64,000 nt of DNA from Sipunculus nudus. Lineage: Eukaryota; Annelida; Sipuncula; Golfingiida; Sipunculidae. The stretch spans positions 11,817,479 through 11,881,478 of the forward strand of contig CM049321.1 in assembly GCA_026874595.1 (NCBI GenBank). Reading direction: 5' to 3'. The translations under genes and the position numbers were made by a program. Below the pieces are notes generated by a model. That model was given only the letters and a program-made list of their open reading frames with translations. It did not search any database and was not told the DNA's origin. Positions 1-64,000 of this stretch are shown here, piece by piece. Positions within the stretch are counted from its first letter, which is position 1. The number at the start of each line of letters is the position of its first letter.

Positions 1-817
1 ATAATGTATTAGTTGACTAACAAGGAGCCTAATTATATCGGAAACGGTGCAAAGCAGTAGATCAAATGAGAAAAAAATAAACAATGGGTCGCTATAATCC
101 CTAACATCTCTTATTGGAAATAGCAGTCTTTTACATTTTTAATATGGATTGACGGATTGTTCACTTTACTTTTAGATTAATGTTCACTAGGAGGCACCAT
201 TGTGTAGGAAGGGAATTAGCCTGCGTCCCTACGGGACATATTCGTGTGTATTTTTTGAAAATGCTTCATTTCTGTGGTGTTTTCTCAATAACCAAAGCGT
301 AAGCAAAACGCAAGCAAATTGTAGGGTAAGAAACAATATCTTCATAAATTCTTTTTTGCGACTATTTTCTGAGGACATAATGTACTATTCGGGTTCCAGG
401 GAGTCTAATCATGTCGGAAATAGTGTAAATTGTAGATAAATTGGGAAGGAAATTAGAAAATGGGTCTCAAATTTAATATTATCCCTTTCATAAAATAGTA
501 ATATTTCATATTTTTACATTTTATTGAAAGATTTTGCCTTTTATTTTTAGATTCCTGTTCACTTAGCGTCGCTATTTTGTCGCCAAGGAACTTGTCTGCG
601 TACCCATGGGTCATATTCGTGTGTATTTGTAGAAAAATGCTTCATTTCTGTGGAGTTTTCTCAATAAGCAAATCATTAGCAAAACGCAAGCAATTTTTAA
701 GCAAAGAAACAATATCTTCATAAATTCTTTTTGCGACTATTTTCTGAGGACATAATGAATTATTAGGGTTCCAGGGAGTCTAATCATATCGGAAATAGTG
801 GAAAATTGTAGATAAAT
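1..817. repeat. Satellite DNA left of the first HOR unit
   Basis: Satellite that does not align with the equivalent place before units 2 and 3. It holds an A monomer (about 5-380), a B2-bodied monomer with an A-type tail (381-755), and the head of a B monomer starting at 756. The sequence joins the unit shared with the later copies at about 818, inside that B monomer. Two B monomers lie side by side here, which breaks the usual A-B alternation. No gene is visible; the short open frames are satellite sequence. The array evidently continues to the left of the window. Confidence 0.85.
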
Positions 818-1130
818 TGGGAAAGAATTAAGAAAATGGGTCTCGGAATCGATATTGTCCCTTTTAGAAAATAGCAATATTTTAAATTTCGACTTTTATT
901 GAAAAATTTTGCCATTTTTATTTAGAATCCGGTTCACTAAGCGTCACTATTTTGTCGCCAAGAAACTTGTCTGCGTACCCATGGGTCATATTCGTGTGTA
1001 TTTGTAGAAATATGCTTCATTTCTTTAGTGTTTTCACCGTAAGCAAAGAATAAGCAAAGCGTAAGGAAAGTGTAAGCAAAGGAACTACATCTTCATAAAT
1101 TCTTTTTGTGAATAATTTCTCAAGACATAA

Positions 1131-1548
1131 TGTATTAGTTGACTAACCAGGAGCCAAATTATATCGGAAACGGTGCAAAACAGTAGATCAAATGAGAAAA
1201 AATTTAAAACAATGGGTCTCGAATTTAATATTATCCCTTTCATAAAATAGTAATATTTCATATTTTTACATTTATTGAAAGATTTTGCCTTTTATTTTTA
1301 GATTCCTGTTCACTTAGCGTCGCTATTTTGTCGCCAAGGAACTTGTCTGCGTACCCATGGGTCATATTCGTGTGTATTTGTAGAAAAATGCTTCATTTCT
1401 GTGGTGTTTTCTCAATAAGCAAAGCATAAGCATAACGCAAGCAATTTTTAAGCAAAATAGGCAAAACATAAGCAAAACGCAAGCAAATTGTAAGCAAAGG
1501 AACAATGTCTTCTTAAATTCTTTTTGCAACTATTTCCTGAGGACATAA
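1131..1548. repeat. Chimeric 418-bp monomer (A head, B2 body, A tail), unit 1
   Basis: It starts as A (gttgactaaccaggagcc, aaacagtagatcaaatgag) and switches near atgggtctcg (about 1212) to a B2 body. It ends with an A-type array and the tail gcaactatttcctgagg. It is 42 bp longer than normal because its 11-bp array has eight units instead of four (1416-1501). One of these is only 9 nt (1449-1457) and probably marks the join of two arrays. The following monomer is B, as its tail predicts. Confidence 0.85.
1416..1501. repeat. Expanded 11-bp microrepeat array (8 units)
   Basis: Eight consecutive units of taagcaaagca type: seven of 11 nt and one of 9 nt at 1449-1457. Ordinary monomers have four. 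The second half matches the distinctive array at about 2964-3005 (taggcaaaaca first unit), which suggests a fusion of two arrays. Confidence 0.85.
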
Positions 1549-2523
1549 TGTATTATTAGGCTTCCAGGGAGTCTAATCATGTCAAAAATAGTAGAAAATT
1601 GTAGATAAATTGGGAAAGAAATAAGAAAATGGGTCTCGAAATCGATATTATCCCTTTCAGAAAATAGCAATATTTCATATTTTGACTTTTCATTGAAAGA
1701 TTTTACCATTTTTATTTAGAATCCGGTTCACTAAGCATCACTGCTTTGTCGCCAAGAAACTTGTCTCCGTACCCATGGGTCATATTCGTGTGTATTTGTA
1801 GAAAAATGCTTCATTTCTGTGGTGTTTTCTTAATAAGCAAAGCATAAACAAAACGTAAGCAAATTGTAAGTAAAGTAACAATGTCTTCATAAATTCTTTT
1901 TGTAAATATTTTCTGGAGACATACTGTATAATTTGACTAACCCGGAGCCTAATTATATCGGAAACGGTGCAAAACAGTAGATCAAATGAGAAAAAAATAA
2001 AAAATGGGTCCCTATAACCCATAATATCTCTTATTGGAAATAGCAGTCTTTTACATTTCTAATATTGATTGAACGATAGTGCCCTTTATTTTTAGATTAA
2101 TGTTCACTAGAAGGGACCATTGTGTAGCCAGAGAATTAGTCTGCGTCCCTACGGGACATATTCGTGTGTATTTTTTTTAAAATGCTTCATTTCTGTGGTG
2201 TTTTCTCAATAAGCAAAGCATAAGCAAAACGCAAGCAAATTGTAAGCAAAGGAAAAATGTCTTCAAAAATTCTTTTTGCGACTATTTTCTGAGGATATAA
2301 TGAATTATTCGGGTTCCAGGGAGTCTAACCATGTCGGAAATAGTAGAAAATTGTAGATAACTTGGGAAAGAATTAAGAAAATGGGTCTCGTAATCGATAT
2401 TGTCCCTTTTAGAAAATTAGCAATATTTTATATTTCGACATTTTATTGAAAGATTTTGCCATTTTTATTTAGAATCCGGTTCACTAAGCGTCACTTTTTT
2501 GTCGCCAAGTATCTTGTCTGCGT

Positions 2524-2533
2524 ACCCATGGGT
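2524..2533. repeat. Palindrome in B monomer: ACCCATGGGT (example)
   Basis: A perfect 10-bp palindrome at the position equivalent to the A-monomer dyad. The bases differ from A on both arms, yet symmetry is kept. Most B monomers have it; some degenerate copies (for example acccaaaggat near 17681) do not. Confidence 0.75.
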
Positions 2534-2897
2534 CATATTCGAGTGTATTTGTAGAAAAATGCTTCATTTCTGTGGTGTTTTCAGCGTAAGCAAAGAATAA
2601 GCAAAGCGTAAGGAAAGTGTAAGCAAAGGAACTACATCTTCATAAATTCTTTTTGTGAATATTTTCTCAAGACATAATGAATTAGTTGACTAACCAGGAG
2701 CCTAATTATATCGGAAACGGTGCAAAACAGTAGATCAAATGAGAAAAAATTAAAAAATGGGTCCCTATAATCCATAATATCTCTTTTTGGAAATAGCAGT
2801 CTTTTACATTTCTAATATTGATTGAACGATGGTGCCCTTTATTTTTAGATTAATGTTCACTAGGAGGCACCATTGTGTAGCCAGGGAATTAGTCTGC

Positions 2898-2910
2898 GTC
2901 CCTACGGGAC
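2898..2910. repeat. Dyad in A monomer: GTCCC-TAC-GGGAC (example)
   Basis: A perfect 5-bp inverted repeat with a 3-nt spacer, just before catattcgtgtgt. It is present in most A monomers. Variants such as gtccttactggac and gtccctacggac still keep complementary arms. Function is unknown; it could be a protein site or a hairpin. Confidence 0.75.
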
Positions 2911-4357
2911 ATATTCGTGTGTATTTTTTTAAAAATGCTTCATTTCTGTGGTGTTTTCTCAATAGGCAAAACATAAGCAAAACGCAAGCAAATTGTAAGC
3001 AAAGGAACAATGTCTTCTTAAATTCTTTTTGCAACTATTTCCTGAGGACATAATGTATTATTAGGCTTCCAGGGAGTCTAATCATGTCGGAAGTAGTGGA
3101 AAATTGTAGATAAATTGGGAAAGAAATAAGAAAATGGGTCTCGAAATCGATATTATCCCTTTCAGAAAAAAGCAATATTTCATATTTCGACTTTTCATTG
3201 AAAGATTTTGCCATTTTTATTTAGAATCCGGTTGACTTAGCGTCACTATTTTGTCGCCAAGAAACTTGTCTGCGTACCCATGAGTCATATTCGTGTGTGT
3301 TTGTAGAAAAATGCTTCATTTCTGTGGTGTTTTCTCAATAAGCAATGCATAAGCAAAACTTAAGCAAATTGTAAGCAAAGGAACAATGTCTTCTTAAATT
3401 CTTTTTGTAAATATTTTTTCAAGACATAATGTATTAGTTGACAAACCAGGAGCCTAATTATATCGGAAACGGTGCAAAACAGTAGATCAAATGAGAAAAA
3501 ATTAAAAAATGGGTACCAATAATCCATAATATCTCTCATTTGAAAATAGCAGTCTTTTACATTTCTAATATTGATTGAACGATTGTGCCCTTTATTTTTA
3601 GATTAATGTTCCTTAGGAGGCACCATTGTGTAGCCAGGAAATTAGTATGCGTCCCTACGGGACATATTCGTGTGTATTTTTTTAAAAATGCTTCATTTCT
3701 GTGGTGTTTTCTCAATAAGCAAAGCATAAGCAAAACGCTAGCAAATTGTAGGCAAAGGAACAATGTCTTCTTAAATTCTTTTTGCAACTATTTTCTGAGG
3801 ACATAATGTATTATTAGGCTTCCAGGATGTCTTATCATGTCAAAAATAGTAGAAAATTGTAGATACATTGGGAAAGAAATAAGAAAATGGGTCTCGAAAT
3901 CGATATTATCCCTTTCAGAAAATAGCAATATTTCAAATTTGGACTTTTCATTGAAAGATTTTACCATTTTTATTTAGAATCCGGTTCACTAAGCATCACT
4001 GCTTTGTCGCCAAGAAACTTGTCTCCGTACCCATGGGTCATATTCGTGTGTATTTGTAGAAAAATGCTTCATTTCTGTGGTGTTTTCTTAATAAGCAAAG
4101 CATAAGCAAAACGTAAGCAAATTGTAAGTAAAGGAACTACATCTTCATAAATTCTTTTTGTAAATATTTTCTGGAGACATAATGTATAATTTGACTAACC
4201 CGGAGCCTAATTATATCGGAAACGGTGCAAAACAGTAGATCAAATGAGAAAAAAATAAAAAATGGGTCCCTATAACCCATAATATCTCTTATTGGAAATA
4301 GCAGTCTTTTACATTTCTAATATTGATTGAACGATAGTGCCCTTTATTTTTAGATTA

Positions 4358-7300
4358 ATGTTCACTAGAAGGGACCATTGTGTAGCCATAGAATTATTAT
4401 GGCGTATAAGGAACTCCTCTGCACGTGGCTTTACCTGGAGAAGTAATACTCCTATTATACAACGAAGACTAGACTTTATTCTTATTTCTAGCGAACTTAA
4501 TGCACATGTTCGCCATGTACAAATTTTGCCAGCCATAATTTCGGATCATTCAGCGGTGAGATGTACAATTAAATCACTTCATTATAATAAACATGGTCCT
4601 TCCTTTTGGAAGTTTAATGTTTCACTGCTGAATGACACTCTTTATGTCCAAGAGCTCAAAGATCACATAATACAATGGAAACAATATTATGATTTTTACA
4701 AGAAAGAGAAAGAATGGTGGGAGTTTTTAAAATTTATGATCAGAGATTTTACTATTCGTTTTTCTAAAAAGAAATTGCAAGAGGAGAGAGCCGAAGTACA
4801 GCATTTGGAAAAATTACTATCACAAGTAGAAACTAAAATTTCAGCAAACCAGTCAGAGAGTACAATGGAATATGAAAATTATCGACGAAAAATTGAGAAA
4901 TATTATGATCGTATTATAGAAGGCAACATAATTAGATCTAGGGTTAAATGGTATGAGGAAGGGGAACGAAATACAAAATATTTTATTAATTTGGAAAAAA
5001 TGAATAAAAAGAAGTCTACAATCAGAAAGCTATTGATAAATGGAGAGGAAAAAACTGATCAAAAAGATATAACAAATGAACTTAGACGATTTTATAAAGA
5101 AATGTATTCGCGAAAAAGTAAAATTACACGAATGGATTGTATGCATTTCTTATCTAACCTTAACATCACACGTTTAACGGAAATCGATTCAGCGAGCTGT
5201 GACGGGGAGATAACAAAATCTGAAGTTTTAAAGGCTTTACACTGCATGAAAAATAATAAGACACCAGGAAATGATGGCCTGCCAAAAGAATTCTATATTA
5301 CTTTCTTTGACATTTTAGGTGACGATTTGGTTAGGTGTTTGAATAAGTGTTTTGAAGAAGGAATATTAACTAATAGTCAAAGACAATCAGTTGTAACATT
5401 AATAGAAAAAACAGGCAAAGATAATCGTATATTAACATCATGGAGACCCATAAGTCTGTTGAATGTAGATTGTAAGATACTAAGTAAAATTTTAGCCGGC
5501 CGGATGAAAGTTTTTCTTCCAAAATTAATAGCGGATGACCAAACTGCTTTCGTCCAGGGAAGAAATATTAGTGACACAACGAGACTGATAAGTGACGTAA
5601 TAGAACATTGTAAAATAGAAAACAAGTCAGGGATCTTATTTGCAGTAGACTTCGCAGCAGCTTTTGATTCTATAGATCATACTTATTTATTTACAGTACT
5701 TGAAAAATTTGGATTTGGTGAAAATTTCATCAGATGGGTAAAAATTCTACATTATGATATCGAGAGTTGTATTATTAATAATGGTTATTCCACAGAGTAT
5801 CTCAAAGTTGCCACAGGTACAAGGCAGGGCGATCCGTTGGCCCCATATCTTTTCGTATTAGCAATCGAGATTTTAGCTACAATGATTCGTAACAATAGTA
5901 GGATCAGCGGTATAAACATTAATGGTGTTGAAATTAAGCAAGCGATATTTGCAGATGATACCACCTACTTTCTGAGAGATATCGCTTCAATGAAAGAAGT
6001 ATGTAATGTTATTGATAAATTCGGAGCCATATCATCGCTGTATATAAATCTGGGAAAATGTGAAGCAGCATTGCTTGGAAATCCGTCTATGACTGAATTA
6101 TTGGATCACATAAAATGGATCAACCTTAAGAATAAGGCAATTAAGATATTGGGAATCTCATTTACGTATGATAAGCAACTGTCATATACACTTAATTTTA
6201 ATGGTATTTTAGAGAAAATAAAGACCCTTTTTAATATTTGGAAACAACGAAACATGACATTTTTCGGCAGAAATACAATAATTAAATCATTAGGCATATC
6301 CAAAATATTGTACATAACAAACGTGCTGGAACCTCCTAGAGAATTTATAAAACTTGTTAAAAGTTGTATTGTGGACTTTATATGGTACGGCAGAAAACCC
6401 AAAATTAAATATGAAGTTATGATAAACTGTCAGAGAGAAGGAGGTATTGGACTACCGGATGTGGCATCGATAGTGGCATGTCAAAGATTAATGTGGATGA
6501 TAAAATTTATAAACGCTGGAGATGCCAAATATACTGCTGTGCCGAATTTGTATCTTAAGCAAATTGGTGGGGTAAAGAATATTACAGCAAATCTGGATAC
6601 CAGACGTATTGGTGACGATATTCCTGATTTCTATAAAAAATGCTTGAACGTATGGTCATTATATATGTCTGGTGAACCAAGTAACCCAGAAATAATGTTG
6701 TACCAAAGCGTGTGGAACAATAAATTTATAAAGATAGGAGGTAATTCTGTATATATGAAACATTTTGATGCAAAACGTGTGAAGTATGTACATGATCTTT
6801 ATAATACCAGCGGGAAAAAGAAAAGACTGGATGAAATTGTACCTCCGGATACTAATGAATACAAAATTTACTATGTACACTGGTTGTCCTTGATACATGC
6901 TATCCCGCAGAAGTGGCATGATTGTATTCGTACATTTGCAATGCAAGATAACTGTAGCCAGTTTTCTGAAAATATTAATTATGTTTCATTTAAAGATGTA
7001 ATACTAAATACGAATAAAGTGTCTTTCAAAGAGTTGTACAAAAGAATAATTCAGAGTAAAAAATCTGAGCCTTCAGCCAAAGTAAAATTACAGTCCAGAT
7101 TAAGATGTTTTGATTGGGAACAATCTGTTGCAAAGCTATATTCTATTACACTGGATATGCGTTTCCGTGAATTTCAGTTTAAATTGTTGCATAACGTTTT
7201 AGCAACAAGGGATAAGCTATACCTGTGGAAAGTAACTGATAATAAGCGATGTAATTACTGTTTTGTTGAGAAGGAAACAGTTGAACACTTATTATGTCAG

Positions 7301-7618
7301 TGTCATATTTCAATAACATTTTATCTGCATATAAAAACTTTTGTCAAGAGAGCTAATATCCATATGCCAGATCTAAACAAAGAGGTTATATACATGGTTG
7401 TGGGGAAACATGAACCGGTAATTATCGACATGTTATTATTAATTTATAAATATTTGGTATACAGAAATCGGATATTTCAGGTGATCCCTACCCTGGTACA
7501 GTTTGTGAATTGTTTAAAAAATACAGAATTGTTAGAAAGAAAGATTGCTGAGAAAAAACACACTTTGAATGTACATGAGAAAAAATGGAAGGAGTGTCTT
7601 ACCTTGTTAAGATATTAA
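4358..7618 (+). CDS. LINE ORF2 protein, endonuclease-truncated reverse transcriptase, copy 1 (satellite-LINE fusion frame)
   Basis: Open for 1,086 codons from the first ATG (4358). The first 13 codons are satellite; the LINE part starts at codon 14. Upstream frame extends to a GTG at 4337, not used here because this is eukaryotic DNA. Seen in the protein: the end of an APE-type endonuclease with FTWR (from residue 25), RLDFIL and the catalytic SDH (62-64); a charged, probably coiled-coil stretch (about 138-190); RSRVKWYEEGERNTKYF, typical of L1/Tx1-type ORF2; RT blocks TPGNDG, SWRPISLLN, FAVDF with catalytic Asp431, GTRQGDPLAPYLF, and FADD with Asp533-534; a zf-RVT type C-x2-C-x8-H-x4-C (965, 968, 977, 982). 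No internal stop or frameshift. Most of the endonuclease is missing, so autonomous retrotransposition is not expected; RT activity is possible but unproven. It has Ala at residue 707, where copies 2 and 3 have Glu. Confidence 0.9.
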   Translation: MFTRRDHCVAIELLWRIRNSSARGFTWRSNTPIIQRRLDFILISSELNAHVRHVQILPAIISDHSAVRCTIKSLHYNKHGPSFWKFNVSLLNDTLYVQELKDHIIQWKQYYDFYKKEKEWWEFLKFMIRDFTIRFSKKKLQEERAEVQHLEKLLSQVETKISANQSESTMEYENYRRKIEKYYDRIIEGNIIRSRVKWYEEGERNTKYFINLEKMNKKKSTIRKLLINGEEKTDQKDITNELRRFYKEMYSRKSKITRMDCMHFLSNLNITRLTEIDSASCDGEITKSEVLKALHCMKNNKTPGNDGLPKEFYITFFDILGDDLVRCLNKCFEEGILTNSQRQSVVTLIEKTGKDNRILTSWRPISLLNVDCKILSKILAGRMKVFLPKLIADDQTAFVQGRNISDTTRLISDVIEHCKIENKSGILFAVDFAAAFDSIDHTYLFTVLEKFGFGENFIRWVKILHYDIESCIINNGYSTEYLKVATGTRQGDPLAPYLFVLAIEILATMIRNNSRISGININGVEIKQAIFADDTTYFLRDIASMKEVCNVIDKFGAISSLYINLGKCEAALLGNPSMTELLDHIKWINLKNKAIKILGISFTYDKQLSYTLNFNGILEKIKTLFNIWKQRNMTFFGRNTIIKSLGISKILYITNVLEPPREFIKLVKSCIVDFIWYGRKPKIKYEVMINCQREGGIGLPDVASIVACQRLMWMIKFINAGDAKYTAVPNLYLKQIGGVKNITANLDTRRIGDDIPDFYKKCLNVWSLYMSGEPSNPEIMLYQSVWNNKFIKIGGNSVYMKHFDAKRVKYVHDLYNTSGKKKRLDEIVPPDTNEYKIYYVHWLSLIHAIPQKWHDCIRTFAMQDNCSQFSENINYVSFKDVILNTNKVSFKELYKRIIQSKKSEPSAKVKLQSRLRCFDWEQSVAKLYSITLDMRFREFQFKLLHNVLATRDKLYLWKVTDNKRCNYCFVEKETVEHLLCQCHISITFYLHIKTFVKRANIHMPDLNKEVIYMVVGKHEPVIIDMLLLIYKYLVYRNRIFQVIPTLVQFVNCLKNTELLERKIAEKKHTLNVHEKKWKECLTLLRY
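4391..4396. repeat. Target-site duplication, left copy
   Basis: GAATTA immediately before the LINE, repeated at 7914-7919 after the poly(A). Both copies correspond to positions 209-214 of the A monomer, so the six bases are present twice. It may be seven bases (AGAATTA), because the last A of the tail is ambiguous. The same pair flanks copies 2 and 3. Confidence 0.8.
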
Positions 7619-7913
7619 TAACTCCTGGTCATTATAACTGTGTTGGTAACTCACAAATGTTATATGTATTTTATGCACAGATTCACATACATTGGTATAT
7701 TTGTTAACTGTTACAGATTTTACTGCATTGTACTAGTTTTTGGAGATGTTGTTTAGGCTTGTTTATTGCCACTATATTGTAATTAAACAAATTTTTCAAT
7801 TAAAATATATAAATGGTGTCGATGATGAAAATATGTAGAGGAAGGAAAATATGTGAAGTATTGACTGAAACATCATAAAGAAGGAGAAAAGAAAAAAAAA
7901 AAAAAAAAAAAAA
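4397..7913 (+). mobile_element. 5'-truncated LINE (L1/Tx1-like non-LTR retrotransposon), copy 1
   Basis: An insertion of 3,517 bp interrupts an A monomer. Its left edge follows satellite gaatta (4391-4396). Its right edge is a run of 22 A (7892-7913), followed by a second gaatta (7914-7919) and the rest of the same monomer. Removing the element and one gaatta restores a 376-bp monomer (4183-4396 joined to 7920-8081). The element therefore has the hallmarks of target-primed reverse transcription: 3' poly(A), 5' truncation and a short target-site duplication. It contains the last part of the endonuclease domain, the full reverse transcriptase, a C-terminal zinc-knuckle region and a 3' UTR of about 270 bp with ATTAAA motifs at 7782 and 7799. 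There is no ORF1, 5' UTR or LTR. Confidence 0.93.
7619..7913 (+). other. LINE 3' UTR and poly(A) tail, copy 1
   Basis: About 270 bp of unique AT-rich sequence follow the TAA stop (7616-7618). Two ATTAAA motifs (7782-7787 and 7799-7804) could act as variant polyadenylation signals. The element ends in gagaaaag followed by 22 A. No satellite sequence lies between the stop codon and the tail. The same 3' end occurs in copies 2 and 3 with the same A count. Confidence 0.85.
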
Positions 7914-8456
7914 GAATTAGTCTGCGTCCCTACGGGACATATTCGTGTGTATTTTTTTAAAAATGCTTCATTTCTGTGGTGTTTTCTCAATAAGCAAAGC
8001 ATAAGCAAAACGCAAGCAAATTGTAAGCAAAGGAACAATGTCTTCATAAATTCTTTTTGTAAATATTTTCTAGAGACATAATGTATTAGTTGACTAACCA
8101 GGAGCCTAATTATATCGGAAACGGTGCAAAACAGTAGATCAAATGAGAAAAAAATAAAAAATGGGTCGCTATAATCCCTAACGTCTATTATTGGAAATAG
8201 CAGTCTTTTACATTTTTAATATGGATTGAACGATTGTTCCCTTTACTTTTAGATTAATGTTCACTAGGAGGCACCATTGTGTATCCAGGGAATTAGTCTG
8301 CGTCCCTACGGGACATATTCGTGTGTATTTTTTGAAAATGCTTCATTTCTGTGGTGTTTTCTCAATAAGCAAAGCATAAGCAAAACGCAAGCAAATTGTA
8401 AGCAAAGGAACAATGTCTTCTTCAATTATTTATGCGACTATTTTCTGAGGACATAA
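7914..8456. repeat. Right half of the LINE-hosting A monomer followed by a second A monomer
   Basis: 7914-8081 completes the interrupted monomer. Its tail is gtaaatattttctagagac, a form otherwise seen on B monomers, and it is followed directly by another A monomer (8082-8456) instead of a B. The same A-A arrangement is present after the LINE in units 2 and 3. It also occurs, without the LINE, at 47501-48252. Confidence 0.85.
8366..8409. repeat. 11-bp microrepeat array in an A monomer (example)
   Basis: Four units in register: taagcaaagca, taagcaaaacg, caagcaaattg, taagcaaagga. The period is exactly 11 bp. Nearly every A monomer carries this array about 50 bp before its end. Confidence 0.9.
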
Positions 8457-8831
8457 TGTATTATAAGGGTTCCAGGGAGTCTGATCATGTCGGAAATAGT
8501 GGAAAATTGTAGATAAATTGGGAAAGAAATAAGAAAATGGGTCTCGAAATCGATATTATCCCTTTTAGAAAATAGCAATATTTTATATTTAGACTTTTTA
8601 TTGAAAGATTTTGCCATTTTTATTTAGAATCCGGTTCACTAGGTGTCACTATTTTGTCGCCGAGAAACTTGTCTGCGTACCCATGGATCATATTCGTGTG
8701 TATTTGTAGAAAAATGCTTCATTTCTGTGACTTTTTACCGTATGCAAAGAATAAGCAAAGCTTAAGGAAAGTGTAAGCAAAGGAACTACATCTTCATAAA
8801 TTCTTTTTGTGAATATCTTCTAAAGACATAA

Positions 8832-9206
8832 TGTATTAGTTGACTAACCAGGAGCCTAATTATATCGGAAACGGTGCAAAACAGTAGATCAAATGAGAAA
8901 AAATTAAAAAATGGGTCCCTATAATCCATGATATCTCTTATTGGAAATAGCAGTCTTTTACATTTCTCATATTGATTGAACGATTGTGCCTTTTATTTTT
9001 AGATTAATGTTCACTATGAGGAACCATTGTGTAGCAAAGGAATTAGTCTGCGTCCTTACTGGACATAGTTGTGTGTATTTTTTTTAAATGCTTCATTTCT
9101 GTGGCGTTTTCTCAATAAGCATAGCATAGGCAAAAAGCAGGCAATTTGTAAGCAAAGAAACAATATCTTCATAAATTCTTTTTTCGACTATTTTCTGAGG
9201 ACATAA
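8832..9206. repeat. Example A-type satellite monomer (375 bp)
   Basis: Representative A monomer, read from tgtattag after the previous cataa. Order of landmarks: head gttgactaaccaggagcc; tatcggaaacggtgc; an AT-rich body with tttacatttct and attgattgaacgattg; caccattgtg-like segment (here aaccattgtg); a dyad in gtcc...ggac; the core gtgtgtattt and gcttcatttctgtgg; four 11-bp AAGCAAA-type repeats; and the tail cgactattttctgagg. This tail type is followed by a B monomer. Confidence 0.9.
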
Positions 9207-9577
9207 TGTATTATTAGGGTTCCAGGGGGTCTATTCATGTCGGAAATAGTGGAAAATTGTAGATAAATTGGGAAAGAAATAAGAAAATGGGTCTCGAAAT
9301 CGATATTATCCCTTTTAAAAAATAGCAATATTTTATATTTATACTTTTTATTGAAAGATTTTGCTTTTTTATTTAGAATCAGGTTCACTAAGCGTCACTA
9401 TTTTGTCTCCAAGATGTCTGCGTACCGAAAGGGCATATTCGTGTGTATTTGTGGAAAAATGCTTCATTTCTGTGGTGTTTTTACCGAAAGCAAAGAATAA
9501 GCAAAGCTTAATGAAAGTGTAAGCAAAGGAACCAAATCTTCATAAATTCTTTTTGTGAATATCTTCTAAAGACATAA
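9207..9577. repeat. Example B1-type satellite monomer (371 bp)
   Basis: Representative B1 monomer. Head agggttccagggggtct, then gtcggaaatagtggaaaattg, atgggtctcgaaatcgatat, an AT-rich body, ggttcactaagcgtcac, ttttgtctccaag, the shared core (catattcgtgtgtatttgtgg, gcttcatttctgtgg), an 11-bp repeat array and the tail gtgaatatcttctaaagac. The B family is alignable with A over its whole length but clearly diverged outside the core. This tail type is followed by an A monomer. Confidence 0.88.
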
Positions 9578-10237
9578 TGTATTAGTTGACTAACCAGGAG
9601 CCTAATTATATCGGAAACGGTGCAAAACAGTAGATCAAATGAGAAAAAATTAAAAAATGGGTCCATATAATCCATAACATCTCTTATTAGAAATAACAGT
9701 CTTTTACATTTCTAGTATTGATTGAACAATTGTTCCCTTTATTTTTAGATTAATGTTCACTAGGAGGCACCATTGTGTATTCAGGGAATTAGTCTGCGTC
9801 CCTACGGGACATATTCGTGTGTATTTTTTGAAAATGCTTCATTTCTGTGGTGTTTTCTCAATAAGCAAAGCATAAGCAAAACGCAAGCAAATTGTAAGCA
9901 AAGGAACAATGTCTTCTTAAATTTTTTTTGCGACTATGTTCCGAGGATATAATGTATTATTAGGGTTTCAGGGAGTCTAATCGTATCGGAAATAGTGGAA
10001 AATTGTAGATAAATTGGGAAAGAAATAAGAGAATGGGTCTCGAATTTAATATTATCCCTTTCATAAAATAGTAATATTTCATATTTTTACATTTTATTGA
10101 AAGATTTTGCCTTTTATTTTTAGATTCCTGTTCACTTAGCGTCGCTATTTTGTCGCCAAGAAACTTGTCTGCGTACCCATGGGTCAAATTCGTGTGTATT
10201 TGTAGAAAAATGCTTCATTTCTGTGGTGTTTTTACCG

Positions 10238-10281
10238 TAAGCAAAGAATAAGCAAAGCGTAAGGAAAGTGTAAGCAAAGGA
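10238..10281. repeat. 11-bp microrepeat array in a B monomer (example)
   Basis: Four units: taagcaaagaa, taagcaaagcg, taaggaaagtg, taagcaaagga. Same place and period as in A monomers, although the variable bases differ. Confidence 0.9.
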
Positions 10282-10704
10282 ACTATATCTTCATAAATTC
10301 TTTTTGTGAATATTTTCTCAAGACATAATGTATTATTTGACTAACCAGGAGCCTTATTATATCGGAAACGGTGCAAAACAGTAGATCAAATGAGAAAAAA
10401 ATTAAAAAATGGGTCCATATAATCCATAACATCTCTTATTAGAAATAACAGTCTTTTACATTTCTAGTATTGATTGAACAATTGTTCCCTTTATTTTTAG
10501 ATTAATGTTCACCAGGAGGCATCATTGTGTATCCAGGGAATTAGTCTGCGTCCCTACGGGGCATATTCGTGTGTATTTTTTAAAATGCTTCATTTCTGTG
10601 GTGTTTTCTCAAAAAGCAAAGCATAAGCAAAACGCAAGCAATTTGTAAGCAAAAAAAACAATATCTTCATAAATTCTCTTTGCGACTATTTTCTGAGGAC
10701 ATAA

Positions 10705-11080
10705 TGTATTATTAGGGTTCCAGGGAGTCTAATCGTGTCGGAAATAGTGGAAAATTGTAGATAAATTGGGAAAGATATAAGAAAATGGGTCTCGAATTTA
10801 ATATTATCCCTTTCATAAAATAGTAATATTTTATATTTTTACATTTTATTGAAAGACTTTGCCTTTTATTTTTAAATTCCTGTTGACTTAGCGTCACTAT
10901 TTTGTCGCCAAGGAACTTTTCTGCGTACCTATGGGTCATATTCGTGTGTATTTGTAGAAAAATGCTTCATTTCTGTGATGTTTTCACCGTAAGCAAAGAA
11001 TAAGCAAAGCGTTAGAAAAGTGTAAGCAAAGGAACTACATCTTCATCAATTCTTTTTGTGAATATTTTCTCAAGACATAA
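10705..11080. repeat. Example B2-type satellite monomer (376 bp)
   Basis: B2 shares the head and tail of B1 but has a different body: tctcgaatttaatattatcc, cataaaatagtaatatt, tttttacattttattg, and aaattcctgttgacttagcg. Other B2-bodied monomers start near 381, 9953, 12207, 18963, 49757, 55765, 56519, 57271 and 58022. B2 is thus a third recurrent sequence class in the array. Confidence 0.85.
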
Positions 11081-12478
11081 TGTATTAGTTGACTAACCCG
11101 GAGCCTATTTATATCGGAAACGGTGCAAAACAGTAGATCAAATGAGAAAAAAATTAAAAAATGGGTCCATATAATCCATAATATCTCTTATTGGAAATAG
11201 CAGTCTTTTACATTTCTAATATTGATTGAACGATTGTTCCCTTTATTTTTAGATTAATGTTCACTAGGAGGCACCATTGTGTAGCAAGGGAATTAGTCTG
11301 CGTCCCTACGGGACATATTCGTGTGTTTTTGCTGAAAAATGCTTCATATCTGTGGTGTTTTCTCAATAAGCAAAGCATAAGCAAAACGCAAGCAAATTGT
11401 AAGCAAAGAAACAATAACTTCACAAATTCTTTTTGCGACTATTTTCTGAGGACATAATGTATTATTAGGGTTCCAGGGAGTCTAATGTCGGAAATAGTAG
11501 AAAATTGTAGATAAATTGGGAAAGAAATATGAAAATGGGTCTCGAAATCGATATTATCCCTTTTAGAAAATAGCAATATTTTTTATTTCGACTTTTTATT
11601 GAAAGTTTTTGCCATTTTTATTTAGAATCCGATTCACTAAGCGTCACTATTTTGTCGCCAAGAAACTTGTCTGCGTACCCATGGGTCATATTCGTGTGTA
11701 TTTGTAGAAAAATGCTTCACTTCTGTGGTGTTTTCTCAATAAACAAAGCATAAGCAAAACGTAAGCAAATTGTAAGCAAAGGAACAGTGTCTTCATAAAT
11801 TCTTTTTGTAAATATTTTCTAGAGACATAATGTATTATTTGACTAACCCGGAGCCTAATGATATCGGAAACGGTACAAAACAGTTGATCAATTGATAAAA
11901 AATGTAAAAAAGGGTCCCTATAATCCCTAACATCCCTTATTGGAAATAGCAATCTTTTACATTTCTAATATTGATTGAACGATTGTTCCCTTTACTTTTA
12001 GATGAATGTTCACTAGGAGGCACCATTGTGTAGCTAGGGAAATAGTCTGAGTCCCTACGGGACATATTCGTGTGTATTTTTTTGAAAATGCTTCATTTCT
12101 GTGGTGTTTCCTCAATAAGCAAAGCATAAGCAAAACGCAAGCAAATTGTAAGCAAAGGAAAATTGACTTCATAAATTCTTTTTGCGACTATTTTCTGAGG
12201 ATATAATGTATTATTAGGGTTCCAGGGAGTCTAATCGTATCGGAAAGAGTGGACAATTGTAGATAGATAGGGAAGGAAATAAGAAAATGGGTCTCGAATT
12301 TAATATTATCCCTTTCAGAAAATAGTAATATTTTATATTTTTACATTTTATTGAAAGATTTTGCTTTTTATTTTTAGATTCCTGTTGACTTAGCGTCACT
12401 ATTTTGTCGCCAAGGAACTTTTCTGCGTTCCTATGGGTCATATTCGTGTGTATTTGTAGAAAAATGCTTCATTTCTGT

Positions 12479-12490
12479 GGTGTTTTCACC
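12479..12490. repeat. Short inverted repeat GGTG-TTTT-CACC in B monomers (example)
   Basis: A 4-bp stem with a TTTT spacer directly before the 11-bp array. It is found in B monomers with the caccgtaagc sequence but not in A monomers, which have ggtgttttctcaat. Weak evidence of function. Confidence 0.5.
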
Positions 12491-12983
12491 GTAAGCAAAG
12501 AAAAAGCAAATCGTAAGGTAGGTGTAAGCAAAGGAACTACATCATCATAAACTCTTTGAGTGAATATTTTCTCAAGACATAATGTATTAGTTGACTAACC
12601 CGGAGCCTAATTATATCGGAAGCGGTGCAAAACAGTAGATCAAATGAGAAAAAATTAAAAAATGGGTCCATATAATCCATAACATCTCTTATTGGAAATA
12701 GCAGTCTTTTACATTTCTAATATTGATTGAACGATTGTTCCAGTTAATTTTAGATTAATGTTCACTAGGAGGCACCATTGTGTAGGAAGGGAATTAGTCT
12801 GCGTCCCTACGGACATATTCGTGTGTATTTTTTGAAAATGCTTCATTTCTGTGGTGTTTTCTCAATAAGCAAAGCATAAGCAAAACGCAAGCAAATTGTA
12901 AGCAAAGGAACAATGTCTTCTTAAATTTTTTATGCGACTATTTTCTGAGGACATAATGTATTATTAGGGTTCCAAAGAGTCTA

Positions 12984-15900
12984 ATCATGTCGGAAATAGT
13001 GGAAAATTGTAGATAAATTGGGAAAGAAATAAGAAAATGGGTCTCGAAATCGATATTATCCCTTTTAGAAAATAGCAATATTTTATATTTAGACTTTTTA
13101 TTGAAAGATTTTGCCATTTTTATTTAGAATCCGGTTCACTAGGTGTCACTATTTTGTCGCCGAGAAACTTGTCTGCGTACCCATGGATCATATTCGTGTG
13201 TATTTGTAGAAAAATGCTTCATTTCTGTGACTTTTTACCGTATGCAAAGAATAAGCAAAGCTTAAGGAAAGTGTAAGCAAAGGAACTACATCTTCATAAA
13301 TTCTTTTTGTGAATATCTTCTAAAGACATAATGTATTAGTTGACTAACCAGGAGCCTAATTATATCGGAAACGGTGCAAAACAGTAGATCAAATGAGAAA
13401 AAATTAAAAAATGGGTCCCTATAATCCATGATATCTCTTATTGGAAATAGCAGTCTTTTACATTTCTCATATTGATTGAACGATTGTGCCTTTTATTTTT
13501 AGATTAATGTTCACTATGAGGAACCATTGTGTAGCAAAGGAATTAGTCTGCGTCCTTACTGGACATAGTTGTGTGTATTTTTTTTAAATGCTTCATTTCT
13601 GTGGCGTTTTCTCAATAAGCATAGCATAGGCAAAAAGCAGGCAATTTGTAAGCAAAGAAACAATATCTTCATAAATTCTTTTTTCGACTATTTTCTGAGG
13701 ACATAATGTATTATTAGGGTTCCAGGGGGTCTATTCATGTCGGAAATAGTGGAAAATTGTAGATAAATTGGGAAAGAAATAAGAAAATGGGTCTCGAAAT
13801 CGATATTATCCCTTTTAAAAAATAGCAATATTTTATATTTATACTTTTTATTGAAAGATTTTGCTTTTTTATTTAGAATCAGGTTCACTAAGCGTCACTA
13901 TTTTGTCTCCAAGATGTCTGCGTACCGAAAGGGCATATTCGTGTGTATTTGTGGAAAAATGCTTCATTTCTGTGGTGTTTTTACCGAAAGCAAAGAATAA
14001 GCAAAGCTTAATGAAAGTGTAAGCAAAGGAACCAAATCTTCATAAATTCTTTTTGTGAATATCTTCTAAAGACATAATGTATTAGTTGACTAACCAGGAG
14101 CCTAATTATATCGGAAACGGTGCAAAACAGTAGATCAAATGAGAAAAAATTAAAAAATGGGTCCATATAATCCATAACATCTCTTATTAGAAATAACAGT
14201 CTTTTACATTTCTAGTATTGATTGAACAATTGTTCCCTTTATTTTTAGATTAATGTTCACTAGGAGGCACCATTGTGTATTCAGGGAATTAGTCTGCGTC
14301 CCTACGGGACATATTCGTGTGTATTTTTTGAAAATGCTTCATTTCTGTGGTGTTTTCTCAATAAGCAAAGCATAAGCAAAACGCAAGCAAATTGTAAGCA
14401 AAGGAACAATGTCTTCTTAAATTTTTTTTGCGACTATGTTCCGAGGATATAATGTATTATTAGGGTTTCAGGGAGTCTAATCGTATCGGAAATAGTGGAA
14501 AATTGTAGATAAATTGGGAAAGAAATAAGAGAATGGGTCTCGAATTTAATATTATCCCTTTCATAAAATAGTAATATTTCATATTTTTACATTTTATTGA
14601 AAGATTTTGCCTTTTATTTTTAGATTCCTGTTCACTTAGCGTCGCTATTTTGTCGCCAAGAAACTTGTCTGCGTACCCATGGGTCAAATTCGTGTGTATT
14701 TGTAGAAAAATGCTTCATTTCTGTGGTGTTTTTACCGTAAGCAAAGAATAAGCAAAGCGTAAGGAAAGTGTAAGCAAAGGAACTATATCTTCATAAATTC
14801 TTTTTGTGAATATTTTCTCAAGACATAATGTATTATTTGACTAACCAGGAGCCTTATTATATCGGAAACGGTGCAAAACAGTAGATCAAATGAGAAAAAA
14901 ATTAAAAAATGGGTCCATATAATCCATAACATCTCTTATTAGAAATAACAGTCTTTTACATTTCTAGTATTGATTGAACAATTGTTCCCTTTATTTTTAG
15001 ATTAATGTTCACCAGGAGGCATCATTGTGTATCCAGGGAATTAGTCTGCGTCCCTACGGGGCATATTCGTGTGTATTTTTTAAAATGCTTCATTTCTGTG
15101 GTGTTTTCTCAAAAAGCAAAGCATAAGCAAAACGCAAGCAATTTGTAAGCAAAAAAAACAATATCTTCATAAATTCTCTTTGCGACTATTTTCTGAGGAC
15201 ATAATGTATTATTAGGGTTCCAGGGAGTCTAATCGTGTCGGAAATAGTGGAAAATTGTAGATAAATTGGGAAAGATATAAGAAAATGGGTCTCGAATTTA
15301 ATATTATCCCTTTCATAAAATAGTAATATTTTATATTTTTACATTTTATTGAAAGACTTTGCCTTTTATTTTTAAATTCCTGTTGACTTAGCGTCACTAT
15401 TTTGTCGCCAAGGAACTTTTCTGCGTACCTATGGGTCATATTCGTGTGTATTTGTAGAAAAATGCTTCATTTCTGTGATGTTTTCACCGTAAGCAAAGAA
15501 TAAGCAAAGCGTTAGAAAAGTGTAAGCAAAGGAACTACATCTTCATCAATTCTTTTTGTGAATATTTTCTCAAGACATAATGTATTAGTTGACTAACCCG
15601 GAGCCTATTTATATCGGAAACGGTGCAAAACAGTAGATCAAATGAGAAAAAAATTAAAAAATGGGTCCATATAATCCATAATATCTCTTATTGGAAATAG
15701 CAGTCTTTTACATTTCTAATATTGATTGAACGATTGTTCCCTTTATTTTTAGATTAATGTTCACTAGGAGGCACCATTGTGTAGCAAGGGAATTAGTCTG
15801 CGTCCCTACGGGACATATTCGTGTGTTTTTGCTGAAAAATGCTTCATATCTGTGGTGTTTTCTCAATAAGCAAAGCATAAGCAAAACGCAAGCAAATTGT

Positions 15901-17483
15901 AAGCAAAGAAACAATAACTTCACAAATTCTTTTTGCGACTATTTTCTGAGGACATAATGTATTATTAGGGTTCCAGGGAGTCTAATGTCGGAAATAGTAG
16001 AAAATTGTAGATAAATTGGGAAAGAAATATGAAAATGGGTCTCGAAATCGATATTATCCCTTTTAGAAAATAGCAATATTTTTTATTTCGACTTTTTATT
16101 GAAAGTTTTTGCCATTTTTATTTAGAATCCGATTCACTAAGCGTCACTATTTTGTCGCCAAGAAACTTGTCTGCGTACCCATGGGTCATATTCGTGTGTA
16201 TTTGTAGAAAAATGCTTCACTTCTGTGGTGTTTTCTCAATAAACAAAGCATAAGCAAAACGTAAGCAAATTGTAAGCAAAGGAACAGTGTCTTCATAAAT
16301 TCTTTTTGTAAATATTTTCTAGAGACATAATGTATTATTTGACTAACCCGGAGCCTAATGATATCGGAAACGGTACAAAACAGTTGATCAATTGATAAAA
16401 AATGTAAAAAAGGGTCCCTATAATCCCTAACATCCCTTATTGGAAATAGCAATCTTTTACATTTCTAATATTGATTGAACGATTGTTCCCTTTACTTTTA
16501 GATGAATGTTCACTAGGAGGCACCATTGTGTAGCTAGGGAAATAGTCTGAGTCCCTACGGGACATATTCGTGTGTATTTTTTTGAAAATGCTTCATTTCT
16601 GTGGTGTTTCCTCAATAAGCAAAGCATAAGCAAAACGCAAGCAAATTGTAAGCAAAGGAAAATTGACTTCATAAATTCTTTTTGCGACTATTTTCTGAGG
16701 ATATAATGTATTATTAGGGTTCCAGGGAGTCTAATCGTATCGGAAAGAGTGGACAATTGTAGATAGATAGGGAAGGAAATAAGAAAATGGGTCTCGAATT
16801 TAATATTATCCCTTTCAGAAAATAGTAATATTTTATATTTTTACATTTTATTGAAAGATTTTGCTTTTTATTTTTAGATTCCTGTTGACTTAGCGTCACT
16901 ATTTTGTCGCCAAGGAACTTTTCTGCGTTCCTATGGGTCATATTCGTGTGTATTTGTAGAAAAATGCTTCATTTCTGTGGTGTTTTCACCGTAAGCAAAG
17001 AAAAAGCAAATCGTAAGGTAGGTGTAAGCAAAGGAACTACATCATCATAAACTCTTTGAGTGAATATTTTCTCAAGACATAATGTATTAGTTGACTAACC
17101 CGGAGCCTAATTATATCGGAAGCGGTGCAAAACAGTAGATCAAATGAGAAAAAATTAAAAAATGGGTCCATATAATCCATAACATCTCTTATTGGAAATA
17201 GCAGTCTTTTACATTTCTAATATTGATTGAACGATTGTTCCAGTTAATTTTAGATTAATGTTCACTAGGAGGCACCATTGTGTAGGAAGGGAATTAGTCT
17301 GCGTCCCTACGGACATATTCGTGTGTATTTTTTGAAAATGCTTCATTTCTGTGGTGTTTTCTCAATAAGCAAAGCATAAGCAAAACGCAAGCAAATTGTA
17401 AGCAAAGGAACAATGTCTTCTTAAATTTTTTATGCGACTATTTTCTGAGGACATAATGTATTATTAGGGTTCCAAAGAGTCTA
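12984..17483. repeat. 4.5-kb tandem duplication inside unit 1, second copy
   Basis: Second copy of the block at 8484-12983. The sequence leaves identity with the first copy's successor at 17562 (T against C at 13062). The exchange therefore fell in the stretch between 12984 and 13061. Confidence 0.9.
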
Positions 17484-20400
17484 ATCATGTCGGAAATAGT
17501 GGAAAATTGTAGATAAATTGGGAAAGAAATAAGAAAATGGGTCTCGAAATCGATATTATCCTTTTTAGAAAATAGCAATATTTTATATTTAGACTTTTTA
17601 CTGAAAGATTTTGCCATTTTTATTTAGAATCCGGTTCACTAAGTGTCACTATTTTGTCGTCGAGAATCTTGTCTGCGTACCCAAAGGATCATATTCGTGT
17701 GTATTTGTAGAAAAATGCTTCATTTCTGTGACGTTTTCACCATATGCAAAGAATAAGCAAAGCTTAAGGAAAGTGTAAGCAAAGGAACTACATCTTCATT
17801 AATTCTTTTTGTGAATATCTTCTAAAGACATAATGTATTAGTTGACTAACCAGGAGCCTAATTATATCGGAAACGGTGCAAAACAGTAGACCAAATGAGA
17901 AAAAATTAAAAAATGGGTCCATATAATCCATAATATCTCTTTTTGGAAATAGCAGTCTCTTACATTTCTCATATTGATTGAACGATTGTGCCCTTTATTT
18001 TTAGATCAATGTTCACTATGAGACACCATTGTGTAGCAAAGGAATTAGTCTGCGTCCTTACTGGACATATTTGTGTGTATTTTTTTTTAAATGCTTCATT
18101 TCTGTGGTGTTTTCTCAATAAGCAAAGCATAGGCAAAACGCAGGCAATTTGTAAGCAAAGAAACAATATCTTCATAAATTATTTTTTCGACTATTTTCTG
18201 AGGACATAATGTATTATTAGGGTTCCAGGGGGTCTATTCATGTCGGAAATAGTGGAAAATTGTAGATAAATTGGGAAAGAAATAAGAAAATGGGTCTCGA
18301 AATCGATATAATCCCTTTTAAAAAATAGCAATATTTAATATTTCGACTTTTTATTGAAAGATTTTGCCATTTTTATTTAGAATCCGGTTCACTAAGCGTC
18401 ACTATTTTGTCCCCAAGAAACTTGTCTGCGTACCGATAGGTCATATTCGTGTGTATTTGTGGAAAAATGCTTCATTTCTGTGGTATTTTTACCGTAAGCA
18501 AAGAATAAGCAAAGCGTAAGGAAAGTGTAAGCAAAGGAACTATATCTTCATAAATTCTTTTTGTGAATATTTTCTCAAGACATAATGTATTATTTGACTA
18601 ACCAGGAGCCTTATTATATCGGAAACGGTGCAAAACAGTAGATCAAATGAGAAAAAAATTAAAAAATGGGTCCATATAATCCATAACATCTCTTATTAGA
18701 AATAACAGTCTTTTACATTTCTAGTATTGATTGAACAATTGTTCCCTTTATTTTTAGATTAATGTTCACCAGGAGGCATCATTGTGTATCCAGGGAATTA
18801 GTCTGCGTCCCTACGGGGCATATTCGTGTGTATTTTTTAAAATGCTTCATTTCTGTGGTGTTTTCTCAAAAAGCAAAGCATAAGCAAAACGCAAGCAATT
18901 TGTAAGCAAAAAAAAACAATATCTTCATAAATTCACTTTGCGACTATTTTCAGGGGACATAATGTATTATTAGGGTTCCAGGGAGTCTAATCGTGTCGGA
19001 AATAGTGGAAAATTGTAGATAAATTGGGAAAGATATAAGAAAATGGGTCTCGAATTTAATATTATCCCTTTCATAAAATAGTAATATTTTATATTTTTAC
19101 ATTTTATTGAAAGACTTTGCCTTTTATTTTTAAATTCCTGTTGACTTAGCGTCACTATTTTGTCGCCAAGGAACTTTTCTGCGTACCTATGGGTCATATT
19201 CGTGTGTATTTGTAGAAAAATGCTTCATTTCTGTGATGTTTTCACCGTAAGCAAAGAATAAGCAAAGCGTTAGAAAAGTGTAAGCAAAGGAACTACATCT
19301 TCATCAATTCTTTTTGTGAATATTTTCTCAAGACATAATGTATTAGTTGACTAACCCGGAGCCTATTTATATCGGAAACGGTGCAAAACAGTAGATCAAA
19401 TGAGAAAAAAATTAAAAAATGGGTCCATATAATCCATAATATCTCTTATTGGAAATAGCAGTCTTTTACATTTCTAATATTGATTGAACGATTGTTCCCT
19501 TTATTTTTAGATTAATGTTCACTAGGAGGCACCATTGTGTAGCAAGGGAATTAGTCTGCGTCCCTACGGGACATATTCGTGTGTTTTTGCTGAAAAATGC
19601 TTCATATCTGTGGTGTTTTCTCAATAAGCAAAGCATAAGCAAAACGCAAGCAAATTGTAAGCAAAGAAACAATAACTTCACAAATTCTTTTTGCGACTAT
19701 TTTCTGAGGACATAATGTATTATTAGGGTTCCAGGGAGTCTAATGTCGGAAATAGTAGAAAATTGTAGATAAATTGGGAAATAATTAAGAAAATGGGTCT
19801 CGGAATCGATATTGTCCCTTTTAGAAAATAGCAATATTTTAAATTTCGACTTTTATTGAAAAATTTTGCCATTTTTATTTAGAATCCGGTTCACTAAGCG
19901 TCACTATTTTGTCGCCAAGAAACTTGTCTGCGTACCCATGGGTCATATTCGTGTGTATTTGTAGAAATATGCTTCATTTCTTTAGTGTTTTCACCGTAAG
20001 CAAAGAATAAGCAAAGCGTAAGGAAAGTGTAAGCAAAGGAACTACATCTTCATAAATTCTTTTTGTGAATAATTTCTCAAGACATAATGTATTAGTTGAC
20101 TAACCAGGAGCCAAATTATATCGGAAACGGTGCAAAACAGTAGATCAAATGAGAAAAAATTTAAAACAATGGGTCTCGAATTTAATATTATCCCTTTCAT
20201 AAAATAGTAATATTTCATATTTTTACATTTATTGAAAGATTTTGCCTTTTATTTTAGATTCCTGTTCACTTAGCGTCGCTATTTTGTCGCCAAGGAACTT
20301 GTCTGCGTACCCATGGGTCATATTCGTGTGTATTTGTAGAAAAATGCTTCATTTCTGTGGTGTTTTCTCAATAAGCAAAGCATAAGCATAACGCAAGCAA

Positions 20401-23353
20401 TTTTTAAGCAAAATAGGCAAAACATAAGCAAAACGCAAGCAAATTGTAAGCAAAGGAACAATGTCTTCTTAAATTCTTTTTGCAACTATTTCCTGAGGAC
20501 ATAATGTATTATTAGGCTTCCAGGGAGTCTAATCATGTCAAAAATAGTAGAAAATTGTAGATAAATTGGGAAAGAAATAAGAAAATGGGTCTCGAAATCG
20601 ATATTATCCCTTTCAGAAAATAGCAATATTTCATATTTTGACTTTTCATTGAAAGATTTTACCATTTTTATTTAGAATCCGGTTCACTAAGCATCACTGC
20701 TTTGTCGCCAAGAAACTTGTCTCCGTACCCATGGGTCATATTCGTGTGTATTTGTAGAAAAATGCTTCATTTCTGTGGTGTTTTCTTAATAAGCAAAGCA
20801 TAAACAAAACGTAAGCAAATTGTAAGTAAAGTAACAATGTCTTCATAAATTCTTTTTGTAAATATTTTCTGGAGACATACTGTATAATTTGACTAACCCG
20901 GAGCCTAATTATATCGGAAACGGTGCAAAACAGTAGATCAAATGAGAAAAAAATAAAAAAATGGGTCCCTATAACCCATAATATCTCTTATTGGAAATAG
21001 CAGTCTTTTACATTTCTAATATTGATTGAACGATAGTGCCCTTTATTTTTAGATTAATGTTCACTAGAAGGGACCATTGTGTAGCCAGAGAATTAGTCTG
21101 CGTCCCTACGGGACATATTCGTGTGTATTTTTTTTAAAATGCTTCATTTCTGTGGTGTTTTCTCAATAAGCAAAGCATAAGCAAAACGCAAGCAAATTGT
21201 AAGCAAAGGAAAAATGTCTTCAAAAATTCTTTTTGCGACTATTTTCTGAGGATATAATGAATTATTCGGGTTCCAGGGAGTCTAATCATGTCGGAAATAG
21301 TAGAAAATTGTAGATAACTTGGGAAAGAATTAAGAAAATGGGTCTCGTAATCGATATTGTCCCTTTTAGAAAAATAGCAATATTTTATATTTCGACATTT
21401 TATTGAAAGATTTTGCCATTTTTATTTAGAATCCGGTTCACTAAGCGTCACTTTTTTGTCGCCAAGTATCTTGTCTGCGTACCCATGGGTCATATTCGAG
21501 TGTATTTGTAGAAAAATGCTTCATTTCTGTGGTGTTTTCAGCGTAAGCAAAGAATAAGCAAAGCGTAAGGAAAGTGTAAGCAAAGGAACTACATCTTCAT
21601 AAATTCTTTTTGTGAATATTTTCTCAAGACATAATGAATTAGTTGACTAACCAGGAGCCTAATTATATCGGAAACGGTGCAAAACAGTAGATCAAATGAG
21701 AAAAAATTAAAAAATGGGTCCCTATAACCCATAATATCTCTTTTTGGAAATAGCAGTCTTTTACATTTCTAATATTGATTGAACGATGGTGCCCTTTATT
21801 TTTAGATTAATGTTCACTAGGAGGCACCATTGTGTAGCCAGGGAATTAGTCTGCGTCCCTACGGGACATATTCGTGTGTATTTTTTTAAAAATGCTTCAT
21901 TTCTGTGGTGTTTTCTCAATAGGCAAAACATAAGCAAAACGCAAGCAAATTGTAAGCAAAGGAACAATGTCTTCTTAAATTCTTTTTGCAACTATTTCCT
22001 GAGGACATAATGTATTATTAGGCTTCCAGGGAGTCTAATCATGTCGGAAGTAGTGGAAAATTGTAGATAAATTGGGAAAGAAATAAGAAAATGGGTCTCG
22101 AAATCGATATTATCCCTTTCAGAAAAAAGCAATATTTCATATTTCGACTTTTCATTGAAAGATTTTGCCATTTTTATTTAGAATCCGGTTGACTTAGCGT
22201 CACTATTTTGTCGCCAAGAAACTTGTCTGCGTACCCATGAGTCATATTCGTGTGTGTTTGTAGAAAAATGCTTCATTTCTGTGGTGTTTTCTCAATAAGC
22301 AATGCATAAGCAAAACTTAAGCAAATTGTAAGCAAAGGAACAATGTCTTCTTAAATTCTTTTTGTAAATATTTTTTCAAGACATAATGTATTAGTTGACA
22401 AACCAGGAGCCTAATTATATCGGAAACGGTGCAAAACAGTAGATCAAATGAGAAAAAATTAAAAAATGGGTACCAATAATCCATAATATCTCTCATTTGA
22501 AAATAGCAGTCTTTTACATTTCTAATATTGATTGAACGATTGTGCCCTTTATTTTTAGATTAATGTTCCTTAGGAGGCACCATTGTGTAGCCAGGAAATT
22601 AGTATGCGTCCCTACGGGACATATTCGTGTGTATTTTTTTAAAAATGCTTCATTTCTGTGGTGTTTTCTCAATAAGCAAAGCATAAGCAAAACGCTAGCA
22701 AATTGTAGGCAAAGGAACAATGTCTTCTTAAATTCTTTTTGCAACTATTTTCTGAGGACATAATGTATTATTAGGCTTCCAGGATGTCTTATCATGTCAA
22801 AAATAGTAGAAAATTGTAGATACATTGGGAAAGAAATAAGAAAATGGGTCTCGAAATCGATATTATCCCTTTCAGAAAATAGCAATATTTCAAATTTGGA
22901 CTTTTCATTGAAAGATTTTACCATTTTTATTTAGAATCCGGTTCACTAAGCATCACTGCTTTGTCGCCAAGAAACTTGTCTCCGTACCCATGGGTCATAT
23001 TCGTGTGTATTTGTAGAAAAATGCTTCATTTCTGTGGTGTTTTCTTAATAAGCAAAGCATAAGCAAAACGTAAGCAAATTGTAAGTAAAGGAACAATGTC
23101 TTCATAAATTCTTTTTGTAAATATTTTCTGGAGACATAATGTATAATTTGACTAACCCGGAGCCTAATTATATCGGAAACGGTGCAAAACAGTAGATCAA
23201 ATGAGAAAAAAATAAAAAATGGGTCCCTATAACCCATAATATCTCTTATTGGAAATAGCAGTCTTTTACATTTCTAATATTGATTGAACGATAGTGCCCT
23301 TTATTTTTAGATTAATGTTCACTAGAAGGGACCATTGTGTAGCCATAGAATTA
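17484..23353. repeat. Satellite from the end of the 4.5-kb duplication to LINE copy 2
   Basis: Alternating B and A monomers (starts near 17457, 17834, 18210, 18586, 18963 and 19339), the unit 1/unit 2 junction monomer (19716-20087, junction about 19775), then the unit 2 counterparts of 1131-4396. No gene or other element is visible. Confidence 0.88.
20088..20504. repeat. Chimeric monomer, unit 2 copy
   Basis: Unit 2 copy of the A/B2 chimera at 1131-1548, with the same expanded 11-bp array. One T is missing from the run before attcctgttcacttag, giving 417 bp. Confidence 0.85.
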
Positions 23354-26300
23354 TTATGGCGTATAAGGAACTCCTCTGCACGTGGCTTTACCTGGAGAAG
23401 TAATACTCCTATTATACAACGAAGACTAGACTTTATTCTTATTTCTAGCGAACTTAATGCACATGTTCGCCATGTACAAATTTTGCCAGCCATAATTTCG
23501 GATCATTCAGCGGTGAGATGTACAATTAAATCACTTCATTATAATAAACATGGTCCTTCCTTTTGGAAGTTTAATGTTTCACTGCTGAATGACACTCTTT
23601 ATGTCCAAGAGCTCAAAGATCACATAATACAATGGAAACAATATTATGATTTTTACAAGAAAGAGAAAGAATGGTGGGAGTTTTTAAAATTTATGATCAG
23701 AGATTTTACTATTCGTTTTTCTAAAAAGAAATTGCAAGAGGAGAGAGCCGAAGTACAGCATTTGGAAAAATTACTATCACAAGTAGAAACTAAAATTTCA
23801 GCAAACCAGTCAGAGAGTACAATGGAATATGAAAATTATCGACGAAAAATTGAGAAATATTATGATCGTATTATAGAAGGCAACATAATTAGATCTAGGG
23901 TTAAATGGTATGAGGAAGGGGAACGAAATACAAAATATTTTATTAATTTGGAAAAAATGAATAAAAAGAAGTCTACAATCAGAAAGCTATTGATAAATGG
24001 AGAGGAAAAAACTGATCAAAAAGATATAACAAATGAACTTAGACGATTTTATAAAGAAATGTATTCGCGAAAAAGTAAAATTACACGAATGGATTGTATG
24101 CATTTCTTATCTAACCTTAACATCACACGTTTAACGGAAATCGATTCAGCGAGCTGTGACGGGGAGATAACAAAATCTGAAGTTTTAAAGGCTTTACACT
24201 GCATGAAAAATAATAAGACACCAGGAAATGATGGCCTGCCAAAAGAATTCTATATTACTTTCTTTGACATTTTAGGTGACGATTTGGTTAGGTGTTTGAA
24301 TAAGTGTTTTGAAGAAGGAATATTAACTAATAGTCAAAGACAATCAGTTGTAACATTAATAGAAAAAACAGGCAAAGATAATCGTATATTAACATCATGG
24401 AGACCCATAAGTCTGTTGAATGTAGATTGTAAGATACTAAGTAAAATTTTAGCCGGCCGGATGAAAGTTTTTCTTCCAAAATTAATAGCGGATGACCAAA
24501 CTGCTTTCGTCCAGGGAAGAAATATTAGTGACACAACGAGACTGATAAGTGACGTAATAGAACATTGTAAAATAGAAAACAAGTCAGGGATCTTATTTGC
24601 AGTAGACTTCGCAGCAGCTTTTGATTCTATAGATCATACTTATTTATTTACAGTACTTGAAAAATTTGGATTTGGTGAAAATTTCATCAGATGGGTAAAA
24701 ATTCTACATTATGATATCGAGAGTTGTATTATTAATAATGGTTATTCCACAGAGTATCTCAAAGTTGCCACAGGTACAAGGCAGGGCGATCCGTTGGCCC
24801 CATATCTTTTCGTATTAGCAATCGAGATTTTAGCTACAATGATTCGTAACAATAGTAGGATCAGCGGTATAAACATTAATGGTGTTGAAATTAAGCAAGC
24901 GATATTTGCAGATGATACCACCTACTTTCTGAGAGATATCGCTTCAATGAAAGAAGTATGTAATGTTATTGATAAATTCGGAGCCATATCATCGCTGTAT
25001 ATAAATCTGGGAAAATGTGAAGCAGCATTGCTTGGAAATCCGTCTATGACTGAATTATTGGATCACATAAAATGGATCAACCTTAAGAATAAGGCAATTA
25101 AGATATTGGGAATCTCATTTACGTATGATAAGCAACTGTCATATACACTTAATTTTAATGGTATTTTAGAGAAAATAAAGACCCTTTTTAATATTTGGAA
25201 ACAACGAAACATGACATTTTTCGGCAGAAATACAATAATTAAATCATTAGGCATATCCAAAATATTGTACATAACAAACGTGCTGGAACCTCCTAGAGAA
25301 TTTATAAAACTTGTTAAAAGTTGTATTGTGGACTTTATATGGTACGGCAGAAAACCCAAAATTAAATATGAAGTTATGATAAACTGTCAGAGAGAAGGAG
25401 GTATTGGACTACCGGATGTGGCATCGATAGTGGAATGTCAAAGATTAATGTGGATGATAAAATTTATAAACGCTGGAGATGCCAAATATACTGCTGTGCC
25501 GAATTTGTATCTTAAGCAAATTGGTGGGGTAAAGAATATTACAGCAAATCTGGATACCAGACGTATTGGTGACGATATTCCTGATTTCTATAAAAAATGC
25601 TTGAACGTATGGTCATTATATATGTCTGGTGAACCAAGTAACCCAGAAATAATGTTGTACCAAAGCGTGTGGAACAATAAATTTATAAAGATAGGAGGTA
25701 ATTCTGTATATATGAAACATTTTGATGCAAAACGTGTGAAGTATGTACATGATCTTTATAATACCAGCGGGAAAAAGAAAAGACTGGATGAAATTGTACC
25801 TCCGGATACTAATGAATACAAAATTTACTATGTACACTGGTTGTCCTTGATACATGCTATCCCGCAGAAGTGGCATGATTGTATTCGTACATTTGCAATG
25901 CAAGATAACTGTAGCCAGTTTTCTGAAAATATTAATTATGTTTCATTTAAAGATGTAATACTAAATACGAATAAAGTGTCTTTCAAAGAGTTGTACAAAA
26001 GAATAATTCAGAGTAAAAAATCTGAGCCTTCAGCCAAAGTAAAATTACAGTCCAGATTAAGATGTTTTGATTGGGAACAATCTGTTGCAAAGCTATATTC
26101 TATTACACTGGATATGCGTTTCCGTGAATTTCAGTTTAAATTGTTGCATAACGTTTTAGCAACAAGGGATAAGCTATACCTGTGGAAAGTAACTGATAAT
26201 AAGCGATGTAATTACTGTTTTGTTGAGAAGGAAACAGTTGAACACTTATTATGTCAGTGTCATATTTCAATAACATTTTATCTGCATATAAAAACTTTTG

Positions 26301-26575
26301 TCAAGAGAGCTAATATCCATATGCCAGATCTAAACAAAGAGGTTATATACATGGTTGTGGGGAAACATGAACCGGTAATTATCGACATGTTATTATTAAT
26401 TTATAAATATTTGGTATACAGAAATCGGATATTTCAGGTGATCCCTACCCTGGTACAGTTTGTGAATTGTTTAAAAAATACAGAATTGTTAGAAAGAAAG
26501 ATTGCTGAGAAAAAACACACTTTGAATGTACATGAGAAAAAATGGAAGGAGTGTCTTACCTTGTTAAGATATTAA
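23315..26575 (+). CDS. LINE ORF2 protein, endonuclease-truncated reverse transcriptase, copy 2
   Basis: Second copy of the 1,086-codon frame, counted from the satellite-encoded ATG; LINE sequence begins at codon 14. Domain order is as in copy 1: endonuclease remnant ending in SDH, helical linker, complete RT palm with FAVDF and FADD, thumb and C-terminal region, zf-RVT cysteines and histidine, then TAA. The only protein difference from copy 1 is Glu instead of Ala at residue 707 (GAA for GCA), C-terminal to the RT palm motifs in a segment reading ASIVECQRLMW. Copy 3 has the same Glu. The frame is intact, but the missing endonuclease makes this a non-autonomous remnant. There is no evidence of a native promoter; any expression would depend on satellite transcription. 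Confidence 0.9.
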   Translation: MFTRRDHCVAIELLWRIRNSSARGFTWRSNTPIIQRRLDFILISSELNAHVRHVQILPAIISDHSAVRCTIKSLHYNKHGPSFWKFNVSLLNDTLYVQELKDHIIQWKQYYDFYKKEKEWWEFLKFMIRDFTIRFSKKKLQEERAEVQHLEKLLSQVETKISANQSESTMEYENYRRKIEKYYDRIIEGNIIRSRVKWYEEGERNTKYFINLEKMNKKKSTIRKLLINGEEKTDQKDITNELRRFYKEMYSRKSKITRMDCMHFLSNLNITRLTEIDSASCDGEITKSEVLKALHCMKNNKTPGNDGLPKEFYITFFDILGDDLVRCLNKCFEEGILTNSQRQSVVTLIEKTGKDNRILTSWRPISLLNVDCKILSKILAGRMKVFLPKLIADDQTAFVQGRNISDTTRLISDVIEHCKIENKSGILFAVDFAAAFDSIDHTYLFTVLEKFGFGENFIRWVKILHYDIESCIINNGYSTEYLKVATGTRQGDPLAPYLFVLAIEILATMIRNNSRISGININGVEIKQAIFADDTTYFLRDIASMKEVCNVIDKFGAISSLYINLGKCEAALLGNPSMTELLDHIKWINLKNKAIKILGISFTYDKQLSYTLNFNGILEKIKTLFNIWKQRNMTFFGRNTIIKSLGISKILYITNVLEPPREFIKLVKSCIVDFIWYGRKPKIKYEVMINCQREGGIGLPDVASIVECQRLMWMIKFINAGDAKYTAVPNLYLKQIGGVKNITANLDTRRIGDDIPDFYKKCLNVWSLYMSGEPSNPEIMLYQSVWNNKFIKIGGNSVYMKHFDAKRVKYVHDLYNTSGKKKRLDEIVPPDTNEYKIYYVHWLSLIHAIPQKWHDCIRTFAMQDNCSQFSENINYVSFKDVILNTNKVSFKELYKRIIQSKKSEPSAKVKLQSRLRCFDWEQSVAKLYSITLDMRFREFQFKLLHNVLATRDKLYLWKVTDNKRCNYCFVEKETVEHLLCQCHISITFYLHIKTFVKRANIHMPDLNKEVIYMVVGKHEPVIIDMLLLIYKYLVYRNRIFQVIPTLVQFVNCLKNTELLERKIAEKKHTLNVHEKKWKECLTLLRY

Positions 26576-26870
26576 TAACTCCTGGTCATTATAACTGTGT
26601 TGGTAACTCACAAATGTTATATGTATTTTATGCACAGATTCACATACATTGGTATATTTGTTAACTGTTACAGATTTTACTGCATTGTACTAGTTTTTGG
26701 AGATGTTGTTTAGGCTTGTTTATTGCCACTATATTGTAATTAAACAAATTTTTCAATTAAAATATATAAATGGTGTCGATGATGAAAATATGTAGAGGAA
26801 GGAAAATATGTGAAGTATTGACTGAAACATCATAAAGAAGGAGAAAAGAAAAAAAAAAAAAAAAAAAAAA
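23354..26870 (+). mobile_element. 5'-truncated LINE (L1/Tx1-like), copy 2
   Basis: Same 3,517-bp element, same 5' truncation point, same flanking gaatta (23348-23353 and 26871-26876) and same 22-A tail (26849-26870) as copy 1, exactly 18,957 bp downstream. Sharing the truncation point and target site means it arose by duplication of the whole HOR unit, not by a separate retrotransposition. Within the ORF I see one difference from copy 1, C to A at 25434. Confidence 0.93.
26576..26870 (+). other. LINE 3' UTR and poly(A) tail, copy 2
   Basis: Same 3' UTR as copy 1, ending in 22 A (26849-26870) followed by the target-site gaatta. The poly(A) tract has not changed in length relative to the other two copies. 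Confidence 0.85.
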
Positions 26871-29800
26871 GAATTAGTCTGCGTCCCTACGGGACATATT
26901 CGTGTGTATTTTTTTAAAAATGCTTCATTTCTGTGGTGTTTTCTCAATAAGCAAAGCATAAGCAAAACGCAAGCAAATTGTAAGCAAAGGAACAATGTCT
27001 TCATAAATTCTTTTTGTAAATATTTTCTAGAGACATAATGTATTAGTTGACTAACCAGGAGCCTAATTATATCGGAAACGGTGCAAAACAGTAGATCAAA
27101 TGAGAAAAAAATAAAAAATGGGTCGCTATAATCCCTAACGTCTATTATTGGAAATAGCAGTCTTTTACATTTTTAATATGGATTGAACGATTGTTCCCTT
27201 TACTTTTAGATTAATGTTCACTAGGAGGCACCATTGTGTATCCAGGGAATTAGTCTGCGTCCCTACGGGACATATTCGTGTGTATTTTTTGAAAATGCTT
27301 CATTTCTGTGGTGTTTTCTCAATAAGCAAAGCATAAGCAAAACGCAAGCAAATTGTAAGCAAAGGAACAATGTCTTCTTCAATTATTTATGCGACTATTT
27401 TCTGAGGACATAATGTATTATAAGGGTTCCAGGGAGTCTGATCATGTCGGAAATAGTGGAAAATTGTAGATAAATTGGGAAAGAAATAAGAAAATGGGTC
27501 TCGAAATCGATATTATCCCTTTTAGAAAATAGCAATATTTTATATTTAGACTTTTTATTGAAAGATTTTGCCATTTTTATTTAGAATCCGGTTCACTAGG
27601 TGTCACTATTTTGTCGCCGAGAAACTTGTCTGCGTACCCATGGATCATATTCGTGTGTATTTGTAGAAAAATGCTTCATTTCTGTGACTTTTTACCGTAT
27701 GCAAAGAATAAGCAAAGCTTAAGGAAAGTGTAAGCAAAGGAACTACATCTTCATAAATTCTTTTTGTGAATATCTTCTAAAGACATAATGTATTAGTTGA
27801 CTAACCAGGAGCCTAATTATATCGGAAACGGTGCAAAACAGTAGATCAAATGAGAAAAAATTAAAAAATGGGTCCCTATAATCCATGATATCTCTTATTG
27901 GAAATAGCAGTCTTTTACATTTCTCATATTGATTGAACGATTGTGCCTTTTATTTTTAGATTAATGTTCACTATGAGGAACCATTGTGTAGCAAAGGAAT
28001 TAGTCTGCGTCCTTACTGGACATAGTTGTGTGTATTTTTTTTAAATGCTTCATTTCTGTGGCGTTTTCTCAATAAGCATAGCATAGGCAAAAAGCAGGCA
28101 ATTTGTAAGCAAAGAAACAATATCTTCATAAATTCTTTTTTCGACTATTTTCTGAGGACATAATGTATTATTAGGGTTCCAGGGGGTCTATTCATGTCGG
28201 AAATAGTGGAAAATTGTAGATAAATTGGGAAAGAAATAAGAAAATGGGTCTCGAAATCGATATTATCCCTTTTAAAAAATAGCAATATTTTATATTTATA
28301 CTTTTTATTGAAAGATTTTGCTTTTTTATTTAGAATCAGGTTCACTAAGCGTCACTATTTTGTCTCCAAGATGTCTGCGTACCGAAAGGGCATATTCGTG
28401 TGTATTTGTGGAAAAATGCTTCATTTCTGTGGTGTTTTTACCGAAAGCAAAGAATAAGCAAAGCTTAATGAAAGTGTAAGCAAAGGAACCAAATCTTCAT
28501 AAATTCTTTTTGTGAATATCTTCTAAAGACATAATGTATTAGTTGACTAACCAGGAGCCTAATTATATCGGAAACGGTGCAAAACAGTAGATCAAATGAG
28601 AAAAAATTAAAAAATGGGTCCATATAATCCATAACATCTCTTATTAGAAATAACAGTCTTTTACATTTCTAGTATTGATTGAACAATTGTTCCCTTTATT
28701 TTTAGATTAATGTTCACTAGGAGGCACCATTGTGTATTCAGGGAATTAGTCTGCGTCCCTACGGGACATATTCGTGTGTATTTTTTGAAAATGCTTCATT
28801 TCTGTGGTGTTTTCTCAATAAGCAAAGCATAAGCAAAACGCAAGCAAATTGTAAGCAAAGGAACAATGTCTTCTTAAATTTTTTTTGCGACTATGTTCCG
28901 AGGATATAATGTATTATTAGGGTTTCAGGGAGTCTAATCGTATCGGAAATAGTGGAAAATTGTAGATAAATTGGGAAAGAAATAAGAGAATGGGTCTCGA
29001 ATTTAATATTATCCCTTTCATAAAATAGTAATATTTCATATTTTTACATTTTATTGAAAGATTTTGCCTTTTATTTTTAGATTCCTGTTCACTTAGCGTC
29101 GCTATTTTGTCGCCAAGAAACTTGTCTGCGTACCCATGGGTCAAATTCGTGTGTATTTGTAGAAAAATGCTTCATTTCTGTGGTGTTTTTACCGTAAGCA
29201 AAGAATAAGCAAAGCGTAAGGAAAGTGTAAGCAAAGGAACTATATCTTCATAAATTCTTTTTGTGAATATTTTCTCAAGACATAATGTATTATTTGACTA
29301 ACCAGGAGCCTTATTATATCGGAAACGGTGCAAAACAGTAGATCAAATGAGAAAAAAATTAAAAAATGGGTCCATATAATCCATAACATCTCTTATTAGA
29401 AATAACAGTCTTTTACATTTCTAGTATTGATTGAACAATTGTTCCCTTTATTTTTAGATTAATGTTCACCAGGAGGCATCATTGTGTATCCAGGCAATTA
29501 GTCTGCGTCCCTACGGGGCATATTCGTGTGTATTTTTTAAAATGCTTCATTTCTGTGGTGTTTTCTCAAAAAGCAAAGCATAAGCAAAACGCAAGCAATT
29601 TGTAAGCAAAAAAAACAATATCTTCATAAATTCTCTTTGCGACTATTTTCTGAGGACATAATGTATTATTAGGGTTCCAGGGAGTCTAATCGTGTCGGAA
29701 ATAGTGGAAAATTGTAGATAAATTGGGAAAGATATAAGAAAATGGGTCTCGAATTTAATATTATCCCTTTCATAAAATAGTAATATTTTATATTTTTACA

Positions 29801-32800
29801 TTTTATTGAAAGACTTTGCCTTTTATTTTTAAATTCCTGTTGACTTAGCGTCACTATTTTGTCGCCAAGGAACTTTTCTGCGTACCTATGGGTCATATTC
29901 GTGTGTATTTGTAGAAAAATGCTTCATTTCTGTGATGTTTTCACCGTAAGCAAAGAATAAGCAAAGCGTTAGAAAAGTGTAAGCAAAGGAACTACATCTT
30001 CATCAATTCTTTTTGTGAATATTTTCTCAAGACATAATGTATTAGTTGACTAACCCGGAGCCTATTTATATCGGAAACGGTGCAAAACAGTAGATCAAAT
30101 GAGAAAAAAATTAAAAAATGGGTCCATATAATCCATAATATCTCTTATTGGAAATAGCAGTCTTTTACATTTCTAATATTGATTGAACGATTGTTCCCTT
30201 TATTTTTAGATTAATGTTCACTAGGAGGCACCATTGTGTAGCAAGGGAATTAGTCTGCGTCCCTACGGGACATATTCGTGTGTTTTTGCTGAAAAATGCT
30301 TCATATCTGTGGTGTTTTCTCAATAAGCAAAGCATAAGCAAAACGCAAGCAAATTGTAAGCAAAGAAACAATAACTTCACAAATTCTTTTTGCGACTATT
30401 TTCTGAGGACATAATGTATTATTAGGGTTCCAGGGAGTCTAATGTCGGAAATAGTAGAAAATTGTAGATAAATTGGGAAAGAAATATGAAAATGGGTCTC
30501 GAAATCGATATTATCCCTTTTAGAAAATAGCAATATTTTTTATTTCGACTTTTTATTGAAAGTTTTTGCCATTTTTATTTAGAATCCGATTCACTAAGCG
30601 TCACTATTTTGTCGCCAAGAAACTTGTCTGCGTACCCATGGGTCATATTCGTGTGTATTTGTAGAAAAATGCTTCACTTCTGTGGTGTTTTCTCAATAAA
30701 CAAAGCATAAGCAAAACGTAAGCAAATTGTAAGCAAAGGAACAGTGTCTTCATAAATTCTTTTTGTAAATATTTTCTAGAGACATAATGTATTATTTGAC
30801 TAACCCGGAGCCTAATGATATCGGAAACGGTACAAAACAGTTGATCAATTGATAAAAAATGTAAAAAAGGGTCCCTATAATCCCTAACATCCCTTATTGG
30901 AAATAGCAATCTTTTACATTTCTAATATTGATTGAACGATTGTTCCCTTTACTTTTAGATGAATGTTCACTAGGAGGCACCATTGTGTAGCTAGGGAAAT
31001 AGTCTGAGTCCCTACGGGACATATTCGTGTGTATTTTTTTGAAAATGCTTCATTTCTGTGGTGTTTCCTCAATAAGCAAAGCATAAGCAAAACGCAAGCA
31101 AATTGTAAGCAAAGGAAAATTGACTTCATAAATTCTTTTTGCGACTATTTTCTGAGGATATAATGTATTATTAGGGTTCCAGGGAGTCTAATCGTATCGG
31201 AAAGAGTGGACAATTGTAGATAGATAGGGAAGGAAATAAGAAAATGGGTCTCGAATTTAATATTATCCCTTTCAGAAAATAGTAATATTTTATATTTTTA
31301 CATTTTATTGAAAGATTTTGCTTTTTATTTTTAGATTCCTGTTGACTTAGCGTCACTATTTTGTCGCCAAGGAACTTTTCTGCGTTCCTATGGGTCATAT
31401 TCGTGTGTATTTGTAGAAAAATGCTTCATTTCTGTGGTGTTTTCACCGTAAGCAAAGAAAAAGCAAATCGTAAGGTAGGTGTAAGCAAAGGAACTACATC
31501 ATCATAAACTCTTTGAGTGAATATTTTCTCAAGACATAATGTATTAGTTGACTAACCCGGAGCCTAATTATATCGGAAGCGGTGCAAAACAGTAGATCAA
31601 ATGAGAAAAAATTAAAAAATGGGTCCATATAATCCATAACATCTCTTATTGGAAATAGCAGTCTTTTACATTTCTAATATTGATTGAACGATTGTTCCAG
31701 TTAATTTTAGATTAATGTTCACTAGGAGGCACCATTGTGTAGGAAGGGAATTAGTCTGCGTCCCTACGGACATATTCGTGTGTATTTTTTTAAAATGCTT
31801 CATTTCTGTGGTGTTTTCTCAATAAGCAAAGCATAAGCAAAACGCAAGCAAATTGTAAGCAAAGGAACAATGTCTTCTTAAATTTTTTATGCGACTATTT
31901 TCTGAGGACATAATGTATTATTAGGGTTCCAAAGAGTCTAATCATGTCGGAAATAGTGGAAAATTGTAGATAAATTGGGAAAGAAATAAGAAAATGGGTC
32001 TCGAAATCGATATTATCCTTTTTAGAAAATAGCAATATTTTATATTTAGACTTTTTACTGAAAGATTTTGCCATTTTTATTTAGAATCCGGTTCACTAAG
32101 TGTCACTATTTTGTCGTCGAGAATCTTGTCTGCGTACCCAAAGGATCATATTCGTGTGTATTTGTAGAAAAATGCTTCATTTCTGTGACGTTTTCACCAT
32201 ATGCAAAGAATAAGCAAAGCTTAAGGAAAGTGTAAGCAAAGGAACTACATCTTCATTAATTCTTTTTGTGAATATCTTCTAAAGACATAATGTATTAGTT
32301 GACTAACCAGGAGCCTAATTATATCGGAAACGGTGCAAAACAGTAGACCAAATGAGAAAAAATTAAAAAATGGGTCCATATAATCCATAATATCTCTTTT
32401 TGGAAATAGCAGTCTCTTACATTTCTCATATTGATTGAACGATTGTGCCCTTTATTTTTAGATCAATGTTCACTATGAGACACCATTGTGTAGCAAAGGA
32501 ATTAGTCTGCGTCCTTACTGGACATATTTGTGTGTATTTTTTTTTAAATGCTTCATTTCTGTGGTGTTTTCTCAATAAGCAAAGCATAGGCAAAACGCAG
32601 GCAATTTGTAAGCAAAGAAACAATATCTTCATAAATTATTTTTTCGACTATTTTCTGAGGACATAATGTATTATTAGGGTTCCAGGGGGTCTATTCATGT
32701 CGGAAATAGTGGAAAATTGTAGATAAATTGGGAAAGAAATAAGAAAATGGGTCTCGAAATCGATATAATCCCTTTTAAAAAATAGCAATATTTAATATTT

Positions 32801-35800
32801 CGACTTTTTATTGAAAGATTTTGCCATTTTTATTTAGAATCCGGTTCACTAAGCGTCACTATTTTGTCCCCAAGAAACTTGTCTGCGTACCGATAGGTCA
32901 TATTCGTGTGTATTTGTGGAAAAATGCTTCATTTCTGTGGTATTTTTACCGTAAGCAAAGAATAAGCAAAGCGTAAGGAAAGTGTAAGCAAAGGAACTAT
33001 ATCTTCATAAATTCTTTTTGTGAATATTTTCTCAAGACATAATGTATTATTTGACTAACCAGGAGCCTTATTATATCGGAAACGGTGCAAAACAGTAGAT
33101 CAAATGAGAAAAAAATTAAAAAATGGGTCCATATAATCCATAACATCTCTTATTAGAAATAACAGTCTTTTACATTTCTAGTATTGATTGAACAATTGTT
33201 CCCTTTATTTTTAGATTAATGTTCACCAGGAGGCATCATTGTGTATCCAGGGAATTAGTCTGCGTCCCTACGGGGCATATTCGTGTGTATTTTTTAAAAT
33301 GCTTCATTTCTGTGGTGTTTTCTCAAAAAGCAAAGCATAAGCAAAACGCAAGCAATTTGTAAGCAAAAAAAAACAATATCTTCATAAATTCACTTTGCGA
33401 CTATTTTCAGGGGACATAATGTATTATTAGGGTTCCAGGGAGTCTAATCGTGTCGGAAATAGTGGAAAATTGTAGATAAATTGGGAAAGATATAAGAAAA
33501 TGGGTCTCGAATTTAATATTATCCCTTTCATAAAATAGTAATATTTTATATTTTTACATTTTATTGAAAGACTTTGCCTTTTATTTTTAAATTCCTGTTG
33601 ACTTAGCGTCACTATTTTGTCGCCAAGGAACTTTTCTGCGTACCTATGGGTCATATTCGTGTGTATTTGTAGAAAAATGCTTCATTTCTGTGATGTTTTC
33701 ACCGTAAGCAAAGAATAAGCAAAGCGTTAGAAAAGTGTAAGCAAAGGAACTACATCTTCATCAATTCTTTTTGTGAATATTTTCTCAAGACATAATGTAT
33801 TAGTTGACTAACCCGGAGCCTATTTATATCGGAAACGGTGCAAAACAGTAGATCAAATGAGAAAAAAATTAAAAAATGGGTCCATATAATCCATAATATC
33901 TCTTATTGGAAATAGCAGTCTTTTACATTTCTAATATTGATTGAACGATTGTTCCCTTTATTTTTAGATTAATGTTCACTAGGAGGCACCATTGTGTAGC
34001 AAGGGAATTAGTCTGCGTCCCTACGGGACATATTCGTGTGTTTTTGCTGAAAAATGCTTCATATCTGTGGTGTTTTCTCAATAAGCAAAGCATAAGCAAA
34101 ACGCAAGCAAATTGTAAGCAAAGAAACAATAACTTCACAAATTCTTTTTGCGACTATTTTCTGAGGACATAATGTATTATTAGGGTTCCAGGGAGTCTAA
34201 TGTCGGAAATAGTAGAAAATTGTAGATAAATTGGGAAATAATTAAGAAAATGGGTCTCGGAATCGATATTGTCCCTTTTAGAAAATAGCAATATTTTAAA
34301 TTTCGACTTTTATTGAAAAATTTTGCCATTTTTATTTAGAATCCGGTTCACTAAGCGTCACTATTTTGTCGCCAAGAAACTTGTCTGCGTACCCATGGGT
34401 CATATTCGTGTGTATTTGTAGAAATATGCTTCATTTCTTTAGTGTTTTCACCGTAAGCAAAGAATAAGCAAAGCGTAAGGAAAGTGTAAGCAAAGGAACT
34501 ACATCTTCATAAATTCTTTTTGTGAATAATTTCTCAAGACATAATGTATTAGTTGACTAACCAGGAGCCAAATTATATCGGAAACGGTGCAAAACAGTAG
34601 ATCAAATGAGAAAAAATTTAAAACAATGGGTCTCGAATTTAATATTATCCCTTTCATAAAATAGTAATATTTCATATTTTTACATTTATTGAAAGATTTT
34701 GCCTTTTATTTTTAGATTCCTGTTCACTTAGCGTCGCTATTTTGTCGCCAAGGAACTTGTCTGCGTACCCATGGGTCATATTCGTGTGTATTTGTAGAAA
34801 AATGCTTCATTTCTGTGGTGTTTTCTCAATAAGCAAAGCATAAGCATAACGCAAGCAATTTTTAAGCAAAATAGGCAAAACATAAGCAAAACGCAAGCAA
34901 ATTGTAAGCAAAGGAACAATGTCTTCTTAAATTCTTTTTGCAACTATTTCCTGAGGACATAATGTATTATTAGGCTTCCAGGGAGTCTAATCATGTCAAA
35001 AATAGTAGAAAATTGTAGATAAATTGGGAAAGAAATAAGAAAATGGGTCTCGAAATCGATATTATCCCTTTCAGAAAATAGCAATATTTCATATTTTGAC
35101 TTTTCATTGAAAGATTTTACCATTTTTATTTAGAATCCGGTTCACTAAGCATCACTGCTTTGTCGCCAAGAAACTTGTCTCCGTACCCATGGGTCATATT
35201 CGTGTGTATTTGTAGAAAAATGCTTCATTTCTGTGGTGTTTTCTTAATAAGCAAAGCATAAACAAAACGTAAGCAAATTGTAAGTAAAGTAACAATGTCT
35301 TCATAAATTCTTTTTGTAAATATTTTCTGGAGACATACTGTATAATTTGACTAACCCGGAGCCTAATTATATCGGAAACGGTGCAAAACAGTAGATCAAA
35401 TGAGAAAAAAATAAAAAAATGGGTCCCTATAACCCATAATATCTCTTATTGGAAATAGCAGTCTTTTACATTTCTAATATTGATTGAACGATAGTGCCCT
35501 TTATTTTTAGATTAATGTTCACTAGAAGGGACCATTGTGTAGCCAGAGAATTAGTCTGCGTCCCTACGGGACATATTCGTGTGTATTTTTTTTAAAATGC
35601 TTCATTTCTGTGGTGTTTTCTCAATAAGCAAAGCATAAGCAAAACGCAAGCAAATTGTAAGCAAAGGAAAAATGTCTTCAAAAATTCTTTTTGCGACTAT
35701 TTTCTGAGGATATAATGAATTATTCGGGTTCCAGGGAGTCTAATCATGTCGGAAATAGTAGAAAATTGTAGATAACTTGGGAAAGAATTAAGAAAATGGG

Positions 35801-37811
35801 TCTCGTAATCGATATTGTCCCTTTTAGAAAAATAGCAATATTTTATATTTCGACATTTTATTGAAAGATTTTGCCATTTTTATTTAGAATCCGGTTCACT
35901 AAGCGTCACTTTTTTGTCGCCAAGTATCTTGTCTGCGTACCCATGGGTCATATTCGAGTGTATTTGTAGAAAAATGCTTCATTTCTGTGGTGTTTTCAGC
36001 GTAAGCAAAGAATAAGCAAAGCGTAAGGAAAGTGTAAGCAAAGGAACTACATCTTCATAAATTCTTTTTGTGAATATTTTCTCAAGACATAATGAATTAG
36101 TTGACTAACCAGGAGCCTAATTATATCGGAAACGGTGCAAAACAGTAGATCAAATGAGAAAAAATTAAAAAATGGGTCCCTATAACCCATAATATCTCTT
36201 TTTGGAAATAGCAGTCTTTTACATTTCTAATATTGATTGAACGATGGTGCCCTTTATTTTTAGATTAATGTTCACTAGGAGGCACCATTGTGTAGCCAGG
36301 GAATTAGTCTGCGTCCCTACGGGACATATTCGTGTGTATTTTTTTAAAAATGCTTCATTTCTGTGGTGTTTTCTCAATAGGCAAAACATAAGCAAAACGC
36401 AAGCAAATTGTAAGCAAAGGAACAATGTCTTCTTAAATTCTTTTTGCAACTATTTCCTGAGGACATAATGTATTATTAGGCTTCCAGGGAGTCTAATCAT
36501 GTCGGAAGTAGTGGAAAATTGTAGATAAATTGGGAAAGAAATAAGAAAATGGGTCTCGAAATCGATATTATCCCTTTCAGAAAAAAGCAATATTTCATAT
36601 TTCGACTTTTCATTGAAAGATTTTGCCATTTTTATTTAGAATCCGGTTGACTTAGCGTCACTATTTTGTCGCCAAGAAACTTGTCTGCGTACCCATGAGT
36701 CATATTCGTGTGTGTTTGTAGAAAAATGCTTCATTTCTGTGGTGTTTTCTCAATAAGCAATGCATAAGCAAAACTTAAGCAAATTGTAAGCAAAGGAACA
36801 ATGTCTTCTTAAATTCTTTTTGTAAATATTTTTTCAAGACATAATGTATTAGTTGACAAACCAGGAGCCTAATTATATCGGAAACGGTGCAAAACAGTAG
36901 ATCAAATGAGAAAAAATTAAAAAATGGGTACCAATAATCCATAATATCTCTCATTTGAAAATAGCAGTCTTTTACATTTCTAATATTGATTGAACGATTG
37001 TGCCCTTTTTTTTTAGATTAATGTTCCTTAGGAGGCACCATTGTGTAGCCAGGAAATTAGTATGCGTCCCTACGGGACATATTCGTGTGTATTTTTTTAA
37101 AAATGCTTCATTTCTGTGGTGTTTTCTCAATAAGCAAAGCATAAGCAAAACGCTAGCAAATTGTAGGCAAAGGAACAATGTCTTCTTAAATTCTTTTTGC
37201 AACTATTTTCTGAGGACATAATGTATTATTAGGCTTCCAGGATGTCTTATCATGTCAAAAATAGTAGAAAATTGTAGATACATTGGGAAAGAAATAAGAA
37301 AATGGGTCTCGAAATCGATATTATCCCTTTCAGAAAATAGCAATATTTCAAATTTGGACTTTTCATTGAAAGATTTTACCATTTTTATTTAGAATCCGGT
37401 TCACTAAGCATCACTGCTTTGTCGCCAAGAAACTTGTCTCCGTACCCATGGGTCATATTCGTGTGTATTTGTAGAAAAATGCTTCATTTCTGTGGTGTTT
37501 TCTTAATAAGCAAAGCATAAGCAAAACGTAAGCAAATTGTAAGTAAAGGAACAATGTCTTCATAAATTCTTTTTGTAAATATTTTCTGGAGACATAATGT
37601 ATAATTTGACTAACCCGGAGCCTAATTATATCGGAAACGGTGCAAAACAGTAGATCAAATGAGAAAAAAATAAAAAATGGGTCCCTATAACCCATAATAT
37701 CTCTTATTGGAAATAGCAGTCTTTTACATTTCTAATATTGATTGAACGATAGTGCCCTTTATTTTTAGATTAATGTTCACTAGAAGGGACCATTGTGTAG
37801 CCATAGAATTA
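26871..37811. repeat. Satellite between LINE copies 2 and 3
   Basis: Continuous A/B monomers with no insertion. It contains the single-copy version of the 12-monomer block (about 27414-31913), the unit 2/unit 3 junction at about 34232, and the unit 3 chimeric monomer. The short open frames on both strands are satellite sequence. Confidence 0.88.
34545..34962. repeat. Chimeric monomer, unit 3 copy
   Basis: Unit 3 copy of the A/B2 chimera, 418 bp, with the expanded array. Its presence in all three units shows the chimera predates the HOR amplification. Confidence 0.85.
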
Positions 37812-40800
37812 TTATGGCGTATAAGGAACTCCTCTGCACGTGGCTTTACCTGGAGAAGTAATACTCCTATTATACAACGAAGACTAGACTTTATTCTTAT
37901 TTCTAGCGAACTTAATGCACATGTTCGCCATGTACAAATTTTGCCAGCCATAATTTCGGATCATTCAGCGGTGAGATGTACAATTAAATCACTTCATTAT
38001 AATAAACATGGTCCTTCCTTTTGGAAGTTTAATGTTTCACTGCTGAATGACACTCTTTATGTCCAAGAGCTCAAAGATCACATAATACAATGGAAACAAT
38101 ATTATGATTTTTACAAGAAAGAGAAAGAATGGTGGGAGTTTTTAAAATTTATGATCAGAGATTTTACTATTCGTTTTTCTAAAAAGAAATTGCAAGAGGA
38201 GAGAGCCGAAGTACAGCATTTGGAAAAATTACTATCACAAGTAGAAACTAAAATTTCAGCAAACCAGTCAGAGAGTACAATGGAATATGAAAATTATCGA
38301 CGAAAAATTGAGAAATATTATGATCGTATTATAGAAGGCAACATAATTAGATCTAGGGTTAAATGGTATGAGGAAGGGGAACGAAATACAAAATATTTTA
38401 TTAATTTGGAAAAAATGAATAAAAAGAAGTCTACAATCAGAAAGCTATTGATAAATGGAGAGGAAAAAACTGATCAAAAAGATATAACAAATGAACTTAG
38501 ACGATTTTATAAAGAAATGTATTCGCGAAAAAGTAAAATTACACGAATGGATTGTATGCATTTCTTATCTAACCTTAACATCACACGTTTAACGGAAATC
38601 GATTCAGCGAGCTGTGACGGGGAGATAACAAAATCTGAAGTTTTAAAGGCTTTACACTGCATGAAAAATAATAAGACACCAGGAAATGATGGCCTGCCAA
38701 AAGAATTCTATATTACTTTCTTTGACATTTTAGGTGACGATTTGGTTAGGTGTTTGAATAAGTGTTTTGAAGAAGGAATATTAACTAATAGTCAAAGACA
38801 ATCAGTTGTAACATTAATAGAAAAAACAGGCAAAGATAATCGTATATTAACATCATGGAGACCCATAAGTCTGTTGAATGTAGATTGTAAGATACTAAGT
38901 AAAATTTTAGCCGGCCGGATGAAAGTTTTTCTTCCAAAATTAATAGCGGATGACCAAACTGCTTTCGTCCAGGGAAGAAATATTAGTGACACAACGAGAC
39001 TGATAAGTGACGTAATAGAACATTGTAAAATAGAAAACAAGTCAGGGATCTTATTTGCAGTAGACTTCGCAGCAGCTTTTGATTCTATAGATCATACTTA
39101 TTTATTTACAGTACTTGAAAAATTTGGATTTGGTGAAAATTTCATCAGATGGGTAAAAATTCTACATTATGATATCGAGAGTTGTATTATTAATAATGGT
39201 TATTCCACAGAGTATCTCAAAGTTGCCACAGGTACAAGGCAGGGCGATCCGTTGGCCCCATATCTTTTCGTATTAGCAATCGAGATTTTAGCTACAATGA
39301 TTCGTAACAATAGTAGGATCAGCGGTATAAACATTAATGGTGTTGAAATTAAGCAAGCGATATTTGCAGATGATACCACCTACTTTCTGAGAGATATCGC
39401 TTCAATGAAAGAAGTATGTAATGTTATTGATAAATTCGGAGCCATATCATCGCTGTATATAAATCTGGGAAAATGTGAAGCAGCATTGCTTGGAAATCCG
39501 TCTATGACTGAATTATTGGATCACATAAAATGGATCAACCTTAAGAATAAGGCAATTAAGATATTGGGAATCTCATTTACGTATGATAAGCAACTGTCAT
39601 ATACACTTAATTTTAATGGTATTTTAGAGAAAATAAAGACCCTTTTTAATATTTGGAAACAACGAAACATGACATTTTTCGGCAGAAATACAATAATTAA
39701 ATCATTAGGCATATCCAAAATATTGTACATAACAAACGTGCTGGAACCTCCTAGAGAATTTATAAAACTTGTTAAAAGTTGTATTGTGGACTTTATATGG
39801 TACGGCAGAAAACCCAAAATTAAATATGAAGTTATGATAAACTGTCAGAGAGAAGGAGGTATTGGACTACCGGATGTGGCATCGATAGTGGAATGTCAAA
39901 GATTAATGTGGATGATAAAATTTATAAACGCTGGAGATGCCAAATATACTGCTGTGCCGAATTTGTATCTTAAGCAAATTGGTGGGGTAAAGAATATTAC
40001 AGCAAATCTGGATACCAGACGTATTGGTGACGATATTCCTGATTTCTATAAAAAATGCTTGAACGTATGGTCATTATATATGTCTGGTGAACCAAGTAAC
40101 CCAGAAATAATGTTGTACCAAAGCGTGTGGAACAATAAATTTATAAAGATAGGAGGTAATTCTGTATATATGAAACATTTTGATGCAAAACGTGTGAAGT
40201 ATGTACATGATCTTTATAATACCAGCGGGAAAAAGAAAAGACTGGATGAAATTGTACCTCCGGATACTAATGAATACAAAATTTACTATGTACACTGGTT
40301 GTCCTTGATACATGCTATCCCGCAGAAGTGGCATGATTGTATTCGTACATTTGCAATGCAAGATAACTGTAGCCAGTTTTCTGAAAATATTAATTATGTT
40401 TCATTTAAAGATGTAATACTAAATACGAATAAAGTGTCTTTCAAAGAGTTGTACAAAAGAATAATTCAGAGTAAAAAATCTGAGCCTTCAGCCAAAGTAA
40501 AATTACAGTCCAGATTAAGATGTTTTGATTGGGAACAATCTGTTGCAAAGCTATATTCTATTACACTGGATATGCGTTTCCGTGAATTTCAGTTTAAATT
40601 GTTGCATAACGTTTTAGCAACAAGGGATAAGCTATACCTGTGGAAAGTAACTGATAATAAGCGATGTAATTACTGTTTTGTTGAGAAGGAAACAGTTGAA
40701 CACTTATTATGTCAGTGTCATATTTCAATAACATTTTATCTGCATATAAAAACTTTTGTCAAGAGAGCTAATATCCATATGCCAGATCTAAACAAAGAGG

Positions 40801-41033
40801 TTATATACATGGTTGTGGGGAAACATGAACCGGTAATTATCGACATGTTATTATTAATTTATAAATATTTGGTATACAGAAATCGGATATTTCAGGTGAT
40901 CCCTACCCTGGTACAGTTTGTGAATTGTTTAAAAAATACAGAATTGTTAGAAAGAAAGATTGCTGAGAAAAAACACACTTTGAATGTACATGAGAAAAAA
41001 TGGAAGGAGTGTCTTACCTTGTTAAGATATTAA
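37773..41033 (+). CDS. LINE ORF2 protein, endonuclease-truncated reverse transcriptase, copy 3
   Basis: Third intact copy of the satellite-LINE fusion frame (1,086 codons from the satellite ATG). The predicted protein equals copy 2, including Glu707, and differs from copy 1 only there. Key residues remain: SDH of the endonuclease remnant, the catalytic Asp of FAVDF, the FADD aspartates and the C-x2-C-x8-H-x4-C motif near the C terminus. The family normally has a full APE endonuclease of over 200 residues upstream and often a separate ORF1 protein; both are absent. I infer a dead-on-arrival insertion that has not had time to decay. Confidence 0.9.
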   Translation: MFTRRDHCVAIELLWRIRNSSARGFTWRSNTPIIQRRLDFILISSELNAHVRHVQILPAIISDHSAVRCTIKSLHYNKHGPSFWKFNVSLLNDTLYVQELKDHIIQWKQYYDFYKKEKEWWEFLKFMIRDFTIRFSKKKLQEERAEVQHLEKLLSQVETKISANQSESTMEYENYRRKIEKYYDRIIEGNIIRSRVKWYEEGERNTKYFINLEKMNKKKSTIRKLLINGEEKTDQKDITNELRRFYKEMYSRKSKITRMDCMHFLSNLNITRLTEIDSASCDGEITKSEVLKALHCMKNNKTPGNDGLPKEFYITFFDILGDDLVRCLNKCFEEGILTNSQRQSVVTLIEKTGKDNRILTSWRPISLLNVDCKILSKILAGRMKVFLPKLIADDQTAFVQGRNISDTTRLISDVIEHCKIENKSGILFAVDFAAAFDSIDHTYLFTVLEKFGFGENFIRWVKILHYDIESCIINNGYSTEYLKVATGTRQGDPLAPYLFVLAIEILATMIRNNSRISGININGVEIKQAIFADDTTYFLRDIASMKEVCNVIDKFGAISSLYINLGKCEAALLGNPSMTELLDHIKWINLKNKAIKILGISFTYDKQLSYTLNFNGILEKIKTLFNIWKQRNMTFFGRNTIIKSLGISKILYITNVLEPPREFIKLVKSCIVDFIWYGRKPKIKYEVMINCQREGGIGLPDVASIVECQRLMWMIKFINAGDAKYTAVPNLYLKQIGGVKNITANLDTRRIGDDIPDFYKKCLNVWSLYMSGEPSNPEIMLYQSVWNNKFIKIGGNSVYMKHFDAKRVKYVHDLYNTSGKKKRLDEIVPPDTNEYKIYYVHWLSLIHAIPQKWHDCIRTFAMQDNCSQFSENINYVSFKDVILNTNKVSFKELYKRIIQSKKSEPSAKVKLQSRLRCFDWEQSVAKLYSITLDMRFREFQFKLLHNVLATRDKLYLWKVTDNKRCNYCFVEKETVEHLLCQCHISITFYLHIKTFVKRANIHMPDLNKEVIYMVVGKHEPVIIDMLLLIYKYLVYRNRIFQVIPTLVQFVNCLKNTELLERKIAEKKHTLNVHEKKWKECLTLLRY

Positions 41034-41328
41034 TAACTCCTGGTCATTATAACTGTGTTGGTAACTCACAAATGTTATATGTATTTTATGCACAGATTCA
41101 CATACATTGGTATATTTGTTAACTGTTACAGATTTTACTGCATTGTACTAGTTTTTGGAGATGTTGTTTAGGCTTGTTTATTGCCACTATATTGTAATTA
41201 AACAAATTTTTCAATTAAAATATATAAATGGTGTCGATGATGAAAATATGTAGAGGAAGGAAAATATGTGAAGTATTGACTGAAACATCATAAAGAAGGA
41301 GAAAAGAAAAAAAAAAAAAAAAAAAAAA
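37812..41328 (+). mobile_element. 5'-truncated LINE (L1/Tx1-like), copy 3
   Basis: Third copy, 14,458 bp after copy 2, with the same truncation point, flanking gaatta (37806-37811 and 41329-41334) and 22-A tail (41307-41328). It shares the 39892 A variant with copy 2 against copy 1. As with copy 2, identical junctions show that the element was carried along by satellite amplification. Confidence 0.93.
41034..41328 (+). other. LINE 3' UTR and poly(A) tail, copy 3
   Basis: Same 3' UTR as copies 1 and 2, closing with 22 A (41307-41328) and then satellite gaattagtctgcg. Confidence 0.85.
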
Positions 41329-44300
41329 GAATTAGTCTGCGTCCCTACGGGACATATTCGTGTGTATTTTTTTAAAAATGCTTCATTTCTGTGGTGTTTT
41401 CTCAATAAGCAAAGCATAAGCAAAACGCAAGCAAATTGTAAGCAAAGGAACAATGTCTTCATAAATTCTTTTTGTAAATATTTTCTAGAGACATAATGTA
41501 TTAGTTGACTAACCAGGAGCCTAATTATATCGGAAACGGTGCAAAACAGTAGATCAAATGAGAAAAAAATAAAAAATGGGTCGCTATAATCCCTAACGTC
41601 TATTATTGGAAATAGCAGTCTTTTACATTTTTAATATGGATTGAACGATTGTTCCCTTTACTTTTAGATTAATGTTCACTAGGAGGCACCATTGTGTATC
41701 CAGGGAATTAGTCTGCGTCCCTACGGGACATATTCGTGTGTATTTTTTGAAAATGCTTCATTTCTGTGGTGTTTTCTCAATAAGCAAAGCATAAGCAAAA
41801 CGCAAGCAAATTGTAAGCAAAGGAACAATGTCTTCTTCAATTATTTATGCGACTATTTTCTGAGGACATAATGTATTATAAGGGTTCCAGGGAGTCTGAT
41901 CATGTCGGAAATAGTGGAAAATTGTAGATAAATTGGGAAAGAAATAAGAAAATGGGTCTCGAAATCGATATTATCCCTTTTAGAAAATAGCAATATTTTA
42001 TATTTAGACTTTTTATTGAAAGATTTTGCCATTTTTATTTAGAATCCGGTTCACTAGGTGTCACTATTTTGTCGCCGAGAAACTTGTCTGCGTACCCATG
42101 GATCATATTCGTGTGTATTTGTAGAAAAATGCTTCATTTCTGTGACTTTTTACCGTATGCAAAGAATAAGCAAAGCTTAAGGAAAGTGTAAGCAAAGGAA
42201 CTACATCTTCATAAATTCTTTTTGTGAATATCTTCTAAAGACATAATGTATTAGTTGACTAACCAGGAGCCTAATTATATCGGAAACGGTGCAAAACAGT
42301 AGATCAAATGAGAAAAAATTAAAAAATGGGTCCCTATAATCCATGATATCTCTTATTGGAAATAGCAGTCTTTTACATTTCTCATATTGATTGAACGATT
42401 GTGCCTTTTATTTTTAGATTAATGTTCACTATGAGGAACCATTGTGTAGCAAAGGAATTAGTCTGCGTCCTTACTGGACATAGTTGTGTGTATTTTTTTT
42501 AAATGCTTCATTTCTGTGGCGTTTTCTCAATAAGCATAGCATAGGCAAAAAGCAGGCAATTTGTAAGCAAAGAAACAATATCTTCATAAATTCTTTTTTC
42601 GACTATTTTCTGAGGACATAATGTATTATTAGGGTTCCAGGGGGTCTATTCATGTCGGAAATAGTGGAAAATTGTAGATAAATTGGGAAAGAAATAAGAA
42701 AATGGGTCTCGAAATCGATATTATCCCTTTTAAAAAATAGCAATATTTTATATTTATACTTTTTATTGAAAGATTTTGCTTTTTTATTTAGAATCAGGTT
42801 CACTAAGCGTCACTATTTTGTCTCCAAGATGTCTGCGTACCGAAAGGGCATATTCGTGTGTATTTGTGGAAAAATGCTTCATTTCTGTGGTGTTTTTACC
42901 GAAAGCAAAGAATAAGCAAAGCTTAATGAAAGTGTAAGCAAAGGAACCAAATCTTCATAAATTCTTTTTGTGAATATCTTCTAAAGACATAATGTATTAG
43001 TTGACTAACCAGGAGCCTAATTATATCGGAAACGGTGCAAAACAGTAGATCAAATGAGAAAAAATTAAAAAATGGGTCCATATAATCCATAACATCTCTT
43101 ATTAGAAATAACAGTCTTTTACATTTCTAGTATTGATTGAACAATTGTTCCCTTTATTTTTAGATTAATGTTCACTAGGAGGCACCATTGTGTATTCAGG
43201 GAATTAGTCTGCGTCCCTACGGGACATATTCGTGTGTATTTTTTGAAAATGCTTCATTTCTGTGGTGTTTTCTCAATAAGCAAAGCATAAGCAAAACGCA
43301 AGCAAATTGTAAGCAAAGGAACAATGTCTTCTTAAATTTTTTTTGCGACTATGTTCCGAGGATATAATGTATTATTAGGGTTTCAGGGAGTCTAATCGTA
43401 TCGGAAATAGTGGAAAATTGTAGATAAATTGGGAAAGAAATAAGAGAATGGGTCTCGAATTTAATATTATCCCTTTCATAAAATAGTAATATTTCATATT
43501 TTTACATTTTATTGAAAGATTTTGCCTTTTATTTTTAGATTCCTGTTCACTTAGCGTCGCTATTTTGTCGCCAAGAAACTTGTCTGCGTACCCATGGGTC
43601 AAATTCGTGTGTATTTGTAGAAAAATGCTTCATTTCTGTGGTGTTTTTACCGTAAGCAAAGAATAAGCAAAGCGTAAGGAAAGTGTAAGCAAAGGAACTA
43701 TATCTTCATAAATTCTTTTTGTGAATATTTTCTCAAGACATAATGTATTATTTGACTAACCAGGAGCCTTATTATATCGGAAACGGTGCAAAACAGTAGA
43801 TCAAATGAGAAAAAAATTAAAAAATGGGTCCATATAATCCATAACATCTCTTATTAGAAATAACAGTCTTTTACATTTCTAGTATTGATTGAACAATTGT
43901 TCCCTTTATTTTTAGATTAATGTTCACCAGGAGGCATCATTGTGTATCCAGGCAATTAGTCTGCGTCCCTACGGGGCATATTCGTGTGTATTTTTTAAAA
44001 TGCTTCATTTCTGTGGTGTTTTCTCAAAAAGCAAAGCATAAGCAAAACGCAAGCAATTTGTAAGCAAAAAAAACAATATCTTCATAAATTCTCTTTGCGA
44101 CTATTTTCTGAGGACATAATGTATTATTAGGGTTCCAGGGAGTCTAATCGTGTCGGAAATAGTGGAAAATTGTAGATAAATTGGGAAAGATATAAGAAAA
44201 TGGGTCTCGAATTTAATATTATCCCTTTCATAAAATAGTAATATTTTATATTTTTACATTTTATTGAAAGACTTTGCCTTTTATTTTTAAATTCCTGTTG

Positions 44301-47300
44301 ACTTAGCGTCACTATTTTGTCGCCAAGGAACTTTTCTGCGTACCTATGGGTCATATTCGTGTGTATTTGTAGAAAAATGCTTCATTTCTGTGATGTTTTC
44401 ACCGTAAGCAAAGAATAAGCAAAGCGTTAGAAAAGTGTAAGCAAAGGAACTACATCTTCATCAATTCTTTTTGTGAATATTTTCTCAAGACATAATGTAT
44501 TAGTTGACTAACCCGGAGCCTATTTATATCGGAAACGGTGCAAAACAGTAGATCAAATGAGAAAAAAATTAAAAAATGGGTCCATATAATCCATAATATC
44601 TCTTATTGGAAATAGCAGTCTTTTACATTTCTAATATTGATTGAACGATTGTTCCCTTTATTTTTAGATTAATGTTCACTAGGAGGCACCATTGTGTAGC
44701 AAGGGAATTAGTCTGCGTCCCTACGGGACATATTCGTGTGTTTTTGCTGAAAAATGCTTCATATCTGTGGTGTTTTCTCAATAAGCAAAGCATAAGCAAA
44801 ACGCAAGCAAATTGTAAGCAAAGAAACAATAACTTCACAAATTCTTTTTGCGACTATTTTCTGAGGACATAATGTATTATTAGGGTTCCAGGGAGTCTAA
44901 TGTCGGAAATAGTAGAAAATTGTAGATAAATTGGGAAAGAAATATGAAAATGGGTCTCGAAATCGATATTATCCCTTTTAGAAAATAGCAATATTTTATA
45001 TTTCGACTTTTTATTGAAAGTTTTTGCCATTTTTATTTAGAATCCGATTCACTAAGCGTCACTATTTTGTCGCCAAGAAACTTGTCTGCGTACCCATGGG
45101 TCATATTCGTGTGTATTTGTAGAAAAATGCTTCACTTCTGTGGTGTTTTCTCAATAAACAAAGCATAAGCAAAACGTAAGCAAATTGTAAGCAAAGGAAC
45201 AGTGTCTTCATAAATTCTTTTTGTAAATATTTTCTAGAGACATAATGTATTATTTGACTAACCCGGAGCCTAATGATATCGGAAACGGTACAAAACAGTA
45301 GATCAATTGATAAAAAATGTAAAAAAGGGTCCCTATAATCCCTAACATCTCTTATTGGAAATAGCAATCTTTTACATTTCTAATATTGATTGAACGATTG
45401 TTCCCTTTACTTTTAGATGAATGTTCACTAGGAGGCACCATTGTGTAGCTAGGGAAATAGTCTGAGTCCCTACGGGACATATTCGTGTGTATTTTTTTGA
45501 AAATGCTTCATTTCTGTGGTGTTTCCTCAATAAGCAAAGCATAAGCAAAACGCAAGCAAATTGTAAGCAAAGGAAAATTGACTTCATAAATTCTTTTTGC
45601 GACTATTTTCTGAGGATATAATGTATTATTAGGGTTCCAGGGAGTCTAATCGTATCGGAAAGAGTGGACAATTGTAGATAGATAGGGAAGGAAATAAGAA
45701 AATGGGTCTCGAATTTAATATTATCCCTTTCAGAAAATAGTAATATTTTATATTTTTACATTTTATTGAAAGATTTTGCTTTTTATTTTTAGATTCCTGT
45801 TGACTTAGCGTCACTATTTTGTCGCCAAGGAACTTTTCTGCGTTCCTATGGGTCATATTCGTGTGTATTTGTAGAAAAATGCTTCATTTCTGTGGTGTTT
45901 TCACCGTAAGCAAAGAAAAAGCAAATCGTAAGGTAGGTGTAAGCAAAGGAACTACATCATCATAAACTCTTTGAGTGAATATTTTCTCAAGACATAATGT
46001 ATAAGTTGACTAACCCGGAGCCTAATTATATCGGAAGCGGTGCAAAACAGTAGATCAAATGAGAAAAAATTAAAAAATGGGTCCATATAATCCATAACAT
46101 CTCTTATTGGAAATAGCAGTCTTTTACATTTCTAATATTGATTGAACGATTGTTCCAGTTAATTTTAGATTAATGTTCACTAGGAGGCACCATTGTGTAG
46201 GAAGGGAATTAGTCTGCGTCCCTACGGACATATTCGTGTGTATTTTTTTAAAATGCTTCATTTCTGTGGTGTTTTCTCAATAAGCAAAGCATAAGCAAAA
46301 CGCAAGCAAATTGTAAGCAAAGGAACAATGTCTTCTTAAATTTTTTATGCGACTATTTTCTGAGGACATAATGTATTATTAGGGTTCCAAAGAGTCTAAT
46401 CATGTCGGAAATAGTGGAAAATTGTAGATAAATTGGGAAAGAAATAAGAAAATGGGTCTCGAAATCGATATTATCCTTTTTAGAAAATAGCAATATTTTA
46501 TATTTAGACTTTTTATTGAAAGATTTTGCCATTTTTATTTAGAATCCGGTTCACTAAGTGTCACTATTTTGTCGTCGAGAATCTTGTCTGCGTACCCAAA
46601 GGATCATATTCGTGTGTATTTGTAGAAAAATGCTTCATTTCTGTGACGTTTTCACCATATGCAAAGAATAAGCAAAGCTTAAGGAAAGTGTAAGCAAAGG
46701 AACTACATCTTCATAAATTCTTTTTGTGAATATCTTCTAAAGACATAATGTATTAGTTGACTAACCAGGAGCCTAATTATATCGGAAACGGTGCAAAACA
46801 GTAGATCAAATGAGAAAAAATTAAAAAATGGGTCCATATAATCCATAATATCTCTTTTTGGAAATAGCAGTCTTTTACATTTCTCATATTGATTGAACGA
46901 TTGTGCCCTTTATTTTTAGATCAATGTTCACTATGAGACACCATTGTGTAGCAAAGGAATTAGTCTGCGTCCTTACTGGACATATTTGTGTGTATTTTTT
47001 TTTAAATGCTTCATTTCTGTGGTGTTTTCTCAATAAGCAAAGCATAGGCAAAACGCAGGCAATTTGTAAGCAAAGAAACAATATCTTCATAAATTATTTT
47101 TTCGACTATTTTCTGAGGACATAATGTATTATTAGGGTTCCAGGGGGTCTATTCATGTCGGAAATAGTGGAAAATTGTAGATAAATTGGGAAAGAAATAA
47201 GAAAATGGGTCTCGAAATCGATATAATCCCTTTTAAAAAATAGCAATATTTTATATTTCGACTTTTTATTGAAAGATTTTGCCATTTTTATTTAGAATCC

Positions 47301-47500
47301 GGTTCACTAAGCGTCACTATTTTGTCCCCAAGAAACTTGTCTGCGTACCGATAGGTCATATTCGTGTGTATTTGTGGAAAAATGCTTCATTTCTGTGGTA
47401 TTTTTACCGTAAGCAAAGAATAAGCAAAGCGTAAGGAAAGTGTAAGCAAAGGAACTATATCTTCATAAATTCTTTTTGTGAATATTTTCTCAAGACATAA
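41329..47500. repeat. Satellite of unit 3 right of LINE copy 3
   Basis: A/B monomers matching 26871-33042 of unit 2. From about 44998 it carries several variants not seen in units 1 and 2. No gene is visible. Confidence 0.88.
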
Positions 47501-48628
47501 TGTATTTTTTGACTAACCAGGAGCCTTATTATATCGGAAACGGTGCAAAACAGTAGATCAAATGAGAAAAAATAAAAAAATGGGTCTATATAATCCATAA
47601 CATCTCTTATTGGAAATACCAGTCTTTTACATTTCTAGTATTGATTGAACAATTGTTCCCTTTATTTTTAATTTAATGTTCACTAGGAGGCACCATTGTG
47701 TATCCAGGGAATTAGTCTGCGTCCCTACGGGACATATTCGTGTGTATTTTTTTTAGAAATGCTTCATTTCTGTGGTGTTTTCTCAATAAGCAAAGCATAA
47801 GCAAAACGCAAGCAAATTGTAAGCAAAGGAACAATGTCTTCATAAATTCTTTTTGTAAATATTTTCTAGAGACATAATGTATTAGTTGACTAACCAGGAG
47901 CCTAATTATATCGGAAACGGTGCAAAACAGTAGATCAAATGAGAAAAAAATAAAAAATGGGTCGCTATAATCCCTAACGTCTATTATTGGAAATAGCAGT
48001 CTTTTACATTTTTAATATGGATTGAACGATTGTTCCCTTTACTTTTAGATTAATGTTCACTAGGAGGCACCATTGTGTATCCAGGGAATTAGTCTGCGTC
48101 CCTACGGGACATATTTGTGTGTATTTTTTGAAAATGCTTCATTTCTGTGGTGTTTTCTCAATAAGCAAAGCATAAGCAAAACGCAAGCAAATTGTAAGCA
48201 AAGGAACAATGTCTTCTTAAATTTTTTATGAGACTATTTTCTGAGGACATAATGTATTATTAGGGTTCCAGAGAGTCTAATCATGTCGGAAATAGTGGAA
48301 AATTGTAGATAAATTGGGAAAGAAATAAGAAAATGGGTCTCGAAATCGATATTATCCTTTTTAGAAAATAGCAATATTTTATATTTAGACTTTTTATTGA
48401 AAGATTTTGCCATTTTTATTTAGAATCCGGTTCACTAAGTGTCACTATTTTGTCGTCGAGAATCTTGTCTGCGTACCCATGGGTCATATTCGTGTGTATT
48501 TGTAGAAAAATGCTTCATTTCTGTGACGTTTTCACCATATGCAAAGAATAAGCAAAGCTTAAGGAAAGTGTAAGCAAAGGAACTACATCTTCATAAATTC
48601 TTTTTGTGAATATCTTCTAAAGACATAA
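47501..48628. repeat. A-A-B monomers: LINE-free relative of the insertion locus
   Basis: Two A monomers in a row (47501-47877 and 47878-48252), then a B. From about 47716 the sequence is almost the same as the satellite right of the LINE (7920-8400), including the gtaaat tail and the gtcgctataatccctaacgtc variant. This makes it a LINE-free paralogue of the 3' flank. Its own 5' part (tgtatccagggaatta) differs from the LINE 5' flank. Confidence 0.8.
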
Positions 48629-50824
48629 TGTATTAGTTGACTAACCAGGAGCCTAATTATATCGGAAACGGTGCAAAACAGTAGATCAAATGAGAAAAAA
48701 TTAAAAAATGGGTCCATATAATCCATAACATCTCTTATTAGAAATAACAGTCTTTTACATTTCTAGTATTGATTGAACAATTGTTCCCTTTATTTTTAGA
48801 TTAATGTTCACTAGGAGGCACCATTGTGTATCCAGGGAATTAGTCTGCGTCCCTACGGGGCATATTCGTGTGTATTTTTTTAAAAATGCTTCATTTCTGT
48901 GGTGTTTTCTCAATAAGCATAGCATATGCAAAACGAAAGCAAATTGTAAGCAAAGGAATAATGTCTTCATAAATTCATTTTGCGACTATTTTCTGAGGAC
49001 ATAATGTATTATTAGGGTTCCAGGGAGTATAATCATGTCGGAAATAGTAGAAAATTGTAGATTAATTGGGAAAGAAATAAGAAAATGGGTCTCGACATCG
49101 ATATTATCCTTTTTAGAAAATAGCAATATTTTATATTTCGACTTTTTATTGAAAGATTTTGCCATTTTTTATTTTGAATCCGGTTCACTAAGTGTCACTA
49201 TTTTGTTGCCAAGAATCTTGTCTGCGTACCCATGGGTCGAATTCGTGTGTATTTGTAGAAAAATGCTTCATTTCTGTGGTGTTTTCTCAATAAGCAAAGC
49301 ATAAGCCAAACGTAAGCAAATTGTAAGCAAAGTAACAATGTCTTCATAAATTCTTGTTGTAAATATTTTCTAGAGACATAATGTATTATTTGACTAACCC
49401 GGAGGCTAATTATAACGGAAACGGTGAAAAACAGTAGATCAATTGATAAAAAATTAAAAAAAGGGTCACTATAATCCCTAACATCTCTTATTGGAAATAG
49501 CAATCTTTTACATTTCTAATATTGATTGAACGATTGTTCCCTTTACTTTTAGATTAATGTTCACTAGGTGGCACCATTGTGTAGCAAGAGAATTAGTTTG
49601 GGTCCCTACGGGACATATTCGTGTGTATTTTTTTAAAATGCTTCATTTCTGTGGTGTTTTCTCAATAAGCAAAGCATAAGCAAAACGCAAGCAATTTGTA
49701 AGCAAAGAAACAATATCTTCATAAATTCACTTTGCGACTATTTTCTGAGGACATAATGTATTATTAGGGTTCCAGGGAGTCTAATCGTGTCGGAAATAGT
49801 AGAAAATTGTAGATAAATTGGGAAAGATATAAGAAAATGGGTCTCGAATTAAATATTATCCCTTTCATAAAATAGTAATATTTTATATTTTTACATTTTA
49901 TTGAAAGACTTTGCCTTTGATTTTTAAATTCCTGTTGACTTAGCGTCACTATTTTGTCGCCAAGGAACTTTTCTGCGTACCTATGGGTCATATTCGTGTG
50001 TATTTGTAGAAAAATGCTTCATTTCTGTGGTGTTTTCACTGTAAGCAAAGAATAAGCAAAGCGTTAGAAAAGTGTAAGCAAAGGAACTACATCTTCATCA
50101 ATTCTTTTTGTGAATATTTTCTCAAGACATAATGTATAAGTTGACTAACCCGGAGCCTATTTATATCGGAAACGGTGCAAAACAGTAGATCAAATGAGAA
50201 AAAAATTAAAAAATGGGTCCATATAATCCATAATATCTCTTATTGGAAATAGCAGTCTTTTACATTTCTAATATTGATTGAACGATTGTTCCCTTTATTT
50301 TTAGATTAATGTTCACTAGGAGGCACCATTGTGTAGCAAGGGAATTACTCTGCGTCCCTACGGGACATATTCGTGTGTTTTTGCTGAAAAATGCTTCATT
50401 TCTGTGGTGTTTTCTCAATAAGCAAAGCATAAGCAAAACGCAAGCAAATTGTAAGCAAAGAAACAATATCTTCACAAATTCTTTTTGCGACTATTTTCTG
50501 AGGACATAATGTATTATTAGGGTTCCAGGGAGTCTAATGTCGGAAATAGTAGAAAATTGTAGATGAATTGGGAAAGAAATAAGAAAATGGGTCTCGAAAT
50601 CAATATTATCCCTTTTAGAAAATAGCAATATTTTATATTTCGACTTTTTATTGAAAGTTTTTGCCATTTTTATTTAGAATCCGATTCACTAAGCGTCACT
50701 ATTTTGTCGCCAAGAAACTTGTCTGCGTACGCATGGGTCATATTCGTGTGTATTTGTAGAAAAATGCTTCATTTCTGTGGTGTTTTCTCAATAAACAAAG
50801 CATAAGCAAAACGTAAGCAAATTG
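48570..50824. repeat. 2.255-kb tandem duplication, first copy (6 monomers)
   Basis: Constant offset of 2,254-2,255 bp to the next block, with scattered point differences (for example gattaattggg near 49061 against gataaattggg). The copies start within an 11-bp array (gtaagcaaaggaactac). It contains three A-B pairs and no gene. Confidence 0.82.
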
Positions 50825-53080
50825 TAAGCAAAGGAACTACATCTTCATAAATTCTTTTTGTGAATATCTTCTAAAGACATAATGTATTAGTTGACTAACC
50901 AGGAGCCTAATAATATCGGAAACGGTGCAAAACAGTAGATCAAATGAGAAAAAATTAAAAAAATGGGTCCATATAATCCATAACATCTCTTATTAGAAAT
51001 AACAGTCTTTTACATTTCTAGTATTGATTGAACAATTGTTCCCTTTATTTTTAGATTAATGTTCACTAGGAGGCACCATTGTGTATCCAGGGAATTAGTC
51101 TGCGTCCCTACGGGGCATATTCGTGTGTATTTTTTTAAAAATGCTTCATTTCTGTGGTGTTTTCTCAATAAGCATAGCATATGCAAAACGAAAGCAAATT
51201 GTAAGCAAAGGAATAATGTCTTCATAAATTCATTTTGCGACTATTTTCTGAGGACATAATGTATTATTAGGGTTCCAGGGAGTATAATCATGTCGGAAAT
51301 AGTGGAAAATTGTAGATAAATTGGGAAAGAAATAAGAAAATGGGTCTCGGCATCGATATTATCCTTTTTAGAAAATAGCAATATTTTATATTTCGACTTT
51401 TTATTGAAAGATTTTGCCATTTATATTTAGAATCCGGTTCACTAAGTGTCACTATTTTGTTGCCAAGAATCTTGTCTGCGTACCCATGGGTCATATTCGT
51501 GTGTATTTGTAGAAAAATGCTTCATTTCTGTGGTGTTTTCTCAATAAGCAAAGCATAAGCCAAACGTAAGCAAATTGTAAGCAAAGGAACAATGTCTTCA
51601 TAAATTCTTGTTGTAAATATTTTCTAGAGACATAATGTAATATTTGACTAACCCGGAGCATAATTATAACGGAAACGGTGAAAAACAGTAGATCAATTGA
51701 TAAAAAATTAAAAAAAGGGTCACTATAATCCCTAACATCTCTTATTGGAAATAGCAATCTTTTACCTTTCTAATATTGATTGAACGATTGTTCCCTTTAC
51801 TTTTAGATTAATGTTCACTAGGTGGCACCATTGTGTATCCAGGGAATTAGTCTGCGTCCCTACGGGACATATTCGTGTGTATATTTTTTAAATGCTTCAT
51901 TTCTGTGGTGTTTTCTCAATAAGCAAAGCATAGGCAAAACGCAAGCAATTTGTAAGCAAAGAAACAATATCTTCATAAATTCACTTTGCGACTATTTTCT
52001 GATGACATAATGTATTATTAGGGTTCCAGGGAGTCTAATCGTGTCGGAAATAGTGGAAAATTGTAGATAAATTGGGAAAGATATAAGAAAATGGGTCTCG
52101 AATTTAATATTATCCCTTTCATAAAATAGTAATATTTTATATTTTTACATTTTATTGAAAGACTTTGCCTTTTATTTTTAAATTCCTGTTGACTTAGCGT
52201 CACTATTTTGTCGCCAAGGAACTTTTCTGCGTACCTATGGGTCATATTTGTGTGTATTTGTAGAAAAATGCTTCATTTCTGTGGTGTTTTCACCGTAAGC
52301 AAAGAATAAGCAAAGCGTTAGAAAAGTGTAAGCAAAGGAACTACATCTTCATCAATTCTTTTTGTGAATATTTTCTCAAGACACAATGTATTAGTTGACT
52401 AACCCGGAGCCTATTTATATCGGAAACGGTGCAAAACAGTAGATCAAATGAGAAAAAAATTAAAAAAATGGGTCCATATAATCCATAATATCTCTTATTG
52501 GAAATAGCAGTCTTTTACATTTCTAATATTGATTGAACGATTGTTCCCTTTATTTTTAGATTAATGCTCACTAGGAGGCACCATTGTGTAGCAAGGGAAT
52601 TAGTCTGCGTCCCTACGGGACATATCCGTGTGTTTTTGCTGAAAAATGCTTCATTTCTGTGGTGTTTTCTCAATAAGCAAAGCATAAGCAAAACGCAAGC
52701 AAATTGTAAGCAAAGAAACAATATCTTCACAAATTCTTTTTGCGACTATTTTCTGAGGACATAATGTATTATTAGGGTTCCTGGGAGTCTAATGTCGGAA
52801 ATAGTAGAAAATTGTAGATAAATTGGGAAAGAAATAAGAAAATGGGTCTCGAAATCGATATTATCCCTTTTAGAAAATAGCAATATTTTATATTTCGACT
52901 TTTTATTGAAAATTTTTGCCATTTTTATTTAGAATCCGATTCACTAAGCGTCACTATTTTGTCGCCAAGAAACTTGTCTGCGTACCCATGGGTCATATTC
53001 GTGTGTATTTGTAGAAAAATGCTTCATTTCTGTGGTGTTTTCTCAATAAACAAAGCATAAGCAAAACGTAAGCAAATTGT
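50825..53080. repeat. 2.255-kb tandem duplication, second copy
   Basis: Second copy of the three-dimer block. It overlaps the left edge of the 6.38-kb block that begins near 52597. The higher number of differences than in the 4.5-kb pair suggests an older event. Confidence 0.8.
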
Positions 53081-56000
53081 AAGCAAAGGAACAATGTATT
53101 CATAAATTCTTCTTGTAAATATTTTCTAGAGATAAAATGTATTATTTGACTAACCCGGAGCCTAATTATATCGGAAACGGTGCAAAACAGTAGATCAATT
53201 GATAAAAAATTTAAAAAGGGTCCCTATAATCCCTAACATCTCTTATTGGAAATAGCAATCTTTTACATTTCTAATATTGATTGAACGATTGTTCCCTTTA
53301 CTTTTAGATTAATGTTCACTAGGAGGCACCATTGTGTATCCAGGGAATTAGTCTGCGTCCCTACGGGACATATTCGTGTGTGTTTTTTTAAAATGCTTCA
53401 TTTCTGTGGTGTTTTCTCAATAAGCAAAGCATAAGCAAAACGCAAGCAAATTGTAAGCAAAGGAACGATGTCTTCTTAAATTCTTTATGCGACTATTTTC
53501 TGAGGACATAATGTATTATAAGGGTTCCAGGGAGTCTAATCATGTCGGAAATAGAGGAAAATTGTAGATAAATTGGGAAAGAAATAAGAAAATGGGTCTC
53601 GAAATCGATATTATCCTTTTTAGAAAATAGCAATATTTTTTATTTAGACATTTTATTGAAAGATTTTGCCATTTTTATTTAGAATCCGGTTCACTAGGTG
53701 TCACTATTTTGTCGCCGAGAAACTTGTCTGCGTACCAAAGGATCATATTCGTGTGTATTTGTAGAAAATTGCTTCATTTCTGTGACGTTTTCACCGTATG
53801 CAAAGAATAAGCAAAGCTTAAGGAAAGTGTAAGCAAAGGAACTACATCTTCATAAATTCTTTTTGTGAATATCTTCTAAAGACATAATGTATTAGTTGAC
53901 TAACCAGGAGCCTAATTATATCGGAAACGGTGCAAAACAGTAGATCAAATGAGAAAAAAATTAAAAAATGGGTCCCTATAATCCATGATATCTCTTATTG
54001 GAAATAGCAGTCTTTTACATTTCTCATATTGATTGAACGATTGTTCCCTTTATTTTTAGATTAATGTTCACTATGAGGCACCATTGTGTAGCAAAGGAAT
54101 TAGGCTGCGTCCTTACTGGACATATTTTTGTGTATTTTTTTTTTAAATGCTTCATTTCTGTGGCGTTTTCTCAATAAGCATAGCATAGGCAAAAAGCAGG
54201 CAATTTGTAAGCAAAGAAACAATATCTTCATAAATTCTTTTTTCGACTATTTTCTGAGGACATAATGTATTATTAGGGTTTCAGGGGGTCTATTCATGTC
54301 AGAAATTGTGGAAAATTGTAGATAAATTGGGAAAGAAATAAGAAAATGGGTCTCGAAATCGATATTATCCCTTTTAAAAAATAGCAATATTTTATATTTA
54401 GACTTTTTATTGAAAGATTTTGCTTTTTTATTTAGAATCCGGTTCACTATGTGTCACTATTTTGTCTCCAAGATGTCTGCGTACCGATAGGTCATATTCG
54501 TGTGTATTTCTGGAAAAATGCTTCATTTCTGTGGTGTTTTTACCGTAAGCAAAGAATAAGCAAAGCTTAAGGAAAGTGTAAGCAAAGGAACTACATCTTC
54601 ATAAATTCTTTTTGTGAATATCTTCTAAAGACATAATGTATTAGTTGACTAACCAGGAGCCTAATTATATCGGAAACGGTGCAAAACAGTAGATCAAATG
54701 AGAAAAAATTAAAAAAATGGGTCCATATAATCCATAACATCTCTTATTAGAAATAACAGTCTTTTACATTTCTAGTATTGATTGAACAATTGTTCCCTTT
54801 ATTTTTAGATTAATGTTCACTAGGACGCACCATTGTGTATCCAGGGAATTAGTCTGCGTCCCTACGGGACATATTCGTGTGTATTTTTTTTAAAAATGCT
54901 TCATTTCTGTGGTGTTTTCTCAATAAGCATAGCATAAGCAAAACGAAAGCAAATTGTAAGCAAAGGAATAATGTCTTCATAAATTCATTTTGCGACTATT
55001 TTCTGAGGACATAATGTATTATTAGGGTTCCAGGGAGTATAATCATGTCGGAAATAGTGGAAAATTGTAGATAAATTGGGAAAGAAATAAGAAAATGGGT
55101 CTCGACATCGATATTATCCTTTTTAGAAAATAGCAATATTTCATATTTCGACTTTTTATTGAAAGATTTTGCCATTTATATTTAGAATCCGGTTCACGAA
55201 GTGTCACTATTTTGTTGCCAAGAAACTTGTCTGCGTACCCATGGGTCATATTCGTGTGTATTTGTAGAAAATGCTTCATTTCTGTGGTGTTTTCTCAATA
55301 AGCAAAGCATAAGCCAAACGTAAGCAAATTGTAAGCAAAGGAACAATGTCTTCATAAATTCTTGTTGTACATATTTTCTAGAGACATAATGTATTATTTG
55401 ACTAACCAGGAGCCTTATTATATCGGAAACGGTGCAAAACAGTAGATCAAATGAGAAAAAATAAAAAAATGGGTCCATATAATCCATAACATCTCTTATT
55501 GGAAATAGCAGTCTTTTACATTTCTAATATTGATTGAACGATTGTGCCCTTTACTTTTAGATTAATGTTCACTAGGTGGCACCATTGTGTAGCCAGGGAA
55601 TTAGTCTGCGTCCCTACGGGACATATTCGTGTGTATTTATTTAAAATGCTTCATTTCTGTGGTGTTTTCTCAATAAGCAAAGCATAAGCAAAACGCAAGC
55701 ATTTTGTAAGCAAAGAAACAATATCTTCATAAATTCACTTTGCGACTATTTTCTGAGGACATAATGTATTATTAGGGTTCCAGGGAGTCTAATCGTGTCG
55801 GAAATAGTGGAAAATTGTAGATAAATTGGGAAAGATATAAGAAAATGGGTCTCGAATTTAATATTATCCCTTTCATAAAATAGTAATATTTTATATTTTT
55901 ACATTTTATTGAAAGACTTTGCCTTTTATTTTAAATTCCTGTTCCCTTAGCGTCACTATTTTGTCGCCAAGGAATTTGTCTGCGTACCCATGGGTCATAT

Positions 56001-58978
56001 TCGTGTGTATTTGTAGAAAAATGCTTCATTTCTGTGGTGTTTTCACCGTAAGCAAAGAATAAGCAAAGCGTAAGGAAAGTGTAAGCAAAGGAAATACATC
56101 ATCATCAACTCTTTTAGTGAATATTTTCTCAAGACATAATGTATTTGTTGACTAACCAGGAGCCTAATTATATTGGAAACGGTGCAAAACAGTAGATCAA
56201 ATGAGAAAAAAATTAAAAAAATGGGTCCCTATAAATCCATAATATCTCTTTTTTGGAAATAGCGGTCTTTTACATTTCTAATATTGATTGAACGATTGTT
56301 CCCTTTATTTTTAGATTAATGTTCACTAGGAGGCACCATTGTGTAGCAAGGTAATTAGTCTGCGTCCATACGGGACATATTCGTGTGTATTTTTTTAAAA
56401 TGCTTCATTTCTGTGGTGTTTTCTCAATAAGCAAAGCATTAGCAAGACGCAAGCAATTTGTAAGCAAAGAAACAATATCTTCATAAATTCACTTTGCGAC
56501 TATTTTCTGAGGACATAATGTATTATTAGGGTTCCAGGGAGTCTAATCGTGTCGGAAATAGTGGAAAATTGTAGATAAATTGGGAAAGATATAAGAAAAT
56601 GGGTCTCGAATTAAATATTATCCCTTTCATAAAATAGTAATATTTTATATTTTTACATTTTATTGAAAGACTTTGCCTTTTATTTTTAAATTCCTGTTCC
56701 CTTAGCGTCACTATTTTGTCGCCAAGGAATTTGTCTGCGTACCCATGGGTCATATTCGTGTGTATTTGTAGAAAAATGCTTCATTTCTGTGGTGTTTTCA
56801 CCGTAAGCAAAGAATAAGCAAAGCGTAAGGAAAGTGTAAGCAAAGGAAATACATCATCATAAACTCTTTTAGTGAATATTTTCTCAAGACATAATGTATT
56901 TGTTCACTAACCAGGAGCCTAATTATATTGGAAACGGTGCAAAACAGTAGATCAAATGAGAAAAAATTAAAAAATGGGTCCCTATAAATCCATAATATCT
57001 CTTTTTGGAAATAGCGGTCTTTTACATTTCTAATATTGATTGAACGATTGTTCCCTTTATTTTTAGATTAATGTTCACTAGGAGGCACCATTGTGTAGCA
57101 AGGTAATTAGTCTGCTTCCATACGGGACATATTCGTGTGTATTTTTTTAAAATGCTTCATTTCTGTGGTGTTTTCTCAATAAGCAAAGCATAAGCAAGAC
57201 GCAAGCAATTTGTAAGCAAAGAAACAATATCTTCATAAATTCACTTTGCGACTATTTTCTGAGGACATAATGTATTATTAGGGTTCCAGGGAGTCTAATC
57301 GTGTCGGATATAGTGGAAAATTGTAGATAAATTGGGAAAGATATAAGAAAATGGGTCTCGAATTTAATATTATCCCTTTCATAAAATAGTAATATTTTAT
57401 ATTTTTACATTTTATTGAAAGACTTTGCCTTTTATTTTTAAATTCCTGTTCCCTTAGCGTCACTTTTTTGTCGCCAAGGAATTTGTCTGCGTACCCATGG
57501 TCATATTCGTGTGTATTTGTAGGAAAATGCTTCATTTCTGTGGTGTTTTCACCGTAAGCAAAGAATAAGCAAAGCGTAAGGAAAGTGTAAGCAAAGGAAA
57601 TACATCATCATAAACTCTTTTAGTGAATATTTTCTCAAGACTTAATGTATTTGTTCACTAACCAGGAGCCTAATTATATTGGAAACGGTGCAAAACAGTA
57701 GATCAAATGAGAAAAAATTAAAAAATGGGTCCCTATAAATCCATAATATCTCTTTTTGGAAATAGCGGTCTTTTACATTTCTAATATTGATTGAACGATT
57801 GTTCCCTTTATTTTTAGATTAATGTTCACTAGGAGGCACCATTGTGTATCAAGGGAATTAGTCTGCGTCCATACGGGACATATTCGTGTGTATTTTTTTA
57901 AAATGCTTCATTTCTGTGGTGTTTTCTCAATAAGCAAAGCATAAGCAAAACGCAAGCAATTTGTAAGCAAAGAAACAATATCTTCATAAATTCACTTTGC
58001 GACTATTTTCTGAGGACATAATGTATTATTAGGGTTCCAGGGAGTCTAATCGTGTCGGAAATAGTGGAAAATTGTAGATAAATTGGGAAAGATATAAGAA
58101 AATGGGTCTCGAATTTAATATTATCCATTTCATAAAATAGTAATATTTTATATTTTTACATTTTATTGAAAGACTTTGCCTTTTATTTTAAATTCCTGTT
58201 CCCTTAGCGTCACTATTTTGTCGCCAAGGAATTTGTCTGCGTACCCATGGGTCATATTCGTGTGTATTTGTAGAAAACTGCTTCATTTCTGTGGTGTTTT
58301 CTCAATAAGCAAAGCATAAGCAAAACGCAAGCAAATTGTAAGCAAAGGAAAAATGTCTTCATAAATTCTTTTTGCGACTATTTTCTGAGGACATTATGTA
58401 TTTTTAGGGTTCCAGGGAGTCTAATCATGTAGGAAATAGTAGAGAATTGTAGATAAATTGGGAAAGAATAAAGAAAATGGGTCTCGAAATCGATATTGTC
58501 CCTTTTAGAAAATAGCAATATTTTATATTTCGACTTTTTATTGAAAGATTTTGCCATTTATATTCAGAATCCGGTTCACTTAGCGTCACTATTTTATCGC
58601 CAAGAATCTTGTCTGCGTACCCATGGGTCATATTCGTGTGTATTTGTAGAAAACTGCTTCATTTCTGTGGTGTTTTCTCAATAAGCAAAGCATAAGCAAA
58701 ACGTTAGCAAATTGTAAGCAAAGGAACAATGTCTTCATAAATTCTTTTTGTAAATATTTTCAAGAGACATAATGTATTATTTGACTAACCCGGAGCCTAA
58801 TTATATCGGAAACGGTGCAAAACAGTAGATCAATTAATAAAAAATTAAAAAAAGGTTCCTATAATCCCTAACATCTCTTATAAGAAATAGCAATCTTTTA
58901 CATTTCTAATATTGATTGAACAATTGTTCCCTTTACTTTTAGATTAATGTTCACTAGGAGGCACCATTGTGAAGCCAG
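52597..58978. repeat. 6.38-kb HOR block of 17 monomers, first copy
   Basis: Repeats at an offset of 6,382-6,383 bp through the end of the window. An odd monomer count is possible because it contains a B-B neighbour pair (58022-58396 and 58397-58782). The junction lies in ggaattagtctgcg of an A monomer, close to the place where the LINE inserted elsewhere. No LINE is present. Confidence 0.88.
55765..58021. repeat. Three successive near-identical B2-A dimers
   Basis: Dimers at 55765-56518, 56519-57270 and 57271-58021 share private variants (gttcccttagcg, atacatcatcat, ataaatccataat, gtccatacgggac). They are more alike than neighbouring dimers elsewhere, indicating local dimer-level expansion. 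The set is repeated in the second 6.38-kb block. Confidence 0.8.
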
Positions 58979-61900
58979 GGAATTAGTCTGCGTCCCTACG
59001 GGACATATCCGTGTGTTTTTGCTGAAAAATGCTTCATTTCTGTGGTGTTTTCTCAATAAGCAAAGCATAAGCAAAACGCAAGCAAATTGTAAGCAAAGAA
59101 ACAATATCTTCACAAATTCTTTTTGCGACTATTTTCTGAGGACATAATGTATTATTAGGGTTCCTGGGAGTCTAATGTCGGAAATAGTAGAAAATTGTAG
59201 ATAAATTGGGAAAGAAATAAGAAAATGGGTCTCGAAATCGATATTATCCCTTTTAGAAAATAGCAATATTTTATATTTCGACTTTTTATTGAAAATTTTT
59301 GCCATTTTTATTTAGAATCCGATTCACTAAGCGTCACTATTTTGTCGCCAAGAAACTTGTCTGCGTACCCATGGGTCATATTCGTGTGTATTTGTAGAAA
59401 AATGCTTCATTTCTGTGGTGTTTTCTCAATAAACAAAGCATAAGCAAAACGTAAGCAAATTGTAAGCAAAGGAACAATGTATTCATAAATTCTTCTTGTA
59501 AATATTTTCTAGAGATAAAATGTATTATTTGACTAACCCGGAGCCTAATTATATCGGAAACGGTGCAAAACAGTAGATCAATTGATAAAAAATTTAAAAA
59601 GGGTCCCTATAATCCCTAACATCTCTTATTGGAAATAGCAATCTTTTACATTTCTAATATTGATTGAACGATTGTTCCCTTTACTTTTAGATTAATGTTC
59701 ACTAGGAGGCACCATTGTGTATCCAGGGAATTAGTCTGCGTCCCTACGGGACATATTCGTGTGTGTTTTTTTAAAATGCTTCATTTCTGTGGTGTTTTCT
59801 CAATAAGCAAAGCATAAGCAAAACGCAAGCAAATTGTAAGCAAAGGAACGATGTCTTCTTAAATTCTTTATGCGACTATTTTCTGAGGACATAATGTATT
59901 ATAAGGGTTCCAGGGAGTCTAATCATGTCGGAAATAGAGGAAAATTGTAGATAAATTGGGAAAGAAATAAGAAAATGGGTCTCGAAATCGATATTATCCT
60001 TTTTAGAAAATAGCAATATTTTTTATTTAGACATTTTATTGAAAGATTTTGCCATTTTTATTTAGAATCCGGTTCACTAGGTGTCACTATTTTGTCGCCG
60101 AGAAACTTGTCTGCGTACCAAAGGATCATATTCGTGTGTATTTGTAGAAAAATGCTTCATTTCTGTGACGTTTTCACCGTATGCAAAGAATAAGCAAAGC
60201 TTAAGGAAAGTGTAAGCAAAGGAACTACATCTTCATAAATTCTTTTTGTGAATATCTTCTAAAGACATAATGTATTAGTTGACTAACCAGGAGCCTAATT
60301 ATATCGGAAACGGTGCAAAACAGTAGATCAAATGAGAAAAAAATTAAAAAATGGGTCCCTATAATCCATGATATCTCTTATTGGAAATAGCAGTCTTTTA
60401 CATTTCTCATATTGATTGAACGATTGTTCCCTTTATTTTTAGATTAATGTTCACTATGAGGCACCATTGTGTAGCAAAGGAATTAGGCTGCGTCCTTACT
60501 GGACATATTTTTGTGTATTTTTTTTTAAATGCTTCATTTCTGTGGCGTTTTCTCAATAAGCATAGCATAGGCAAAAAGCAGGCAATTTGTAAGCAAAGAA
60601 ACAATATCTTCATAAATTCTTTTTTCGACTATTTTCTGAGGACATAATGTATTATTAGGGTTTCAGGGGGTCTATTCATGTCAGAAATTGTGGAAAATTG
60701 TAGATAAATTGGGAAAGAAATAAGAAAATGGGTCTCGAAATCGATATTATCCCTTTTAAAAAATAGCAATATTTTATATTTAGACTTTTTATTGAAAGAT
60801 TTTGCTTTTTTATTTAGAATCCGGTTCACTATGTGTCACTATTTTGTCTCCAAGATGTCTGCGTACCGATAGGTCATATTCGTGTGTATTTCTGGAAAAA
60901 TGCTTCATTTCTGTGGTGTTTTTACCGTAAGCAAAGAATAAGCAAAGCTTAAGGAAAGTGTAAGCAAAGGAACTACATCTTCATAAATTCTTTTTGTGAA
61001 TATCTTCTAAAGACATAATGTATTAGTTGACTAACCAGGAGCCTAATTATATCGGAAACGGTGCAAAACAGTAGATCAAATGAGAAAAAATTAAAAAAAT
61101 GGGTCCATATAATCCATAACATCTCTTATTAGAAATAACAGTCTTTTACATTTCTAGTATTGATTGAACAATTGTTCCCTTTATTTTTAGATTAATGTTC
61201 ACTAGGACGCACCATTGTGTATCCAGGGAATTAGTCTGCGTCCCTACGGGACATATTCGTGTGTATTTTTTTTAAAAATGCTTCATTTCTGTGGTGTTTT
61301 CTCAATAAGCATAGCATAAGCAAAACGAAAGCAAATTGTAAGCAAAGGAATAATGTCTTCATAAATTCATTTTGCGACTATTTTCTGAGGACATAATGTA
61401 TTATTAGGGTTCCAGGGAGTATAATCATGTCGGAAATAGTGGAAAATTGTAGATAAATTGGGAAAGAAATAAGAAAATGGGTCTCGACATCGATATTATC
61501 CTTTTTAGAAAATAGCAATATTTCATATTTCGACTTTTTATTGAAAGATTTTGCCATTTATATTTAGAATCCGGTTCACGAAGTGTCACTATTTTGTTGC
61601 CAAGAAACTTGTCTGCGTACCCATGGGTCATATTCGTGTGTATTTGTAGAAAATGCTTCATTTCTGTGGTGTTTTCTCAATAAGCAAAGCATAAGCCAAA
61701 CGTAAGCAAATTGTAAGCAAAGGAACAATGTCTTCATAAATTCTTGTTGTACATATTTTCTAGAGACATAATGTATTATTTGACTAACCAGGAGCCTTAT
61801 TATATCGGAAACGGTGCAAAACAGTAGATCAAATGAGAAAAAATAAAAAAATGGGTCCATATAATCCATAACATCTCTTATTGGAAATAGCAGTCTTTTA

Positions 61901-64000
61901 CATTTCTAATATTGATTGAACGATTGTGCCCTTTACTTTTAGATTAATGTTCACTAGGTGGCACCATTGTGTAGCCAGGGAATTAGTCTGCGTCCCTACG
62001 GGACATATTCGTGTGTATTTATTTAAAATCGTTCATTTCTGTGGTGTTTTCTCAATAAGCAAAGCATAAGCAAAACGCAAGCATTTTGTAAGCAAAGAAA
62101 CAATATCTTCATAAATTCACTTTGCGACTATTTTCTGAGGACATAATGTATTATTAGGGTTCCAGGGAGTCTAATCGTGTCGGAAATAGTGGAAAATTGT
62201 AGATAAATTGGGAAAGATATAAGAAAATGGGTCTCGAATTTAATATTATCCCTTTCATAAAATAGTAATATTTTATATTTTTACATTTTATTGAAAGACT
62301 TTGCCTTTTATTTTAAATTCCTGTTCCCTTAGCGTCACTATTTTGTCGCCAAGGAATTTGTCTGCGTACCCATGGGTCATATTCGTGTGTATTTGTAGAA
62401 AAATGCTTCATTTCTGTGGTGTTTTCACCGTAAGCAAAGAATAAGCAAAGCGTAAGGAAAGTGTAAGCAAAGGAAATACATCATCATCAACTCTTTTAGT
62501 GAATATTTTCTCAAGACATAATGTATTTGTTGACTAACCAGGAGCCTAATTATATTGGAAACGGTGCAAAACAGTAGATCAAATGAGAAAAAAATTAAAA
62601 AAATGGGTCCCTATAAATCCATAATATCTCTTTTTTGGAAATAGCGGTCTTTTACATTTCTAATATTGATTGAACGATTGTTCCCTTTATTTTTAGATTA
62701 ATGTTCACTAGGAGGCACCATTGTGTAGCAAGGTAATTAGTCTGCGTCCATACGGGACATATTCGTGTGTATTTTTTTAAAATGCTTCATTTCTGTGGTG
62801 TTTTCTCAATAAGCAAAGCATTAGCAAGACGCAAGCAATTTGTAAGCAAAGAAACAATATCTTCATAAATTCACTTTGCGACTATTTTCTGAGGACATAA
62901 TGTATTATTAGGGTTCCAGGGAGTCTAATCGTGTCGGAAATAGTGGAAAATTGTAGATAAATTGGGAAAGATATAAGAAAATGGGTCTCGAATTAAATAT
63001 TATCCCTTTCATAAAATAGTAATATTTTATATTTTTACATTTTATTGAAAGACTTTGCCTTTTATTTTTAAATTCCTGTTCCCTTAGCGTCACTATTTTG
63101 TCGCCAAGGAATTTGTCTGCGTACCCATGGGTCATATTCGTGTGTATTTGTAGAAAAATGCTTCATTTCTGTGGTGTTTTCACCGTAAGCAAAGAATAAG
63201 CAAAGAGTAAGGAAAGTGTAAGCAAAGGAAATACATCATCATAAACTCTTTTAGTGAATATTTTCTCAAGACATAATGTATTTGTTCACTAACCAGGAGC
63301 CTAATTATATTGGAAACGGTGCAAAACAGTAGATCAAATGAGAAAAAATTAAAAAATGGGTCCCTATAAATCCATAATATCTCTTTTTGGAAATAGCGGT
63401 CTTTTACATTTCTAATATTGATTGAACGATTGTTCCCTTTATTTTTAGATTAATGTTCACTAGGAGGCACCATTGTGTAGCAAGGTAATTAGTCTGCTTC
63501 CATACGGGACATATTCGTGTGTATTTTTTTAAAATGCTTCATTTCTGTGGTGTTTTCTCAATAAGCAAAGCATAAGCAAGACGCAAGCAATTTGTAAGCA
63601 AAGAAACAATATCTTCATAAATTCACTTTGCGACTATTTTCTGAGGACATAATGTATTATTAGGGTTCCAGGGAGTCTAATCGTGTCGGATATAGTGGAA
63701 AATTGTAGATAAATTGGGAAAGATATAAGAAAATGGGTCTCGAATTTAATATTATCCCTTTCATAAAATAGTAATATTTTATATTTTTACATTTTATTGA
63801 AAGACTTTGCCTTTTATTTTTAAATTCCTGTTCCCTTAGCGTCACTTTTTTGTCGCCAAGGAATTTGTCTGCGTACCCATGGTCATATTCGTGTGTATTT
63901 GTAGGAAAATGCTTCATTTCTGTGGTGTTTTCACCGTAAGCAAAGAATAAGCAAAGCGTAAGGAAAGTGTAAGCAAAGGAAATACATCATCATAAACTCT
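58979..64000. repeat. 6.38-kb HOR block, second copy (cut by the window end)
   Basis: About 5.0 kb of the second copy. I noticed only a few differences from the first: T-run length near 60520, gc/cg at about 62030, aagagtaagg near 63205, and A for T near 60150. The array continues beyond the window. Confidence 0.88.

What the first reader, a model, noticed from the sequence alone, without database searches (positions are those of the whole stretch)
818..47500. A retrotransposon fixed inside a 29-monomer satellite higher-order repeat
The LINE occurs three times with the same truncation point, target-site duplication and satellite neighbours, so it has become part of the repeating unit of the satellite. 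Higher-order units of this length (14.46 kb, 29 monomers plus LINE) built from a roughly 752-bp A-B dimer are unusual. The LINE is the only non-satellite sequence in the unit.
Basis: partly seen in the sequence, partly recalled or inferred. Interest (0 to 1): 0.75.

Follow-up and report, generated by a model that had tools for sequence, protein, structure and literature searches.

The report
Jumping gene copied with satellite DNA
A jumping gene landed once in a long satellite DNA array and was then copied along with the surrounding repeats until four near-identical copies sat within about 60 kb, a clear but local example of a known process.

Summary
Three 3,516-bp LINE copies (window 4397-7912, 23354-26869, 37812-41327) share 5' truncation point, target-site duplication and satellite neighbours, and differ by 0-1 base. 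The unit is not constant: LINE-to-LINE distance is 18,957 bp (41 monomers), then 14,458 bp (29 monomers), because a 12-monomer, 4.5-kb block is doubled in the first unit. A search of the assembly (up to 3 mismatches) found four 5' junctions, all on C16. The fourth, upstream of the window, is an older duplicate: 11-12 LINE differences, about six closely matching monomers. In 234 kb read of a roughly 340-kb array the LINE is the only non-satellite insert, but strong local periods vary (7, 13, 17, 18, 21, 24, 29, 41 monomers), so the 29-mer is one young patch of about 2.9 copies, not the array's unit. Best explanation: one L1-like insertion, an early duplication, then recent homology-based unequal exchange that carried the LINE along. 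It is a well-resolved new member of a known kind, useful as a clock inside a satellite array. Read support could not be checked.

The parts
4397..7912 (+). LINE copy 2 of 4 (copy 1 lies upstream of the window): 5'-truncated L1-like element with poly(A) tail; frame open over 1,073 codons (end of endonuclease region, RT, C-terminal zinc finger)
23354..26869 (+). LINE copy 3 of 4, 1 mismatch to copy 2
37812..41327 (+). LINE copy 4 of 4, 0 differences to copy 3 over 3,494 aligned bases, 1 mismatch to copy 2
4390..4396 (+). Left target-site duplication AGAATTA of copy 2 (the right copy follows the A-tract); 7 bp, or 6 if the first A belongs to the tail
826..19782 (+). Unit U2: 41 monomers + LINE (18,957 bp)
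19783..34240 (+). Unit U3: 29 monomers + LINE (14,458 bp)
34241..47506 (+). Unit U4: incomplete third unit with LINE (13,266 of 14,458 bp)
8313..12812 (+). 12-monomer block, first copy within U2 (4.5 kb)
12813..17312 (+). 12-monomer block, second copy within U2; six substitutions in its first monomer mark the exchange point
1780..2155 (+). LINE-free monomer closest to the LINE-bearing one (98.1%); single AGAATTA, used as empty-site comparison (counterparts at 20736 and 35194, 97.9%)
7937..8312 (+). Monomer directly 3' of the LINE, slightly more B-like over its first 94 bp and A-like after; with it the A-B alternation breaks (AA). The same monomer occurs without a LINE at 47732 (99.5%)
1..64000 (+). 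Part of a roughly 340-kb array of about 376-bp monomers (C16 about 11.567-11.908 Mb), on the + strand in 8 of 8 satellite-positive probes

Best explanation
One L1-like LINE, truncated at its 5' end during target-primed reverse transcription, inserted once into an A-type monomer of a satellite array on C16, leaving a 6-7 bp target-site duplication and a poly(A) tail. That LINE-bearing stretch was later copied inside the array by exchange between misaligned satellite repeats, in two phases: an older event that separated the copy upstream of the window from the others, and a recent tandem amplification that gave the three window units. The first window unit also carries a second copy of a 12-monomer block. 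The LINE is a passenger. Shown: one shared junction, TSD, empty-site comparison, two divergence levels, edges that keep the 376-bp register. Inferred: target-primed reverse transcription, that the exchange was unequal crossing-over or break-induced replication, and the order of events.
For: The 46-bp 5' junction was found exactly 4 times in the assembly, 0 mismatches, all within 55.4 kb of C16. Removing LINE plus one TSD leaves a 376-bp monomer in 4 of 4 copies, and LINE-free monomers about 98% identical carry the site once. In a tree of the 4 copies and 12 other long copies the four group together (support 0.986); they differ by 0-1 among copies 2-4 and 11-12 to copy 1 over 3,494 bp, by 20-33 to 10 of the 12 others and by 91-94 to the other two. 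U2 vs U3: 9 substitutions and 2 single-base indels in about 14.4 kb; U3 vs U4: 10 substitutions and 1 indel in about 13.0 kb. Monomers at six breakpoint positions are 372-376 bp long, so the register was kept. 12 of 12 other long copies have no satellite match in the fetched stretches, so the element is not satellite-targeted.
Against: Read-level support could not be checked, so a false duplication of a near-identical unit is not excluded. U4 stops 1.2 kb short and the flanks of copy 1 match closely for only about six monomers, so a simple crossover series does not explain everything; later exchange or conversion has to be added. The excess of satellite over LINE substitutions between copy 1 and the others is modest (18 of 2,266 against 11 of 3,516, Fisher p = 0.013, unplanned test), and the polarity of most changes is unresolved.
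Confidence: 0.9

Rival explanations
1. Independent insertions of a site-specific LINE into the same position of several monomers (as R2 or satellite-targeted LINEs do).
For: A LINE lineage that prefers two sites in a satellite monomer is described in Cuscuta, one site being TTCTA (passages of PMC8091179). The lower-strand nick deduced here is TTCT/A in the filled monomers (inference), though TTCT/C in the LINE-free ones.
Against: Four identical 5' truncation points; shared flanking monomers, whole units for copies 2-4 and six monomers at about 99% for copy 1; 12 of 12 other long copies lie in DNA without satellite match; only four LINE-sized intervals in 234 kb read.
Confidence: 0.02
2. Assembly artefact: one or two LINE units, or two haplotypes, were joined into three tandem units.
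For: U2-U4 are 99.9% identical and no reads can be inspected here.
Against: 27 variable columns among the aligned units, counting both 12-mer copies of U2, and an extra 4.5-kb block in U2. The upstream copy, with 11-12 LINE differences and other neighbours, is clearly separate.
Confidence: 0.08
3. A true, established composite satellite: the 29-monomer + LINE unit is the homogenised unit of this chromosome's array.
For: Tandem, head-to-tail, 99.9% identical units in the window.
Against: Only 2.9 copies, unequal unit length, other periods elsewhere in the array and no further junction found in the assembly.
Confidence: 0.03

Closest known systems
Transposons duplicated after integration within satellite higher-order repeats (e.g. 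ATHILA in Arabidopsis centromeres; recalled, Wlodzimierz et al. 2023 is not held)
   Same: One insertion plus flanking satellite copied locally by array exchange (as recalled)
   Different: Here a 5'-truncated LINE, not an LTR element; 2.9 tandem copies plus one older copy; centromere status of the array unknown
CUS-TR24 satellite with L1-CS LINEs, Cuscuta europaea (PMC8091179, passages read)
   Same: L1-type LINEs inside satellite arrays, with segmental duplications of the loci
   Different: There, recurrent targeted insertions of several elements that fragment the satellite; here, one insertion in 234 kb read, multiplied with its flanks
Compound satellites such as Sobo of Solanum bulbocastanum (as described in PMC8091179; original not read)
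   Same: Retroelement-derived and tandem-repeat DNA joined in one repeating unit
   Different: Those monomers are described as highly homogenised throughout the genome; here the composite unit is local and variable in length

Membership tests
L1-clade LINE (non-LTR retrotransposon) | Reverse transcriptase related to L1 ORF2p | tested here: met
   PF00078 8.8e-36 and zf-RVT 7.1e-07; best solved relative is LINE-1 ORF2p, E 1.7e-82, ahead of R2 at 2.2e-24. No clade tree was built.
L1-clade LINE (non-LTR retrotransposon) | 5' truncation, poly(A) tail, target-site duplication | tested here: met
   Truncated relative to family members that share about 1,360 bp more 5'; A-tract and AGAATTA TSD
L1-clade LINE (non-LTR retrotransposon) | AP-like endonuclease domain and ORF1 | tested here: inconclusive
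   The window copies start inside the endonuclease region: the alignment begins at residue 191 of L1 ORF2p. ORF1 was not examined.
Satellite higher-order repeat | Ordered multi-monomer unit repeated head to tail, high identity between units and low identity between neighbouring monomers | tested here: met
   Neighbouring monomers 76% identical on average; units 99.9%
Satellite higher-order repeat | Constant unit that makes up the array | tested here: not met
   41 versus 29 monomers per unit, 2.9 copies, other periods elsewhere
Site-specific (satellite-targeted) LINE | Repeated independent insertion into the satellite | tested here: not met
   One junction type only; 12 of 12 fetched long copies outside the array without satellite match
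Centromeric satellite | Association with CENP-A | not testable with these tools
   No chromatin data. The CENP-B box consensus (recalled) has 0 matches in the window at up to 3 mismatches, 0.29 expected by chance.

The most novel reading that the evidence does not exclude
The LINE does more than ride along. As the only long stretch of non-satellite homology, lying at the A-B phase break of each unit, it pins misaligned repeats together and steers exchange, so that a composite satellite (29 monomers + LINE) is being born here. For it: close identity between copy 1 and the other copies is centred on the LINE and falls off on both sides. Against it: the same phase break occurs at 47732 without a LINE, and other patches of the array amplified without one.
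Probability: 0.12. Interest if true: 0.6.

Novelty: new member of a known kind. Interest (0 to 1): 0.36.

Why it matters
Exchange inside satellite arrays is hard to date because every monomer resembles every other. A single LINE insertion, copied in two phases, marks corresponding units without ambiguity. It gives an internal clock (LINE differences) next to satellite that can also be rewritten by conversion, so rates of duplication and conversion can be compared at one locus and across individuals.

Tried and rejected
Independent insertion, satellite-targeted insertion and an array-wide 29-mer unit were tested and rejected. The same LINE family in clusters on C15 (5 copies) and C8 (2 copies) looked like further satellite captures; the fetched loci share non-satellite flanks, so they are segmental duplications. 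An 887-bp spacing at C16:11786647 looked like a second insertion but contains an inverted satellite piece of about 475 bp. A CENP-B box was not found. A default megablast self-comparison merged units and was replaced by monomer-by-monomer comparison. Literature: ten searches, several listings capped; no title or abstract start that I saw describes this locus. As the organism is unknown, this says little about whether its satellite is in print.

Not done: read coverage, CENP-A mapping, relatives, a genome-wide search of the 3' junction, reading of the array's first 100 kb (11.567-11.667 Mb; only pattern hits there). Shorter or split LINE matches (for example on C1, C2, C10, C12) were not fetched.

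Full report
WHAT IS THERE. The window is C16:11817479-11881478 of a 1.43-Gb unnamed assembly. Apart from the three LINEs it is satellite, with monomers of about 376 bp. Anchored decomposition of the window plus 50 kb of flanks gave 266 anchors. The only spacings outside 370-384 bp were four LINE-bearing monomers (3,899-3,901 bp) and three of 418 bp, which correspond to a 42-bp internal duplication. Neighbouring monomers are on average 76% identical and second neighbours 88%. Two classes, A and B, have 91% and 90% identity within and 75% between.

THE LINE COPIES. Three copies of 3,516 bp lie at 4397-7912, 23354-26869 and 37812-41327. Relative to the first, the second and third have 1 mismatch each, and the copy upstream of the window at C16:11799918 has 12. 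Over 3,494 aligned bases copies 3 and 4 show no difference. The 46-bp 5' junction was searched in the whole assembly with up to 3 mismatches: 4 matches, all exact, at C16:11799892, 11821849, 11840806 and 11855264; the pattern read backwards gave 0. Spacings are therefore 21,957, 18,957 and 14,458 bp, or 49, 41 and 29 monomers. The 3' junction could not be searched in the form I asked for.

ONE INSERTION. In 4 of 4 copies the element is preceded by AGAATTA and followed, after the A-tract, by AGAATTAGTCTGCG; removing it with one TSD leaves a 376-bp monomer. The A-tract of copy 1 is 2 bases longer. LINE-free monomers at 1780, 20736 and 35194, about 98% identical to the LINE-bearing one, carry the site once. 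Relative to other family members, which share about 1,360 bp more on the 5' side, the four copies break at the same base. The 1,073-codon open frame matches RVT_1 (8.8e-36) and zf-RVT (7.1e-07), and its best solved relative is LINE-1 ORF2p, aligned from residue 191 (1.7e-82). Frames of copies 2-4 are open over 1,073 codons; copy 1 is interrupted (longest open stretch 753).

NOT SATELLITE-TARGETED. A whole-genome search with the LINE gave 52 matches from 40 scored of 754 candidates, a lower bound. The 12 copies outside the array that match in one piece over more than 3.4 kb at 97-99% were all fetched; 12 of 12 show no satellite match in the fetched stretches of 4-10 kb. Shorter and split matches were not fetched. 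Five of the 12 lie on C15 (53.37-53.56 Mb) and share their flanks, as do two on C8 (10.70-10.73 Mb): segmental duplications. Two of the C15 stretches, 96.9 kb apart, are 99.8% identical over 9.9 kb.

THE UNITS. Monomer typing and monomer-by-monomer comparison show units U2, U3 and U4. U2 has the 12-monomer block twice, U3 and U4 once; U4 lacks the last 1.2 kb. In the alignment of the units, with the two 12-mer copies of U2 as separate rows, 27 columns vary; 6 of these lie in the first monomer of the second 12-mer copy. U2 (first 12-mer copy) vs U3 differ by 9 substitutions and 2 single-base indels, U3 vs U4 by 10 and 1; one variable column is in the LINE. Monomers at the breakpoints (611, 12813, 17313, 19571, 34028, 47356) are 372-376 bp long, so exchanges kept the repeat register, as homologous exchange would and random end joining would not.

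WHY 29 IS ODD. Within 826-47506 the A-B alternation breaks only at the three LINEs and at 47356. The monomer directly 3' of the first window LINE is slightly more B-like over its first 94 bp (93-94% against 89-90%) and A-like after. The same monomer lies at 47732 with no LINE in front of it (99.5% identical). So the phase break can exist without the LINE; whether it came first is not settled.

OLDER COPY. The upstream copy is close to copy 2 only from three monomers before to two after the LINE (98.7-99.2%; its LINE-bearing monomer is 99.7% identical to those of U3 and U4). The next monomers on either side drop to 96.6% and 95.0%, then 92.0% and 89.3%, and lower on the left. The third monomer after the LINE is closest not to the LINE units but to the LINE-free stretch right of U4 (48484, 99.2%), so this part has been reshuffled. 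Fixed substitutions between copy 1 and copies 2-4 are 11 of 3,516 in the LINE and 18 of 2,266 in satellite (Fisher p = 0.013; unplanned). Of 21 satellite substitutions between copies 1 and 2, 4 have both alleles elsewhere in the region, two of them in one short tract private to U2; a random mutation meets an existing 21-mer in 113 of 1,985 trials. This fits some conversion from other monomers, but for most sites ancestral state and conversion cannot be told apart.

THE ARRAY. Probes of 0.5 kb find satellite in 8 of 8 tested places from 11.670 to 11.905 Mb, in 0 of 4 from 11.540 to 11.566 Mb and in 0 of 8 from 11.910 to 12.050 Mb; pattern hits of the array start at 11.568 Mb. The array is thus about 340 kb. 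In 234 kb read (11667479-11901478) the LINE is the only non-satellite insert; one other break contains an inverted satellite piece of about 475 bp. The best local period (lags 1-49 tried) in 23 successive bins of 26 monomers is 22, 41, 13, 10, 21, 21, 9, 13, 30, 7, 18, 3, 15, 49, 3, 41, 29, 46, 44, 17, 2, 24, 2; of these only 13 (first time), 21 (first time), 7, 18, 41 (second time), 29, 17 and 24 reach 94%. The 41- and 29-monomer bins are the LINE patch. It is one of several local amplifications.

MECHANISM AND CONFIDENCE. One target-primed insertion, an early duplication, a recent tandem amplification (0.9 for this outline). Unequal crossing-over and break-induced replication cannot be separated here. 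The main practical doubt is the assembly. No absolute date is given: no rate for this organism is known to me.

NOVELTY. Transposons joined to or copied with satellite are known: Cuscuta LINE-satellite loci and compound satellites such as Sobo (passages of PMC8091179), and ATHILA in Arabidopsis (recalled; not held). This is a new, well-resolved member. Papers seen: passages of PMC8091179, PMC12046899 and PMC11168930; abstract, start of the text and one passage of PMC11062924, of which none but PMC8091179 is used as evidence; other papers as search listings only.

Noticed in passing
C15:53367690-53564680 (L006, L007, L008, L036, L037): Five copies of the same LINE family alternate at about 38 and 58.6 kb: what looks like a 97-kb tandem segmental duplication with two LINEs per unit, no satellite match in the fetched stretches.
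   Followed up: partly
C8:10703820-10734390 (L009, L010): Two LINE copies 27 kb apart in stretches 99.3% identical over 8.5 kb, without satellite match: another segmental duplication carrying this LINE.
   Followed up: partly
C13:70798232-70912177 and C10:78901546-79231231 (L050, L051): The same satellite family (5 kb sampled each; closest monomers about 77-88% identical to the C16 array) has listed hits near contig ends (C13 is 70.94 Mb, C10 79.64 Mb long) but the C16 array is interior. Listings were capped.
   Followed up: partly
C16:11786940-11787400 (L049/L001): A satellite piece of about 475 bp is inverted inside an otherwise one-strand array, possibly a template-switch scar.
   Followed up: partly
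window 1362-1779, 20318-20735, 34776-35193: One 418-bp monomer per unit: a 42-bp internal duplication of the AAGCAAA-rich subrepeat.
   Followed up: partly
window about 52600-64000: Right of the LINE units another local repeat of about 17 monomers (6.38 kb) begins; a BB phase break lies at 57878.
   Followed up: no
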